Source: Acinetobacter brisouii CIP 110357 (GTDB taxonomy: Bacteria; Pseudomonadota; Gammaproteobacteria; Pseudomonadales; Moraxellaceae). From it: a DNA stretch of 64,000 bases. The position numbers and the translations under genes are program-made. The notes beneath the pieces are model-generated. The model made no database searches and was not told the origin of the DNA. It saw only the letters and a program-made list of their open reading frames with translations. Position 1 is the stretch's first letter. The number at the start of each line of letters is the position of its first letter. Shown here piece by piece: positions 1 to 64,000 of this stretch. The DNA lies in the NCBI RefSeq assembly GCF_000488275.1, contig NZ_KI530762.1, positions 1,520,971 to 1,584,970 of the forward strand. The letters run 5' to 3'.

Positions 1-421
1 CCCTGATAAAGCACAAGATAAAGATCAAGCACTCATCAAATCGAGTGCAATTAATCAAGCCTATAAAGTTCTGTCTCATGTCGACAGCCGCGCTGCTTAT
101 TTGCTCTCGCTTAAAAAACAAGATCATGGTCTTGATCAATCGATTCATGATTTTGAATTTTTACAATCAGCACTTGAAATTCGTGAACAACTCGATGAAG
201 CACAAAATCCAGAACAGCTCCACTCTTTAAAAGATGAAGTAAATCAATGGATTGACGGTTTAGTTCGTGAATTTAAAATCGATTATGATGATGAAGACTG
301 GGGTGAAGCACGCGATACTGTACGCAAGTTACGTTTCTTCCAGCGCGTCATGAATGACATTGATAAAGCTGAAGATCAGTTACTTGATGATGAACAGTAT
401 GATCTGGATGATGATTTTTAA
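1..421 (+). CDS. hscB: Co-chaperone HscB, C-terminal part (5' end outside window)
   Basis: The frame is open from base 2 and begins inside the J-domain: the first residues are PDK, the end of the HPDK signature. The rest is the acidic helical C-terminal domain that binds the IscU scaffold, ending in a run of Asp residues. HscB is the J-protein that delivers IscU with its iron-sulfur cluster to the Hsp70 HscA and stimulates its ATPase. About 139 residues are visible, so roughly the first 30 are missing. It lies 25 bp upstream of hscA, as in the isc operons of other gamma-proteobacteria, and the three genes hscB-hscA-fdx are probably co-transcribed. Confidence 0.95.
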   Translation, partial: PDKAQDKDQALIKSSAINQAYKVLSHVDSRAAYLLSLKKQDHGLDQSIHDFEFLQSALEIREQLDEAQNPEQLHSLKDEVNQWIDGLVREFKIDYDDEDWGEARDTVRKLRFFQRVMNDIDKAEDQLLDDEQYDLDDDF

Positions 422-446
422 TTTTTATATTCAAGGATTTTAACAG

Positions 447-2312
447 ATGGCTCTCTTGCAAATTGCTGAACCTGGTCAGTCAAGTGCGCCTCACGAACAC
501 CGTGTTGCGATTGGTATTGATTTAGGCACAACGCACTCTTTGGTTGCCACTGTACGCTCAGGCCAAGCTAAAGTTTTACAAGATGAACATGGTCGGGTGT
601 TATTGCCATCGATTGTGCATTATGCAAAAGAACAAAATGCTTATGGCGAGGAAGCCAAACCATTTGTTACTCGCGATCCTAAAAACACCATTGTTTCAGT
701 CAAACGGTTTATGGGTCGGTCTAAAGCAGATATCAAATTTCAACATCCGTACGAACTGGTTGGCGCAGACAATGAAATGCCTGCATTCCAAACCAATGCT
801 GGACCAAAAACACCTGTTGAAATTTCTGCTGATATTTTAAAGCAACTCAAACTCCGTGCCGAAGACAGTATTCAGCAGCCTATTACAGGCGCTGTGATTA
901 CTGTGCCTGCATATTTTGATGAAGCACAACGTCAAGCAACGCGTGATGCCGCTCAGCTTGCAGGCTTAAATGTTTTACGTCTCCTCAATGAACCTACAGC
1001 CGCAGCGGTTGCCTATGGTTTAGACCAGGAAACCAATTTATCTACTGACCGTAACTATGTCATTTATGACCTCGGCGGTGGTACATTTGACGTGTCGATT
1101 TTGCGCTTCTCGCAAGGCGTGTTTGAAGTTCTTGCCACAGGTGGACATACTGCACTCGGCGGTGATGATCTTGACCGTTTAATCGTAAAATGGGCAAAAA
1201 AACAGCTTAATCTCGATGAGCTTGACGATGCTGAACATGCCCACTTTATGGTGACAGCACGTAAAGCCAAAGAACAGCTTTCTGAGCAAGCACAAGTTCA
1301 ACTGCACTTGCTTGACCAAGTCATCACTTTAAATCGCCCAACATTTGAATCAATTATTCAGGTAGCACTTGAGCGTACCATTACTGTCTGCAAACGTGTA
1401 CTACGTGATGCCAAACTTGAGCTCAGCGATATTCAGAATGTCGTGCTCGTTGGTGGCTCAACACGTTCATATGCCGTACAAAACGTGGTTGCGGAAGTTT
1501 TCCAGCAAGAGCCTTTATGTACCATCAACCCAGATGAAGTGGTAGCAATTGGCGCAGCAATTACTGCGAATCAATTGGTTGGCAATAGCCAAGATGGTTC
1601 ATTACTGCTTGATGTTACCCCCCTGTCTTTAGGTCTAGAAACCATGGGTGGACTGGTTGAGCGTCTGATTTCACGTAATACCGCCATTCCTGTAGCGCGT
1701 CGTCAAGAATTTACGACCTATCAAGATGGTCAAAGTGCCATGTTGATTCATGTGGTACAAGGTGAGCGAGATCTGGTTGAGCACTGCCGTTCTTTAGGTC
1801 GATTTGTGCTGCGTGGTATTCCGCCAATGACCGCAGGTCAGGCACGTATTGAAGTGACCTTCCAAGTTGATGCTGATGGTCTTTTGGCTGTATCTGCACG
1901 TGAAACTACATCAGGCGTCGAAGCACATATTGATATTAAACCGTCTTACGGTTTATCCGATACCGATATGGAACGCTTACTCCTTGAAGGTTTCCAACAT
2001 GCCGAAGAAGATAAACAGCTTCGTCACTTGCAAGAAACCAAAGTTGAAGCGCAACGTGAACTTGAAGCGCTGACTCAAGCACTGAAAACAGATGCCAATT
2101 TACTCAATGACACCCAGCTCAGTGAGTTGCAGCAAGCTCAGCAAAAACTTGCTGACCAGTTGCAAGGTCAGGATCTCCAAGCCATTGAGCAAGCTGTCAA
2201 CCAGCTTAAAGTTCACAGTGATGCTTTTGCTGCGTTACGTATGAACCGACACATTGACCATGCCCTCAAAGGCACTAAACTAGATGACTGGTCAAACTCA
2301 ACTTCTGAATAG
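447..2312 (+). CDS. hscA: Fe-S assembly Hsp70 chaperone HscA
   Basis: A 621-residue Hsp70-family protein, close to the usual HscA length (about 616-620). The N-terminal ATPase domain shows the phosphate-binding loop [13 protein letters not shown] near residues 22-34 and a second loop, [12 protein letters not shown], near residue 210. The substrate-binding domain follows from about residue 390, then a Gln/Leu-rich helical lid. HscA uses ATP to move iron-sulfur clusters from IscU to target proteins, helped by HscB. It lies between hscB and fdx, 8 bp before fdx. Position and the short N-terminal extension distinguish it from DnaK. Confidence 0.96.
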
Positions 2313-2320
2313 GTAAAGAT

Positions 2321-2659
2321 ATGCCACGTATTAAAGTTCTTCCGCATGCTCAGATTTGCCCTGAAGGTGCAGAGTTTGAAGTCGAAAATCACAGTAATTT
2401 ATGTGAAAGCTTACTCAAAAATGGTATCAAGATTGAACATGCTTGTGACATGTCTTGTGCATGCACCACTTGCCATGTAATTGTTCGTCGCGGGTTTGAC
2501 AGTCTGGAAGAGATGAATGATGTTGAAGCTGACTTGCTTGATCGTGCATGGGGTTTAGAGCCTGATTCACGCTTGTCTTGTCAGGTGAAGGTGGAAAATG
2601 AGGATTTGGAAGTTGAAATTCCAAAATACACCATCAACCATGCATCAGAAAATCACTAA
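2321..2659 (+). CDS. fdx: ISC-type [2Fe-2S] ferredoxin
   Basis: A 112-residue adrenodoxin-type ferredoxin. The cluster ligands are visible as C42, C48, C51 and C87, the same spacing as in E. coli Fdx, with an extra cysteine at 46 as in that family. It supplies electrons for iron-sulfur cluster assembly on IscU. It follows hscA by 8 bp and ends the visible isc segment. The next gene is convergent and ends only 3 bp away, leaving no room for a separate terminator. Confidence 0.95.
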   Translation: MPRIKVLPHAQICPEGAEFEVENHSNLCESLLKNGIKIEHACDMSCACTTCHVIVRRGFDSLEEMNDVEADLLDRAWGLEPDSRLSCQVKVENEDLEVEIPKYTINHASENH

Positions 2660-2662
2660 GCC

Positions 2663-4165
2663 TTAGGCTTTATCGGACTCAAAGCCACCGAGCTTTGAGC
2701 CCGAATCTTGCACTTCATCACGCGTATCTAAACGCGCAATTCCCTGCTCTGTCGTCAAGTCATGCTGGGTTTGAATACGCTCTTTCATTTGTTCCAAGAC
2801 ATCAAGCAACTGCTGATATTCATAGTGCTGCACTTCATCCAGATTTAACAACAGATGAAAGCCTTTGTATTCATAGTCAAACCATTGCTGTAGATCGGAA
2901 CGAATTCCTGTGTATTTATCAATAACTTGCCAAGTTTTTATTGGCTCACTCAACCCTTTAAGCTGCATCAGTTCTTTCGGAACGCAAACAAATTCATCTT
3001 TGACTAAACGATAAGTTTCATCAGCAATCAAAATTTCGTCTGGATGTGCTGCTGCCTGTAAACGTGCTGCCAAGTTGACATCATGACCAATCAGCGTATA
3101 TGACATTCGATAGTCTGAGCCGTAATTTCCAACGTGGCAATAACCAGTACTCACCCCCATACGAATGTGCAACTCAGGAAAGCCCATTTTTAGCCAGCGT
3201 TCACGCAGTACATGCATTTGCTGACGCATGGTAATTGCCATTTCTATACAATGTTTGGCATCTTGCTCTACACCTCGCGATTGTGGATCACCAAAGAAAA
3301 TCAGCATACCATCGCCAATAAACTTATCTAAGGTGCCCTCATAACGCTTGGCAATTTCAGCCATATGACTCAGGTAGTCATTTAAGACAAATGCCAGATC
3401 ATCTGGAATCAGTTTTTCAGCCAATTGAGTAAAACCAATCACGTCTGAAAAAAACACGGTCATTTTTTTACGCTTATAATCAATTTTCGCTTGAGTATCA
3501 CCACGCATAATTGATTGCCATAACTGCAACGGCGCATAACGACTGAGCTGATTGGAAAACTGAATATAACGGTTCATCTGTTCCTGATAATAATCTTTGG
3601 TTGTTATCAGGTTTTTTAATGCTTTCTTATTAAAATAATTGGTTACGCCAAAGCAGGCACAAAAACAGATAAAACTATAAATAGTCAAATAAATACTGGC
3701 ATCTTCAAAATAATTTTCAAATCCAAAAAATAAAAAAGCACTGACATAAAAAGTCATGACAGCACATAGAAAGCCAAGACTGTAGCCAACAAAAGAAATT
3801 TTATTGAATGAAGTTGATAAATACCAAAACGATGCGAGTATTAAGCCACTAAAAACGAAAGATAAATGTACCGCCGATAAAGCTACCGCTATGACACACG
3901 AGTCCAGAACAAAAACAATTTGTTTAATTTGGTGGCGCGTAAATTTATGTTTTGTAAGTGTAAATATACAAAGTATTGCAACAAAAACAGCTGCTGAAAA
4001 AATGCTAACCACATAATGCTGAAATTGTAGAGGCATCGGAAAATAGTAGAGTAACACACCAAACGAAAGCATGAGATAAGCAATGAATCTATACACACTT
4101 TCCAGCACAAACTTATTATTTACATTCCGCTCAAATGGCACCTTTGCCCCACCTCTAAGCAACAT
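2663..4165 (-). CDS. Membrane-bound class III adenylate/guanylate cyclase
   Basis: A 500-residue protein. The first about 190 residues contain roughly six hydrophobic segments, then a short linker, then a class III nucleotide cyclase domain (about residues 220-400). The domain shows FFSDVIGFT with the first metal-binding Asp, KFIGDGML with the second Asp and an adenine-type Lys, and VNLAARL near the transition-state Asn/Arg. It should make cAMP from ATP at the inner membrane; the metal and Asn/Arg residues are intact, so it looks active. A tail of about 90 residues after the domain has no recognised motif. It is convergent with fdx. The substrate (ATP rather than GTP) is inferred from the Lys only. 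Confidence 0.85.
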   Translation of the reverse strand: MLLRGGAKVPFERNVNNKFVLESVYRFIAYLMLSFGVLLYYFPMPLQFQHYVVSIFSAAVFVAILCIFTLTKHKFTRHQIKQIVFVLDSCVIAVALSAVHLSFVFSGLILASFWYLSTSFNKISFVGYSLGFLCAVMTFYVSAFLFFGFENYFEDASIYLTIYSFICFCACFGVTNYFNKKALKNLITTKDYYQEQMNRYIQFSNQLSRYAPLQLWQSIMRGDTQAKIDYKRKKMTVFFSDVIGFTQLAEKLIPDDLAFVLNDYLSHMAEIAKRYEGTLDKFIGDGMLIFFGDPQSRGVEQDAKHCIEMAITMRQQMHVLRERWLKMGFPELHIRMGVSTGYCHVGNYGSDYRMSYTLIGHDVNLAARLQAAAHPDEILIADETYRLVKDEFVCVPKELMQLKGLSEPIKTWQVIDKYTGIRSDLQQWFDYEYKGFHLLLNLDEVQHYEYQQLLDVLEQMKERIQTQHDLTTEQGIARLDTRDEVQDSGSKLGGFESDKA

Positions 4166-4182
4166 TATGTGGATAAATGAAA

Positions 4183-4617
4183 TTAGTCCATTCGCCAGTC
4201 AAATGGCATTTCACCCTGACCACGTAGTGCCAGCATTAATGTCTGACGCATATGTGCCAATACATCGTTGCTATATGGCACTGCAGGTAAACCCCAAACA
4301 GGTTTTGGCCAAGCAACATCATTTTGATAACGTACAATATGATGAAAATGTAGTTGCGGTACCATGTTACCCAATGCTGCCACATTCATTTTATCGGCGC
4401 GGAATACACGTGATAGCTGACTCGATAACCAGCTTGACTCGCGCAGGAACTGTTCCTGATCGGCTTGGCTGAGTTCATACAGTTCGGTAATTCCTGGTAC
4501 ACGAGGAACCAAAATTAACCAAGGAAATTGCATATCGTTCATTAAACGACAAGTTGATAATGGAAAATCACCAACCAAAAAAGTATCTTGCGCAAGTTGC
4601 GGATGTAAACTAAACAT
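4183..4617 (-). CDS. HIT family protein (nucleotide hydrolase/transferase)
   Basis: A 144-residue histidine-triad protein. The triad region reads QLHFHHIVR: the catalytic middle His and the third His are present, while the first position is Gln instead of His, a substitution seen in part of the bacterial HIT group. HIT proteins hydrolyse nucleoside phosphoramidates or dinucleoside polyphosphates; the substrate here cannot be told. It lies 17 bp upstream of the cyclase gene in the same direction. The 144-residue length fits the single-domain family. Confidence 0.85.
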   Translation of the reverse strand: MFSLHPQLAQDTFLVGDFPLSTCRLMNDMQFPWLILVPRVPGITELYELSQADQEQFLRESSWLSSQLSRVFRADKMNVAALGNMVPQLHFHHIVRYQNDVAWPKPVWGLPAVPYSNDVLAHMRQTLMLALRGQGEMPFDWRMD

Positions 4618-4703
4618 ATCTTTATAAATGGTAAAAATAACGAAAAGTGGTTTTATACTAACATATCCATCCTGACATGAATATGAACGGATTGTGCTTT
4701 ATC

Positions 4704-4738
4704 GCTCGAATATACGCGATTAGGCGATATATTCGAGC
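4704..4738. repeat. Inverted repeat downstream of mfd
   Basis: GCTCGAATATACGC and GCGATATATTCGAGC form a stem of about 14 bp with one bulge and a 6-nt loop, between the end of mfd and the HIT gene promoter area. There is no T-run on either side, so it is not a classical intrinsic terminator. It may protect the 3' end of the mfd message or be a weak terminator. Confidence 0.6.
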
Positions 4739-4748
4739 CACGAAAAAA

Positions 4749-7700
4749 CTAGCTTGCAGGTAATTCCCGAATCAGTTGTGCCAAGACATCGTGCATAAAA
4801 CGAATACGTTTTTCATAGTCTTCCAGCATCACCATTATTTTCAGGCGCTGTCCGCCATCCATACGAAAATACGTTGGCTGACGCTGCATCATCTGAATAA
4901 TACTAATGGCTTGTACAGGCGTATCAGGTGAAAACTCAACATAACCGCCATTGCTATTTATATCAATTTTAACAATACCCAGTTGCTCCGCCTGAATTCG
5001 GATTTCATGCACGCTAAACAACTGTTTCACAGCGACAGGTAAAATCCCAAAACGGTCAATCAACTCCATACGGATATTGTCGAGTTTTTCCTGACTATTG
5101 GTATTGCTGATGCGTTTGTAAAACAGTAACCGCTGATGCACATCGCCCAAATAATCATCAGGAATGAGTGCAGGCATATGCAAGTTGATTTCCGCAGTCA
5201 AACTTAGCGGTGCATCAAAGTTTGGTGTTCGACCTTGCTGAATGGCTTTGGTGGCTTTTTCCAGCATTTCCATATACAGACTAAAACCAATCGCTTGCAT
5301 TGACCCACTTTGTTTTTCACCCAGTAGCTCACCTGCACCACGAATCTCCAGATCTTCGGTTGCCAACATAAAACCTGCACCCAAAGTTGAAGCACGTTGA
5401 ATAGCATCCAGACGTTTCTCTGCATCACCCTTCAAACCTTTAATCGAAGGAACCATGAGGTAGGCATAGGCTTGATGATGTGATCGACCCACACGACCAC
5501 GAAGCTGATGCAACTGAGCCAGTCCGAGCTTATCGGCACGCTCAATAATCATGGTGTTGGCGTTAGGCACATCAATGCCCGTTTCCACAATAGTTGAACA
5601 CACCAGGACATTGTATTCTTTATGGTAGAACTGCTGCATGACTTGTTCCAGTTCGCGCTCACGCATTTGTCCATGCGCGACTGCAACCCGCGCTTCAGGC
5701 ACTAAATGGCGAAGATTTTCCGCTGTACGCTCAATGGTATCGACTTCATTGTGCAAGAAATACACTTGCCCGCCACGCAGCAATTCACGCAAAATCGCTT
5801 CTTTAATCGTGGCATCAGTCTGTTCTTGTACAAAAGTTTTCACGGCTAAACGGCGTGCAGGTGGCGTCGCGATAATCGATAAATCACGCATGCCACTAAA
5901 TGACATATTTAAGGTTCGTGGAATTGGCGTGGCAGTCAGTGTCAGCATGTCCACATCGGCACGCAAAGCTTTAATCCGCTCTTTATCCCGCACCCCAAAG
6001 CGGTGTTCTTCATCGACAATCATTAAACCCAGATCTTTGAACTGGATATTTTCCTGCAAGATTTTGTGCGTACCAATCACAATATCAACCTTGCCTTCTG
6101 CGAGATCTTCAATGACTTTTTGATGAGTTTTACTTGAACCAAACCGCGATAACACTTCGATTCGAATCGGCCAGTCAGCAAAACGGTCTTTAAATGATTC
6201 ATAATGCTGCTGCGCTAGCAGTGTGGTGGGTACAAGTACCGCAACCTGTTTCGAGTTCTGTACGGCGACAAACGCTGCACGCATTGCCACTTCGGTTTTG
6301 CCAAAACCCACATCGCCACAAACCAAACGATCCATCGGTTTGGCTTGTTGCATATCATATAACGTAGCTTCAATGGCATTGGCCTGATCCAGAGTTTCTT
6401 CATAGGCGAAACCACTGGCAAACTGCATATACATGCCCTGATCTAGCTCAAAACCAAAACCTGGCTTGGATTGGCGGCGCGCCTGAATATGTAAAAGCTC
6501 AGCAGCGACATCATGAATTTGTTCCAGCGCCTTACGTTTGGCTTTATTCCATGCATCATTACCCAGTTTATGTAAAGGTGCTAAATCTGGGTCACCTCCA
6601 CTATAACGGCTAATCAGATTCAGGTTCGATACAGGCACATAGATTTTCGCACCATCTGCATAATCAAGCTGTAAAAATTCATGTTCCTGATTATCAATAG
6701 TTAAATTGACCAAGCCCGCATAACGCCCCACCCCATGATCAATGTGAACCACAGGTGCGCCAATGCTCAGCTCGGTTAAACTGCGAACCAGAAACTCTTC
6801 AGAAATTTCCTGCTGACGCTTGCGGCGACGCTGTACAACCCGATGTTCATACAACTGATTTTCAGAAATCACCGCGAGATGATCATGAATCACCAATCCA
6901 CGATCTAAAGGCGCATTGGTAATTGCAATCGAATATTGTTCTTTTAAAAACTGCTGAAACGAATCAACTTGTGGAATATCACCAAAGCTTGAACGCAAGG
7001 CATCTTTTAAGGTTTCACGGCGCCCAGCACTTTCTGCAACCAATAACACAGGATAACTCACCGCGTCGACATACTGCTTAACGTGAATAAATGGTCGTTC
7101 TAACTTGGCATCCACAGGCAGTTTTGGCAGTGCATCAGTGGCAAGATTGATTGCCCCTGCCTTTTCAGCAATCGGATCAACTGAAACCACAATACGGCGA
7201 AACTGATTGACCTGCTCCAGAACCTGCTGTGGCTTTAAAAATAAATCCTCTGGAGGCAACAATGGCTGATCAACATTATGACGGCGGTCTTCATAACGCC
7301 GATACACATCTTGCCAGAACTGGGTCAGCCCTTCATCGAGATCATCGGTATTAATCACAATAGTCTGTTCAGGAAAGTAACTGCTGAGCATACTTTCCTG
7401 TTGCATCGCCGTTTTTTCAAAGAATAAAGGCAGATAAAACTCCAAACCAGAAGATGCGATTCCTTCTAACGCATCCTGATAAATTGGGTTTTTCTTTGGG
7501 TTTGCAGTTGGAAAACTTTCCGCATAACGTTCACGAAACAGCGCGCGAGCTTCTTTAAGTGGAAATTCTTTAGCGGGTAAAATACGGAATTGCTGAATGG
7601 TTTGCGTGGTACGCTGGGTTTCAGGGTCAAAATATTTTAACGTGTCAATTTCGTCATCAAATAAATCAATGCGGATCGGTGCTTCCTGACCTGAAGCATA

Positions 7701-8219
7701 AACATCGACAATGCTGCCGCGTACCGCAAATTCACCATGATCATACACGGTGTCAACAAGTTGATAACCTGCTTGAATCAAACGCTTTTTTTGTTGTTCT
7801 AGATCAAATTTTTGACCAACTTTTAAATCAAAATGCGCACCGAGTACCCAAGACACAGGTGCAACGCGCTGGGCAAAGGTCGATGCTGAAACCAGTAAAA
7901 TGCCTTGCTGTGGCATATTGGCTAAAATAGCCAGTCGTTCCGAGACAATATCTTGATGTGGAGATAACCGATCATAAGGCAAAATTTCCCAATCTGGGAA
8001 AATAGTTGGTTTTAGCCCATAAAACTCAAGTTCACTTTCTAACTGTGCCAAATGCTGATTGTTGCGTGCAATCAGTACAAATAAATGCGGAAATTGTTCA
8101 GCAATTTCTTTAAATAATAGCGCACCCGCTGAACCAAGTAGCCCACCAACCCAGCGTTTTTCATGCTGTTTAAATTGGTTGAGTTTTAGTGCAGAAATTT
8201 CTTTGGTAAAAATAGACAT
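4749..8219 (-). CDS. mfd: Transcription-repair coupling factor Mfd
   Basis: About 1,156 residues from the chosen start, matching the usual 1,150. Mfd is a DNA translocase that pushes stalled RNA polymerase off lesions and recruits UvrA. The N-terminal part is the UvrB-like module; the middle carries the RNA polymerase interaction region. The C-terminal half is a RecG-like SF2 helicase with Walker A GDVGFGKTEVAMRA, the Walker B box MIVDEEHRFGV and the TATPIPRTL motif. The final TRCF domain is complete. An in-frame ATG lies 27 bp upstream (8246); the MSIFTKEI start is preferred because it agrees with the family's N-terminus, but neither has a clear ribosome binding site. Confidence 0.96.
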   Translation of the reverse strand: MSIFTKEISALKLNQFKQHEKRWVGGLLGSAGALLFKEIAEQFPHLFVLIARNNQHLAQLESELEFYGLKPTIFPDWEILPYDRLSPHQDIVSERLAILANMPQQGILLVSASTFAQRVAPVSWVLGAHFDLKVGQKFDLEQQKKRLIQAGYQLVDTVYDHGEFAVRGSIVDVYASGQEAPIRIDLFDDEIDTLKYFDPETQRTTQTIQQFRILPAKEFPLKEARALFRERYAESFPTANPKKNPIYQDALEGIASSGLEFYLPLFFEKTAMQQESMLSSYFPEQTIVINTDDLDEGLTQFWQDVYRRYEDRRHNVDQPLLPPEDLFLKPQQVLEQVNQFRRIVVSVDPIAEKAGAINLATDALPKLPVDAKLERPFIHVKQYVDAVSYPVLLVAESAGRRETLKDALRSSFGDIPQVDSFQQFLKEQYSIAITNAPLDRGLVIHDHLAVISENQLYEHRVVQRRRKRQQEISEEFLVRSLTELSIGAPVVHIDHGVGRYAGLVNLTIDNQEHEFLQLDYADGAKIYVPVSNLNLISRYSGGDPDLAPLHKLGNDAWNKAKRKALEQIHDVAAELLHIQARRQSKPGFGFELDQGMYMQFASGFAYEETLDQANAIEATLYDMQQAKPMDRLVCGDVGFGKTEVAMRAAFVAVQNSKQVAVLVPTTLLAQQHYESFKDRFADWPIRIEVLSRFGSSKTHQKVIEDLAEGKVDIVIGTHKILQENIQFKDLGLMIVDEEHRFGVRDKERIKALRADVDMLTLTATPIPRTLNMSFSGMRDLSIIATPPARRLAVKTFVQEQTDATIKEAILRELLRGGQVYFLHNEVDTIERTAENLRHLVPEARVAVAHGQMRERELEQVMQQFYHKEYNVLVCSTIVETGIDVPNANTMIIERADKLGLAQLHQLRGRVGRSHHQAYAYLMVPSIKGLKGDAEKRLDAIQRASTLGAGFMLATEDLEIRGAGELLGEKQSGSMQAIGFSLYMEMLEKATKAIQQGRTPNFDAPLSLTAEINLHMPALIPDDYLGDVHQRLLFYKRISNTNSQEKLDNIRMELIDRFGILPVAVKQLFSVHEIRIQAEQLGIVKIDINSNGGYVEFSPDTPVQAISIIQMMQRQPTYFRMDGGQRLKIMVMLEDYEKRIRFMHDVLAQLIRELPAS

Positions 8220-8246
8220 GGAATCAAGTTTTAGTCCGTTTTTCAT

Positions 8247-9032
8247 AGGCTAAATACTATCATGTCTACTCTAGGCTGTTCAGAATATTGCACTAAATTT
8301 CAGATTAATCTTTAAAATTTCCTGATGTTCGTGACATAAAAAATAGATTCAATGACCCAGCCAAATTTCAGTTCTGACAACACTTCACTTTTAAAAAAAT
8401 AATGGATAGATTTAAACCAAAAAATTAATTTAGGACATAAAATGTCAAATATTGGCAATAAGAAGATGCCGATCTAACTTCAAAACAAATAAACTGTTCG
8501 GCTCAAGAGTTCTGTGGACTGTTATACGGATTCTATTTCCTCATGATTTATACTTTTTTATATTTTTGCCATAAAGAAAAATGGATAAAAATGCCTAATT
8601 CACACATAGATTTCATGAGACATGTTCACATAAAATTCACTTGAGCAAATAAACATCTCAGGTTAAAGCCAATATTTTATAAAAATATGTTCAATAGCAT
8701 TGGTGTAATAAATCAGGAAATATATTTTTCAATTGGCTAAAAAGTTAGATTTAATTCTGATAATTCAATCTAAAGATTATTGTTTTTAAAACCATTTAAT
8801 AAGAAAAACAAATAGCGCATATAAAAAAGCTTGAATATAGTTTTATTTCATGTATAGTTAGTCTAACTAGAAAAAAAGTATTGTTTAGTAAATCTTCTTT
8901 AAGTATCGTAGTTTTAGTCATAATCCTCCGTTTTTTTAAGATCTTAAGCTCAATCCTTATTATTTTTCAAAGTTAGAAATAGTCATTTAAATTTCGAAAT
9001 GGCTTAAAACTCTTAAAACTCATAGGTATATT
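8247..9032. other. 786-bp AT-rich intergenic region
   Basis: No convincing coding sequence on either strand. It holds the start regions of mfd (leftward) and of the cold-shock gene (rightward). The right quarter is interpreted as the promoter and leader of the cold-shock gene. Near 8561-8591 there is a short palindrome that resembles two others at 26.2 and 26.6 kb. Confidence 0.6.
8831..8858 (+). promoter_or_regulatory. Candidate sigma-70 promoter of the cold-shock gene
   Basis: TTGAAT (8831-8836) and TATAGT (8853-8858) are separated by 16 bp. Transcription would start near 8865, giving a leader of about 165 nt before the ATG at 9033. That is close to the roughly 160-nt leader of E. coli cspA, whose structure controls cold induction. 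The leader role is inference. Confidence 0.5.
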
Positions 9033-9248
9033 ATGTCTAATTCTAATACAGTAACTGGTACAGTAAAGTGGTTTAACGAAACTAAAGGTTTTGGTTTCAT
9101 TCAACAAGAATCTGGTCCAGACGTATTTGCTCATTTTAGCGAAATCGCTAATTCAGGTTTCAAGACTTTATTTGAAGGTCAACAAGTATCATTCAGCATC
9201 GCTCAAGGTCAAAAAGGCCCAAATGCTGTAAATATTGTTGCTCTATAA
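9033..9248 (+). CDS. Cold-shock protein, CspA family
   Basis: A 71-residue single cold-shock domain. RNP1 reads KGFGFIQ and RNP2 reads DVFAHFS, with the conserved N-terminal GTVKWFN. These proteins bind single-stranded RNA/DNA and melt mRNA structure. It is monocistronic, with a long leader and a clear terminator 16 bp after the stop codon. Which csp paralogue it is cannot be told, and cold induction is not shown by sequence alone. Confidence 0.95.
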
Positions 9249-9264
9249 TAATATTTAATCAAAT

Positions 9265-9295
9265 AAAAAAGTACGTACATCGTACTTTTTTATTT
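9265..9295 (+). terminator. Intrinsic terminator after the cold-shock gene
   Basis: AAAAAAGTACG and CGTACTTTTTT pair around a TACAT loop, followed by a T-rich tract. The flanking A-run makes it potentially bidirectional. Confidence 0.85.
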
Positions 9296-9317
9296 CAAAA
9301 AATCTAAAATATCTTAA

Positions 9318-9342
9318 TATTTATTCCATAATGGAATAAATA
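9318..9342. promoter_or_regulatory. 25-bp perfect palindrome, operator-like
   Basis: Twelve bases on each side of one central base are exactly complementary; the core is TTCCATAATGGAA. It is AT-rich with no G/C stem and no T-run, so it reads as a protein-binding site rather than a terminator. It sits 20 bp upstream of a TTG-start small ORF and 23 bp after the cold-shock terminator. The binding protein is unknown. Confidence 0.55.
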
Positions 9343-9362
9343 CAATAACACTTGGTGTAACA

Positions 9363-9593
9363 TTGAATCAAAATCATAACATTATTGCAAAATCTATAAA
9401 TGGTACAGAAATTTTAGTATCACTCGTTCCTTTAAACAAAACACAAAGTACACGCACTGGATTTAAATCAATTGAAGTCGGCAAAAGAGTATTACTTGAA
9501 TCTGGAATTGAAGTCGATTTAAATTTGGATGGTCGTAGTTTTTACACTGAATTAAATCAGTTATTTAAATTAAATTACAGAGTTATTATTTAA
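9363..9593 (+). CDS. Hypothetical small protein (76 aa), TTG start
   Basis: A 76-residue ORF with no recognised domain, mixed polar composition and no signal peptide or membrane segment. The start is a TTG with only a weak GGTG upstream, so translation is uncertain. It has an internal stretch rich in Gly, Glu, Leu and Asp suggesting a small beta-rich fold. The position directly behind a 25-bp palindrome supports a real, regulated gene. No function can be assigned. Confidence 0.45.
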   Translation: MNQNHNIIAKSINGTEILVSLVPLNKTQSTRTGFKSIEVGKRVLLESGIEVDLNLDGRSFYTELNQLFKLNYRVII

Positions 9594-9937
9594 ACTCGTA
9601 TTTTAATCGTTAAAATTTAGTTAATTTGTATCATGTGATGCAACATGATAACAAATTTACTGAACACCCTTCCCTACATTTTAATATTCTTCTCACCCTG
9701 CTTTTTGTTTTATTATTTTTTCTTAGCTAGAAAAATCCTTTTCAAGTTTAAATGAACACATAAAATAGTTATCAGGATAATTTAAAACTATTCATTATTT
9801 TTAAAGCTATATGGATAATCACTCATCCATTCAAATACTTCTAAAAATCTAAAACTAATTATAAAATTCTATTCAACATCCCTCATAAGTGCTTATTTCA
9901 TACAGTTTAGATTTTAATTGAATATTCATGGCTTAAA
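9594..9937. other. Gene-free AT-rich spacer
   Basis: 344 bp between two convergent genes. I see no coding sequence, no clear terminator and no notable repeat. Confidence 0.5.
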
Positions 9938-12478
9938 TTATAATTTCAACTGGTTTATAGGAACAGGTTTTGAATAAAAATAGCCTTGAATCATGTCACA
10001 TTCATATTCAGTTAGGAATTTAACCTGTTCATAAATTTCAATGCCTTCAGCAACAACCTCCAAATTGAGCTGATGAGCTATTTCAATAATCAACTTAACA
10101 ATAGCCGTGTCTTGTTGATCTATAGGGAAATTTTCAAAAAAGCTTTTATCCAGCTTTATTTGATCAACAGGTAGACGGCGCAAATAACTTAAGCTTGAAT
10201 AACCTGTACCAAAATCATCAAGAGAAACCTTGATACCTAAAGCACGTATCGCATGTAAGATTTCAATCGATTTTTGCACATCCGTAATCAACATTCCCTC
10301 TGTCACTTCTAATTTTAATAATTGAGGTGGAAATTGGCTCACATTTAAAATTTCTTCTAAATCATTTAAAAAATTCGTTCGATGGAACTCTAATGGTGAA
10401 ATATTGACAGATACACTCAAAGGCCGTTCCCGATTTTTATTTAACTTAAAAATATCGTGACATGCTTGCTGTAAAACCCAACGACCGATTGAAACAATGT
10501 GCCCTGTCCTCTCAGCCAAAGGGATAAAAACATCTGGTGGAATAAAGCCTTTTTCTGGGTGAATCCAGCGAATAAGAGCTTCTAAGGAAGCAACTTCCCC
10601 CGTTTTAGGCTGGACTAATGGCTGATAAAACACATTGAGCTGAGATTTTTCTAAAGCTTCAGATAGGTCTAAACGTAAATTTATATAATCTATTTTAGGA
10701 AGATCATTATATTTTTCCTGATACCAACTCCATGTATTACGCCCCTGTTTTTTTGCTTCTTGCATCGAGAGAATCGCATGCTGGATTAAGTGAATACCCT
10801 GATAAATCTGGCTACAGTTTTTAGCAATCCCTATGCTGGCAGTAATATGAATTTTATGACCATCTATTTGAAAAGGTGTAGATAGATTTTTCAGTAATCT
10901 TTCCGCAAATTCGGCCACATGATCAGGAGTTTTAAAATCTAAAAGAATAATCGCGAACTCATCACCAGAGATTCGACTCAGCATGTCTTTATCTCGAATG
11001 AAATTTTTCATTCGAGTTGCAACAGCTTGCAATAATTTATCACCAACGATATGACCCAAGGTCTCATTGAGCGGACTAAAATCATCTAGATCGATATAAA
11101 GCAAATACAAATCTTTTAGGGGTTGTATATTTTTTAGCGTTTTTTCTAAGTATTCATCAAAAGCACGACGATTAAATAATCCTGTCAAATAATCATGCGT
11201 TTTTTGATATTCAATATATTCTTCATTTACCCACTCTTTCGTCACATCCTGCTGTATTCCAAGAAAGTGTGTGCAATGTCCCAAATCATCTAAAATAGGA
11301 GCTAATGTCAACTGATTCCAAAACCAGCTACCATCTTTGCGATAATTTTTAATTTTGACTTGTAATTGAGTTTTAGTGATCAAAGCATTTTTTATTTTTT
11401 TAAGTGTGTTGGCATCTGTATCTGGCCCTTTTAGGAAACGCCAATTTCTCCCTACAATTTCGGATTCTGTATAACCTGTCATTGCTAAAAATGCGGCGTT
11501 AACATACACAATCGGCATATCTGCATCTGCATGAGCAATAACTACGCCATGTGTACTATTTTGTATTGCTCTTTCTAAAAGTCTTATCCGTTCTTGATAG
11601 CGATTTTTAGCGGTAATATCTTTTGCAATCACTAAAATACCAACAATTCTTTTATTATGCTTGATTGGCAAGTTAGTTATCTCAAGCCACAATAACTCTC
11701 CTGAAGCATGGTAGGCTTGTAATTCGTAATGCTGCGATTCTCCTTTTAAACTATGTTCAAAAGCAGTTTTTACCGTCTCTAGCGAAGTTTCTGGTACAAA
11801 ATTAAAATAATATTGCCCTTTAATCTCATTTCCTAAAAAACCCGTTATTTTCTCGAAAGCTACATTTGCAGAAACGATGTAGCCTTCAAGATTTACTTCA
11901 AATACCGCATCTGGCTGATATTTAAAAAATGAGCTATATTTTTCATTAATCAGTAATTTTTGCTCTCTTTCACGATCAATATCAATTGCCAGAGAAACTA
12001 AATGGGCAGCACGTTCCAATAAGTTAATTTCAATATTTGAAGGCTTTCTAACTGTTCTATAGTAAGTTGCAAAAGTTCCATACAAGTCTCCATCTGTACT
12101 GATGACAGGCATTGACCAACATGAAGTCAGTTTTTCTGTTAGAAGAATATCCCGTAGAGCTTTCCATTTAGGATCAGTGATTAAATTTTCAGAAATAACC
12201 AGATCTTTATGAAAAGCTGCTGTACCACATGCACCACTTTGCGCTTGAACAGGAAATTCTTTTAGCATTTCTAGATATTCAGGAGAAAAGTGTTCATGAC
12301 CACAAACCAAATTTAATACACCATTTGATTTATCGTAAAGCATGATCGAAACAATAGCATCTTGAATCTGTGACTCTAACCACGCAGTAATTGCCTCTAG
12401 AACAATTCGCAGGTTATCTCCTTGACTAATGAGCTGAAATATATGGCTATTATCTTTACTAATAAATTGACTAGCCAT
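9938..12478 (-). CDS. Cyclic-di-GMP enzyme: GAF-PAS-PAS-GGDEF-EAL
   Basis: An 846-residue cytosolic sensor protein. Residues about 20-165 form a GAF domain, about 175-290 and 300-415 two PAS domains, about 430-590 a GGDEF domain and about 600-840 an EAL domain. The GGDEF signature is degenerate (SGDEF), while the EAL domain keeps EALIRW and the DDFGTGYSSL loop. The protein is therefore more likely a c-di-GMP phosphodiesterase, with the GGDEF part possibly a GTP-binding regulator; some SGDEF proteins are active, so synthesis cannot be excluded. There are no transmembrane segments. The gene is isolated, with long non-coding DNA on both sides. Confidence 0.9.
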   Translation of the reverse strand: MASQFISKDNSHIFQLISQGDNLRIVLEAITAWLESQIQDAIVSIMLYDKSNGVLNLVCGHEHFSPEYLEMLKEFPVQAQSGACGTAAFHKDLVISENLITDPKWKALRDILLTEKLTSCWSMPVISTDGDLYGTFATYYRTVRKPSNIEINLLERAAHLVSLAIDIDREREQKLLINEKYSSFFKYQPDAVFEVNLEGYIVSANVAFEKITGFLGNEIKGQYYFNFVPETSLETVKTAFEHSLKGESQHYELQAYHASGELLWLEITNLPIKHNKRIVGILVIAKDITAKNRYQERIRLLERAIQNSTHGVVIAHADADMPIVYVNAAFLAMTGYTESEIVGRNWRFLKGPDTDANTLKKIKNALITKTQLQVKIKNYRKDGSWFWNQLTLAPILDDLGHCTHFLGIQQDVTKEWVNEEYIEYQKTHDYLTGLFNRRAFDEYLEKTLKNIQPLKDLYLLYIDLDDFSPLNETLGHIVGDKLLQAVATRMKNFIRDKDMLSRISGDEFAIILLDFKTPDHVAEFAERLLKNLSTPFQIDGHKIHITASIGIAKNCSQIYQGIHLIQHAILSMQEAKKQGRNTWSWYQEKYNDLPKIDYINLRLDLSEALEKSQLNVFYQPLVQPKTGEVASLEALIRWIHPEKGFIPPDVFIPLAERTGHIVSIGRWVLQQACHDIFKLNKNRERPLSVSVNISPLEFHRTNFLNDLEEILNVSQFPPQLLKLEVTEGMLITDVQKSIEILHAIRALGIKVSLDDFGTGYSSLSYLRRLPVDQIKLDKSFFENFPIDQQDTAIVKLIIEIAHQLNLEVVAEGIEIYEQVKFLTEYECDMIQGYFYSKPVPINQLKL

Positions 12479-13349
12479 TAAAGTCTCCCATTGGTTTAGA
12501 AATTAGCCTTATGCTGATTTTACATATGAAATATTTCTTTAAAATATATAACTGCACAAAAAACGATCAAAAATAAAGCTGTTTTAACGATAAAATTTAA
12601 GGTTTTTCATTCAACGTTGAGAGTGATCAGCTCACTTATATCGTGTTCTTTGATTCATACAAAATAATAAAGAAAGCCGAATATAATGCACCTATCAAGA
12701 AAATTTGAAATCGCATTTGCAAATCATCAAATCTATATGTCAAATCCATTTCCAACACCCCAATTTAACCTAGTCTTTTGGCTTTTATCTTGCGATAGAA
12801 ACATTTTTTCGTAAGTAAATTTCACTTCTCGCCCTCTGAGAGGGTTTGCATCAAACTGGGTGAGCAACGAAAAGTACACCTCAAGTCGTGTTTTTAAACA
12901 TACAGTTACTACAACATTTCACATAACAGGCTAAACAATAAACAAATTTTAGCATAACTCAATTTTATGCACCTAGACAATAAAAATCAAAGATTTTTTA
13001 AAAAACAAATTAATTCAATCAGTTATTTTTTAAAAAAATATCCATTATTTTACCAATTGTTTTATAGCTATTTTTATTTTCATAACCAGTTTACATTAAG
13101 CATCTTTGATTTAGACTTTCGCTCCCTGTGAAAGACAGACAAATAATGAGCTAAAGCAGGATGAAAAAATTTATACATAGAAGTGAGTAATCGTGATTTT
13201 CTATTATTGATCATTGTTTAGCTTAAGAAAAAATCGGGGTTGAGCTTGTAGGATATTAGATCAAATAGAGAGATAAAAAGCGAAAATTCCCCGCTACTGT
13301 ATCAACAAATATTTAACAGTAGCGGAGATAATTTTCTATTTTTTAATGA
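12479..13349. other. 871-bp intergenic region, no gene seen
   Basis: AT-rich, with no ORF that looks coding on either strand. A small hairpin CCCTCtgaGAGGG lies near 12833-12845. Otherwise only the promoter area of the leftward GGDEF-EAL gene is expected. Confidence 0.5.
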
Positions 13350-13529
13350 TTAGCAAATTCTAAATTTTGCACCCGTATGAGTGTTTGTACGCCAGCAAGT
13401 CTCTTTCTTATGCTTATGCACATGGTGTTTGTATGTTTTGTGGTGCACTGTTTTTTTATAATGATGGGGCTGCGCAAATACACCTGTGGTTGCTGTCGCG
13501 AGCATCATAAGTAATACAAGTTTTTTCAT
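13350..13529 (-). CDS. Small secreted His/Lys-rich protein (59 aa)
   Basis: A short ORF starting MKKLVLLMMLATATTGVFA, a textbook signal peptide with an AxA-like cleavage site after residue 19. The mature part of about 40 residues contains ten His and many Lys (QPHHYKK, HHKTYKHHVHKHKK) and two Cys (residues 45 and 59) that could form a disulfide. AAGGAAAT, a good ribosome binding site, lies 5-6 bp before the ATG. The His clusters suggest metal or polyanion binding in the periplasm. That is inference; the family is not recognised. Confidence 0.75.
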   Translation of the reverse strand: MKKLVLLMMLATATTGVFAQPHHYKKTVHHKTYKHHVHKHKKETCWRTNTHTGAKFRIC

Positions 13530-13678
13530 TTTATTTCCTTATTACCAGTTTGAGTCAAAAATCAGCATGTTTGATGATCAATCAACAATAAAAACAGAAT
13601 AAATCAAAAACTTGTATACACACCACCTTTGTGACGATTAAACGGCTTTTATCGATCCATCATAATCATTCAGCCAAG

Positions 13679-14563
13679 CTAGGTTTTTCTGAAATAACAA
13701 AGAATCCCGATCACAACCAGCATGACACCAAACCATGCACTTACATTAAGCTGTTCATGGTTAAATACCGCACCTAAAATTAAAGCAATAATCGGTGTGA
13801 TCACATTACTCAAGGCGATGGTTGCAGGCTTTAATTCCCGAATCAGCCAGAAATAGCACAGCATCGCAATAATAGATGAAAATAATATCGTAAATGCAAA
13901 GCCAAGCATGCTGTGTAAGTCAGGAAGGTGGCTTGGCATATGCTGATAAATAAAAGGAATCAACAGTAAAGATGCCAATGCTGAAACCAGCAAAGAGCCT
14001 GTGGCCTGTGATATCGGCGTGAGTGGCGCTGCAATATGCTTGACCCAAAATATAGAACTAATATAAGAAATAATACTGATGAAAATTAATACGATACCAA
14101 TCGGCTGTACCTGATTTCCAGTTTGATCCGCAAAAACTACAATCAAACCCAAGACCGCCATTAACATGCCTCCCCATTGTATGAGAACGAGATGCTGATT
14201 TTTTAAAATAAAATGCCCGACCAGCCCAGAAACTAATGGTGATAACCCAAATAACAAAGCCATTAATCCCGAGGTTAAATAACGAGCTGCCAGATAAATA
14301 AAAAGTTGAGCACCGATTAAATTTAGGCTACCTGCGACATAACTCGTGAGTGACTGACGATCTAGTGGCAAGGGATTACGAAAGATGATGAGCAAAATAA
14401 CCGCTAAAATAGATGCACCTACATAGCGAATAATTAAAACCCACAGCGGATAAACCTGATGCACACTCCATACAATTGCCAATGGCGTTGCTGCCCAGAT
14501 CAGGACAAGGGTGGCATAAATTGCAATGTGGGTAAAAGACGTCGATCCCTTAGACATAAACAT
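13679..14563 (-). CDS. EamA/DMT-family transporter
   Basis: A 294-residue protein with about ten hydrophobic segments in two similar halves, the layout of the drug/metabolite transporter (EamA) family. The substrate cannot be read from sequence. It lies downstream of the hca genes on the same strand, 78 bp after hcaD, so it may be read through from that operon and export an intermediate, but an independent role is equally possible. An alternative start two codons downstream (MSKGS) exists. Confidence 0.85.
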   Translation of the reverse strand: MFMSKGSTSFTHIAIYATLVLIWAATPLAIVWSVHQVYPLWVLIIRYVGASILAVILLIIFRNPLPLDRQSLTSYVAGSLNLIGAQLFIYLAARYLTSGLMALLFGLSPLVSGLVGHFILKNQHLVLIQWGGMLMAVLGLIVVFADQTGNQVQPIGIVLIFISIISYISSIFWVKHIAAPLTPISQATGSLLVSALASLLLIPFIYQHMPSHLPDLHSMLGFAFTILFSSIIAMLCYFWLIRELKPATIALSNVITPIIALILGAVFNHEQLNVSAWFGVMLVVIGILCYFRKT

Positions 14564-14641
14564 GAATCATATCCATAAAATCAATCAACCCATGCCTAAA
14601 ACAGCATGGGTTGATTACATGTAAGCCTGTTGTGATTGAGC

Positions 14642-15865
14642 TCAGGCAACCTTGCGTAAATCAATCGCGAGATTCAGCAATGTTTCTGCATCAAACGGTT
14701 GTGCTTTCGCAATCATTTTCTTCAAATGGCGCATTTCTTTTGCTTGATTGACAGTAATGCCCGCAACCAGAATTCCGTTGCGCGTTCCGAACATCACAAA
14801 GCTGGCATTTCTACCCTGCTCAATATCCATCTCACCACGAATATGCCATTCTGTAGCCGTCATATCGCCAGCAAACTGAAAGTTCATATCAAGCTGGTCT
14901 GTCCAGAACCATGCAGGAGTTTGTTGCGCCAATGGATTACCCATGACATGACGCGCAAAAATTCCCGCTTGCTTGTTGGCATTTTCCCAGGTTTCAATAC
15001 GACGATACTGCTCATCTTCGACCAACTGTGTTGCAACATCACCAGCCGCATAAATATCAGGATCAGAGGTTTGGCAATACTGATTGACGCGAATGGCAAA
15101 ATCGACATCGAGACCTGCTTCACGTGCTAAATCAGCATTGGGTACAATCCCAATTCCGTAAATAACGACATCACCCGTCAACTGCTGGCCGTTTTCCAAG
15201 GTGAGAATCACTTCTTGGTCACGCAATTCAGCCTGTACCAGTTTGGTATTCAGTTGAATGTCAATGCCTGCACGTTGATGCTGTTGCAGTAAAAATTGGC
15301 TCAGATTGAGTGGAGAACAACGACCCATGACCATTGCACCCTGTTCAAGTACTGTGACCTGACAGCCTTTTGCACGGGCACTAGAAGCCAACTCTAAACC
15401 AATGACGCCACCACCCACGATCAAGATGCGTTTCTCAGGTTGCAATACAGGAATCAGTTTCTGTGAATCTTCAAGATTCCGTAAAGTATAAACATGTTGA
15501 CCTAGAGCATCTAACATCGGTAAACGGCGTGCTGAACCACCTGTTGCCAATAGCAATTTGTCATAATGAATCACATCACCACTTTGTAAAACAAGCTGAT
15601 GTGCTTCAGGCTGAAGTTTGACTACAGCATTATTGCGAATCACTTTGACATTGAGTTCGGCAAGTTTTTGTTCAGAGAGAATTTCCAGCTTGGTTTGCTC
15701 TGGCTGTAAAATTGCGTCTTTAGATAGCGGTGGACGTTCATACGGTAGATGAGGTTCATCACCGATCAAAATAATTTCACCAGAAAATTGCTGTGCGCGT
15801 AACTCTAAAATTGCACTTGCGCCCGCTTGACCTGCGCCTACAATTACAATGGTTTGAATACTCAT
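14642..15865 (-). CDS. hcaD: Ferredoxin-NAD(+) reductase of the phenylpropionate dioxygenase
   Basis: A 407-residue FAD/NAD-dependent reductase of the BphA4/HcaD type. The FAD-binding GAGQAG motif is at residues 10-15, the NAD-binding GGGVIG near 150-155, and the second FAD motif ends in IYAAGDVA near 270. It passes electrons from NADH to the Rieske ferredoxin HcaC, which feeds the oxygenase HcaEF. It is the last enzyme gene of the leftward hcaE-F-C-B-mhpB-hcaD operon, 10 bp after mhpB. A good AAGGAC site precedes the ATG. Confidence 0.9.
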   Translation of the reverse strand: MSIQTIVIVGAGQAGASAILELRAQQFSGEIILIGDEPHLPYERPPLSKDAILQPEQTKLEILSEQKLAELNVKVIRNNAVVKLQPEAHQLVLQSGDVIHYDKLLLATGGSARRLPMLDALGQHVYTLRNLEDSQKLIPVLQPEKRILIVGGGVIGLELASSARAKGCQVTVLEQGAMVMGRCSPLNLSQFLLQQHQRAGIDIQLNTKLVQAELRDQEVILTLENGQQLTGDVVIYGIGIVPNADLAREAGLDVDFAIRVNQYCQTSDPDIYAAGDVATQLVEDEQYRRIETWENANKQAGIFARHVMGNPLAQQTPAWFWTDQLDMNFQFAGDMTATEWHIRGEMDIEQGRNASFVMFGTRNGILVAGITVNQAKEMRHLKKMIAKAQPFDAETLLNLAIDLRKVA

Positions 15866-15875
15866 GTTTTGTCCT

Positions 15876-16832
15876 TTATTTCAAATTGGCTGTGACAATG
15901 CCAAAACCCGCAATCCATTCTGAAATGGCTTCATAACAATGAACTTTCATTTCATAGTCACCCAATGCTGAAAGCGCTGCAAAAGCGGCGATCCATGCCC
16001 GAATCTCTTGTCCACCACGTCCACCTTCACGACGGATATCGGCTTCAGTCATTTTTTCAATAGCTTCAAAATCAGCATTTTGAAAAATATCTAACAGCTG
16101 TTTATCCCATTCTGGATTGAGTGGAACTGAAACTGAAGTATCACCTGCAGCAAGACGTTGCCCCACAGCAATGACTTTGGCTTGACGAGCGTTACGTGCT
16201 TCTGTAGTCGGGTGGCGACCTGCAATCAGGAATTCTTCCACTTCTGGAGGTACAGACCCCATTTGTGGTGTTGGTGGATCATGCGACAATCCTCCAGTGC
16301 CCAAAATGAGTACGCGTTCATTTTCAAGGTTAAGAGACTGAATAAATGAGCCTACAGCACGGCCAAGCGCAATCGCACGTTTTGTGGTTGGCAGTGGCGC
16401 TGCTGCACCATTGACAAAAACTGGAATCGTCGGGTAACGATCAAGCTGTCCTTCACATAAAAAGTGTAAGGGTTGAGTGACCCCATGATCTGCCTGCATT
16501 CGGTAAGAAAATGCAACATCAACACCTTCATTCAGGACATGGCGCACAAGTTGTAGCGCGGTTTGCTCAGGTACATTGAGTTTTCCTGGGCCATAATCCC
16601 AATCGCCTGCAGCAGTAGCCCGAAGGCCAACACAGAAACTTGGCATCAGGTCATAAAAGAAACCATTAAAATGATCGGGACCAAAAGTAATAATCAGGGT
16701 TGGATCATATTGCTTTAACTCAGCCGCCAAAGCCTTAAACGTTGCACGAACAACTTCTTCCTGACGCTTCTCAATCGGTGAAGCGAACTCCATCAGTGGG
16801 CTATGAGATGCACAAATCAGTTTAACAGCCAT
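15876..16832 (-). CDS. mhpB: 2,3-dihydroxyphenylpropionate 1,2-dioxygenase MhpB
   Basis: A 318-residue class III (LigB-type) extradiol dioxygenase, matching MhpB (314 in E. coli). Shared features are SHSPLM near the start, FGPDHFNGFFYD and the DHGVTQPLHF segment with active-site histidines. It cleaves 2,3-dihydroxyphenylpropionate (or dihydroxycinnamate) meta to the hydroxyls, using Fe(II). The ATG at 16832 is preferred over an upstream TTG because GGAG precedes it. In E. coli this gene belongs to the separate mhp operon; here it sits inside the hca operon between hcaB and hcaD. Confidence 0.93.
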   Translation of the reverse strand: MAVKLICASHSPLMEFASPIEKRQEEVVRATFKALAAELKQYDPTLIITFGPDHFNGFFYDLMPSFCVGLRATAAGDWDYGPGKLNVPEQTALQLVRHVLNEGVDVAFSYRMQADHGVTQPLHFLCEGQLDRYPTIPVFVNGAAAPLPTTKRAIALGRAVGSFIQSLNLENERVLILGTGGLSHDPPTPQMGSVPPEVEEFLIAGRHPTTEARNARQAKVIAVGQRLAAGDTSVSVPLNPEWDKQLLDIFQNADFEAIEKMTEADIRREGGRGGQEIRAWIAAFAALSALGDYEMKVHCYEAISEWIAGFGIVTANLK

Positions 16833-16899
16833 GTTGAACTCCAAAAACTAGATCGCCAACAGGCGATCTATGTGGGTCTAGAGGACTAGACCTTTAGGA

Positions 16900-17715
16900 T
16901 TAAACGTCAAAGAAGCCTGCATTGGGCTGACGTAAACCACGAATACCTAGACCACAATCGGCATTAATAAATACGCCAGATAATGGACGGTTATTTTGTC
17001 GAGAAGCTAACAGAACATAAGAACCTGTCATATCTTCTGCTTCAGGTAAGAATTTGAGTGGCATACCTTGACCAATCCGCTCAGGATCACGCGCATCGAG
17101 CAGTCCAAGATTTTCCTGCCCCAATGATGCTGCACCTTTGACATTGACATTCATGCCCGAAGGCGCAACAGCATTGACACGGATTTTAGGTGCCAGTTCA
17201 TACGCCAGTTCACGCACCAAACCAACACCAGCATGTTTTGATGCAGTGTAAATTGGCCCACCACCTGATGAATAAAATGCAGAATTTGATAAGGTGAAAA
17301 TCATGGAACCTTCGGTTTTTAACAATTCATTCAGTGCTGCTTTAGCACCGAGCAAATAACCTTTGGTGTTAATACTCATGATTTCATCAAATGCCGTTTC
17401 TAGCTGCTCGCCTGACATATTGACAACATCGGCATAGTGATCCCAGATTCCAGCATTACCAATAAAGCAGTCGAGTTTGCCAAAACGTGCCACTGTCGCT
17501 TCAACAGCACGAACATTGTCGGCATATCGAGCAACGTCACCTGTCACCGCAACAATACGATCACCAAAGCGAGCGATCAGTTCGTCAACTTTGGACTGAG
17601 AGCGCTGCAACACAGCAACCTGCGCGCCTTCATTTAAAAAACGTTCTACCAGTGCCAGACCAAGTCCCGAACCGCCGCCTGTAATCAGTACGACCTCTCC
17701 TTGCAACCAGCCCAT
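16900..17715 (-). CDS. hcaB: 2,3-dihydroxy-2,3-dihydrophenylpropionate dehydrogenase
   Basis: A 271-residue short-chain dehydrogenase. The NAD-binding TGGGSGLGLA is at residues 12-21 and the catalytic YTASK appears near residue 155. It rearomatises the cis-dihydrodiol made by HcaEF to the 2,3-dihydroxy compound, producing NADH. The hcaC stop codon overlaps its start (TAATG), implying translational coupling. A 67-bp gap separates it from mhpB. Confidence 0.93.
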   Translation of the reverse strand: MGWLQGEVVLITGGGSGLGLALVERFLNEGAQVAVLQRSQSKVDELIARFGDRIVAVTGDVARYADNVRAVEATVARFGKLDCFIGNAGIWDHYADVVNMSGEQLETAFDEIMSINTKGYLLGAKAALNELLKTEGSMIFTLSNSAFYSSGGGPIYTASKHAGVGLVRELAYELAPKIRVNAVAPSGMNVNVKGAASLGQENLGLLDARDPERIGQGMPLKFLPEAEDMTGSYVLLASRQNNRPLSGVFINADCGLGIRGLRQPNAGFFDV

Positions 17716-18044
17716 TATGCCACTCCTGAGAGTTCGACAAATAAAGCACCATCTTCAACGACGACAGGAAAAGTCTGAATCGGGTCAGTCGCTGGCACAC
17801 ATTGCGGTACGCCAGTTTTTAAACAGAAACGAGATGAATGTAACGGGCACTCTACAGTACCATCGTCTTCCAGATAGCCTTCTGACATTGAGGCATTGCC
17901 ATGGCTACACTTGTCATTCATCGCAAAAAATTCGCCATTAAAATTGAAGACAGCAAGTGCGGCAATATCGCCTACACCGCAGTCCACTTTTAATGCTTCA
18001 CCTTCATCAAGTTCATCAACCTGACAAACGAATATCTTATTCAT
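17715..18044 (-). CDS. hcaC: Rieske ferredoxin component HcaC
   Basis: A 109-residue Rieske [2Fe-2S] ferredoxin. The ligand pairs CSH (about residues 42-44) and CPLH (about 61-64) are both intact. It carries electrons from HcaD to the terminal oxygenase. It is coupled to hcaF upstream and hcaB downstream by one-base overlaps, within the same operon. Confidence 0.94.
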   Translation of the reverse strand: MNKIFVCQVDELDEGEALKVDCGVGDIAALAVFNFNGEFFAMNDKCSHGNASMSEGYLEDDGTVECPLHSSRFCLKTGVPQCVPATDPIQTFPVVVEDGALFVELSGVA

Positions 18045-18604
18045 TAGAAAAACACCGTAATGTTGTGGGATGTTAAAGTTGCCTGATCGAGCGTGATGTC
18101 ACGTTTAGCAATGCTCCAGCCTAAACTGCTCTCTTCATTTTTACGGATTAAATCAACCCGTTTCCCCACATAAATCAATACGTCTTTTTCTTTTTGCGAG
18201 CGATAAAGCAAATAGTTGCTATATACCAGATATTCATCTGCTTGCTCAGTTGGCTCTACCCGAATATTAGTAATAAGATGGCGGGTACGTGATGGAGGCT
18301 CTTCCGACCATGACATGCCAGTTTCTAATTTTGCAATACGACGCTCCAACACAAATTTATCGTCGTGATAAATCCAAGTTGAAGGCGGCGCAATACTTTT
18401 ACGACGGTCACGAGTTTGAGCATTCGTCGTTGTTTTGAGTGTGTAGAGCATGTCTTCACTCAAAATATCTAGCCAGTCACGAAACTTCCAGTCATCTAGC
18501 AATTGTGCTTCGGCATATAAAAACTGGCTAATATCATGGTAAAGCTCTAACCCAATAGAACGCCATACTGGTTGTGGTTTTAACACGTCAACGACCTGAT
18601 TCAT
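18044..18604 (-). CDS. hcaF: Phenylpropionate/cinnamate dioxygenase small (beta) subunit
   Basis: A 186-residue ring-hydroxylating dioxygenase beta subunit with the NTF2-like cone fold; the motif [12 protein letters not shown] is typical. It is structural in the alpha3-beta3 oxygenase. It overlaps hcaE by 4 bp and hcaC by one base. Confidence 0.93.
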
Positions 18605-20019
18605 TTCGCAAGCTCCGTTTCATCTGCGATAGCAACAGCCGAATCATTTTTTGCCAAAAGGCTTTGCTCATACGCTGCTGTAGCTTTTTCTACATCTTCC
18701 CATTTTTCATGCATCAGCAAGTTTGCCCAGTGGCGATACATACTGCGTGCAGCCGTTTCCGAGAAAATATGGTTAGTAATACCAGGCACGTCATCGCGTA
18801 GCTCTTCATTACCCAGACCCATTTCCATAATCAGCTTGCTATTACGCGCTTTATAACCACGAAGAACTTTCTGGATTTCAATCCAGTTTTCGCCATCATC
18901 TGCTTCAGCAAAACCTGCAGGACCAAATGCACGACAAGCATTCAGCTCCATCGCTTCTTTAATATGTTGTGGTGCAGCCTTGTCTGTAATACAAAATGCC
19001 CAAACTTCAGTTTTGTCTGGACCACGTGGATGCCAGATCCGCATAGTGGTCATACCGTTTAGCCAAGACAAGGTTGGGAACATGGTGTTATGTCCCGCAA
19101 GACGTAAGGCACGAATTTCACCAAGACGTTCTTTAGCTTCTTCATAAGTTTCACGGAAATAATCAGCAACCTGACCATCTACCCAGAAGTTAGCATCTGG
19201 TTTTTCAGTTAAGAAAAAGCCTGAACCATGACCACGTTGACCATATTGCACACAGTTTTTAACGGTTTCCCACACTGGACGTGCCGTTTGTGCTGCACCA
19301 AGTGTTTTACTTGAGTCATCACCTGGTTTACCGCCCAAGACCTGTACTGCAGAAGCATGTGAATACGGTGCATGATATTGGTCTGAAGCAAACTGTTCTG
19401 CTGCAAATTTCCAGTTACAGTTAATTTCCCATTTATGGATACCACCAATAACTTCTGAACCGCCTTCACGACGATCGATCAACGCATCGAGATACCAAGC
19501 GATATCTCCCATATAAGTACGTAGATCAGGTGTATCCTCTGCCCAGCAACCGAAAATCAAACCTTTATAGATTTCAACACGATTGACTTCAACAAGGCCC
19601 CATTTCCCTTTGCATGAGCCTTTTGGAAAAGCAACATTTTCTAATGGAATATCTTTTAAAGAACCATCAACACCATAAGACCAGCCATGGTATGGGCAAG
19701 TGAATGCACGGGTATTCCCACAGTCTGCATAACTCACGCGCATAGAACGGTGACGGCACTGGTTCAAAAATGCCTTAACTGAACCATCTTTTTGACGGAC
19801 GACAATAATCGGGTCTTCACCCATATAAGTATTAAAAAAGTCACCAGCCTTCGGAATCTGGCTTTCATGACAAAGAAATAGCCAACAACGCCCAAAAATA
19901 CGCTCTAATTCAAGTTGATATAATTCAGGGTCAGTGTAAATAGAGGGTGAAATACGTCCATTTTGTGCATCGACTAAGGCATCGATTTCACGCACATCAA
20001 TTTTTCCACTCATGATCAT
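18601..20019 (-). CDS. hcaE: Phenylpropionate/cinnamate dioxygenase large (alpha) subunit
   Basis: A 472-residue ring-hydroxylating dioxygenase alpha subunit, highly similar to E. coli HcaE from memory. The Rieske ligands are C88, H90, C108 and H111. The mononuclear iron site appears in DQYHAPYSH near residues 220-230. It adds O2 to 3-phenylpropionate or cinnamate to give cis-dihydrodiols. AGGAGAG lies just before the first ATG; a second ATG two codons in is possible. It is the first gene of the operon, divergent from hcaR with 263 bp between them. Confidence 0.95.
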
Positions 20020-20282
20020 CGCTCTCCTGCTGCCGCCATCAAATCAAAAGATGGTGGAATCTGTTGGCGTTGATAATGATTTTTTAAGACATATAAGTGA
20101 AATATTTTATAAGTTTTATTTTAGATATTTTATGAATAATTCTTTATTCTTTTTTATACTAAATTATAGCCAACTTTTTTAATACACTTTTTTTTGCTAC
20201 TGAAATGGATTTTTGCTTGGTTTAGGTATTTATACCAACAGATTGACTGAAATAAACGAGCATTTTTAGGATTATTGCCATT

Positions 20283-21182
20283 ATGGAATTACGTCATCTT
20301 CGCTATTTTATTATGGTTGCAGAAGAGCTGAACTTTAGTAAAGCTGCACTCAAGTTATATACAGCTCAACCTTCTTTAAGCCAGCAAATTAAAGACCTCG
20401 AAGAATATGTCGGGGTAAAGCTGCTGCATAGAACCAAGCGTAAAGTTGAGTTAACCGAAGAAGGAAAAGTTTTTTTAGAACGGGCAAAAATTACCTTAGC
20501 CGAGGCAGACAAGGCTGTCACCATGGCTCGACAAGTCGCAAAATCAAAAAAGCACCTCCTCACGATTGGCTTTGTGCCTGTTGCAGAGATGAAAGTATTT
20601 CCTTATGTTTTACCAAACCTTAGAGTACAAAATCCTGATTTAAAAATTGAATTATTGAGCATGAACAATACCAACCAAATTGATGCGCTCAAGAAAGGAG
20701 AATTAGACGTTGCTTTTATACGAGAGAATCTGAATAACGATGAAATTCAAAGTCAGTTTGTGTTGCGTGAACCTCTGATCTTTCTATTGCATAAAGATCA
20801 TCCGTTAGCCAAATATGACCGTATTCCAGTAAAAGCATTGAATGGTATTGATTTTATTATTCCTGCTGTTGAACAATCTGCAGTTCTGCACCATACGATT
20901 TTAGAATTCGCACAAGCCCATAATATTAAATTTAATATTGTACAAAAAGCGGATAATATTCTCTTTAATATTAATTCAATTGGCATGGGCTTGGGCTGTG
21001 CAATTTTACCAGCTTATATTGAACCATTGACGGTCAATAACACCGTAATTCGCCCTTTAGAAGTTGAATTACCTTATCTGGATTTATTTGTAAGTTACCG
21101 AAAAGAATCCGAATCTTTGGGCATCAAGAAACTTATTGAGCTACTCAATAAAGTTTTTTACCTCAATATTAATCGAGACTAA
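20283..21182 (+). CDS. hcaR: LysR-type regulator of the hca genes
   Basis: A 299-residue LysR protein. The N-terminal winged helix-turn-helix covers about residues 1-60 (MELRHLRYFIMVAEELNFSK), followed by a co-inducer-binding domain. Divergent placement from hcaE and similarity to HcaR make it the likely phenylpropionate/cinnamate-responsive activator of the operon. The 263-bp spacer would hold its operator; I could not identify one T-N11-A box with confidence. Confidence 0.88.
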   Translation: MELRHLRYFIMVAEELNFSKAALKLYTAQPSLSQQIKDLEEYVGVKLLHRTKRKVELTEEGKVFLERAKITLAEADKAVTMARQVAKSKKHLLTIGFVPVAEMKVFPYVLPNLRVQNPDLKIELLSMNNTNQIDALKKGELDVAFIRENLNNDEIQSQFVLREPLIFLLHKDHPLAKYDRIPVKALNGIDFIIPAVEQSAVLHHTILEFAQAHNIKFNIVQKADNILFNINSIGMGLGCAILPAYIEPLTVNNTVIRPLEVELPYLDLFVSYRKESESLGIKKLIELLNKVFYLNINRD

Positions 21183-21240
21183 AGTTGATAGTTATAGATT
21201 TTAGATAGTATTTCGATCATATTTATAGACCTAAGTATAA

Positions 21241-21273
21241 GAAGAAGGATGTATATCATCCTTTTTCTTTTTT
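21241..21273 (+). terminator. Terminator of hcaR
   Basis: AAGGATG pairs with CATCCTT around a short loop, with an upstream A/G run and a downstream T-rich tract. Confidence 0.75.
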
Positions 21274-21527
21274 TACAGAATAGGCTTTTTCATCATGGAT
21301 GAAACCTTTTTTATTTTGTCCACGAGCAAAATTGAAATATATACCCATAAAGTACAAGAGAAATATGATGAGCTAGTGAAAGGAATAACTTAAATTTAAG
21401 CTTTATATGTGATCAAATTATTAAATTTCTTTCATAAGTACTTTTTATTTTTCCCTATGGGAGAAAAATAAAGAGAGTATCGGCAATTATGAAAGAAATC
21501 TATTAAATAAGAGTTAATAGAAATAAT

Positions 21528-21557
21528 AAAAAAGCAATGGCTCTGTAAAGCCATTGC
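21528..21557 (-). terminator. Terminator of the OprD-like porin gene
   Basis: On the minus strand GCAATGGCT and AGCCATTGC form a 9-bp stem followed by six T. It lies about 43 bp after the porin stop codon. Confidence 0.85.
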
Positions 21558-21599
21558 TGGTTAGAGTAACTGTAAAAAGCATTACAGTTACCCTAAAAA

Positions 21600-22910
21600 T
21601 TAGAATTTATAGGTATAAGTTGTCGCAATTCGGTTTTCTTTCAAACTGCTGATCTGTCCCTGTACATTATGCCAATCGACATTAATATACATCCATTCGA
21701 AACCTAGACCTTTAAATTTACCTTCAGGCACAACGTAGTTTAAAATGAAGTTAAACTCATCCTCTGTTCCTCGACCTGATTTCACACCATTACTTTCATA
21801 ATGTGAATCAATATTCCAGCCACCCCAATATTTGGCAGTTGCTTTTAAGCCATTGATTCCCCAGCCAGCAAAATTATAACTATAAGTCATCCCGAATGAT
21901 TGTTCGTCTTTACGAACAAAACTTGCGACACCCCAGTTATCCAAATACGGCTGTGGTACCCAACCCGCTAATGTTGGGAAATATGGCGCACCAGTTGCAG
22001 CACTTGGATTAGATCCTTGTTTACCAAACATTTGCTGATAACCTAAACCAATCGTCTGATTCTTATAGGTAAATGTCGTTCCTAAAGATAAAGCCTGGTT
22101 ATCAATTTTTCCATACAGAGCATCCCCTGACTGGCGATTATCAAAAAAACGGATATGGGTATCTAATTTGGTATCCTTGTTTAAGTTTTCTTTATAACTT
22201 AAGCCCAAATAGTTTTGTTGATAGATATTATCGACATCTGCATAAAAATAAGAACCTTGTACATTCTGGTTAAATCTATAATCAACCCCAGCAATATACA
22301 TTCCATTGACTTTGCTATCTTTAGACAGATTTTTTGGCCATAAACCTAAATCCATAGGCTGGTTTTCATAACGCGCATTTATGCTTTTGATATAACCCAA
22401 AGTAACTTTGGTGTTTTTAATATCTTTGGATTCTAACCAAGCACCATTATAAGTCGTTAAAAGTTGTCTAGATGGATCATAAACCAATACAGGCGTAACA
22501 GGGAGTAACTCACCGACACGAATTTCAGTCTGTGCAACTTGCGCTTTTAATGTCACACCAATATGACCAAACTCACGAGCCTGTTTCCCTGTTCCTGGCT
22601 TTCCTTCATAAGGTAAAACCCAGTCTGGATTACGATCTCGTCCATCTAAACGTACTGCATATTGTGCTAAAAGATCAGCACCAACTTTCACCATACCTAA
22701 ATCAGCATAGCCTGATTTTGTATCTAAAGTCACACCCTGCGACCAACTACCCCAGTTTTTACTTGATGCAGTATCATATTGCCGATCTAAATAAAAATTT
22801 TTCAATTTGAGCTGAGTTTGACTATCCTCAAGAAAATCAGCAAACGTCTGAGGACTGGTAATTCCAACACTTGTACCAACAAAAGCCATCCATAAAGCAT
22901 AACAACGCAT
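21600..22910 (-). CDS. OprD-family outer-membrane porin
   Basis: A 436-residue protein with an N-terminal signal peptide (cleavage expected near residue 24, after the TFA stretch), many alternating hydrophobic beta strands and a C-terminal TYKF ending in Phe, typical of outer-membrane barrels. The start DFLEDSQTQLKLKNFYLDR is characteristic of the OprD/OccK group, which takes up amino acids or aromatic acids. Placed between the hca operon and mhpDFE, it is a good candidate for phenylpropionate/cinnamate entry; that role is inferred from position. Confidence 0.88.
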   Translation of the reverse strand: MRCYALWMAFVGTSVGITSPQTFADFLEDSQTQLKLKNFYLDRQYDTASSKNWGSWSQGVTLDTKSGYADLGMVKVGADLLAQYAVRLDGRDRNPDWVLPYEGKPGTGKQAREFGHIGVTLKAQVAQTEIRVGELLPVTPVLVYDPSRQLLTTYNGAWLESKDIKNTKVTLGYIKSINARYENQPMDLGLWPKNLSKDSKVNGMYIAGVDYRFNQNVQGSYFYADVDNIYQQNYLGLSYKENLNKDTKLDTHIRFFDNRQSGDALYGKIDNQALSLGTTFTYKNQTIGLGYQQMFGKQGSNPSAATGAPYFPTLAGWVPQPYLDNWGVASFVRKDEQSFGMTYSYNFAGWGINGLKATAKYWGGWNIDSHYESNGVKSGRGTEDEFNFILNYVVPEGKFKGLGFEWMYINVDWHNVQGQISSLKENRIATTYTYKF

Positions 22911-23311
22911 TGTCTACTTCCTAACCGAACAATGTAATGAGCGGGCTATAATGTAGAACATGTCAAAGATCGAATATCAGACAACAGTAGTAAACTTTCC
23001 GTTGATTTTATTCTAGACAATTCGATAATTTATACTTTTATATTTAGAAAATATAAATGAACAATAACACCAAGTAGGTGTTTACACTTAATAAAAATAA
23101 GTTATTGTTTTATATTAATTTTTATTTAATAAGAATAGAAATAAATCTTATTTAATTGATTTTTTATGTCAATATAAAAATAGCTATTTCAGGATTTCGT
23201 TTTTATTAATAGCTAAAACCTTTCATATTATTGTTAATAACTCTCTTTCCATCAAAAAAAGCACCCTAAAAAGGATGCTTTTTTTGAATCAACAGGTTCG
23301 TTTTTTGGTGT
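22911..23311. other. 401-bp AT-rich spacer upstream of the porin gene
   Basis: No gene seen. The right end carries the mhpE terminator; the left part should hold the porin promoter. Confidence 0.5.
23254..23287 (-). terminator. Terminator of mhpDFE
   Basis: AAAAAAAGCACCC and a matching GGATGCTTTTTTT form a hairpin with runs of A/T on both sides, 25 bp after the mhpE stop codon. Confidence 0.8.
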
Positions 23312-24343
23312 TTAACCGACTTTAGCCATATCCTGCGCAGCAGACTTAGACATAGTTAAGGCCAGATCTTCGATCATATCTTCCTGACCACCGACAGTGC
23401 CACGACGTCCCAACTCAAGCAGGATTTCACGTGCAGAAACACCATATTTAGCTTCAGCGCGTTTGGCAAACAGCAAGAATGATGAATACACACCTGCATA
23501 ACCCAAAGTTGCTGCATCACGGTCTGCACGAATCGGATGCGTCATCATCGGAATAATAATGTCTTCAGCAATATCCTGAACCTTGAACAGGTCTACCCCT
23601 GTTTCCAGTCCCATACGATTGGCCACGGCAACAAACAGTTCCAGTGGCGTATTACCCGCACCTGCACCTAAACCTGCAGAGGCCAAGTCCACACGTACTG
23701 CGCCTGCATTTACCGCAGTAATCGAGTTCGCCACACCCATACCCAAGTTATGGTGTCCATGGAAGCCGATTTCCACGTCTGCTGGCAGGTTGGCACGCAA
23801 GATACCCACACGATCTGTAACATCTTGTGGCAACAAATAACCTGCAGAGTCAGTCACATAGATACAGTTGGCACCATAAGACACCATTTTCTGTGCTTCT
23901 TCGAGCAATTTCTCTGGAGAGGCCATGTGTGCCATCATCAGGAAGCCTACGGTGTCCATACCCAGTTTACGCGCAGCGGTAATATGCTGTTCAGAGACAT
24001 CGGCTTCGGTTGAATGGGTTGCAACACGAATGGTTGCAACACCCACATCATGTGCCATTTTGAGATGGTCGACCGTTCCGATACCAGGCAGTAACAGTGC
24101 AGAGACTTTGGCCTGTTTCAGATGTGGAATCACTGCTTTGAGATATTCTTCATCGCTGGCTGCTGCAAAGCCATAGTTGACCGAGTTACCGCCCAAGCCG
24201 TCACCGTGGGTGACTTCAATTAGAGGCACACCTGCGTCATCCAGTGCAGTGGCAATTTTCACCATTTGCTCAGGTGTGGTTTGATGGCGCATTGGATGCA
24301 TACCATCACGTAAAGTCATATCATTAATAATAATCTTAGACAT
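23312..24343 (-). CDS. mhpE: 4-hydroxy-2-oxovalerate aldolase
   Basis: A 343-residue HMGL-like aldolase. The N-terminal [14 protein letters not shown] holds the metal-binding Asp and catalytic residues, and [11 protein letters not shown] supplies the metal-binding histidines. It splits 4-hydroxy-2-oxovalerate into pyruvate and acetaldehyde and normally channels acetaldehyde to its partner MhpF, encoded 12 bp upstream. This is the last gene of mhpD-mhpF-mhpE. Confidence 0.95.
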
Positions 24344-24355
24344 GTGGTGATCCTT

Positions 24356-25252
24356 TTAAGCTTCAACTGTTTCGAGTAAACGTTCTGCAAACATTTCTGC
24401 GGTACGCGCAGCAGCAGCAGTCATAATGTCAAGGTTACCCGCATATTTCGGTAGGAAGTCGCCGAGTCCCTCAACTTCAAGGAACATGGATACGCGATTG
24501 CCATCAAAGACCGGGCCGTTCACCAGTGTGTAACCTGGAACATATTTTTGAACTTCTTTGATCATGGCCTGCACAGATTTTGTAATCGCGGCCTGATCAG
24601 GTTCACCTTCCACTAAACAGTGTACGGTGTCACGCATCATTAATGGTGGCTCAGCAGGGTTGATGATAATAATCGCCTTGCCTTGTTTGGCACCCCCGAC
24701 CTTTTCAATCGCACCTGCTGTGGTACGGGTAAATTCGTCGATATTTTTACGTGTACCAGGGCCAACAGATCGGGTCGATACGGTGGCAATGATTTCGCCA
24801 TATGCAACAGGTTGAACACGTGAAATTGCAGCCACCATCGGAATCGTCGCCTGTCCGCCACAGGTCACCATGTTGACGTTTGGCAAGTCGCCTGCTTCAA
24901 GCAAGGTTTCCAGATTCACAGGTGGGACACAGAAAGGACCAATCGCGGCAGGCGTCAAGTCAATCATCTGTACGCCAAGTTCATTTAACTTGCGGCTGTT
25001 TTCAGCATGGACATAAGCCGAGGTCGCATCAAAAGCGATTTTGATATCATCCGCGATCACGTGTGGCAATAAACCATCAACCCCTTCAGCGGTGGTTTTC
25101 AGGCCCATTTTTTCTGCACGTGCCAAACCTTCAGAGGTTGGGTCAATTCCGACCATCCATACTGGTTCAAGAATGTCACTACGTTGAAGTTTGTAAAGCA
25201 GGTCAGTACCAATATTCCCTGGCCCAATCAATGCACATTTAATCTTTTTCAT
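24356..25252 (-). CDS. mhpF: Acetaldehyde dehydrogenase (acylating)
   Basis: A 298-residue CoA-dependent acetaldehyde dehydrogenase. The Rossmann motif GPGNIG lies near residue 10 and the segment [11 protein letters not shown] contains the catalytic Cys. It turns acetaldehyde into acetyl-CoA with NAD and CoA, in complex with MhpE. The ATG at 25252 is preferred over a TTG two codons upstream. It is in an operon with mhpD and mhpE. Confidence 0.95.
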
Positions 25253-25276
25253 GAACAACTTCCCTAAAGAACTAGA

Positions 25277-26074
25277 TTATTCAGCAGCAAAAGCAGCTGT
25301 TACTGAACCAAAACCTTCGATTTCAACGTGAAATTCATCACCCGGGTTCGCAACCACCATCGGTCCGAGCGCACCCGTTAAAATAATATCGCCTGCAAGC
25401 AGTGGACGACCACGACGTACCATTTCGTCTGCCAGCCAGACAGCGGCATTTAGCGGGTTAGAAAGACAGGCTTTGCCAACGCCCTGAGACACCACTTCAT
25501 TGCCGCGAGTCATGGTCATTTTGCAATTTACAAGATCTAGCTGTTCGAGTTTCACAGGACGTGAACCGAGAACATAAGCTGCTGAAGAGGCATTATCAGC
25601 AACAGTATCAATCAACGAGATTTTCCAGTTTTCGATACGGCTATCCACGACTTCTATGGCAGGTAGTGCATATTCGGTTGCACGAATAATGTCTGCATAG
25701 GTGTGTTCTTTTTGGGTTAAATCCTGATTAATGATTAACGCAATTTCAGCTTCAACTTTGGGTTGAATCAATAAACCTGCAGGAATGGCTTCACCGTCGC
25801 CATAAGCCATATCGGCAAACAGCATACCAAAATCAGGCTGGTCCACGCCCAGTTGAGTTTGAACAACCTTAGACGTCAATCCAATTTTACGACCGACTAG
25901 ACGGCGTCCTTCCGATAATGCACGTTGAGTATTAATCTCTTGCACTGCATAGGCAACATCCACATCCGCGCTTTCACCGCCAAGTTCAGAACGAATAGGA
26001 GTTATCGCAGCCTGTAATAATTCAGCTTGCCTTAATCTTAAGGCAACTGACTCAACTACAGCAGAATTTGACAT
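25277..26074 (-). CDS. mhpD: 2-keto-4-pentenoate hydratase
   Basis: A 265-residue hydratase of the FAH-like MhpD family (269 in E. coli). Segments such as GRKIGLTSK and the metal-site region KVEAEIALI are visible. It hydrates 2-hydroxypenta-2,4-dienoate to 4-hydroxy-2-oxovalerate. The ATG at 26074 is preferred because AAGGAAAA precedes it; the longer upstream frame lacks family similarity. It is the first gene of the lower-pathway operon. Confidence 0.94.
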   Translation of the reverse strand: MSNSAVVESVALRLRQAELLQAAITPIRSELGGESADVDVAYAVQEINTQRALSEGRRLVGRKIGLTSKVVQTQLGVDQPDFGMLFADMAYGDGEAIPAGLLIQPKVEAEIALIINQDLTQKEHTYADIIRATEYALPAIEVVDSRIENWKISLIDTVADNASSAAYVLGSRPVKLEQLDLVNCKMTMTRGNEVVSQGVGKACLSNPLNAAVWLADEMVRRGRPLLAGDIILTGALGPMVVANPGDEFHVEIEGFGSVTAAFAAE

Positions 26075-27076
26075 CAACTTTTCCTTAAAAGTTAAATTTA
26101 TAAAACACTTTGAGCCAAGAAAAGAAATATAAATCAATCAGTTTTGATTTATTAGACGTCTTTTTTTGCATTTCTCCCATAAAGAGAAAATGGACGATCT
26201 ATTGAAATAAACCCAGCTCTAAGCGAGGATAAGAATGGAAAAAAGTCGAATAGAATACCAATACTTATTTTATTTCTTACTATAGGTTCTATGTCTAAAA
26301 ATAAATCGATTATAGCCTTAGACCAATACTCAACAAATGACCACAGCATTATGATTAATCTTTAATTCTCTGAATCGCTAGATCTATTTTCTATCATCAC
26401 GCATGACTGACTTATTCATTTGTAGAAAAAATTTAAATATATTTCAATAAAATATAAAATAAACCAATAAAAAAACTCAATCAAAAAGATCACTATACAG
26501 CTTTATCTAAAAGCTCTTTTTAAGCATGCATGCTTAGGCTTTGTTCGTCATATTTGATCCACCGTTTATATTTTCTCACAAAGAAAAACGGATCAATCAA
26601 AGCATTTATAATATTAAATAAACTGGAATTAAAATAGAAATCAACATGCTATCGCGGCATTTATGTTGCTTCGGTATATTGGGGTTTGAGAAATTCTTGA
26701 TTACAGTGCATTTTGTTAGAGATTACTGTGCAATATAAAGATTATTCAGTATGGCGATATACTAAATAACCCTTGACAACTGAATACCATTCCAATTAAG
26801 TGCAAGACAATTCAAACAAACAGGTGAATACAACAAGCCTCATAAAGTACTTACAATTCACTAAATGGTTAAATCGAAAGTAAAGAGAATCTGTTTTAAA
26901 AAATATATAGTTAACAAAGCGCTGAAAGAAACCAATTCAAACACTCAAGTTCAAACCAATCTTACAAAATACTCAAATAAAAAAACAAGCTCAACCCATT
27001 AGGCTAAACTTGTTTTTTTTGATCTATTCGCACTGTTATGATGACAATGTTAAAAATCTCGATTTAAACTGTTCAA
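26075..27076. other. 1-kb AT-rich region upstream of mhpD, no confident gene
   Basis: A 65-codon minus-strand ORF at 26152-26349 has no recognisable features and is probably chance. There is a 16-bp perfect palindrome at 26521-26536 (TAAGCATGCATGCTTA). Two short inverted repeats lie near 26168-26199 and 26552-26601. The rraA terminator lies at the right end. No trace of an mhpC gene was seen. Confidence 0.5.
26979..27020 (-). terminator. Terminator of rraA
   Basis: AAAAAACAAG and CTTGTTTTTTTT form the stem base around an inner partly paired loop; on the minus strand it ends in a T/A-rich tract about 57 bp after rraA. Confidence 0.7.
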
Positions 27077-27583
27077 TCAAAGCTCTACCAGTTTTTCTTC
27101 TGAAATAATAATGCCATTATTATCAGCATAAATATAATTTCCCGGAATAATAATCACGCCACCAATATGCAGCGCAATATCAATCACCCCCACGCCCTGA
27201 CGGTTACTTTTTCGTGGAATCGCGGCCAAAGCATGCACGCCCAAATCTAGCTCTGCCATTGCATCAACATCACGTACACAACCATAAATCACCACGCCAT
27301 TCCAGTGATTACGTACTGCAGATTCGGCAATCATATCGCCCATGAGCGCACAGCGCATAGATGCACCGCCATCCACTACCAGCACTTTGCCCGTACCATC
27401 ACTGGCAAGTAATTCTTTTACACGTGAATTATCTTCATAGCATTTGACTGTGACAATTTCACCACCAAAGGTTTTACGACCACCATAGCTTTTAAAAAAT
27501 TTGTTGTCCAAACTCGGACCAAGCACCTGAATATTACTGTCGGGATGATCATCCAATAAATCACAAGTTACAAATGCTGTCAT
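27077..27583 (-). CDS. rraA: RraA family protein (ribonuclease E activity regulator)
   Basis: A 168-residue RraA/MenG-like protein. Matching segments are GGRKTFGGEIVTVKC, GKVLVVDGGASMRCALMGD and GVVIYGCVRD. RraA binds RNase E and inhibits it; some family members are aldolases instead, so the role is by family only. The ATG at 27583 is chosen because it overlaps the stop of the upstream gene (ATGA), which implies coupling. Confidence 0.88.
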   Translation of the reverse strand: MTAFVTCDLLDDHPDSNIQVLGPSLDNKFFKSYGGRKTFGGEIVTVKCYEDNSRVKELLASDGTGKVLVVDGGASMRCALMGDMIAESAVRNHWNGVVIYGCVRDVDAMAELDLGVHALAAIPRKSNRQGVGVIDIALHIGGVIIIPGNYIYADNNGIIISEEKLVEL

Positions 27584-28260
27584 ATTGTGCTCCATGTTGT
27601 GTTTTGTATATCTAAGTTATTATAAATTCGAACGTGTTCGGTTTGTAGCATTGCAGCCGCGACCATAGTCTTAGCCACCTGTAATGCGGTCACAGGTTTA
27701 TAGCGATAGTATCGTGGTAAAAACCGTTCTGTACAATGAAATAATTTTTGTCCCAGACCTTCAAAACTTCGCGGATGTTCACGCTCACCAATCAGTAACG
27801 ATGGCCGCAATATAGAAATGGTGTCGAGGTCAAATGCCTGAACGTCACGCTCTAATTCACCTTTGACCCGATTATAGAAAAAATGAGAATCTGGCGATGC
27901 TCCCATGGCACTGATCAGCAGATAATGTATGTGCTTATTTTGTAGAAGCTCGGCAAAATGCATGTTGATGCCATAGTCAATATCATAAAAGGCTTGACGC
28001 GAACCTGCTTGCTTTAAAGTTGTGCCGAGACAACTAAAAGCATGTGTATGCTGACTGACATCTTCTTCATTCAACAGTAAAAAATCATCCAGAACCAATT
28101 GTTGAATCTTACTGTTTCCTTGGTACTGAATCTGTTCACGACGTAAGATCAGGGTGATTTTTAGGCATTCGGGAAGCTGTAGCAATTGCTGCACCAGCTG
28201 CTGACCAATCAAGCCTGTTGCTCCAATTACAATTGCACTTTGTATTTTTACTTTTTGCAT
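27580..28260 (-). CDS. NAD(P)-binding Rossmann protein (HTATIP2/atypical SDR-like)
   Basis: A 226-residue protein. The N-terminal IGATGLIGQQL is a Rossmann nucleotide-binding motif and the family-like NRVKGELERD and SILRPSLLIGERE follow. It belongs to the atypical short-chain dehydrogenases that resemble HTATIP2/YbjT. Substrate unknown. It overlaps rraA by 4 bp, so the two are co-translated. Confidence 0.8.
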   Translation of the reverse strand: MQKVKIQSAIVIGATGLIGQQLVQQLLQLPECLKITLILRREQIQYQGNSKIQQLVLDDFLLLNEEDVSQHTHAFSCLGTTLKQAGSRQAFYDIDYGINMHFAELLQNKHIHYLLISAMGASPDSHFFYNRVKGELERDVQAFDLDTISILRPSLLIGEREHPRSFEGLGQKLFHCTERFLPRYYRYKPVTALQVAKTMVAAAMLQTEHVRIYNNLDIQNTTWSTI

Positions 28261-28465
28261 GAGAAGATATTCATCTACAGCGATAATTATGTTTAGATTT
28301 TATACTTTTTTTGACTGCAAAAGTCGATCAAACCCTGATAATACTTGACTTCATAACGCTGATTCATCAAAATATCGCACTTGTTTACGGGCTGGTGAAG
28401 GCAATCTGAGTAGTTTCAGTATTGTTTCAGCCCGCCCAGACCAATCTATTTCAAGGAGTGCAAGA

Positions 28466-28732
28466 GTGGCAAACTCTGCTCAGGCAAAAAAACGTGCGCG
28501 TCAAAACGTTGTAGCGCGCAAACACAACGCAAGCTTGCGTTCTATGGTTCGTACTTACATCAAACGTACTTTAAGTGCAATCGCAGCTGGTGATTATGCT
28601 GTTGCTACAGAAGCTTACAAAAAAGCTGTTCCTGTAATCGACCGTATGGCTGATAAAGGCATCATCCATAAAAACAAAGCTGCTCGTCATAAGAGCCGTT
28701 TGAATGCACAAGTTAAAGCTTTAGCTAACTAA
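28466..28732 (+). CDS. rpsT: Ribosomal protein S20
   Basis: An 88-residue, very basic, helical protein matching S20 ([13 protein letters not shown] start; [11 protein letters not shown] end). It binds 16S rRNA early in 30S assembly. AAGGAG is 7-8 bp before the GTG start at 28466. It is monocistronic and followed by a strong terminator. Confidence 0.97.
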
Positions 28733-28743
28733 TTTTGCATTAT

Positions 28744-28771
28744 AAAAAAGCCCCAAATTTGGGGCTTTTTT
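28744..28771 (+). terminator. Terminator of rpsT
   Basis: AAAAAGCCCCA and TGGGGCTTTTTT form a strong GC-rich stem followed by T. The A-run on the other side makes it usable for the convergent phosphatase gene too. Confidence 0.92.
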
Positions 28772-28777
28772 ATTGGT

Positions 28778-29521
28778 TCATGATCCGCTTTTTTGCTGGA
28801 TAAATTCACGAATGGACAACTGATGAATCTTACCGCGCCAGATCCATTTCAGCACGCTATCGGCAAAGTTTTCACCTTCAAACCAGACGAATACCCCTTC
28901 CATCATTTCAGGCCAGTCACTTTTTTCTAGCTGGGTCTGATTTCGCATGACTGCAAGCATGGCTGCAATAATCGTGTCATGGCTGACCGCAAGGGTTAAA
29001 CCACCACTGTGCTGTGGATGGGCATTATAAATCAGTTCCAGAACATCGACCACGCCCGTAATCGGGTGTTTCATGCCAGGTAAGGCGTTATTCACAAAAC
29101 TGTTAATAAAACCCAATGCACCTTGCTGGCGAAAATACGGCGCCGCCTGCTGAATATCCAGCACAAAGCTCCCAGGTTCAACTAGCAAGCCCTGTTCAAC
29201 AATTTCAATATGATGGGTATTGGCATCCTGTGTGATCTGATCTGCGCCCTGAATCATTAATGCAGCAGTATCGACACAGCGCTGAATTGGGCTAGACATA
29301 CACTGTTCAATCACACGCCCTGTATTTTCAATTAAATAACAGCCCCACGCCTGCGCCAGTTCACGCCCCTCACCTGTCAACTGCAAGTCATATCCCGCCA
29401 AACCTTGTCCAGCCACAACTTCACGAACCGAGTGTCGTGTAAATAAAGTCACGGGTGTGGTGATATCAGGAAGTAAATCAATGGCCTGATACATGCTTTG
29501 AGGTAATAACTGTAAAGACAT
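28778..29521 (-). CDS. Histidine phosphatase family protein
   Basis: A 247-residue branch-1 histidine phosphatase. The catalytic motif reads TRHSVRE (RHS instead of the usual RHG), with PIQRCVDTA for the second Arg and VSHDTIIAAML for the second His. The substrate is unknown. It lies 58 bp downstream of cysQ on the same strand. Confidence 0.82.
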   Translation of the reverse strand: MSLQLLPQSMYQAIDLLPDITTPVTLFTRHSVREVVAGQGLAGYDLQLTGEGRELAQAWGCYLIENTGRVIEQCMSSPIQRCVDTAALMIQGADQITQDANTHHIEIVEQGLLVEPGSFVLDIQQAAPYFRQQGALGFINSFVNNALPGMKHPITGVVDVLELIYNAHPQHSGGLTLAVSHDTIIAAMLAVMRNQTQLEKSDWPEMMEGVFVWFEGENFADSVLKWIWRGKIHQLSIREFIQQKSGS

Positions 29522-29579
29522 TCTTCTGGATTCAAGTGGTTACTTATCCACTATATCATGCTGCTTTTGGACTGCAATG

Positions 29580-30431
29580 TCATTTCGTCATTAGGCGAAG
29601 TACATTCAAGGCGATTTCCTGATATGCAGGTTGTGAAAATGCAATAAACCCATCATTGAGTAAACGGCGACGCTGATTATAAATAAACGGCTCCCCAGAC
29701 AAACTGACCAAACCACCGCCAATGCTTTCGAGCAGCCCTTGCCCTGCGCTGGTGTCCCATTCTGAAGTGGGGTGAAAACGTGGATACAAATCAATTTTGC
29801 CTTCTAGCATCATACAGAATTTGTAAGCACTACCTGCCTGCGAAGTTTCAATCGCATGCTGTTGCTGCAAAATATCAATAAACTGCTGATATTCGGGTTG
29901 CTTGCTGCGATGACTCAATCCGACATGAATCGGCTCAAGTGTCTGGGTCTCAGGGATTTGATAAATATACCATTGCTGTTGCTCAGCATCGTATTTATAA
30001 GGATGCTGATCCAGATAGCCGATATAAATCAATTGCTGTGCAGGAATGGCAATTGCAGAAAATGAAGTTTTACCATTTTCGATCTGGCTAAGATTAATCG
30101 TAAACTCTGGGCGTTGATGCAAAAACTCTTTCGTGCCATCTAAAGGATCAAGTAACCAGCAACGTGACCAAGCATGCCGCTCATGGTGTTCATTTTCTTC
30201 TGATAAAAGTGGCAGCGTTGGCGTAAGTTCTTGCAATGCAGCTTCAATAAACTGATTGGCTTTCAGGTCGGCCTGCGTTACGGGTGAATCATCATGTTTG
30301 GTCTGAACATGAAATTTCTCTCCCTGACAAAAGTTCAAATATTCCTGCCGAATAATCTCACTGGCTTGCTGCAAAATCTGCACAACAGCATGCACTAATT
30401 CATCATTCGGGCGGTCGCTTGGCACAAACAT
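29580..30431 (-). CDS. cysQ: 3'(2'),5'-bisphosphate nucleotidase CysQ
   Basis: A 283-residue inositol-monophosphatase-fold enzyme. The metal-binding DPLDGTKEF (about residues 108-116) and the C-terminal EWDTSAGQGLLE are present. CysQ removes 3'-phosphoadenosine 5'-phosphate made during sulfate assimilation and needs Mg. The length is a little above the E. coli protein (246). It is divergent from purU. Confidence 0.88.
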   Translation of the reverse strand: MFVPSDRPNDELVHAVVQILQQASEIIRQEYLNFCQGEKFHVQTKHDDSPVTQADLKANQFIEAALQELTPTLPLLSEENEHHERHAWSRCWLLDPLDGTKEFLHQRPEFTINLSQIENGKTSFSAIAIPAQQLIYIGYLDQHPYKYDAEQQQWYIYQIPETQTLEPIHVGLSHRSKQPEYQQFIDILQQQHAIETSQAGSAYKFCMMLEGKIDLYPRFHPTSEWDTSAGQGLLESIGGGLVSLSGEPFIYNQRRRLLNDGFIAFSQPAYQEIALNVLRLMTK

Positions 30432-30584
30432 GATGACTTCTCATTTTCAATGATTCTCCCATCATAGCGATTCAATATTTTAAATACAGCCGAATGTGCT
30501 GAATTTTTTCGGTTTGTTGAAAATCTCGGCACAATCTTTGCTTTATTCTTCATAAGAAAAAATATTGCACATCAATATATCTTC

Positions 30585-30600
30585 TACTCCTTATGAGATA
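30585..30600. promoter_or_regulatory. Candidate 7-2-7 NarL-type site upstream of purU-folD-sox
   Basis: TACTCCTTATGAGATA reads as two inverted heptamers, TACTCCT and TATCTCA, with two bases between them. TACTCCT fits the TACYYMT consensus of NarL-family regulators fully. It lies about 156 bp before the purU start, and similar sites lie before dmm and tdm. A separate palindrome TTTCCTATCAGGAAA follows at 30612-30626. Confidence 0.5.
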
Positions 30601-30755
30601 CCCCACAAAAGTTTCCTATCAGGAAATAAAAATTCAAAATAATACTAGACGCGGTGTTTAATTTTTTATATAAATTACCTTGAAGAAAATATTTTTCCCA
30701 TGAAGAAATTAAAGGGGAATTTTCCTAAAGACCACATTGGCGAGGAAGCACCACC

Positions 30756-31625
30756 ATGGCACACAACCAAGTTGAGCAATTTGTATTAAAAATTAGTTGT
30801 CCTGCGGCATCTGGAATTGTTGCAGCGGTTTCGGGGTATTTGGCAAGTAATGGTTGCTATATCAGTGAGATGGCACAATTTGATGATGAAACTACAGGGC
30901 ATTTCTTTATGCGTGCCGTGTTCCGTTTCAATGCTGGCGTAGCTGGAGATATTGAACAGCTCAAAGCAAACTTTAATAGCGTGAGTGATGCATTTGAGAT
31001 GCAAGCCACTTTTTATAATCAAAATCAGCCTGTTAAGGTTTTGATTATGGTGAGTAAGTTTGACCACTGTCTACTGAACTTGCTGTATCGCTATCACAAA
31101 GGCGAGCTAGATTTTGAAATTACTGCAATTGTTTCCAACCATTTAGATTTGCGTGCAGTTGCCGAGCGTGAAGGGATTCGCTTTATCTACTTGCCTGTCA
31201 CGAAAGACAATAAAACACAGCAGGAACAAGAGCTGATCAAAATTGTCGATGAAACAGGCACTGAACTGGTCATTCTTGCACGCTATATGCAGATTTTGTC
31301 TAACGATCTGTGCAAGCAGTTATCAGGTCGTGCTATCAACATTCACCATTCATTCTTACCAGGTTTTAAAGGTGCAAAACCTTATCACCAAGCCTTTGAC
31401 CGTGGCGTGAAACTGATTGGTGCAACGGCGCACTTTGTGACCAGTGACCTGGATGAAGGTCCAATCATTGAGCAAGCCGTGCAACGCGTTGACCACGCCT
31501 ATATGCCTGAAGATTTGGTCTCTCTTGGTCGTGACACTGAAACCATCGCCCTGTCTAAAGCGGTGAAATACTTTGTCGAGCACCGTGTGTTCCTCAATGA
31601 CAATCGTACGGTGGTGTTCAAATGA
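30756..31625 (+). CDS. purU: Formyltetrahydrofolate deformylase
   Basis: A 289-residue protein: an ACT domain at about residues 1-85, then a formyltransferase-fold domain with [19 protein letters not shown] and a C-terminal Asp in SDLDEGP. It hydrolyses 10-formyl-THF to formate and free THF. Here it opens the operon purU-folD-soxBDAG; in methylamine users this activity releases one-carbon units as formate and regenerates THF. It overlaps folD by 4 bp. Confidence 0.94.
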
Positions 31626-32530
31626 GTTTACTGAGCCAATTTACTGCATCTGAAATTACCGTGATCGATGGTAAAGCCACCGCTGCGCAGGTACTTGAAG
31701 AAGTTAAACACGATGTTGCAGCTCTGCAACAGCAAGGTATTACACCTTGCCTCGCTGTGGTTTTGGTCGGTGAAGACCCCGCAAGTCAGGTCTATGTCCG
31801 CAATAAAGTCGAAAAAGCCCTGATGGTTGGCATTCGCTCACTGGAATTTCGTTTTCCTGCCGAACTTAGCCAAACGGAACTACTTGCCAAAATTGATGAA
31901 CTGAATGCTGATCAAAGCGTACATGGCATTTTGGTACAGCTTCCTTTGCCAAAACATATTGATGAAACTGCGGTTCTGGAACGGATTGACCCGAAAAAAG
32001 ACGTCGATGGTTTCCACAGTGAAAATGTCGGGGGGTTAAGTCAGGGGCGTGATGTGCTTACCCCTTGCACGCCAACAGGCTGTATCCGCCTGCTGAAAGA
32101 TACTTTAGGCGATTTGACTGGGCTGCACGCTGTTGTGGTTGGACGTTCCAATATTGTCGGAAAACCGATGGTAGCGTTGCTACTCAAAGAAAACTGCACC
32201 GTGACTGTGGTGCATTCAAAAAGTCAGGATTTGGCACAGCTTTGCCAGTTAGGAGACATCGTCGTAGCAGCCGTCGGACGTCCACGCATGATCAACGCAT
32301 CTTATTTAAAAACCAATGCGGTAGTGATTGATGTCGGGATTAACCGCATTCAGGAAAATGGCAAAAACCGTCTGGTCGGCGATGTGGACTATGACGATGT
32401 CCTGCCGATGGTCAGTGCCATTACGCCTGTGCCTGGTGGCGTTGGCCCAATGACCATTGCCTACCTAATGAAAAATACCGTACATGCCGCACAGTTGCAG
32501 CATGCACAAGCTCATTCAACTTCCGTTTAA
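31622..32530 (+). CDS. folD: Methylenetetrahydrofolate dehydrogenase/cyclohydrolase FolD
   Basis: A 302-residue protein with about 14 extra N-terminal residues compared with E. coli (288). YVRNK has the catalytic Lys (K62), GILVQLPLP is the substrate loop, and [10 protein letters not shown] is the NADP site. It converts 5,10-methylene-THF to 10-formyl-THF, the substrate of PurU. It may be a second, pathway-specific copy, since folD is normally a single housekeeping gene; the window does not show whether another exists. Confidence 0.94.
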
Positions 32531-32557
32531 GTCAATGCCTAGCGCTGTGGAGGACTC

Positions 32558-33796
32558 ATGCCATTTAGTCTACTGAAATATGGATTAAGTTCTGAATATC
32601 CTGTCGAAGTGGATTTACCTCCACCGACGACTCTGAAACCGCATTATGATGTGGTGATTATTGGTGGTGGTGGGCATGGTCTTGCGACAGCCTACTACCT
32701 GTCTAAATATCATGGTATTACCAATATTGCGGTTCTGGAAAAAGCCTATTTGGGTGGGGGCAATACTGCACGTAATACTGCCGTGATTCGCTCTAATTAC
32801 CTGACCTCCGAAGGCGTAGAATTTTATGCCGAATCGGTCAAATTATTTAAAAATCTCTCTAACGAATTTGATTTCAACATTATGTATTCTGAGCGTGGGC
32901 AGCTCACACTGGCACATACTGACTCGACTGTACGAGCCTTCCGCCAACGTGCAGAAGTCAACAAACACTTCGGTGGGCGTACCGAAATGCTGGATCGCCA
33001 GCAGATTAAAGAACTCGTACCTTGTCTGAATCTTGATCCTGCTCATTTGCCTGTATTGGCTGGACTTTGGCATATTGATGGTGCAACTGCACGTCACGAT
33101 GCCGTGGCTTGGGGGTATGCCAAAGAAGCCGCCAAACGCGGTGTAGAAATCCATCAACTCACTGAAGTTCAAGATCTGGTGATTGAGAACAATAAAATCA
33201 AAGCCATCAAAACCAATCGCGGTACAGTGCAATGTGGCTGTGCGGTTCAGGCGATTGCAGGGGCATCTTCGATTTTGATGGCAAAAGCCAAAATCCGCGC
33301 ACCAATTCAGACTTTCCCACTCCAAGCGATGGTTTCTCAGCCATTTAAACCATTCTTAACACCTTTGGTCAGTTCATCGGCTTTGCACTGTTATGTGCAA
33401 CAAACCAGTCGTGGCGAAATTGTGTTTGGTGGTGGTTCAGACCCCTATCCACTCTATAACACCCGCTCGACTTTGGATTTGAAAGAAAGCCTGCTCGCAC
33501 ATGCCATTGAAATGTTTCCTTTTATGGCCAATGTCAAACTCATGCGCCAATGGGCAGGCATTACCGATATGACGCCTGACTATAGTCCGATTATGGGTAA
33601 ATCCCCTGTTGACAATTACTACCTCGATGCTGGCTGGGGAACTTGGGGCTTTAAAGCCACGCCAATTTGCGGCAAAACCATGGCGGAACTGGTGGCGACA
33701 GGCAAAACTCCGAGCCTAATTAAACCGTTTGCACTAGAACGTTTCAGCACCTTTCAGCAAGTCAACGAAATGGGCGCAACTGCGGCGAGCCACTAA
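32558..33796 (+). CDS. soxB: Sarcosine oxidase beta / N-methylglutamate dehydrogenase subunit A-like
   Basis: A 412-residue FAD-dependent amine oxidase. The FAD-binding GGGGHG is at residues 36-41. H180 in DGATARHDAVAW matches the His that carries covalent FMN in heterotetrameric sarcosine oxidases. It oxidises the N-methyl group of sarcosine or a similar N-methyl amino acid to an imine. The symbol follows the sarcosine oxidase family; the orthologue in methylamine users is called mgdA. A good GGAGGAC site precedes the ATG. The order B-D-A-G is that of both systems. Confidence 0.88.
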   Translation: MPFSLLKYGLSSEYPVEVDLPPPTTLKPHYDVVIIGGGGHGLATAYYLSKYHGITNIAVLEKAYLGGGNTARNTAVIRSNYLTSEGVEFYAESVKLFKNLSNEFDFNIMYSERGQLTLAHTDSTVRAFRQRAEVNKHFGGRTEMLDRQQIKELVPCLNLDPAHLPVLAGLWHIDGATARHDAVAWGYAKEAAKRGVEIHQLTEVQDLVIENNKIKAIKTNRGTVQCGCAVQAIAGASSILMAKAKIRAPIQTFPLQAMVSQPFKPFLTPLVSSSALHCYVQQTSRGEIVFGGGSDPYPLYNTRSTLDLKESLLAHAIEMFPFMANVKLMRQWAGITDMTPDYSPIMGKSPVDNYYLDAGWGTWGFKATPICGKTMAELVATGKTPSLIKPFALERFSTFQQVNEMGATAASH

Positions 33797-33807
33797 AGGA
33801 GAATCTG

Positions 33808-34125
33808 ATGAAAATTATGCCTTGCCCACTCAATGGTCCACGCAATATCAGTGAATTTGTCTATGGTGGCGAACTCAAAGACATGCCTGACCAGAACCAC
33901 TGTAGCGACTATGAATGGGCAGATTATGTCTTTAACTGCGACAACATTGCAGGCATTGTTCGTGAATGGTGGATGCATGCTCCAAGCAGTTACTGGTTTA
34001 TTGCTGAACGCAACACCATCACCGATGAAATTTTAAAAACTTATGACCCGAAAGAACTGTTTCAGCAACGGGTCGAATTTAGTGAAAGCAGCCCATCTTC
34101 AGTTCAGAAGGAGTCTATGACATGA
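33808..34125 (+). CDS. soxD: Sarcosine oxidase delta / MgdB-like small subunit
   Basis: A 105-residue small subunit. In sarcosine oxidases this subunit binds zinc through three Cys and one His. Here C6 and H57 are present, but the second Cys position is N9 (CPLNGPRN) and the final one is S61 (HAPSS), so the canonical site is broken. The rest (EFVYGGE, REWWMHAPS, WFIAERNTITDEI) fits the family well. Sequences with this pattern may be the N-methylglutamate dehydrogenase type; I recall this only weakly. It overlaps soxA by 4 bp. Confidence 0.85.
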   Translation: MKIMPCPLNGPRNISEFVYGGELKDMPDQNHCSDYEWADYVFNCDNIAGIVREWWMHAPSSYWFIAERNTITDEILKTYDPKELFQQRVEFSESSPSSVQKESMT

Positions 34126-37022
34126 ACCGATTACCCCTCCCTTATGGGCTGTTAATCAATCGTCAACAGCCTGTTGAATTTGAATTTGACCACAGCCGTT
34201 TCCAAGGTTTTTCAGGTGACAGTATTGCCAGTGCGCTCGTTGCAAATCAGCGCTGGATTATGTCACGCTCATTTAAATACCATCGTCCACGCGCACCACT
34301 GACTATGGCTGGGCAAGATGCCAACACTTTGGTGCAACTGCCTGAAGAAGCCAATGTGCTTGCCGATACCACAGCAATCAAACCGAATATGCAAGTCACT
34401 GGGCAAAACTTTTCAGGTTCACTACTGAAAGACTCGGATGCCTTTTTGGGTAAATTTTCCAAGTTTATGCCTGTCGGGTTTTACTATCGCTCATTCTACA
34501 AACCGAAAGGGGTTTGGAAAATTTGGGAACCTATCATTCGTAAAAAGGCAGGTTTGGGGATTCTAGATCTGAACTTTCAGCCTGAATATTATGACAAAGC
34601 CTATTTGTTTACCGATGTTGCCATTATTGGTGCAGGCCCTGCGGGTTTGCAGGCAGCGCTGACCGCAGCAGAGTTAGGTGCAAAAGTTCTCCTGGTCGAG
34701 CAAGAGAAAATCTTGGGAGGTAGTCTGAACTATGCACGTCTGGATGCAGCAGGCAGACAAGCAGCTGAGCTCAAACAGCGTCTGGTCAGTGCCGTTGAAC
34801 AACACGCACAGATTACCGTACTGACTGAAGCGACCTGTAATGCATGGTTTACCGACCACTATTTGCCGATTATTCAAGGCAAACGCATGTACAAAGTCCG
34901 TGCAGCGCAATGTATTGTGGCGAGCGGCAGCTTCGATCAACCCGTGATTTTCCGTAACAATGACCTGCCTGGTGTCATTCTGTCTAGCGCAGCACAGCGC
35001 CTGATGAAACTCTATGCAGTGAAACCTGCGCAAACGGCAGTAGTGCTCACTGGGCATGATGATGGTTATTTGACAGCGCTGGATTTGGCTGAAGCAGGCG
35101 TGACCGTCAAAGCGGTGGTGGATATGCGCCCTATAGCATCTGATACCACTTTGTTGAGTGCGGTCAAAGCCAAAGGCATCGCCTGTCATTTGAGCAGCAC
35201 TGTGTATGAAGCCTTGCACAATAGCGGCATGCAGCACCTGACTGGCGTCGATATCCGCCGCATCGTGGCCGAAGGTCAGGTCGATGCTAACGCACAGAAA
35301 ATTGACTGCGATATACTGTGCATGTCAGCAGGCTACATGCCTGTGTATCAGTTGCTATGTCAGGCGGGTGGTAAGCTGAGCTACAATGATCAACAAGCGG
35401 CATTTAACATTTCAGGTTTGCCAAAAGGCTTGTCGATTACAGGTTCGGTCAATGGCATTCACCAGATTGAGCATGTTTTACAAGATGCCAGCCACATTGC
35501 CAAAGTTGCGGTTGCAGCTTTACGTGGTGAAGATGCTAGTCAAATTGCTGCACCAAACTTTAAAGAAAGCTCGATGAATTTTCCTTGGCCGATCTTTGAA
35601 CATCCTAAAGGCAAGGAATTTGTCGATTTCGACGAAGATCTACAAATTCGCGATATCGTCAATGCCACAAAGAGTGGTTATCGGGATGTGCAACTGGTCA
35701 AACGCTTTTCGACTGTGGGTATGGGACCATCTCAAGGACGTCATTCTGCACTGCCAACTGCACGTTTGGTGGCGAAATCCACCCAGCGCAGTATCAGCGA
35801 AACAGGTGTGACCACTGCCCGTCCTCCGTTTACTGCCGAGAAACTGGCTCATATTGCAGGGCGCGGCTTCGATCCATTTCGCCAGACCCCAATGCATGCT
35901 CGCCACCTCGCTGCGGGCGCAAAAATGATACCTGCGGGCAACTGGCAACGCCCTGCATTTTATGGCAATCCTGAACAACGACTGCAACACATTGCCCGTG
36001 AAGTGCTCAACGTGCATCAGAATGTCGGCATCATTGATGTATCTACGCTCGGTGGTTTGGATGTCCGTGGGCCAGACAGCGCTGAGTTCTTAAACCGTTT
36101 ATATACCTTCGGTTTTGCCAAACTTCCTGTTGGAAAAACCCGTTATGCGGTCATGGCAAATGAACATGGCGTGGTCATTGACGATGGTGTAGCAGCACGC
36201 CTGAGTGACAACCATTTTTATGTGACTGCAACCACCAGTGGTGTCGATCGGATTTATCAGCAAATGCTGAAATGGAATGCTCAATGGCGTCTCAGTGTCG
36301 ATATTGCCAATGTCACCACGGCTCTTGCCGCACTAAATATTGCAGGCCCCAACTCACGCCAAGTCATGCAAAAAGTCTGTCAGGATGTGGATTTATCCAA
36401 TGCTGCATTCCCTTATTTGGGTGTACGTACTGGCACGATTCATGGCATTCCTGTACGGATTTTACGGGTTGGTTTTGTCGGTGAACTGGGTTATGAAATC
36501 CATTTCCCTGCACGCTATGGCGAGTATATGTGGGATACCCTGATGCAGGCAGGTCAAGCATTTAACATGCAGCCATTTGGGGTGGAAAGCCAGCGTTTAC
36601 TGCGTCTTGAAAAAGGTCACATTATCATTAGCCAAGACACCGATGGCATGACGCATCCACAAGAAGTGGATTTGGGCTGGGCAGTTGCACGCAAAAAACC
36701 GTGGTTTGTCGGCAAACGCTCAATTGCGATTTTGGAAGCTCAGCCGTTGAAACGCAAACTGGTGGCCTTTGAGCTGGACAAACATCAGACTCAACCGCTT
36801 GAAGGACACATCGTCCTCAATGGTGGCAAGATCACAGGCAACATTACCTCTTGTGAATACTCACCAACGCTCGACAAGATTATCGGCTTGGCCTATGTCG
36901 GCATTGAACAAAGTGAAATCGGGCAAAACTTCCCGATTCGGGTAGAACATGGCGCAATGGTACATGCCAAAGTGGTCAAAACACCATTTTATGATCCAGA
37001 CAACCAACGGCAGGAGGTTTGA
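34122..37022 (+). CDS. soxA: Sarcosine oxidase alpha / MgdC-like subunit
   Basis: A 966-residue subunit. The N-terminal part carries a [2Fe-2S]-ferredoxin-like fold without Cys and the segment RSFKYHRPR. The dinucleotide motif GAGPAG is at 170-175. From about residue 600 a GcvT-type THF-binding domain follows, which captures formaldehyde as methylene-THF. The N-terminal run FYYRSFYKPKG and WEPIIRKKAGLG is a better match, as I recall, to N-methylglutamate dehydrogenase than to sarcosine oxidase. Physiological substrate therefore undecided. Confidence 0.88.
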   Translation: MNRLPLPYGLLINRQQPVEFEFDHSRFQGFSGDSIASALVANQRWIMSRSFKYHRPRAPLTMAGQDANTLVQLPEEANVLADTTAIKPNMQVTGQNFSGSLLKDSDAFLGKFSKFMPVGFYYRSFYKPKGVWKIWEPIIRKKAGLGILDLNFQPEYYDKAYLFTDVAIIGAGPAGLQAALTAAELGAKVLLVEQEKILGGSLNYARLDAAGRQAAELKQRLVSAVEQHAQITVLTEATCNAWFTDHYLPIIQGKRMYKVRAAQCIVASGSFDQPVIFRNNDLPGVILSSAAQRLMKLYAVKPAQTAVVLTGHDDGYLTALDLAEAGVTVKAVVDMRPIASDTTLLSAVKAKGIACHLSSTVYEALHNSGMQHLTGVDIRRIVAEGQVDANAQKIDCDILCMSAGYMPVYQLLCQAGGKLSYNDQQAAFNISGLPKGLSITGSVNGIHQIEHVLQDASHIAKVAVAALRGEDASQIAAPNFKESSMNFPWPIFEHPKGKEFVDFDEDLQIRDIVNATKSGYRDVQLVKRFSTVGMGPSQGRHSALPTARLVAKSTQRSISETGVTTARPPFTAEKLAHIAGRGFDPFRQTPMHARHLAAGAKMIPAGNWQRPAFYGNPEQRLQHIAREVLNVHQNVGIIDVSTLGGLDVRGPDSAEFLNRLYTFGFAKLPVGKTRYAVMANEHGVVIDDGVAARLSDNHFYVTATTSGVDRIYQQMLKWNAQWRLSVDIANVTTALAALNIAGPNSRQVMQKVCQDVDLSNAAFPYLGVRTGTIHGIPVRILRVGFVGELGYEIHFPARYGEYMWDTLMQAGQAFNMQPFGVESQRLLRLEKGHIIISQDTDGMTHPQEVDLGWAVARKKPWFVGKRSIAILEAQPLKRKLVAFELDKHQTQPLEGHIVLNGGKITGNITSCEYSPTLDKIIGLAYVGIEQSEIGQNFPIRVEHGAMVHAKVVKTPFYDPDNQRQEV

Positions 37023-37687
37023 TGATGCAAACTCTAGCAACTGAACGCAGCCCAATTGCACAGCAACCTTACAATACTTTTGGACGCAGCAAACGCGAAT
37101 TTTTAAGCGAAGCAACTTCACAGGCTGAACGAAAAATTCAGCACTGTGCGGTAGTTGACCTGACCAATTTGTCACGTGTGGGTTTTCGTGGCTTGGATAG
37201 CGCAGCCTACTTACACCAGTTTGGTTTTAGTCTGCCTGAACGTCCAAACCATGCCTTGGCACAGGTCGATGGCAGCTGGATTGCCCGCCTGTCGATGACA
37301 GAATATTTAGTTTTAGGCAGCCTGCATGATTTTGGTGAACGAATTACCCAGCTTGAAAATGACTGGCAACCCGATGAGCAATATGCCAACTATTTACTAC
37401 GACGTCAGGACAGTCACGCATGGATACAACTGACAGGTCAGTTCAATAGCGAAATTATGGCAAAACTCTGTGCGGTTGATTTATCGCCTGAAGTCTTTCC
37501 AGTAGGCAAAGTGGCACAAACCTCGGTGGCACGGATTAATGCAATCGTGATCAATGTCAGTGATCTACAAACGCAAAAACTGAATATTCTCTGTGACCGT
37601 GCCGCGGTGCTGTATTTGTGGCAAGTCCTGCAAGATGCCATTTCAGAATTCGGCGGCGAGATAAGCGGCATTGAAGGCTTAATTTAA
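37019..37687 (+). CDS. soxG: Sarcosine oxidase gamma / MgdD-like subunit
   Basis: A 222-residue subunit of the SoxG family (GcvT-related fold, without activity of its own). It shows DLTNLSRVGFRGLDSAAYL and QLTGQFNSEIMAK, matching the family. It completes the four-subunit enzyme and overlaps soxA by 4 bp. It is the last gene of the purU-folD-sox operon; a strong terminator follows about 150 bp later. Confidence 0.86.
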   Translation: MMMQTLATERSPIAQQPYNTFGRSKREFLSEATSQAERKIQHCAVVDLTNLSRVGFRGLDSAAYLHQFGFSLPERPNHALAQVDGSWIARLSMTEYLVLGSLHDFGERITQLENDWQPDEQYANYLLRRQDSHAWIQLTGQFNSEIMAKLCAVDLSPEVFPVGKVAQTSVARINAIVINVSDLQTQKLNILCDRAAVLYLWQVLQDAISEFGGEISGIEGLI

Positions 37688-38440
<753 letters not shown>

Positions 38441-38636
38441 ATTTGCACTTGCATTGCCGAGTCAGACTGGTTTTACTGTTTTATATGTTTTTCTCATAGT
38501 GAAAGGCTTCTTTTATCCATATTTATCTTAGTTGGTATTTATCTCATCAGAGAAAATAACGTGGGGCAATAAAAGAAGCCTGCTCAATTCCTATTTTGGC
38601 ATATTTAAATTTTCTGGCTTTATTGAGTATAAAAAA

Positions 38637-39233
38637 ATGAACTGGTTAGCTGCTGCACCAACCCTTGAGCAGGGCAACATTCGCCTTGAACCACTGAGCA
38701 TCGAACATTTGCAAGGTCTGATTACCGCCACACAAGATGGTGAACTGTGGAATATTCGCGTCACCTCTGCTCCACATCCCGATCAGGTTGCAGCCTATAT
38801 CGAACACGCCTTGCAACAGCGTGAACAGCAACAACGCCAAGCCTTTGCGATCATTAACACGCAAACAGGCAAAGTACTTGGAACAAGCAGTTATCACGAT
38901 ATTGTGCCAAATATTCGACGTCTTGAAATTGGTTATACATGGTATGCCGCTTCAGCGCAGAGAACCCATGTGAATACCACCTGTAAATTTCTGCTGCTAC
39001 GTCATGCTTTTGAAGATTTGGGCGCGCAGCTCGTGGGCTTTCGTACAGATAATTTCAATTACCGCAGCCAACGGGCAATTGAGCGTTTAGGCGCAAAAAA
39101 AGATGGTGTTTTGCGCCATCATCAACCGCGTAAAGATGGCACAGTGCGTGATACCGTCATGTATAGTATTCGCGCTGGAGAATGGACAGAAATCAAAGCA
39201 CATTTGCAGGATTTATTGCAGAAAGCGTATTAA
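38637..39233 (+). CDS. GNAT acetyltransferase (RimJ/RimL-like)
   Basis: A 198-residue GNAT protein of the RimJ/RimL type. The motif IGYTWYAASAQRTHVNT and the segment EDLGAQLVGFRTDNFNYRSQRAIERLGA are characteristic. The target amine is unknown. An in-frame TTG lies 105 bp upstream but the extra residues lack family similarity; the ATG at 38637 is preferred. It follows glnK after 196 bp. Confidence 0.83.
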   Translation: MNWLAAAPTLEQGNIRLEPLSIEHLQGLITATQDGELWNIRVTSAPHPDQVAAYIEHALQQREQQQRQAFAIINTQTGKVLGTSSYHDIVPNIRRLEIGYTWYAASAQRTHVNTTCKFLLLRHAFEDLGAQLVGFRTDNFNYRSQRAIERLGAKKDGVLRHHQPRKDGTVRDTVMYSIRAGEWTEIKAHLQDLLQKAY

Positions 39234-39314
39234 CAATTTTGGGTATCAAAAAATGCCTCTGATACCTTATGTTGAAGCAATAAACTCACTATAAAGATGC
39301 CTTAATCCTCTTGC

Positions 39315-39352
39315 AAAGAGTTCCTCATCCCAAAGAGGATAAGGAACTTTTA
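39315..39352. terminator. Bidirectional terminator between two convergent GNAT genes
   Basis: AAGAGTTCCTCATCC and GGATAAGGAACTTTT form a stem with an A-run at one side and a T-run at the other, 80 bp after the rightward gene and 59 bp after the leftward one. Confidence 0.65.
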
Positions 39353-39410
39353 ATCATAATTTGACTGATGAAAAATATCTCAACCTGCTTTCTCAGGTTT
39401 CTATTCCATG

Positions 39411-39977
39411 TTAAATATCATCTTTCGGGTTTAATGGTGTTGGCAGAGTCAACTGGTAAAACGCCGCATCTAGCCAGCGCCCGAACTTAAAACCGACTTG
39501 TGGGAATGTCCCCGAATGTTCAAAACCTAAACGTTGATGCAAGGCGATGCTCGCCTGATTATTGGCATCAATACAACCAATCAGCACATGTACCTGTCCA
39601 TGTTGTTTTGCGCGTTCAATCAGGGCTTGCAACAACAGTTTTCCCAAACCGCGCCCACGCTCTTCATGATGAATATAAATACTGTGTTCAACCGTATATT
39701 TATACGCAGGGAATGCACGGAAACTGCCCCAACTGGCAAAGCCGAGTAACTTACCTTCAATATCGGCTGCACCAATCACAGGAAAACCATGTTCACGTTT
39801 AGAAGCAAACCAAGTTTGAATCTGTTCCAAACTGCGCAGTTTATAATCATACAACGCTGTTGAGTTTAAAATCGCTTCATTAAAAATGTCTAAAATAGCT
39901 TGGGCATGCTCAGCTTCATTACATTCAATGAGTTGAATATTTTCACTTCTGTACATTACTTGTATTCCTATTGTCAT
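39411..39977 (-). CDS. GNAT acetyltransferase (phosphinothricin-type)
   Basis: A 188-residue GNAT protein; the segment HHEERGRGLGKLLLQALI carries the acetyl-CoA binding loop, and FNEAILNSTALYDY resembles the PAT/YncA group that acetylates small toxic amines such as phosphinothricin or methionine derivatives. The stop of the upstream regulator overlaps the start (TAATG). An internal ATG seven codons in, preceded by AGGA, is an alternative start. The upstream XRE-cupin gene is probably its regulator. Confidence 0.82.
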   Translation of the reverse strand: MTIGIQVMYRSENIQLIECNEAEHAQAILDIFNEAILNSTALYDYKLRSLEQIQTWFASKREHGFPVIGAADIEGKLLGFASWGSFRAFPAYKYTVEHSIYIHHEERGRGLGKLLLQALIERAKQHGQVHVLIGCIDANNQASIALHQRLGFEHSGTFPQVGFKFGRWLDAAFYQLTLPTPLNPKDDI

Positions 39978-40555
39978 TACATTTCACATACTGCGACCAA
40001 GTAACGTGCTTGATTGGCTGTGAAATTTTGAAAAACGATGGGTTGGTTCAGTTGAATCGACAGGCAATCACCTTGTTGCAAGGTATAGCTCTGCTCACCA
40101 CAGTGAATTTGCATTTCACCTTCTAACAGCCAAATCTGTTGATAAACTTTGACCTCACGTGGTACAAAGTCATAAGAAACCTGCGTATGTGCAGGAAAAG
40201 TAATTTCAGCCAGTTGCATCGGTGATGCCACACTCACAGGCGACAAATTACGTCGTAAATAACCCGATGCAGGATCACGCCATTGTTTCTGTTGCTCATA
40301 ACGCAATAACGGTTGTGACTCACTGGTTGTTGCATCGAAGACAAATAGACTCGCCAATGAAACATCCAAAGCGGCAGCAAGTTTTTCAAGAATCACTGCC
40401 GTAGGACTGGTTGCAGCACGTTCAATCAGGGAAATACTGGAGCGACTAACTCCACTTCGTGCCGCCAACTGATCGAGCGAATAGCCTTTGGCAAGACGTA
40501 GTTCACGAATATGCTGGGCGATATGCTGATTAATATCAGGTTGTTGTTCGCTCAT
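39977..40555 (-). CDS. XRE-family regulator with C-terminal cupin
   Basis: A 192-residue protein: helix-turn-helix (about residues 12-65, LDQLAARSGVSRSSISLIE), then a cupin domain (about 110-185). Such regulators bind a small ligand in the cupin and often repress the gene next to them. AGGAGGGG lies directly before the chosen ATG at 40555; a longer frame to 40576 is less likely. Its start region contains two 17-bp near-palindromes, and the downstream GNAT gene overlaps it. The ligand is unknown. Confidence 0.86.
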   Translation of the reverse strand: MSEQQPDINQHIAQHIRELRLAKGYSLDQLAARSGVSRSSISLIERAATSPTAVILEKLAAALDVSLASLFVFDATTSESQPLLRYEQQKQWRDPASGYLRRNLSPVSVASPMQLAEITFPAHTQVSYDFVPREVKVYQQIWLLEGEMQIHCGEQSYTLQQGDCLSIQLNQPIVFQNFTANQARYLVAVCEM

Positions 40556-40570
40556 ACCCCTCCTCTTTAT

Positions 40571-40608
40571 ATTCAATATATTAGAATATAAATTTAATAT
40601 ATTAGAAT
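40571..40608. promoter_or_regulatory. Tandem operator-like repeats upstream of the XRE-cupin gene
   Basis: Two copies of a 17-bp near-palindrome, ATTCAATATATTAGAAT (40571-40587) and ATTTAATATATTAGAAT (40592-40608), are 21 bp apart start to start, i.e. two helical turns. They sit just before the regulator's ribosome binding site, as expected for autoregulation. Confidence 0.55.
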
Positions 40609-41047
40609 TTAAAAAGCAGATGCAAGCAAATTTTGTATAGTTTTAATTTTGAAGTGCTTGTTAATGTCTTTAAAATGCTTAGGCTATTTAAATCACTAAT
40701 AAACATCCATAAAAAAATCCTGCTAGATGCAGGATTTTGATATGAAAAATTAGAATTAGCCCGAATTTAATATAAAATTTATAGACATAATAAGATATGT
40801 AGAAACGTCAGTTGCATGTCCGAGGTCAGGACTACATTTTTAAAATATAGTTTTTCAATATATTAACACAATGATGGTCTTTGACCGAGTTTGCAACTGA
40901 CAAATGGTTTTGCCTACTTTTCCCGAAAGAAAAGTAGGTCTAGCTGAAGGCTATTGCTGAAATATGAGTCAAACTAATAAGACTCTGTCATCATAGTTTA
41001 TTTATTTTCAATATATTTAGGAAAAACGATCACCTAACTTAGATAAA
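40609..41047. other. Spacer containing direct repeat A
   Basis: No coding sequence seen. It is mostly the 184-bp repeat copy at 40790-40973, followed by about 70 bp up to the end of the dmm operon. Confidence 0.55.
40790..40973 (+). repeat. 184-bp direct repeat, copy A, with structured core
   Basis: Same length and orientation as copy B at 45178-45361 (roughly 80-85% identical by eye). The core 40807-40938 has a long stem (GTCAGTTGC... paired with ...GCAACTGAC), a linker AAATGGTTTTG (40902-40912) and a 10-bp hairpin CCTACTTTTC/GAAAAGTAGG (40913-40938). Confidence 0.8.
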
Positions 41048-42178
41048 TTAACCTTTTGCTGTTCTTTTCAGTTTTTGTGGATCATCAAACGGTAAAGTAT
41101 GCGTGATCGCATTGACTTCCAAACTGCCTTTAACCTGAATCTCGCGTCCTTGTACCGCATACGGGACATCAACACGGGCTAAAGCCACTGACTTCTTGCT
41201 GAGTGGTGAATACATACCACAAGTAATCACCCCGATTTGCGTATCGCCATCCCACAAGGTATCACCCATTTGCGCAGCTTGCTCACCTTCAAGCATCACC
41301 CCAAAAATCTTGATGCGCTCTTTACCTTGCAAGCGTTTATGTTCATAGCCACCGCGAAACTCACCCTTACTCGGTGAAACGGTAAAGTCAAGCCCAAGTT
41401 CCCATAAGCTATCGCCTGACTTGTCATTTTTAAATGGAAAATACTCAGAGTTATCATAAGGATAAAATAGCAAATAACTTTCAACCCGCAACCAGTCCAA
41501 GGTTACAAATGAACATGGAATAATGCCATACTTCCCACCTTTGTCTAAAATCGTATCCCAAATCAGCGGCGCATCCATTGCCTTGCAGAAAATTTCATAG
41601 CCACGCTCGCCCGTATAGCCTGTACGTGAAATCATCACGGGGCAACCAAACAGTTTGGTCTGAATATGGTGAAAATACGGCAAGTTGCGAATATCAGGGA
41701 TATATTCCGCTAGAAAATCCACTGCCAATGGCCCTTGTAATGATAAATCATGCAAGTCATCATCAAACAGCACCGCGACTTGGCGACCTGTTGCTGAACG
41801 GGTCAGCATTTCCAGGCCAATCCCAGTGCCGTGTACCACCATAAAGGCATTCGGCCCTGTACGGTAAATCACGCAGTCATCAACAAATTTTCCTTCTTCA
41901 TTGAGCATAGTGGCATACACCGACTTGCCTGGATAAAGCTTGGAAATGTCGCGTGAAGTGGCATATTCAAGCAAACTTTCTGCATGAGGCCCCACATAAT
42001 GCACTTTTTTCAAGCCTGAAACGTCCATCAAACCTGCTTTGGTTCGAATCGCCAGATAATGCTCGGCAGTATCGCTGGCATAGGTCCATGCCGTACCCAT
42101 ACCATTCCAGTCTTCTAAATTTGAGCCAAGCTGGCGGTGACGTTCTGCCAGTGCTGAAATACGCCATAAATTTGCCAT
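41048..42178 (-). CDS. dmmD: GcvT-like THF-dependent protein of the dimethylamine operon
   Basis: A 376-residue aminomethyltransferase-family (GcvT/DmdA-like) protein. It shows GLMDVSGLKKVHYVGP near the N-terminus and VMISRTGYTGERGYEIF, the signature of the folate-binding fold. In the operon it probably captures the formaldehyde made by the monooxygenase as methylene-THF. The ATG at 42178 is chosen because AAGGAA lies upstream. It is the last gene, 52 bp after the haem subunit gene. The symbol is tentative, from dmmDABC clusters. Confidence 0.82.
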   Translation of the reverse strand: MANLWRISALAERHRQLGSNLEDWNGMGTAWTYASDTAEHYLAIRTKAGLMDVSGLKKVHYVGPHAESLLEYATSRDISKLYPGKSVYATMLNEEGKFVDDCVIYRTGPNAFMVVHGTGIGLEMLTRSATGRQVAVLFDDDLHDLSLQGPLAVDFLAEYIPDIRNLPYFHHIQTKLFGCPVMISRTGYTGERGYEIFCKAMDAPLIWDTILDKGGKYGIIPCSFVTLDWLRVESYLLFYPYDNSEYFPFKNDKSGDSLWELGLDFTVSPSKGEFRGGYEHKRLQGKERIKIFGVMLEGEQAAQMGDTLWDGDTQIGVITCGMYSPLSKKSVALARVDVPYAVQGREIQVKGSLEVNAITHTLPFDDPQKLKRTAKG

Positions 42179-42230
42179 AAGTACTTTTCCTTCATTTTGT
42201 ATCAATATCAATTCATTGTTAAATCGTGGT

Positions 42231-43244
42231 TTATTCTTGGTCGAACTGACTCAGCCACTGCACCAACGGTTCGCGGTAACGAGTAATGCCTTTGTAATCG
42301 GCAATCGACTCAGGCAAATCCCGAATCACCCGATGCAGGCGTTTTGCCCATGCGGGATTGGTGACCAGATCATTCAGGCTAATCAGATAAGTGCGGATGC
42401 TAAATAACAGCGCGTTGCTGCGTGCAAGGCGTGGCATCATTTGCAGCTCAACCCGTAAATGCACCAACTCACCTGCATTGTCCTTGGTCACTAAACCACG
42501 CTCATGCCCCCACAAGTGGTAAGTTTCCGAAGAGGTGTCCATACGCGGGTTAATGGTCATGGTCCAGTTGAGACGGCGATACGGATTCCCGACCTGAATG
42601 TTGAGCAAAAATTTCAGCGCCCGTTCAAACACACCTGCGTCATGTGCCAGTTTCGGTACGGGCGCATGCCACTGTTTAAAGCTCATGCCTGCATCAAAGT
42701 TCAGTGACCAGTCCGCAGGCCCTGTAATCATGCCTGCATCCATAAACAGATCGCCTTCACGCTGATCTAGCAAGGCAATATCTCCTTGCAACTGGCGTGA
42801 GATAAACTCAAATGCGGGTAGCGGCAGGCTTGAGTCATCACCAAACTGAAAATGCACATCGATATTCATCGGGCGGTTGATCCAGTGCCACGCCTTGCCC
42901 TGCCGTTCCAAGTGAAAATGTTCAGGATAATCTGCCGACAAATGCAACATTGCCATTTCCAGAAAATCCCACGCTGCCTGTTGCATATGTGGCAACACAA
43001 TGCAGCGTTTCGGGTCATTTTTCAGGGTCAAGGCACGCTCATTCACCTCGGTCAGGTAATGCTCGTCAATGTCAAACCAGTGTTCAAAGATCGTTCCTGG
43101 TTTAGATAATGCAGGCTCGATATTCACCGAATACATGTAACTGTCTTCAGGAAACGGAAATGGAAAACGTGCAATGGCTTTGGCACTGTTGTGATAATGA
43201 AACTGATCACGCATATTTTCCACGGGGTTAAATTGTACGGTCAT
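42231..43244 (-). CDS. dmmC: Dimethylamine monooxygenase haem subunit (DUF3445/HODM family)
   Basis: A 337-residue protein of the haem-dependent oxidative N-demethylase family (DUF3445). The segments FPFPFPEDSYMYSVNIEP and RVELQMMPRLARSNALLFSIRTYL are typical. It is the catalytic oxygenase part that demethylates dimethylamine with O2 and NADPH. The ATG at 43244 is preferred because AGGAG precedes it. Subunit letters differ between published dmm clusters, so the symbol is provisional. Confidence 0.85.
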   Translation of the reverse strand: MTVQFNPVENMRDQFHYHNSAKAIARFPFPFPEDSYMYSVNIEPALSKPGTIFEHWFDIDEHYLTEVNERALTLKNDPKRCIVLPHMQQAAWDFLEMAMLHLSADYPEHFHLERQGKAWHWINRPMNIDVHFQFGDDSSLPLPAFEFISRQLQGDIALLDQREGDLFMDAGMITGPADWSLNFDAGMSFKQWHAPVPKLAHDAGVFERALKFLLNIQVGNPYRRLNWTMTINPRMDTSSETYHLWGHERGLVTKDNAGELVHLRVELQMMPRLARSNALLFSIRTYLISLNDLVTNPAWAKRLHRVIRDLPESIADYKGITRYREPLVQWLSQFDQE

Positions 43245-43254
43245 GGCAGTTCTC

Positions 43255-44196
43255 CTATAGCTCAAGCTCAATACGACAGCCCTGTTTGCCTCGTGACACG
43301 CATGGCATCAACAATTGCTCACGTTCCTGTGGGTTTAAATAATGGTCATGATGCTCAACATCACCTGTATATTGGGTCGCACACTGTCCGCACACGCCAC
43401 CACGACATAAACTGGTCACGGGAATCTCGTGTTTTTCCAAGGCTTCAAGCAGGCTGTAATCACTCGGAACTTCGATTTCCTGTTGGCTTTGAGTGAGATA
43501 GGCTGTAAATGCTGCACCTGCCGCAGGCGCTGCAAAAGCTTCGGCATGAACGCGCTGCTTTGACCAGCCCAATGTTTGCGCTGCATCTTGTACCGCCTGA
43601 GTCAGACGTTCTGGGCCACAGACATAAACATGGCTGTTTAAACTTTGTTGCTGCAACAACTGCATCACATCCAAACGGCGCGCAGTTTTTGCAGAATAAA
43701 TATGCACCTGCTCAGGAAATAACTCGGTCAACAGTGTTTCATAGGCATTACTGATTTGATCGCGGCAGGCGTAGTGCAGCTCAAAAGCTTGACCTGTATG
43801 CATCAGCTCGCGGATATGTGCCAAAAATGGCGTGATCCCGATGCCACCCGCAATAAACACATGCTTGTGTGCCTGTGAATGCAGGGCAAATAAATTCAAC
43901 GGCGCGGAGATATTCAACACATCGCCAATCATGACCTGTTCATGTAAAAAGCGAGAGCCTCCACGCGAGTCATCTTGCAGGCGCACCGCGATTTTGTAGT
44001 AATCATCGTGTGCGGGGTCATTGGTCAGTGAATAGGCATTACGCAATATCCGATCTGGCAAAGGTAACTGCACCACCACATGGCTGCCAGAAGAAAATGC
44101 AGGTAAAGGCTGATCCAGCGCCTCTAAAGTAAATTCACGAATCAATGGTGTGACTTGCTGAATATCGCGCACACGCACAGGAATTAATATAGACAT
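43255..44196 (-). CDS. dmmB: Dimethylamine monooxygenase reductase subunit
   Basis: A 313-residue phthalate-dioxygenase-reductase-type protein. The FMN-binding NAYSLTND (residues about 71-78), an NAD(P) site at AGGIGITPFL, and a C-terminal plant-type [2Fe-2S] cluster with CRGGVCGQC are all present; the last ligand is in LMPCVSR. It takes electrons from NAD(P)H to the haem subunit. Its start overlaps the end of the small subunit gene by 13 bp. Confidence 0.9.
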   Translation of the reverse strand: MSILIPVRVRDIQQVTPLIREFTLEALDQPLPAFSSGSHVVVQLPLPDRILRNAYSLTNDPAHDDYYKIAVRLQDDSRGGSRFLHEQVMIGDVLNISAPLNLFALHSQAHKHVFIAGGIGITPFLAHIRELMHTGQAFELHYACRDQISNAYETLLTELFPEQVHIYSAKTARRLDVMQLLQQQSLNSHVYVCGPERLTQAVQDAAQTLGWSKQRVHAEAFAAPAAGAAFTAYLTQSQQEIEVPSDYSLLEALEKHEIPVTSLCRGGVCGQCATQYTGDVEHHDHYLNPQEREQLLMPCVSRGKQGCRIELEL

Positions 44197-44693
44197 ACGC
44201 CCTCCGCTTGCATCGGTTGATCAGGGTTGGCACATACCCCCATATACGCACCCAAACGCTCGGAAAAATGAGTGCGAATCAGCAAATACACACCGCAATG
44301 CTCGCAACTGCAAAATTCTTCGGCAGTCGTGGTTTGTGTTTCACCGCAATGTACGCAGTAAACTTTTTTGAGTTCAGGCTGGGTTCGTACCTGTTGGATT
44401 TCATCTTTCATCAAGCCTTGTGCCATCAAGCTTTGCGTGACTTGCCATAAAAAGATTTCATCGCCACACAGCACCACATGTAGGCCTGCATGTGCCTGTT
44501 GCAACTGGGCTGTGAGTTCATCTGAAAATGCCTCTGAAGTTGCAAGCAATGTCGGAAATGCTGCAAACTGTTCAGCCAGATGCCGTGCTTCTAATGTATT
44601 GGCTTGCTGTAAAATCAACAGATATTGCCCGTGTACAGGTTTGAGTTCCTGTGCCTGCCGATAACTCGGAGTGCTTTGCATTACCTCTTGCAT
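44184..44693 (-). CDS. dmmA: Dimethylamine monooxygenase small subunit, DmmA family
   Basis: A 169-residue protein. The N-terminal about 110 residues look like a half-Rossmann fold; the C-terminus carries a zinc ribbon or rubredoxin-like four-Cys site (CVHCGE, then CSCEHCG). The DmmA family name is from memory. It is the first gene of the operon dmmA-B-C-D (as read leftward). GGAG lies 8 bp before the ATG. Confidence 0.78.
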   Translation of the reverse strand: MQEVMQSTPSYRQAQELKPVHGQYLLILQQANTLEARHLAEQFAAFPTLLATSEAFSDELTAQLQQAHAGLHVVLCGDEIFLWQVTQSLMAQGLMKDEIQQVRTQPELKKVYCVHCGETQTTTAEEFCSCEHCGVYLLIRTHFSERLGAYMGVCANPDQPMQAEGVCLY

Positions 44694-44772
44694 GGCAGTT
44701 ACTCCAGTAAATAAATTAATATAATCAAATATTTAAATTATTTAATTCATTCAATCAATTCCCTTTAAAACA

Positions 44773-44788
44773 TACCTCTAAGGGGGTA
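44773..44788. promoter_or_regulatory. Candidate 7-2-7 NarL-type site upstream of dmm
   Basis: TACCTCTAAGGGGGTA: inverted heptamers TACCTCT and TACCCCC with two central bases. TACCTCT fits TACYYMT fully. It is about 80 bp before the dmmA start. Confidence 0.6.
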
Positions 44789-44814
44789 ATGCAAGTTCGT
44801 GGAGTTTTAAAAAG

Positions 44815-44846
44815 CAAAAAGCCAGTCAATTTGATGACTGGCTTTG
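44815..44846 (-). terminator. Terminator-like hairpin between tmm and dmm
   Basis: AAAGCCAGTCA and TGACTGGCTTT pair over about 11 bp with a 6-nt loop; the minus-strand side ends in T-rich sequence. It could stop minus-strand transcripts coming from tmm before they enter dmm. Confidence 0.7.
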
Positions 44847-44964
44847 AAAGAGTTTAATACTTTTAAGATTTTTATAAATGATGTCGATGATTTGAAAGGC
44901 TTAAGATCAAAGACTGCTCATAGCGGAGTCTTACCTTTTATAATCCTATGATTGGAGCTCATCC

Positions 44965-45088
44965 GTTCTTTTGTTTTGGCAAAAGAACCAAAACCATTTG
45001 TCATCCACAAAACCTGTTCAATATCCGCATCTATTTAATTACATCGCAAAAACAATATATTATATAAACCACGCAGGTTGTGGATGAC
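44965..45088 (-). repeat. Third, diverged structured repeat (C), opposite orientation
   Basis: Read on the minus strand: a long stem GTCATCCACAA...TTGTGGATGAC, then AAATGGTTTTG, then a 9-bp hairpin GTTCTTTTG/CAAAAGAAC. The order and the linker match copies A and B, but both stems have different sequence. Confidence 0.7.
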
Positions 45089-45177
45089 GTTCTGCACAAG
45101 CAAATATCAAGGATAATTACATACAACGAATTAGTTTTTACCAATTAACTTGAGTCAATATCAAATTGATAAAAACA

Positions 45178-45361
45178 ATAAGATACATGGAAACGTCAGT
45201 TGCATGTCTGAGGTCAGGAGTATATTTAAAAAATGCTGTTTTTCAATACATTAAAACAGTGATGGTATTTGACCGAGTTTGCGACTGACAGATGGTTTTG
45301 CCTACTTTTCCCAAAAGAAAAGTAGGTCGAACCGAAGGTTGATGCTGAAATATGAGTCAAA
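45178..45361 (+). repeat. 184-bp direct repeat, copy B, with structured core
   Basis: Pairs with copy A (40790-40973). Core 45195-45326: long stem, linker AGATGGTTTTG (45290-45300), short hairpin CCTACTTTTC/GAAAAGTAGG (45301-45326). Confidence 0.8.
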
Positions 45362-45432
45362 TACATCATACTCCATCATCACTATGCAATAACTTTCAAT
45401 ATCCTAAGCATAAGTTTACAGAGACACTTAAC

Positions 45433-46800
45433 CTACCCCACTTTTTTCTGCGGCACTTCTGGCGTATCTGTCAGGTAAGCTTCAAGCGAATCATCAAGGG
45501 CATCCAGCCACGGCGTATGATGCGGTGCTGCCAACGTGCCTGTAATCGCTGAACGATAAATATGATCACGGAAAGTCATGATGTCTTCTTTTTTATGTTT
45601 TTTCCATTCAAGGAAAATTAAACGCATGGCTTCAATATCAAAAGTTGGATAATCGGTGGCTTCTATCAGCTCCAGAATATAATCGCCCTGAAACTTATAC
45701 ATTTGTGCAGCGTCAGTCAGGGTCTTTTCCTCTTCATGCCATGCTAAAGTATGTGCCTGCATTTCTGATAAACTAGGCAAAGCCATACGGTTTAAAATAA
45801 TATCGCGCACATACCATGCCTGCGCATCAAACATATTGAAGGTATACCATTGGTCTTGCATGCCCAAATAAAACAGTTTCGGATTTTTTTCCCAAACTAC
45901 GCCTTTATACAAACCCAGTGGATACAATCGGTTATCGGTTTTCAAACGAATGGACTCTGCCATAAACGGGAAATGATGCAGATAACCTGTACATAAAATA
46001 ATGGCATCAACTTCGGCACTTGTACCATCAGCAAAATAAGCATGCGTTTGATCTACACGTAATAATTTCTGACGTTCTGACCAGTTTTTTGGCCATTTAT
46101 AACCCATCGGGCTATTACGGTAACAACTAATAATCTGTTTTGCGCCATATTTGTAGCATTGTGAACCGATGTCTTCGGCAGAATAGCTACTGCCCACGAC
46201 CAATACGGTTTTATCTTTAAATTCCAAAGCATCTCTAAAGTCATGTGCATGTAAGATGCGCCCGCCAAAACTTTTGAAACCTTCATATTCTGGGACTTTT
46301 GGCGTTGAAAAGTGCCCGCTGGCGACCACGACATAATCAAAGATTTCGGTATACACTACATCTTGATTATGGTCATGCACACTCACTGCAAACTGCTGAG
46401 TCTGTTCATTAAACTCAATATGACGCACGGCACTGTTAAAACGTACATAACGGCGTACATTGGCTTTTTCGACTCGCCCTTTAATATAATCCCAAAGCAC
46501 TGCACGTGGAGGATATGAGCCAATCGGTTTGCCAAAGTGTTCATCAAAACTATAATCAGCAAACTCCAGAGCTTCTTTCGGGCCATTTGACCACAGGTAA
46601 CGGTACATACTGCCATGCACAGGTTCACCATTTTCATCGATCCCTGTGCGCCATGTATAGTTCCATAGCCCCCCCCAATCTGCCTGTTTTTCAAAACAAA
46701 CGATTTCAGGAATATCTGCGCCTTTGGCTTGAGCAGACTGAAATGCTCTTAATTGCGCCATCCCACTTGGCCCTGCACCTATAATTGCAACTCGCGTCAT
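45433..46800 (-). CDS. tmm: Trimethylamine monooxygenase (flavin-containing)
   Basis: A 455-residue class B flavin monooxygenase. The FAD motif GAGPSG is at residues 8-13. The FMO signature [11 protein letters not shown] is at 178-188, and the NADPH motif with [12 protein letters not shown] is at 201-212, which is typical of bacterial Tmm. It oxidises trimethylamine to TMAO with NADPH and O2. Other N- or S-containing substrates are possible for this family. Context (tdm, dmm, sox) strongly supports trimethylamine. It is transcribed alone, upstream of the dmm region. Confidence 0.9.
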
Positions 46801-46887
46801 AGCTTTATCCCCATGTGATTTTATTAAAAGAGTTAAAGTGTAGAAACACTATGCAATTAACATAGGACGAAGTCTGTGATCGTGAAA

Positions 46888-46903
46888 TTCCTAAGATGGA
46901 GTA
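46888..46903. promoter_or_regulatory. Weak 7-2-7 site upstream of tmm
   Basis: On the minus strand TACTCCATCTTAGGAA: one heptamer (TACTCCA) is near consensus and the other (TTCCTAA) is poor. About 88 bp upstream of tmm. It would not stand without the stronger sites at dmm, tdm and purU. Confidence 0.3.
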
Positions 46904-46945
46904 ACACAAATGGGATACCGTGAAATAACGCTTAAATTTTGCAAT

Positions 46946-46970
46946 AAAAAACCTGTCTAAAAAGACAGGT
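46946..46970 (-). terminator. Minus-strand terminator after the SDR remnant
   Basis: ACCTGTCT and AGACAGGT pair around AAAA; on the minus strand the stem is followed by TTTTT. It lies just after the SDR fragment and about 150 bp before tmm. Confidence 0.8.
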
Positions 46971-46974
46971 TCAA

Positions 46975-47164
46975 TCAAAAAATTTGCGCCATTGCAATGC
47001 CAATCAGTTGCTGACTGGACTCACGTGAAGCAACATCAACAACACTTTTGCTCACCTCAAGCCCAGCTTCACTGAGTATTTTGGCTGTGGCTTGAACATT
47101 GTCGAGTTTTAAATCAGCAAGTACGATATGTTTACCTGTACTGAGACGTCGGGCAAATGAATTT
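46975..47164 (-). pseudogene. Remnant of a short-chain dehydrogenase
   Basis: About 62 codons in one frame, beginning after a stop codon with NSFARRLSTGKHIVLADLK and ending LIGIAMAQIF before TGA. This looks like a piece of an SDR after the Rossmann glycine motif, cut at both ends: no start codon or GxxxGxG remains, and no catalytic YxxxK. It keeps a stretch recognisable from common Acinetobacter-type SDRs. It indicates past deletion next to the methylamine genes. Confidence 0.65.
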
Positions 47165-47202
47165 GATTAATCCAAACATTGCTCATCAACAAAACAGGCC
47201 CG

Positions 47203-47700
47203 TTATATCATCGACTTAAGAACATTATCTTTCACAATAAAGTGATGAAATAAAGCTGCACAGGCATGCAATCCGACAAGTGAAACAAATACGTTCCCCA
47301 ACACTTGATGAATATCACCTAAATAAAAATCACCATATAAACTTTCAATGACATATACATTTTGCCCCAATAGTGAATAACTATCCGCAATACTCGACAA
47401 GGCAAGATATCCTGAAACAGGCACAATCATGAGCAACGCATATAAAAGCACTTTGACTGTTTTAAATAGAAAATTTTGTAGTTTATTGATGATTTCATTT
47501 TTTGGAAAATCTTTATGTAACAGTAGGAAAGCGATACATCGCAAACAAAATAAAACAAATACAGTTCCGCCAGAAAGAAGATGAATTGTTCCAAGTTGAG
47601 GGTCTTTTAATGGGTTCCCACTGGTAATATAAGCTGTCGCAACAGCAATCAAGGTAATCCAGTGAATAGCCATCATAGTTCTAGGATATTTTTTAATCAT
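47203..47700 (-). CDS. Cytochrome b561 family membrane protein
   Basis: A 165-residue protein with four hydrophobic segments and histidines placed as haem ligands (AIHWITL near the N-terminus, GLHACAALFHHF near the C-terminus). These proteins pass electrons across or within the inner membrane. The partner and role are unknown. It is downstream of the PAS/two-component genes, 120 bp away, and may or may not be co-transcribed with them. Confidence 0.85.
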   Translation of the reverse strand: MIKKYPRTMMAIHWITLIAVATAYITSGNPLKDPQLGTIHLLSGGTVFVLFCLRCIAFLLLHKDFPKNEIINKLQNFLFKTVKVLLYALLMIVPVSGYLALSSIADSYSLLGQNVYVIESLYGDFYLGDIHQVLGNVFVSLVGLHACAALFHHFIVKDNVLKSMI

Positions 47701-47820
47701 GGTGATTTCTTAAATGCAACATTTGTAGTTGGATTAAATCACGGGCAATATCCGAATAACATTCGCTTTAATAAAAAATACACAAATTAAAGGCATATCA
47801 GCTTAATTCTTAAGGGTTTC

Positions 47821-48594
47821 TTAGGATTGAACTGGTTGTGAACGCCAAATAATTCCCTCAACTGCCAAAATCATATCGCTCTCTGAGTAAACGCCCCAAC
47901 CAATGTCCTGTACCCACACCACACGCTCTCCATCGGGCAATATTCGATAGATCACATTGAATAACTCTTTCTGATTCAGTGCATCTTGTACCGCAGACCA
48001 CACTGAAGGTGCATCTTCAGGGTGAATCATTTGTCCATAACGTGGCGTATTGAGTAATTCTGCAGGTGTATAGCCTGTCACATCGAAACAGCCATCACTG
48101 ATGTATTCCATGGTCCAGTCAAAATCATTGCGGGAACGGTACAACATCATCGGCAAACGCTTGATCAGGTCATTGAGACTACGCTGCTGTGCCGATTGTA
48201 GATATTGTCGTTTAATTTTTTCAGTCTGATCAGACAAAAGCAGACACCAGAAATGCTGCTGACTATCGGGCTGACTCAGCAAATAATTTGCCGAGAGCTC
48301 AAACCAGCGTAAGTTTTGCTGGGCATCCATCAGGCGGATGCGACAGCTTTGAGTCAACTGTGACGAGCTGAGCAGGCTTTTGAGTTGATAAACATCTTCG
48401 GGGTACAGCCATTCGGTCAAACCCTGCCCATCAGTGTGGCTAAATTGCTGCCAGATGATATTACTTTTATAGATATTCAGGTACTGATCAACAATCAGGA
48501 CTACTTCGGCAAAACAGTCAAATACAGGCGACCAATACGTTTGTAGTAGTTGCAACGGATAAACTTGGGCGGGACGACGAAACAGTTTCAGCAT
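47821..48594 (-). CDS. PAS-domain protein without output domain
   Basis: A 257-residue soluble protein with two PAS-type regions: about residues 20-120 (weaker) and about 140-250 (YISDGCFDVTGYTPAELL, typical PAS fold with PAC). No kinase, GGDEF, EAL or helix-turn-helix was found. The ATG at 48594 follows GAGGTG. The gene is 7 bp downstream of the response regulator and on the same strand, so it is likely an accessory sensor of the same system. Confidence 0.8.
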   Translation of the reverse strand: MLKLFRRPAQVYPLQLLQTYWSPVFDCFAEVVLIVDQYLNIYKSNIIWQQFSHTDGQGLTEWLYPEDVYQLKSLLSSSQLTQSCRIRLMDAQQNLRWFELSANYLLSQPDSQQHFWCLLLSDQTEKIKRQYLQSAQQRSLNDLIKRLPMMLYRSRNDFDWTMEYISDGCFDVTGYTPAELLNTPRYGQMIHPEDAPSVWSAVQDALNQKELFNVIYRILPDGERVVWVQDIGWGVYSESDMILAVEGIIWRSQPVQS

Positions 48595-48601
48595 AGTCAC
48601 C

Positions 48602-49282
48602 TCAGCTCCGCAATGATTTGAGATGTTGATGCGCCCACACCGACAACTCCAAACGTGAATGTACATTCAGTTTGCGCAGCAGGCTTTTGACGTAGACTTT
48701 GACCGTACCATCACTAATGCCGAGTTCACGCGCGATCAGTTTATTGTTCAGCCCTTTCGCAATCAGCAACAAGGTTTCTTTTTCTCTTGCGGTCATATCC
48801 GCGAGATCTTGCTGTTCTTGCTGATCGATTTCCCAAGATTCAGTTTCACTGAGCTGAGGCTGCACACGGCGCACTTGTCGCGCCAGAATATTTACACCTT
48901 GCCCATGTAAAATGATCTGTCCATCCAAGACATCATGCAGCTTTTGTAAAATCACTTCAGGCAATGTGTCTTTGGGCAAAAAACCATTTGCTCCCAGTTG
49001 AATCGCATCAATCACCACCTGCTCATCTTCACAAGCCGTTAAAATAATCACTTTTAACTCCTGATCACTCTGGCGAATATGCTTTAAAATCTCCAAACCT
49101 GACTCATTTGGCATTTGCAGATCGAGCAGTAGCACATCGGGATATTGCTCGGGTAAATCCTGCAAAAAATCTGCACCTGACGCATATTCGGCAAGTACAA
49201 CATAGCCTTGTTCCTGCCGAATAATATCGGCAACACCACGGCGAAATAGTGCATGATCATCGACAATACTGACTTTACACAT
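48602..49282 (-). CDS. NarL/FixJ-family response regulator
   Basis: About 226 residues from the chosen start. The receiver domain has phosphorylation Asp at about 54-56 (LLLDLQMP) and the C-terminal LuxR-type helix-turn-helix contains LIAKGLNNKLIARELGISDGTVKVYVKSLLRKL. NarL-family proteins bind inverted heptamers, as seen in front of the nearby amine operons. The ATG at 49282 is chosen because AGAGGA is at the right distance; an earlier ATG (49288) is too close. It lies downstream of the kinase gene and is likely phosphorylated by it. Confidence 0.9.
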   Translation of the reverse strand: MCKVSIVDDHALFRRGVADIIRQEQGYVVLAEYASGADFLQDLPEQYPDVLLLDLQMPNESGLEILKHIRQSDQELKVIILTACEDEQVVIDAIQLGANGFLPKDTLPEVILQKLHDVLDGQIILHGQGVNILARQVRRVQPQLSETESWEIDQQEQQDLADMTAREKETLLLIAKGLNNKLIARELGISDGTVKVYVKSLLRKLNVHSRLELSVWAHQHLKSLRS

Positions 49283-49294
49283 GGGCATATTCCT

Positions 49295-50470
49295 CTAATG
49301 TTGTTCTAAATGCAGTATGACGCAGGTGCCTTGCGGTGAATTGGCAACAAAACGTAGTTCTGCACCAATGCGTTCCGCCCGCTCCTGCATGATTTCCAGA
49401 CCAAAACTGTCACTGCGTTTGTTCTTTAACTGAATGCCACGTCCGTTGTCGCAAATACAGATTTGCAATGCTCCTGAAACCAGATATTCAATGCGTACCT
49501 GCGCGCTTGAAGCATGTGAATGTCGCACGACATTGCTCAGGCTTTCCCGAATAATGTAGAGCAGCTGCATGGCATATTTGGCACTGACGTTCAGATGTGC
49601 TACACGATTGTCCAGTTCAAAGGAAATGCTGGACTGATGTGCAAATTCATCCATGACTTTTTTTAGTGCCGAAGCAAAATCCAGTTCTTGATAGGCCAAA
49701 CGTGAAGCCGTGATCAATTCACGCGTTTGCTGATAGGCATAATGGGTATAACTGGCAAGATCTTCACTCAGTGGTAACAGTGCGCTATAACTCGGCTGAT
49801 TTTTACACAGGCTATGCAGTTGTGCCGACTTCAGGCGTAAAAAACCCAGTACCTGTGCAATACTGTCATGCAGTTCTGCAGCAAATTCACGGCGCTCTTT
49901 GAGTAAAATTGCCTGCCGTTTTTGTTGCTGTTCTATCCAGTACTGAAAGCCTTGTTGCAAGGCATCGTCAAGTTGTTGTAAATGCGGCTGGAGGCTGCTT
50001 TCTATCGCATTGGTCTGTTGTACATACAAACGCCACACCACCATTTCTTGTCCAAGTAACAACAAGCGCGCCTGATGGTTCTGAATCTGTAGCAAATTCT
50101 CAACTTGCGACTGTGCATAGTAGGTCTGATTTAACAGCACAGACTGGATCTGGTTTAAATCTTGTCGTTCAAGTTGTGTACTTTGGGCATGGTAAATAAA
50201 ACATTCCTGTGTAAATGGATAGCACAACACAAAGCACAGTTTTGGTACATGTTGCATTGCAAAAGTGCTGTCGAGTTGTTGTTGCAGATCATGCAATAGC
50301 TCAGGCAATTGTTCATTAGGCTGCTCAACACGGGCAATATTCAACATCAGTCTGAGCAATATCACCTCAAATTGTGCGGCCAAAAGCTGCTGTTGCAGCG
50401 AGGTTTCTGCTACATCTACACCGATTCGACGCTTTTGCCATACCTGCGACAAAGACTGCCAAACTTTCAT
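49295..50470 (-). CDS. NarX-like cytosolic sensor histidine kinase (HisKA_3)
   Basis: A 391-residue kinase. The H-box ELHDSIAQ (HisKA_3) is near residue 195 and the HATPase box is near CDNGRGIQL. No transmembrane segment or periplasmic loop is visible, unlike NarX, so it senses an internal signal. The N-terminal about 180 residues are helical and Gln/Leu rich with no named domain. Divergent from tdm, it shares a 230-bp spacer that includes a 7-2-7 site. The ATG at 50470 is preferred (GGAAC site). Confidence 0.85.
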   Translation of the reverse strand: MKVWQSLSQVWQKRRIGVDVAETSLQQQLLAAQFEVILLRLMLNIARVEQPNEQLPELLHDLQQQLDSTFAMQHVPKLCFVLCYPFTQECFIYHAQSTQLERQDLNQIQSVLLNQTYYAQSQVENLLQIQNHQARLLLLGQEMVVWRLYVQQTNAIESSLQPHLQQLDDALQQGFQYWIEQQQKRQAILLKERREFAAELHDSIAQVLGFLRLKSAQLHSLCKNQPSYSALLPLSEDLASYTHYAYQQTRELITASRLAYQELDFASALKKVMDEFAHQSSISFELDNRVAHLNVSAKYAMQLLYIIRESLSNVVRHSHASSAQVRIEYLVSGALQICICDNGRGIQLKNKRSDSFGLEIMQERAERIGAELRFVANSPQGTCVILHLEQH

Positions 50471-50569
50471 GGTCGTTCCGTATCGTATTGCCCAATCCAC
50501 TGCATTTTTGCCCCATTTTATTCTTCATAGTTATAAATTTTGAGCATTATTCATGCCAAAATCCGTTTT

Positions 50570-50585
50570 TACCTCATTGTGAGTA
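50570..50585. promoter_or_regulatory. Candidate 7-2-7 NarL-type site between the kinase gene and tdm
   Basis: TACCTCATTGTGAGTA: inverted heptamers TACCTCA and TACTCAC with two central bases. About 100 bp from the kinase gene and 116 bp from tdm, so it could control both. Confidence 0.6.
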
Positions 50586-50700
50586 ATCATTCTGGGCAAT
50601 TGTGATCTGTTTTTGAACTGGCGATATTGAAACTCATCCAGGCATGACAACAGGCAAATGAGCGTGTGGTGATGCAAGTGAGGACAACAGCGCAAAGGCA

Positions 50701-53049
50701 ATGCATATGGGCAATTTATCACAGCATCTTTCAGTCGAAACTGAGCAGTTTTTTCATTTACAAGCAGCTCTGCAACAGGTTCAGTTACGGGTTGATCCAC
50801 AATCAGCAGCAATATTTGAACTCGACGCTCAAGATGACTTAGAACTGAATCTTCCAGCAGGTCAAGGCATAGAAATCTTGGTGCGAAATGCACAAGGTAA
50901 AATCCAGTTACCCTTACTGCAACTGGTCAGCCCAAATGGCATTATCAGCATTGGAACAGCAGTACAAACGCTTGAACAACTTGTGCAACAAGACAGCGTT
51001 GCTCAGCGTCTTGAATACCAGTTACAAAAATTCAAGATTGCTCAAACTGATTTAGACGTGGTGCTACGTGTTCAGCACACTGAGCACGTTCGTTTTCATG
51101 CGCCTGAACCCCTTTCCGTGATTGTGCTCAATACAGGCAAAAATATGCAGGTCGATCAGCAGGATGCCATCGACGAAGTTCAAGTGATGATTCATAAAGC
51201 CAAAGCCCAAACTGAATACTTACCTGCACCACTGGCACAACCGATTCAGGAGATCCGTATCAGTAAAGCCAGTGCCAAAACCTATCGCGTGAAAGCGGGA
51301 CAATGGATTCAGATTATTGATGTTTCGGGAAAGCAGTGCTCGGACTTTTTAGCGTTTGATGCCAACGCACTGGCTCAAGGTCAGGAAATTGGGCTGGATG
51401 CGGTAGCAACACGCACAGTACTGGGTCACAGCACCCCAAGCCCAGGCATTCACTCACGCTTTTATGGCACAGACATGCAAGCCTTAGTCGAAGTAGTTCA
51501 AGACACTGTGGGACGACATGACATGTTCCTGACGGCATGTAGCCCGAAATTTTATGAAGACAGTGGCTACTTTGGGCATCTCTCTTGTACTGACAACTTT
51601 AACCGTATTTTAAATCCACTCGGCTTGACTCCTAAAGCCGCATGGCCAGCCATTAATTTTTTCTACAACACTCAAGTTGAATCCTGCGGCAGCATCAGCA
51701 TGGACGAACCGTGGTCACGTGCGGGCGACTATATTTTACTGCGCGCCCACAAAGACCTGCTCTGTGCATCATCCGCCTGCCCCGACGACATTGACCCATC
51801 CAACGGTTGGGTTCCCAGCGACATTCATGTGCGAATTTATGCCGAATCCGAGCAATTCCTACGTTCCCAACTGTACCGTACCCATCCTGAGGAGATGCCC
51901 CGCATGACCAAACAAAGTGGCTTTCATTCGCGTATTGCTGCCCTGACTTCGCACCTCGTTGAATATCATGGTTATTGGGTGGCTGATGAATATCATGGTT
52001 GGGGCGCAAAAGCCGAATATCTGGCGTGTCGTGAACGTGTCGCGATGATTGACCTTACCGCTTTACGCAAATTTGAAATTACAGGCCCAGATGCTGAAAG
52101 TTTCTTGCAATACATGCTCACTCGCAATGTCCGCAAACTGGCGATTGGTGAAATTGTCTATTCTGCGATTTGCCTTGAAACAGGCGGCATGCTGGATGAC
52201 GGCACGATTTTCCGTTTGGGCGAAAACAACTTTCGCTGGGTCTGTGGCGATGAATACACAGGTACATGGCTGAAACAAAAAGCCCAGCAACTCGGATATC
52301 GGGTCAGTATTCGACATTCTTCAGATCAAATTCACAATGTTGCCGTTCAAGGGCCAAAAAGCCGTGAACTGCTCAAACAACTGATCTGGACACCTGAACA
52401 TCAACCCAACCTCGAACAACTGGCATGGTTCCATTTCACGCTCGGACGCTTAGGCAATGCCCAAGGCATTCCCGTCATGGTGTCACGCACAGGTTATACA
52501 GGTGAGCTGGGCTTTGAAGTGTGGTGTCATCCGACTCATGCTGAACAGGTTTGGGATGCGATCTGGTCGGCTGGACAAGCCTTTGAGATTGCACCAATGG
52601 GTTTTGCCGCACTGGATATGCTCCGAATCGAAGCCGGTCTGATTTTTGCACAACATGAATTTGATGCACAGACCAATCCATTTGAAGCAGGTATTGGTTT
52701 TACCGTTCCCTTAAAAAGTAAAGAAGAAGACTTCTTGGGTAAACAGGCGATGCAAAATCAGACCGCGCAAAGTCGACATAAATTGGTGGGCTTAATCTTG
52801 GAACAAAATGAAGCTGCCGAACACGGCGATCTGATTTATGTCGACCGCTACCCTGTTGGTGTCGTCACCAGCGCCACGAATTCACCTTTACTGAAAAAGC
52901 AGATTGCGCTGTGTCGGGTTGCTCCGCAATACGCCAGTGCAGAGACCACTTTAGAGGTTGGCAAACTCGATGGGCAAAAGAAACGCCTGAAAGCCAAAGT
53001 GGTCAATTTACCGTTTTACGATCCTGAGCGCACACGAGTTCGCGCCTAA
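50701..53049 (+). CDS. tdm: Trimethylamine N-oxide demethylase
   Basis: A 782-residue fusion. The N-terminal half holds a DUF1989 region (about 190-400) with Cys-rich motifs (CGSISMDEPW, DLLCASSACPDDID) that bind zinc in Tdm; the C-terminal half is a GcvT-type THF-binding domain (about 430-780, with VMVSRTGYTGELGFEVW). Tdm splits TMAO into dimethylamine and formaldehyde, and the second domain passes formaldehyde to THF. The length is close to known Tdm (about 760). A second ATG two codons in could be the true start. amt follows after 109 bp. Confidence 0.9.
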   Translation: MHMGNLSQHLSVETEQFFHLQAALQQVQLRVDPQSAAIFELDAQDDLELNLPAGQGIEILVRNAQGKIQLPLLQLVSPNGIISIGTAVQTLEQLVQQDSVAQRLEYQLQKFKIAQTDLDVVLRVQHTEHVRFHAPEPLSVIVLNTGKNMQVDQQDAIDEVQVMIHKAKAQTEYLPAPLAQPIQEIRISKASAKTYRVKAGQWIQIIDVSGKQCSDFLAFDANALAQGQEIGLDAVATRTVLGHSTPSPGIHSRFYGTDMQALVEVVQDTVGRHDMFLTACSPKFYEDSGYFGHLSCTDNFNRILNPLGLTPKAAWPAINFFYNTQVESCGSISMDEPWSRAGDYILLRAHKDLLCASSACPDDIDPSNGWVPSDIHVRIYAESEQFLRSQLYRTHPEEMPRMTKQSGFHSRIAALTSHLVEYHGYWVADEYHGWGAKAEYLACRERVAMIDLTALRKFEITGPDAESFLQYMLTRNVRKLAIGEIVYSAICLETGGMLDDGTIFRLGENNFRWVCGDEYTGTWLKQKAQQLGYRVSIRHSSDQIHNVAVQGPKSRELLKQLIWTPEHQPNLEQLAWFHFTLGRLGNAQGIPVMVSRTGYTGELGFEVWCHPTHAEQVWDAIWSAGQAFEIAPMGFAALDMLRIEAGLIFAQHEFDAQTNPFEAGIGFTVPLKSKEEDFLGKQAMQNQTAQSRHKLVGLILEQNEAAEHGDLIYVDRYPVGVVTSATNSPLLKKQIALCRVAPQYASAETTLEVGKLDGQKKRLKAKVVNLPFYDPERTRVRA

Positions 53050-53158
53050 GTTTTTTAATTCTCCTGATTGCCGAGTGTGAACTGGGCAATCTGCAAAAAA
53101 TGGATGTTTTGTTTCGGCAAAACGCAACGTATTGTGATCATTACACGAGGAGAGAAAT

Positions 53159-54475
53159 ATGAATATTCGTTCTATTTCGAGCTTAGTATTGGGTTGTTTA
53201 TTGTTGTCGCCACACTTTGCACAGGCAGCAGAAACAGCAACATTGAACCAAACATCGACCTCATGGGTCATGACATCGATTGTCTTTGTCATGATTATGT
53301 TTATTCCAGGGTTGGCTTTGTTTTATGGCGGCATGCTGCGCAGTAAAAACGTACTGTCGATCTGTACCCAGTTTTTTGCTTTTGCAGGCATTATCGGGCT
53401 GATGTGGATTACCCATATTTACAGCATGATTGTCGATACCACAGGCATGCATGATGGTACGTTTAATCTTGCCAGTTTTGTCGGTGGTTTCGACAAAGCC
53501 TTTATGCATGGTGTTACCGATCAGTCGTTAATGGGCGATATTCCTGAATATGTGACCTCAGTCTTTGGCATGACTTTCGCCATGATCACCCCTGCGATTG
53601 TGGTCGGTGGCTATGCAGAGCGTATGAAGTTTAGTGCAATGGTCATTTTTGTGATTTTATGGACAACGATTGTTTATGCACCTATGGCACACATGGTCTG
53701 GGGCGGTGTCGGTTCTGCCATGCACAACTGGGGTGTACTGGATTTTGCAGGCGGGACAGCCGTACATATCAATTCAGGCATTGCTGCACTGGTTGGTGCG
53801 ATGATCATTGGACGTCGTAAAGACTGGAAAACCCAAAATATTGCCCCACACAACTTGGTCTACACCTTCATTGGTGCGGGTTTACTCTGGGCAGGCTGGT
53901 TTGGTTTCAATGTCGGTTCGGCACTGGCAGCCAATGCAAGTGCTGGCTTAATCATGATGAATACCCAAGTTGCAGCTTGTGCAGGCATTGTAGGCTGGAT
54001 GATCATTGAAAAAGTTCTCGATCGACACACCACGTCTTTAGGACTTGCTTCTGGCGCAATTGCGGGCTTGGTCGGTATTACTCCAGCAGCCGCTTATGTT
54101 GGCGTATTTGGCGCAGCAGCAATCGGATTGATTACAGGCATGGTCTGCTTCTATGCGGTTACTCGTCTTAAAAATGTGCTCAACATTGATGACTCACTTG
54201 ATGTCTTTGCTTTACACGGCATTGGCGGCATGGTCGGTGGAATTTTGACTGGTATTTTTGCCTCACCATTATTGGGTGGCAATATCACGGGTCTTGATTT
54301 TGGTACACAGTTTATTGCGCAAGTGATTGGGATTATCGTGACTGTCGTCTATAGCGCAGTCTGCACATGGGGCATTTTCAAAGTGATCGAACTGACTGTC
54401 GGCCTACGTGTTTCACATGAAGAAGAGGAAAAAGGTCTCGATCTAAGCGATCATAACGAACGCGCTTACAACTAA
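53159..54475 (+). CDS. amtB: Ammonium transporter (Amt), first copy
   Basis: A 438-residue Amt channel with an N-terminal signal peptide (AQA cleavage) and about eleven hydrophobic segments. It carries FYGGMLRSKNVLS, GGYAERMKFSA and the twin-His pore region (ALHGIGGMVGGI). Amt proteins pass NH3/NH4+ and can carry methylammonium. It is about 110 bp downstream of tdm, possibly in the same transcript, and is followed by a terminator. It is a close paralogue of the second Amt. Confidence 0.92.
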   Translation: MNIRSISSLVLGCLLLSPHFAQAAETATLNQTSTSWVMTSIVFVMIMFIPGLALFYGGMLRSKNVLSICTQFFAFAGIIGLMWITHIYSMIVDTTGMHDGTFNLASFVGGFDKAFMHGVTDQSLMGDIPEYVTSVFGMTFAMITPAIVVGGYAERMKFSAMVIFVILWTTIVYAPMAHMVWGGVGSAMHNWGVLDFAGGTAVHINSGIAALVGAMIIGRRKDWKTQNIAPHNLVYTFIGAGLLWAGWFGFNVGSALAANASAGLIMMNTQVAACAGIVGWMIIEKVLDRHTTSLGLASGAIAGLVGITPAAAYVGVFGAAAIGLITGMVCFYAVTRLKNVLNIDDSLDVFALHGIGGMVGGILTGIFASPLLGGNITGLDFGTQFIAQVIGIIVTVVYSAVCTWGIFKVIELTVGLRVSHEEEEKGLDLSDHNERAYN

Positions 54476-54494
54476 ACATTTTAAATACTTTCCC

Positions 54495-54529
54495 AATCGG
54501 GCAGAAGTACAGCTTCTGCCCGATTTTTT
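54495..54529 (+). terminator. Terminator of the first amt
   Basis: AATCGGGCAGAAG and CTTCTGCCCGATT form a 13-bp stem with a 5-nt loop, followed by TTTTT. Confidence 0.93.
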
Positions 54530-54683
54530 GCGCCAATTGATTGCAATTCCCTACAATTTAAACGTGTTTATGCACATTTTTTGTTCACAATACATCTCTG
54601 TTTCTTCATCGCGATAAGATTATCTATTAAAAACAAACCTTTGATTTATCAATCGTTATATTAAATTCACTTTTCATAAAATT

Positions 54684-54699
54684 TGGTACAAGAATTGCT
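54684..54699 (+). promoter_or_regulatory. Sigma-54 promoter of the second amt
   Basis: TGGTACAAGAATTGCT matches the TGGYACRNNNNTTGCW consensus at all defined positions. It lies 108 bp before the ATG. It predicts NtrC-dependent induction under nitrogen limitation. Confidence 0.8.
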
Positions 54700-54806
54700 T
54701 ATAACTAAAATGAAATTAATATTCTCTAAAAGAATATTAGAAAAACCACATATTTGAATTTTTAAAATCGCATCTTCGCCTAATTTTTTGCATACAGGAA
54801 GGATCT

Positions 54807-56123
54807 ATGATTTCCCGTTCTCTGGTTAAATTGGCTTTGGGGAGCCTGCTATTTACCCCTGTCTACGCATTTGCTGCCGATGCACCCTTCGATGCTGCAT
54901 CTACGGTTTGGGTCATGATCTCTGCCATTTTGGTACTGATCATGTTTATTCCAGGCTTGGCACTATTTTATGGTGGCATGATTCGCGCTAAAAATATCCT
55001 GTCGATTTTTTCGCAATTCTTTGCCATCGCTGCTGTTGTCGGGATTTTATGGGTGAGTTTTGTATATAGCTTGGTTGCCGATACCACAGGTATGACTGAA
55101 GGCTCGCTGAATTTGTACAGTTTTGTTGGTGGCTTAAGCAAAGCTTTTATGCATGGAATTAGCGAGAAAACACTCATCGCAGGTGTACCCGAATATGTTA
55201 TCGCTGTATTTGGGATGACCTTCGCCATGATTACACCTGCCATTGCTGTAGGTGGCTACGCTGAACGCATGAAATTCAGCGCTGTGGTTTTATTTGGGGC
55301 ATTTTGGCTGATCTTAGTTTATGGACCATTGGCACACATGGTCTGGGGTGGTGCAGGTGCAATCATGCACAACTGGGGCGTACTCGACTTTGCAGGCGGT
55401 ACAGCCGTACATATCAATTCGGGCGTTGCTGCACTGGTTGGAGCACTGATTTTAGGTAAGCGTAAAGGTTGGCCAACCGCGTCTATGCCGCCACATAACT
55501 TGGTTTTTACCATGATTGGCGCAGCACTGCTTTGGGCTGGTTGGTTCGGGTTTAATGTTGGCTCGGCACTGGCAGCCAATACAACAGCAGGCTTGGTTCT
55601 CATGACCACCATGATTGCAACTTGCGGCGGGATTGTCGGCTGGATGTTGATTGAAAAAGCCATGACAGGTCATGTTACTTCTTTAGGCCTCGCCTCTGGT
55701 GCTATTGCAGGTCTGGTTGGTATTACACCTGCGGCAGCTTATGTGGGCGTGTTCGGCGCAATTGCTATCGGTCTCATCACCAGCGTTTGCTGTTTCTTTG
55801 CAGTGACAGGTCTAAAACGCAAATTTGGTTTTGACGATGCTCTTGATGTCTTTGCCTTACACGGGATTGGCGGTATGGTTGGTGGCGTTTTGACAGGTAT
55901 TTTCGCTGCACCAGCTTTAGGCGGTAACATTGCCAATTTGGTTATTGGCTCTCAAGTTGTTATCCAGCTCATGGGAATCGGTTTGACAGTGGTGTACTGT
56001 GGTTTCTTCACATGGTTAATTCTGACTGTCATTGATAAAACCATCGGCTTACGCGTCAGCACCGAACAAGAACAGCAAGGCCTGGATGTGAGCGATCATA
56101 ATGAAAAAGCCTATAATCCTTAA
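54807..56123 (+). CDS. amtB: Ammonium transporter (Amt), second copy
   Basis: A 438-residue Amt channel, very similar to the first in length and motifs (FYGGMIRAKNILS, GGYAERMKFSA, ALHGIGGMVGGV). It has a signal peptide and about eleven membrane segments. It is controlled by its own sigma-54 promoter, unlike the first copy, where none was seen. It would bring in ammonium under nitrogen limitation and, by family, can carry methylammonium. Confidence 0.92.
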   Translation: MISRSLVKLALGSLLFTPVYAFAADAPFDAASTVWVMISAILVLIMFIPGLALFYGGMIRAKNILSIFSQFFAIAAVVGILWVSFVYSLVADTTGMTEGSLNLYSFVGGLSKAFMHGISEKTLIAGVPEYVIAVFGMTFAMITPAIAVGGYAERMKFSAVVLFGAFWLILVYGPLAHMVWGGAGAIMHNWGVLDFAGGTAVHINSGVAALVGALILGKRKGWPTASMPPHNLVFTMIGAALLWAGWFGFNVGSALAANTTAGLVLMTTMIATCGGIVGWMLIEKAMTGHVTSLGLASGAIAGLVGITPAAAYVGVFGAIAIGLITSVCCFFAVTGLKRKFGFDDALDVFALHGIGGMVGGVLTGIFAAPALGGNIANLVIGSQVVIQLMGIGLTVVYCGFFTWLILTVIDKTIGLRVSTEQEQQGLDVSDHNEKAYNP

Positions 56124-56161
56124 TTGCTTATTGTAATCGGCTATGCCACACTCAAGCCAAC

Positions 56162-56190
56162 ATCCGCAGTTGAACACTGCGGATTTTTTG
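56162..56190 (+). terminator. Terminator of the second amt
   Basis: ATCCGCAGT and ACTGCGGAT pair over 9 bp with a 5-nt loop, followed by TTTTTT. Confidence 0.92.
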
Positions 56191-56222
56191 TCTGAGGTTT
56201 TTGCACATTTAAGGATCACCGC

Positions 56223-56852
56223 ATGTACGTTCCTGCACAGTTTGAAGAAAAGAATTTAACTGCTTTATACGATTTAATCAGCAATAACGCGTTGGGCTGT
56301 CTGATTACCCAGCAAGACGGTTTGCTCGATGCCAATCATATTCCCTTTGAACTCTGTACAGAAACCCAAGGCTTAGGTGTTCTTAAAGCCCATATTGCCC
56401 GTGAAAATCCACTGTTTCAGCAACTCCAAGATCAAGATGAAGTCTTGGTGGTATTCCGAGCTGATCAAGGTTATATTTCGCCCAACTGGTATCCTGAAAA
56501 ATTACAGCATCATCGTACTGTCCCAACATGGAATTATCGTGTGGTGCATGTCCGTGGCAAAATCCGTGTTCATGATGACGAAAAATTTCTACGCGGCTTA
56601 TTGGCACGCTTAACCCGCCAACATGAAGCAACTCAGCCAGAGCCGTGGAAAATGTCGGATGCGCCCGCAGACTACATTGCCGAAGAGCTCCGCCATATTG
56701 TTGGTATCGAAATTCAGATTACTGATCTTCAAGGCAAATTCAAAATCAGTCAGAACCGTTCGGTTGAAGACCGCCAAGGCGTGGTCAAAGGGTTGGCTGA
56801 ACAAGGCAATCTGGCTTTGTCACAGTCTGTGCAAAGCACATTGTCAGAGTAA
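56223..56852 (+). CDS. PaiB-family FMN-binding protein
   Basis: A 209-residue protein of the PaiB family (FMN-binding split barrel; once described as a negative regulator of sporulation and protease genes in Bacillus). Matching segments are MYVPAQFEE, GLLDANHIPFEL and PTWNYRVVHVRGKI. Its biochemical role is not settled in the family. It is monocistronic between the amt genes and the miaE operon. Confidence 0.86.
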   Translation: MYVPAQFEEKNLTALYDLISNNALGCLITQQDGLLDANHIPFELCTETQGLGVLKAHIARENPLFQQLQDQDEVLVVFRADQGYISPNWYPEKLQHHRTVPTWNYRVVHVRGKIRVHDDEKFLRGLLARLTRQHEATQPEPWKMSDAPADYIAEELRHIVGIEIQITDLQGKFKISQNRSVEDRQGVVKGLAEQGNLALSQSVQSTLSE

Positions 56853-57039
56853 ATTTAGTCAATAAAAAACTCTCTGGCGTTTTGATGCTAATCAATTAAG
56901 GAGCTTTACAATAAGCGCCTTAATTTTTAGATATTCACTCCAAAGCCTGACTTTAAAAGCATATTAATGGGAAGCCCTGCCTCACAAGAAAAACCCTTGT
57001 CAAAGGCGCTGCCGAAAATCACAAAACATTTACAGTTCA

Positions 57040-57078
57040 AAAAGAAAATGCCAGTCAGCTTCTTCACTGACTGGCATT
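57040..57078 (-). terminator. Terminator of the recO-pdxJ-miaE operon
   Basis: ATGCCAGTCAG and CTGACTGGCAT form an 11-bp stem; the minus-strand side continues TTTTCTTTTT. It lies 33 bp after miaE. Confidence 0.9.
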
Positions 57079-57111
57079 AGTCTAAACCTTAGAAAATTTT
57101 TGATGTGTTGC

Positions 57112-57768
57112 TTATGCAGCAACCGTTGCGGGCACACCACTATGGAAGCGGAAAGTATCATCAGGATCTAAGATCAGGTTTTTTTCAACTTCGCGAATAT
57201 GTGCAATACGCTCCTGAATATCTTCTTCAGGTTTTTTCATTTTTGCAGTTTTTGCAACATCAAGTGCAAGCGCCAAATAATCTTCGTAATGACGTGACTC
57301 TGACTTGAGCAAATAGCGATAATAACGCCCTAATTCTTCATCAACCAGTGGCGCTAAAGCATAGAATCGCTCACATGAGCGTGCCTCTACAAATGCCCCG
57401 ATAATCAGAACATCCACCAGTGCTTCAGGCTCGTAAGTGCGGATTTCTTTGCGTAGACCACCCGCATAACGCCCTGCACTCACGGCTTTCCATTCCTGAC
57501 CACGCTTTGCCATGAACTCTAACACTTGTTCATAATGCAGCATTTCTTCACGTACCAGCTGTGCCAGTTTCACCTGCAAATCGGTAAAAAAGCTATAACG
57601 GAACATCAGATTCATCGCTGTTCCAGCAGCCTTTTTTTCACAGTTAGCATGATCTTGCATCAATAATTCTAAATTATTCAATGCTTCATCTAACCATGCT
57701 TTAGGAGTTTCACAGCCTAAAAAACCGATGACAGGCTGCATCAATTCATCATAATCTGGCGTTGACAT
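57112..57768 (-). CDS. miaE: tRNA-(ms2io6A)-hydroxylase MiaE
   Basis: A 218-residue ferritin-like diiron hydroxylase. The iron ligands appear in EEMLHYEQV and ESRHYEDYL (E-x-x-H pattern twice). It hydroxylates the isopentenyl side chain of ms2i6A37 in tRNA, using O2. It overlaps pdxJ by one base at its start (TAATG). Confidence 0.9.
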   Translation of the reverse strand: MSTPDYDELMQPVIGFLGCETPKAWLDEALNNLELLMQDHANCEKKAAGTAMNLMFRYSFFTDLQVKLAQLVREEMLHYEQVLEFMAKRGQEWKAVSAGRYAGGLRKEIRTYEPEALVDVLIIGAFVEARSCERFYALAPLVDEELGRYYRYLLKSESRHYEDYLALALDVAKTAKMKKPEEDIQERIAHIREVEKNLILDPDDTFRFHSGVPATVAA

Positions 57769-58496
57769 TATGCACTCGCTGCCTGAATTGCGGCTTTCAT
57801 TTGTTGTACTGCTTGTTCCAAGCCCACAAATACGCTGTCTGCAATAATCGAATGTCCAATGTTCAATTCATGAATTTGTGGAATTGCAGCAATCGGTGCC
57901 ACATTTTCCAGATTCAAACCATGTCCTGCATTAACAACTAGACCTTTTGATGCAGCATATTCAGCACCCTGAATAATACGTTGCAATTCATGTTGCTGTG
58001 CTTCTGGCGTTTCTGCATCAGCATAAGCACCTGTATGCAGTTCAATCGTTGGTGCACCACAGGCTACTGCTGCATCAATTTGTGCAAAATCAGCATCAAT
58101 AAACAAAGACACATCACAACCAATTGCGGTCAGTTCTTGGGTAGCTGCTTTGACATGTTCAAAGTTTCCAACAACATCCAAACCACCTTCTGTGGTCAGT
58201 TCTTGACGTTTTTCAGGTACAAAGCAAACATGATGTGGCTGAATCTCTTTGGCAAATGCCACCATTTCATCAGTTACGGCCAATTCCAAATTCATACGTG
58301 TCTTCAATGCTGGGCGCATGCGACGCACATCATCATCTTGAATATGACGACGATCTTCACGCAAATGCAAGGTAATTCCTTCTGCACCTGCCTGCTCACA
58401 AATCAGTGCAGCTTTGACAGGATCAGGATATTGAGTTCCGCGGGCTTGTCTTAAAGTCGCGACATGGTCAATATTTACACCCAGTAAGGCAGCCAT
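57768..58496 (-). CDS. pdxJ: Pyridoxine 5'-phosphate synthase PdxJ
   Basis: A 242-residue TIM-barrel enzyme, typical length. [13 protein letters not shown] and [14 protein letters not shown] are characteristic; the latter carries active-site His and Arg. It condenses deoxyxylulose 5-phosphate and aminoacetone phosphate into pyridoxine 5'-phosphate. The ATG at 58496 is preferred because AGGAAA precedes it; an upstream frame lacks similarity. It lies between recO and miaE. Confidence 0.95.
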
Positions 58497-58510
58497 AACG
58501 TATTTCCTAT

Positions 58511-59227
58511 TTAGTTCTGAACTTGACGATGCTGTATCCACAACTGACGACTTTTTAAGGGTCGATCACCCAAAAGTGCGGTTATCATTTGTCGGTAAAG
58601 CTTGGTGAGACATTGTAACTGCTGTACAGAAAAATCCCCACCCTGAATATGTGTTTGCATGCTTAAAATTAGCTCGCCTTGCAAACTTGCTGAACTTCGA
58701 CTGACGACGGGCAAAAAACCTTCTGTCAGTTGAAATTGATAATGTGCATTCGGCAGCACATCATTTTGATTAGCATCTTTTGAAAAATCGATTGCATAGC
58801 CTAATTCTTGTAATAACACATGCTCAAATTGACGCAAAATCTGCTTTAAAAATAGAGGTTTTTCTGCTTCAGCTCGCAGATTTAAATGCTGTAAATTTTG
58901 GACTGCCGATGCATATTGCAAAAAACTCTGCGGCAAGGCTTCTTCTAATGGGCAGAGTCGTAAAATAAGCTCATTCAAATAAAAACCACAAAAGAAAGCA
59001 TCCCCTTGAAAAAAAATCGGTTGGGACTGAATTTCCAAATGACTAAAGTTTTTTAATTCTGATTTTCCAGAAGCCTGTAAACGCAATGGCTGATATTGTG
59101 GCGGCGAATTTTGTCGCAATACGCCATCTATTCGCCCATATTCTTGACTAAAGATATGAACAATCTGACTACGTTCGCGGTATTTTCGGTGATGAATGAG
59201 ATACCCATGTAAGACTTCATTGCGCAT
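58511..59227 (-). CDS. recO: DNA repair protein RecO
   Basis: A 238-residue RecO: N-terminal OB fold ([22 protein letters not shown]) then a helical domain. It loads RecA onto SSB-coated DNA with RecR. The four-Cys zinc motif found in some RecO proteins is absent here, as in many gamma-proteobacteria. It lies 14 bp upstream of pdxJ. Confidence 0.9.
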
Positions 59228-59235
59228 GAAACTGT

Positions 59236-59460
59236 TTAATTTTTCTCTTGATCTTTTTGTTTATCTTGATCTTTTTGTTTATCTTGTTCTTTCTCTTTGT
59301 CATCATCTCCATCTGGAGTCACAGCACGTACAACTGCTGCTGTGCCTTTGACCACACCTTTGGTGGTCTTGTAGGCAATCTCGACGGGAACAGTCACCAA
59401 GCTCGTAATACAGCCCTGCAATAAAATCACAGCAGCCAAAATTATTCCTACTCGCATCAT
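59236..59460 (-). CDS. Small lipoprotein with charged C-terminal repeat
   Basis: A 74-residue protein with lipobox LLQGC (lipid Cys at about residue 17). The mature part has a Gly/Val-rich region, then a tail of DKQKDQ repeats. It resembles a conserved small Acinetobacter lipoprotein family found near era/recO; no function is known. The tail is encoded by an 18-bp tandem repeat. Confidence 0.8.
   Translation of the reverse strand: MMRVGIILAAVILLQGCITSLVTVPVEIAYKTTKGVVKGTAAVVRAVTPDGDDDKEKEQDKQKDQDKQKDQEKN
59247..59282. repeat. 18-bp tandem repeat in the lipoprotein gene
   Basis: Two exact copies of CTTGATCTTTTTGTTTAT, with a degenerate third. It encodes the DKQKDQ repeat and is a candidate for copy-number change without frameshift. 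Confidence 0.85.
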
Positions 59461-59484
59461 GCTGTTCCCCTTATGGTAAAACGA

Positions 59485-60510
59485 TTAGATATCGCTATAA
59501 CCTAGACTTTTCAATGCACGTTCGTCATCTGACCAGCCGCCTTTGACTTTCACCCAAAGCGTGAGCATGATTTTTTGCTCGAACATTTTTTCCATGTCAA
59601 CGCGCGCTTCCATACCAATACGCTTCAGCTTCGCGCCTTTATCACCAATCACAATGGCTTTTTGACCTTGGCGTTCTACAAAAATAGTCGCATCAATATA
59701 GGTACATGCTGGCTTTAAACGCCCAGTTTTTTCATGCACAGTTGGTTCTTCAGTACGAAAAGATTCAATTTGTACCGTTAAATCATAAGGCAACTCTTCA
59801 CCGAGCTGGCGCATAATTTTTTCACGAATAATTTCACTCGCCAAGAAACGCTCAGAACGATCGGTAATTTGGTCTGGTGAATACAATGGTGCAGAAAATG
59901 GCAAATAGCTTTCAATGGTATTGCGTAACTGATCAAGGTTTGCGCCGCGCAATGCAGAAACAGGAACAATTTCTGCAAATTTCATGAGCTTAGCGCGCTC
60001 TAGAATAAGTGGCAACAATGATTTTTTATCTTCAAGTGTATCGACTTTATTGATGACCAAAATTACTGGCATTTGTGCATTTTGCAGTTTCTCTAACACC
60101 AAGTCATCATTTTGTGTCCACTTATACGCATCAACGACAAATAACACCAAATTCACATCACGTAGTGCTGAATGCGCAGCACGATTCATCATTTTATTGA
60201 TGGCACGCACTTCTTTTTTGTGCATCCCTGGAGTATCTACATAAACCGCTTGCGATTTCTCACGCGTGTCGATTCCAATAATTTTATGACGTGTTGTTTG
60301 TGGTTTACGTGAAGTAATAGACAGCTTTTGCCCAAGCAAGTGATTCATTAATGTCGACTTGCCTACATTCGGACGACCAACAATTGCCACAAAACCACTT
60401 CGGAAGTCAGTAGGTATCGTGGCATTTTGTGAACTAAAAAATTGATTAATCAAATCAGAATCTTCAGGGTTCACAGATTGATCGTCTGGTTGATCAGATG
60501 ACATCGTCAT
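59485..60510 (-). CDS. era: GTPase Era
   Basis: A 341-residue GTPase with a short acidic N-terminal extension. The motifs are [12 protein letters not shown] (P-loop), DTPGMHKK (G3), NKVD (G4) and SALRG (G5), followed by a KH domain ([11 protein letters not shown]). Era binds 16S rRNA in 30S assembly. It overlaps rnc by 4 bp (ATGA), the usual neighbour. Confidence 0.96.
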
Positions 60511-61208
60511 GCTGTTTTTTGCTCCAATAATTTTAAAATTTCAGCCGCTGCAGACTGTTCTGCAAAACGTCGACTGTTACCTTCGCCCTGTGTGATTGGA
60601 AAATCTTCCACCTTGCACACCACTCTGAAATGCTGATTAGGTGCATCACCTTGAATATCAGTCACTTCATAGACAGGTAAAGGTTTTTTGTGTGCTTGTA
60701 AATATTCTTGTAACCGAGATTTAGGATCTTTGAGTTGATCTGTTGGCTCAATATGACTGAAATAGGGTGTATACCATTTTAGAACAATTTTTTTCAGTAC
60801 TTCCAAATCTGCACAATCGAGATAAATAGCACCAATAATCGCTTCGACTGTGTCGGCCAAAATAGACTCACGGTGATGACCGCCTGACTTTAACTCGCCT
60901 GTACTCATAATCATATACTGGCTTAATTTCAAATCATTGGCAATTTTTCCTAAAGCTTCCTGTCTGACCAGCGTTGCTCGCATCCGCGTCAGGCGCCCTT
61001 CATTTTCATACGGATAAGCATGATATAGGTAATGTGCAATCATCATTCCTAACAATGAATCGCCTAGAAATTCTAGGCGCTCATAGTTATGTTTATGACT
61101 CACGGATCGGTGAGTTAAAGCAAGCTGTAAGAGTTCAGGCTGCTTAAATTCATAGCCGATTTGCTGAGCTAAGCGAAAATTACTTAGCTTGGACTGTCCT
61201 TTGATCAA
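60507..61208 (-). CDS. rnc: Ribonuclease III
   Basis: A 233-residue enzyme: the RNase III signature [12 protein letters not shown] (about residues 44-55), [14 protein letters not shown], then a double-stranded-RNA-binding domain from about 160. It processes rRNA precursors and double-stranded RNA. It overlaps the DUF4845 gene by 29 bp and era by 4 bp. Confidence 0.96.
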
Positions 61209-61554
61209 AATTTTTCTCGAAACTTAAAACTAAATCAATATTCAATAATAAATGGTTACGCACTTCATAGTGTTTTGCCACATGTAATTGTCCACCATCA
61301 TTCGATACCTTGGCAATATCTTCGATCTTGAGATCATTGATATTGTTCATTGATAAGCGTTCTTCCATAGCTGACTGAAATTTGGCAGAACTTAAAGAAG
61401 GATTATCATCTAGAACAGATTGAATCTGCTTATTAATAATATGATCATCCCAATATGCTGGCCAAATTGCGACTACAACTTTTAGCACGATTGAAAAAAT
61501 AATTAATGCCAAAAGAAAAGTGCTATACGATGCCCCACGTTGAAGTTTATGCAT
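61180..61554 (-). CDS. DUF4845 membrane protein
   Basis: A 124-residue protein with one N-terminal membrane segment (about residues 11-32) and a periplasmic part. The position between lepB and rnc is conserved in gamma-proteobacteria. Function unknown. Confidence 0.85.
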   Translation of the reverse strand: MHKLQRGASYSTFLLALIIFSIVLKVVVAIWPAYWDDHIINKQIQSVLDDNPSLSSAKFQSAMEERLSMNNINDLKIEDIAKVSNDGGQLHVAKHYEVRNHLLLNIDLVLSFEKNFDQRTVQAK

Positions 61555-61574
61555 TTTTATTATCCAAGTTGATT

Positions 61575-62438
61575 TTAGTCAATTTTACCATTTCGGGAAA
61601 AACTTGGAAGATGCAAACCAGGTTCTTTGTGCATCCAGACATAAAAAGCACGACCTGTCAGATTTTCTTCAGGAACAAATCCCCAAAAACGACTATCGGC
61701 ACTTTCATCACGGTTATCACCCATCGCAAAATAATGTCCCTGAGGTACAGTAACCTCCCAAGCTTTACCATCATTTTGCACAAAGGTTTTATTCAGATTG
61801 GCAACAAATGGAATTGCGCTTGCCTGATTAGCACTCATGGCATAATTATATTGCTCAACTAAAGGATCACGCCCTTCAAGATGGCGTACCAAATGCTTGT
61901 GCGTGCCTAATGTTTCGTAAGTATATTTGGCTTCAAATGAAGACAACTGGTCTTTGTCACGTTTAAACTGGGTTACAGTTGTTGCAACAGCCTGATTATT
62001 GATAAAGAGTTTACCGTCATGATAAGCCACATGATCGCCTGGCAAACCTACAACACGCTTGATATAGCTAATATTAGGTTGTAAAGGATAGCGGAAAACA
62101 ATCACCTCACCACGCTGTGGCTCACCGACATTGATCACCTTTTTATTGATGAGTGGCAAGCGAATACCATAATCAAATTTATTCACCAAAATAAAATCCC
62201 CAGTTTCCAAGGTCGGCACCATGGAATCTGAAGGAATATTAAATGGTTCATATAAGAATGAACGTAAAATCAATACAACTGCCAGAACTGGCCAGAAGTC
62301 ATAAGCCCATGTGACAATAAAATGTTCATTGCCTTTACCTTTATTCGCTCGCTGCTTTAATTTAACTTTGTCAAGTAACCAGACAAAGAACAAAATCAAG
62401 GTAACGGGAACGAGGATCAAATTAAAATCAAAATCCAT
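61575..62438 (-). CDS. lepB: Signal peptidase I
   Basis: A 287-residue signal peptidase I with two N-terminal membrane segments. The catalytic Ser (about S72 in IPSDSM) and Lys (about K127 in YIKRVVGLPGD) are present, as is the MGDNRDES box. It cuts signal peptides at the outer face of the inner membrane. It is 19 bp downstream of lepA in the same direction. Confidence 0.95.
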   Translation of the reverse strand: MDFDFNLILVPVTLILFFVWLLDKVKLKQRANKGKGNEHFIVTWAYDFWPVLAVVLILRSFLYEPFNIPSDSMVPTLETGDFILVNKFDYGIRLPLINKKVINVGEPQRGEVIVFRYPLQPNISYIKRVVGLPGDHVAYHDGKLFINNQAVATTVTQFKRDKDQLSSFEAKYTYETLGTHKHLVRHLEGRDPLVEQYNYAMSANQASAIPFVANLNKTFVQNDGKAWEVTVPQGHYFAMGDNRDESADSRFWGFVPEENLTGRAFYVWMHKEPGLHLPSFSRNGKID

Positions 62439-62457
62439 GGACTTTTCCTAAAGACAC

Positions 62458-64000
62458 TTACTTTTTATCGACTTGTAAAACGGCTAAGAAGGCTTCTTGT
62501 GGGATTTCAACATTACCCACTTGCTTCATACGTTTTTTACCTTCTTTTTGTTTCGCAAGCAATTTTTTCTTACGGGATACGTCACCACCATAACATTTTG
62601 CCAACACATTCTTACGCATTGCCTTCACTGTCGAACGTGCAATAATCTGGGCACCAATTGCAGCCTGAATTGCAACATCAAACATTTGACGTGGAATCAA
62701 ATCTTTCATTTTTTCCACTAAAGCATTACCGCGGTAACGTGCATCGTTACGGTGACAAATCATTGCCAAGGCATCGACTTTATCGCCATTGATCAGGACA
62801 TCGACTTTGACCAAACTCGCACTTTCAAAGCGTACAAAGTTATAATCTAACGATGCGAAGCCACGTGAACATGATTTCAAACGGTCAAAGAAATCCATCA
62901 CCACTTCCGCCATCGGAATATCAAAGGTGATTGAAACTTGGTTCCCCAAGAATTTCATGTCTTTTTGGATACCACGACGCTCAATACACAAGGTCATGAC
63001 ATTGCCCAAATATTCTTGTGGCACAAGAATATGACACTCAGCAATCGGCTCACGCAAATCTTCAACTGTTGAACCATCAGGCATTTTTGATGGACTGTCG
63101 ATATAAATGGTTTCGCCTGCTTTAGTCACCGCTTCGTAAATTACAGTCGGTGCAGAAGTAATCAGGTCTAAATCATACTCACGCTCTAAACGCTCTTGTA
63201 CGATTTCCATGTGTAACATGCCCAAGAAGCCACAGCGGAAACCAAAACCAAGCGCATCTGAACTTTCAGGTTCAAAGAATAATGCCGAGTCATTGATTTG
63301 TAGCTTTTGCAGCGCTTCACGGAACGGTTCAAAATCACTTGAATCAATCGGGAACAGTCCTGCATACACCTGCGGTTTCACTTTTTTGAAACCAGGTAAA
63401 GTAGCGACTTCTGGTGTCGATGCAAGCGTGATGGTATCACCCACTGGTGCACCAAAAATATCTTTAATCCCTGCAATCACGAAACCAACTTCACCTGCTT
63501 CAAGCATATCTGTTTCGGTATGTTTTGGATTAAAAATACCAACAGATGTAACAGGATGAACCTGACCTGTTGATTTTACCAGCATTCTGTCACCCTTACG
63601 GATACGGCCTTGCTTGATTCGTACCAATGAGACAACGCCTAAGTAGTTGTCAAACCATGAATCGACAATTAAAGCTTGTAACGGCGCATCACGATCACCT
63701 TCAGGCGCTGGAATCACATCAACCAGACGTTCCAAAACACCATCAACGCCCAAACCAGTTTTTGCCGAGCAAGTTGGTGCATCGGTTGCTTCAATTCCGA
63801 TAATTTCTTCAATCTCGTGAATCACACGCTCAGGTTCAGCTTGAGGCAAGTCAATTTTGTTCAAGATCGGTAAAACTTCCAGACCTTGCTCAATCGCGGT
63901 ATAACAGTTTGCAACCGATTGTGCTTCAACACCTTGTGCTGCATCCACAACCAGTAAAGCACCTTCACACGCGGCCAAAGAGCGAGAAACTTCATACGAA
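62458..64000 (-). CDS. lepA: Elongation factor 4 LepA, C-terminal part (5' end outside window)
   Basis: The frame is open to the right edge of the window; about 514 residues are seen. Recognisable are [20 protein letters not shown] near the GTPase domain, [13 protein letters not shown] (G4 motif), the EF-G-like domains and the LepA C-terminal domain ([25 protein letters not shown]). LepA is a ribosome-binding GTPase involved in translation quality or 30S assembly. The P-loop lies outside the window. Confidence 0.95.

Follow-up and report, generated by a model that had tools for sequence, protein, structure and literature searches.

Conserved tandem palindromes at the dmm, tdm, and tmm promoters of Acinetobacter brisouii point to control by a linked NarL-type regulator

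Control of trimethylamine catabolism is known from a marine Roseobacter, where it involves the AraC-type regulator TmaR. In Ruegeria pomeroyi, TmaR (AraC family) and TmoR (GntR family) are linked regulators that jointly control tmm, tdm, and dmm (PMC13390433); a search of that paper's main text found no match for LuxR, two-component, or Acinetobacter. A second point of reference is NarL of E. coli, which activates from tandem 7-2-7 sites, one of them abutting the -35 element, as at ogt (PMC7419079). No report of a NarL-type regulatory gene set for amines was found in the literature searched, whose coverage leaves out most subscription papers.

The DNA analyzed here (the window) is a 64-kb stretch of the A. 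brisouii CIP 110357 genome. It carries tmm, encoding trimethylamine monooxygenase (45433..46800, minus strand; NCBIfam NF058570, 810 bits, above the cut-off), dmmABCD, encoding dimethylamine monooxygenase and a GcvT-like protein (41048..44693, minus strand; Pfam), and tdm, encoding trimethylamine N-oxide demethylase (50701..53049, plus strand; NCBIfam NF053776, 1060 bits, just under the cut-off of 1100). A preliminary description had placed these genes together with purU-folD-sox in one NarL-family regulon. The evidence for including dmm, tdm, and tmm is strong: their operator is conserved and tracks a linked kinase–regulator pair, and the regulator has a NarL-like DNA-binding domain. purU-folD-sox is unsupported as a member.

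Regulatory genes beside tdm

The regulator encoded beside tdm (228 aa; 48602..49288, minus strand) is of NarL type and is the proposed operator-binding protein. It has a receiver domain (Response_reg, PF00072, E 4.6e-29) and a LuxR-type HTH domain (GerE, PF00196, E 1.5e-18), the architecture of the NarL/FixJ family, and its best solved relative is NarL (1a04, E 2.4e-36). The NarL equivalog NF007935 is its top family at 184.8 bits but lies under the curated cut-off of 250, so the protein is not assigned to NarL proper. Residues D56, D10, and D11 are invariant in 35 regulator sequences, and D56 is presumably the phospho-acceptor aspartate. The HTH segment reads TVKVYVK in 33 of the 35 and TVKVHVK in NarL.

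The adjacent gene (49295..50500, minus strand) encodes a NarQ-like HisKA_3 histidine kinase of 401 aa, as judged from Pfam, NCBIfam, hydropathy, and a model with fold search. Its NCBIfam scores are below the cut-offs for both NarQ (166 bits against 553) and NarX (118.8 against 578). A hydropathy scan revealed no strongly hydrophobic or membrane-spanning stretch (highest 19-residue value 1.45), and the kinase is probably soluble; with these scores, and with no membrane-bound periplasmic sensor by hydropathy, it falls outside the NarX/NarQ sensors. Fold matches of the model have low whole-chain TM values and are informative for the catalytic part alone, and the N-terminal half matched no solved relative by sequence. 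The third gene (47821..48666, minus strand; true start probably near 48594) encodes a tandem-PAS protein, the proposed sensor partner, with Pfam PAS_3 in its second half. Its model resembles tandem PAS proteins, with low confidence for residues 1-32. Foldseek matches of this model to AHR/HIF proteins indicate the tandem PAS fold only and give no information on a ligand. AraC- and GntR-type domains were absent from the 49 distinct window proteins scanned (58 ORFs of at least 120 aa), and no linked regulator of the TmaR/TmoR kind was found among them.

The kinase–regulator–PAS operon is preceded by a sigma-54-type -24/-12 element (50543..50558, minus strand; TGGCATGAATAATGCT). Elements scoring at least 9/12 occur here in 19/19 Acinetobacter genomes and, among the best 80 of 584 confirmed locus matches, in 14 of 16 other loci; the other promoters score near chance. 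Candidate NtrC-type sites near this promoter reach 6-9/12 in Acinetobacter, which is not clear. Elsewhere, among the best 80 of 584 loci, such candidates reach 8-10/12 in 15 of 16 loci and 7 in L120.

Tandem operators at dmm, tdm, and tmm

All four palindromes of the preliminary description are present: 44773 (TACCTCTAAGGGGGTA) carries 13 of the 14 letters of TACYYMT-N2-AKRRGTA, 50570 (TACCTCATTGTGAGTA) and 30585 (TACTCCTTATGAGATA) carry 12 each, and 46888 (TTCCTAAGATGGAGTA) carries 11. Their distances to the start codons, about 70-171 bp, agree roughly with the 80-160 bp given earlier. When up to two mismatches are allowed, the bare consensus has 245 matches across the 3.15-Mb genome, fewer than the 344 of a reversed control; there is no genome-wide enrichment, and a lone 7-2-7 match therefore means little. 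The suggested scan with a single 7-2-7 matrix thus returns random matches, and it was rejected as a regulon test; specificity lies in the tandem arrangement. Seven places in the window score at least 12/14, three of them being the sites described earlier at dmm, tdm, and purU, and the remaining four all lying within coding ORFs.

Conservation across species separates the real sites from the purU site. Those of dmm, tdm/kinase, and tmm are kept in 18 further species of Acinetobacter (the tmm promoter was readable in 17) in which the flanking DNA has diverged, and the best sites of these relatives have 12-14, 11-13, and 10-12 of 14 letters, respectively. Upstream of dmmA, the best site reaches at least 12/14 in 19/19 genomes, at -93 to -97 in 17 of them and at about -256/-259 in G077/G076. 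Upstream of the kinase it reaches at least 11/14 in 19/19, the second palindrome being the best in G107, G132, and G085, and upstream of tmm at least 11/14 in 17 of 18 readable genomes (the G077 promoter was not readable). Three of the four sites hold up by this conservation and by held-out profiles. The earlier ranking is reversed for tmm and purU: the tmm site called weak is real, and the purU site rated strong is not supported.

In each of the three operators, two 16-bp palindromes stand in tandem, and their register relative to a predicted -35/-10 pair is the same at all three. At dmm (minus strand), site 1 (44773..44788; TACCCCCTTAGAGGTA on that strand, 13/14) is followed at an offset of 15 bp by a half-conserved site 2 (44758..44773; conserved right half AGGGAAT) and by a predicted promoter (44730..44758) with -35 TTGATT (44758-44753), 17 bp, and -10 TAAATA (44735-44730). 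At tdm/kinase (plus strand), site 1 (50570..50585, 12/14) precedes site 2 (50585..50600, offset 15 bp; conserved GRGAAATTG / GGGCAATTG block) and the predicted promoter TTGTGA-17-GATATT (50600..50628). At tmm (minus strand), the upstream palindrome (46902..46917; conserved TA..C half) lies 14 bp from site 2 (46888..46903; TACTCCATCTTAGGAA on that strand, 11/14), which is the weak site noted previously, and the predicted promoter is TTTCAC-17-TATGTT (46859..46887). The general form is TACCYC-N4-GRGGTA, followed 14-15 bp on by a weaker palindrome ending in GRGAAT.

When 52 aligned promoters were pooled, the best -35/-10 pair was found at column 33 with a 17-bp spacer; this count left out G076 (dmmA, tdm, and tmm) and G077 (dmmA), where the automatic pick missed the site. 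The shared pair also ranks top for tdm and tmm each alone, and other pairs outscore it for dmm alone. At all three promoters the operator sits immediately before the predicted -35 element, and this position is the basis for proposing that the regulator activates them. A role mainly as repressor or autoregulator is improbable in our view. Protein bound at the tdm/kinase site, which lies upstream of the kinase operon's sigma-54-like element at a distance of 11 bp, could interfere there, and the Ruegeria regulator TmaR has a mild repressing effect on tmm although it activates other genes (PMC13390433), but all three targets share an activation-type register in which site 2 abuts the predicted -35.

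Two operator profiles, R1 (dmm/tdm) and R2 (tmm), were trained solely on 12 other species; for R1, the tdm picks of G107, G132, G085, and G018, which the automatic step had placed on the second palindrome, were set by hand to the upstream one before training. In the 3.15-Mb genome, R1 detects dmm at E 4.7e-6 and tdm/kinase at E 5.3e-4, with the next match at E 1.57, and R2 detects tmm alone at E 1.4e-4, with nothing else at E<=10. Of 175 Acinetobacter genomes, 19 have the kinase (E<1e-100), and exactly these 19 have tdm. All 34 R1 matches at E<=0.01 in this set fall in 17 kinase-bearing genomes, ten of them in five genomes outside the training set; the scan used stricter filters, by which weak matches are lost. 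Weak R1 matches (E 0.010-0.036) occur in 4 of 156 kinase-less genomes, and G012 has a third, unexplained match at E 0.044. As the compared species are related, combined p-values overstate the significance. The idea that the similarity is a chance, post hoc pick from an AT-rich window gains from the bare-consensus counts and from the purU site, which behaves like chance plus recent ancestry. It is nevertheless extremely improbable, given held-out detection, the association across genera, and the common promoter register, and for dmm, tdm, and tmm it is ruled out by the R1 and R2 genome searches and by the tracking of kinase genomes by R1.

The comparison beyond the genus used 80 loci, the best among 584 confirmed matches. 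Loci were placed in the group lacking the pair (44 loci) if neither gene was matched by tblastn at 1e-8; L159, L160, and L169 are intermediate and belong to neither group, eight fused-regulator loci were handled separately, L112, without kinase–regulator genes on its contig, was left out of the site comparison, and for L175, where tmm begins at a contig edge, the region was wrongly cut, at 4729 bases. Among these best 80 of 584, enrichment of the palindrome is seen where the kinase–regulator genes are present, and loci without them are at chance level: the best site upstream of the kinase reaches at least 12/14 in 8 of 16 loci, and in loci without the pair such sites occur at 1/44 tmm, 0/15 tdm, and 0/10 dmmA genes. 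The signal outside Acinetobacter is patchy. Again among the best 80 of 584, 7 of 11 dmmA and 13 of 16 tmm regions stay below 12/14, R1 matches at E<=0.01 in L120 only, and L130, L141, L152, and L166 have only 9-10 of 14 letters within 220 bp of the kinase. R2, run on 75 of the 80 (five training-species loci excluded), matches upstream of tmm at E<=0.01 in five non-Acinetobacter loci, L119, L122, L126, L127, and L132, of which four have the kinase.

The exception is L119, a Neptuniibacter MAG, which has the tmm operator in a genome whose best kinase match is E 1e-13, no clear relative. This, together with eight further proteins of the A. brisouii genome that match the regulator wholly or partly at 25-36% identity, would suit a scheme in which the operators are real but bound by another NarL/LuxR-family or unlinked regulator, the adjacent pair controlling something else. 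We regard that scheme as slightly less probable still than repression: the best-scoring other match is just 33% identical, the operator tracks the kinase–regulator pair inside and beyond the genus, and it also lies within the regulator's own divergent promoter region.

The site upstream of purU

The 7-2-7-like site at 30585..30600 (plus strand, 12/14) has no R1 match. Of the 18 purU promoters that could be read, 5 have it, and these 5 belong to close relatives. The purU promoter carries a different conserved palindrome set, which is also present in two genomes without tdm and is common to purU promoters lacking the 30585-type site. A recent gain of the site within this strain's clade, by which purU-folD-sox would have joined the regulon, is unlikely, if somewhat less so than the two alternatives above. 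Its half-site letters are unchanged in 5/5 close genomes, with changes confined to the spacer, and a weak overlapping second site can be read by eye at offset 14, but 49 of 285 windows of this promoter are just as invariant in those genomes. An RNA element was also considered here; across 28000-54000 the best Rfam match had E 0.13, and no family reached its gathering score.

A proposed regulon and its closest described systems

We infer that the linked kinase and NarL-type regulator quite probably activate tmm, dmmABCD, and tdm via the tandem operator. The soluble NarQ-like kinase would phosphorylate the regulator, which would bind as two adjacent dimers, centered near -43 and -58, and activate from there. 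The signal, an amine or a product of the pathway, would most likely come through the tandem-PAS protein. The three regulatory genes would themselves be read from the sigma-54-type promoter, and their level is therefore probably tied to nitrogen status.

The kinase–regulator–PAS gene set adjoins tmm and tdm in gammaproteobacteria such as Acinetobacter, Marinobacterium, Neptuniibacter, and Methylophaga. Among the best 80 of 584 loci, eight from Pseudomonas/Paucimonas have the GerE domain fused to a PAS domain, the fusion gene is divergent from dmmA in 8/8, and the site between them is above chance. A fuller version of the model is tentative, with a little less than even weight: the PAS protein may bind trimethylamine or a pathway product and gate kinase and regulator, sigma-54 may confer nitrogen control, tmm, tdm, and dmm may be switched together, and Pseudomonas may hold a collapsed one-protein HTH-PAS version without receiver that uses a closely similar operator. 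The kinase–regulator–PAS set and the fused one-component regulator would then offer a natural case of two systems using a similar DNA signal. The results single out one proposed regulator and one operator, with individual bases that can be tested.

Compared to TmaR and TmoR of R. pomeroyi, which work with no kinase (PMC13390433), the proteins here belong to unrelated families. DesK/VraS/DevS-type HisKA_3 kinases are alike in the catalytic part and differ in partner genes. NarX/NarQ–NarL/NarP of E. coli share the regulator architecture and HTH, the HisKA_3 kinase C-terminus, and the 7-2-7 operator, and differ in that kinase and regulator here score under the NCBIfam NarQ/NarL cut-offs, the kinase shows no membrane-spanning stretch by hydropathy, a tandem-PAS gene is added, and the targets serve amine catabolism. 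As at ogt, tandem sites are present with one abutting the -35, at a spacing of 14-15 bp instead of 33 bp between centers (PMC7419079). The G134 dmm site (TACCCCTAAAGAGGTA) is one base apart from a NarL test site (TACCCCTAAAGGGGTA; PMC4549865), which is consistent with a nitrate-type regulator re-used for amines.

Amine-gene operators in Acinetobacter

The minus strand of the window carries dmmABCD (44693-41048), tmm (46800-45433) and the genes for a PAS protein, a NarL-type response regulator and a HisKA_3 kinase (50500-47821), and the plus strand carries purU-folD-sox (30756-37687) and tdm, followed by two ammonium transporter genes (50701-56123). A cytochrome b561 gene (47203-47700) lies between the PAS gene and tmm; it occupies the same place in three close relatives (G123, G091, G118), and no match to it was found in the more distant Acinetobacter species whose loci were fetched. 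Farther away, the gene cluster at 14642-28260 is of the aromatic ring-hydroxylating dioxygenase and meta-cleavage type and includes a LysR regulator as well as an OprD porin.

The preliminary description placed near-inverted heptamers with two central bases (7-2-7) upstream of dmm (44773), tdm/kinase (50570), purU (30585) and, weakly, tmm (46888), and all four are present at these coordinates. A lone 7-2-7 match carries no information, because the 3.15-Mb genome has 245 single sites with at most two mismatches versus 344 for the reversed pattern. Within the window, a score of 12 of 14 letters against TACYYMT-N2-AKRRGTA is reached at seven places, three of them being claimed sites.

Full-length Tdm is encoded in 19 of 175 Acinetobacter genomes, our own included. 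The kinase is found at E<1e-100 in the same 19, and four further genomes have distant kinases only (E 6e-18 to 9e-24). The comparison used the loci of the 18 other tdm genomes and, from genomes that lack tdm, two sox loci. The best 7-2-7 score is at least 12/14 upstream of dmmA in 19/19 genomes, at least 11 upstream of the kinase in 19/19 (at least 12 in 16), and at least 11 upstream of tmm in 17 of 18 readable genomes, the exception, G134, scoring 10. In the alignments, islands are kept amid otherwise diverged DNA.

Held-out profiles were also used, with E-values that are rough because calibration was shortened. The training set of profile R1 was 24 operators (dmm and tdm) of 12 other species; R2 was built on 12 tmm operators of the same species. 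In our genome, R1 matched dmm (E 4.7e-6) and tdm/kinase (E 5.3e-4), with the next match at 1.57; the single R2 match up to E 10 was tmm (E 1.4e-4). Across the 175 genomes, R1 gave 34 matches at E<=0.01, two in each of 17 kinase-bearing genomes; 24 are training sites and 10 come from five genomes outside training. G076 has both sites at E 0.017 and 0.033, and G077 has no match at 0.05, its tdm site reaching 15.7 bits in a smaller search. One weak match apiece (E 0.010-0.036) occurs in 4 of 156 kinase-less genomes, and G012 has a third match at E 0.044.

These conserved operators and held-out matches support the proposal of one NarL-family regulon for dmm, tdm and tmm, but not for purU, whose 30585 site was missed by R1 and occurs in only 5 of 18 readable genomes, all close relatives. 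Its half-sites are unaltered in the five, yet 49 of 285 windows there are equally invariant. The purU-folD-sox promoters of the genus share repeated TTTCCT-N3-AGGAAA type palindromes (30600-30730, upstream of purU) and a conserved TAGAC...TATATAAATT block, and both also occur in two genomes without tdm. With unremarkable invariance, no R1 match and another palindrome set common to its promoters, purU was left out of the regulon.

Loci outside the genus

Among the best 80 of 584 confirmed Tmm loci (L-numbers), those with 97-99% identical Tmm are Acinetobacter loci. Kinase, regulator, PAS gene and tdm occur together in 24 of the 80: eight from Acinetobacter and 16 from genera including Neptuniibacter, Methylophaga, Amphritea, Marinobacterium, Neptunomonas, Marinomonas, Billgrantia and Pseudomonas. 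Kinase and regulator are both missing from another 45, of which 12 are Acinetobacter with tmm alone. The homologue in these 12 (L129, L131, L133-L137, L140, L142, L145, L151, L171) is 72-75% identical, its locus lacks tdm, dmm, the regulator and any operator above chance, and its substrate may differ.

In the 16 full-set loci outside Acinetobacter, at least 12/14 is reached upstream of the kinase in 8/16 (combined p 1.5e-7), tmm in 3/16 (p 0.003) and dmmA in 4/11 (p 0.002) against first-order Markov sequences, such cross-genus p-values being too small because the loci are related to each other. In 44 pair-less loci, the same score is reached in 1/44 for tmm, 0/15 for tdm and 0/10 for dmmA, with combined p near 1. 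The contrast between loci with and without the kinase-regulator pair is clear despite kinship. Outside Acinetobacter, at E<=0.01, R2 detected tmm operators in L119, L122, L126, L127 and L132, and R1 matched in L120 only. L119, a Neptuniibacter MAG, is an exception, with a good tmm operator at 3166-3199 and a best genomic kinase match of E 1e-13. Elsewhere in the genome of L138, from the pair-less group, lies a match (E 3.4e-49) that is likely a kinase relative.

The regulatory proteins and their promoter

E. coli NarL is the closest solved relative of the regulator (E 2.4e-36), and NarL is also its top NCBIfam model, with a score below cut-off. The HTH segment TVKVYVK is found in 33 of 35 regulator relatives; NarL has TVKVHVK, whose lysines and valine contact DNA. 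Because the NarQ likeness of the kinase, in its C-terminal part, scores below the NCBIfam cut-off and no stretch of the protein is hydrophobic enough to be a membrane helix, the system is no nitrate sensor of the known kind.

The third gene product is modelled as tandem PAS domains. In eight Pseudomonas/Paucimonas dmm-tmm loci (L144, L146, L147, L148, L150, L156, L158, L184), the same HTH and PAS domain form a single protein, which stands in for the kinase-regulator-PAS set and is encoded divergently from dmmA, with GerE and PAS_3 in 8/8, a receiver domain in 0/8 and no match to the kinase within the locus. The strongest evidence for a partnership of PAS protein and regulator comes from this fusion. 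The DNA between the fusion gene and dmmA contains a site, for example TACCCCTTTTGGCATA or TACGCCTTTGGGAGTA, with best scores of 10-12/14 (combined p 2.5e-5; L150 alone is at chance, p 0.47).

Upstream of the kinase, a sigma-54-type -24/-12 element (50543-50558; TGGCAY-type with GG-N10-GC) scores at least 9/12 in 19/19 Acinetobacter loci (at least 10 in 17) and in 14/16 others. In the regions upstream of tmm, dmmA, the regulator gene and the PAS gene of these loci, such elements are near chance. The kinase element suggests that the regulatory genes are under nitrogen control; a clear NtrC site did not turn up in Acinetobacter.

Tandem operators and known NarL systems

Each dmm, tdm and tmm promoter has two palindromes, offset by 15 bp (dmm, tdm) or 14 bp (tmm), and in operator-based alignments the right half of the second ends at a common column. 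Scored with generally known weights, the best pooled -35/-10 pair of 52 promoters begins at that point, column 33, with a spacer of 17, and scores 2.91 against 0.91 for the runner-up. The same pair ranks first when tdm or tmm is taken alone, but not when dmm is. The pair predicted in the window is TTGATT-17-TAAATA for dmm, TTGTGA-17-GATATT for tdm and TTTCAC-17-TATGTT for tmm, which would centre the palindromes near -43 and -58.

A 2026 paper describes TmaR (AraC) and TmoR (GntR) for Ruegeria (PMC13390433), and searches of open-access literature turned up no account of NarL-type control of tmm, dmm or tdm. The parts are of known kinds, and the combination and regulon look new. E. coli NarL functions from positions like those predicted here (PMC7419079): at ogt it has sites at -44.5 and -77.5, of which one abuts the -35, and at yeaR a site lies just upstream of the -35. 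The dmm site of the relative G134 is one base apart from TACCCCTAAAGGGGTA, given in PMC4549865 as a NarL binding and co-crystal site.
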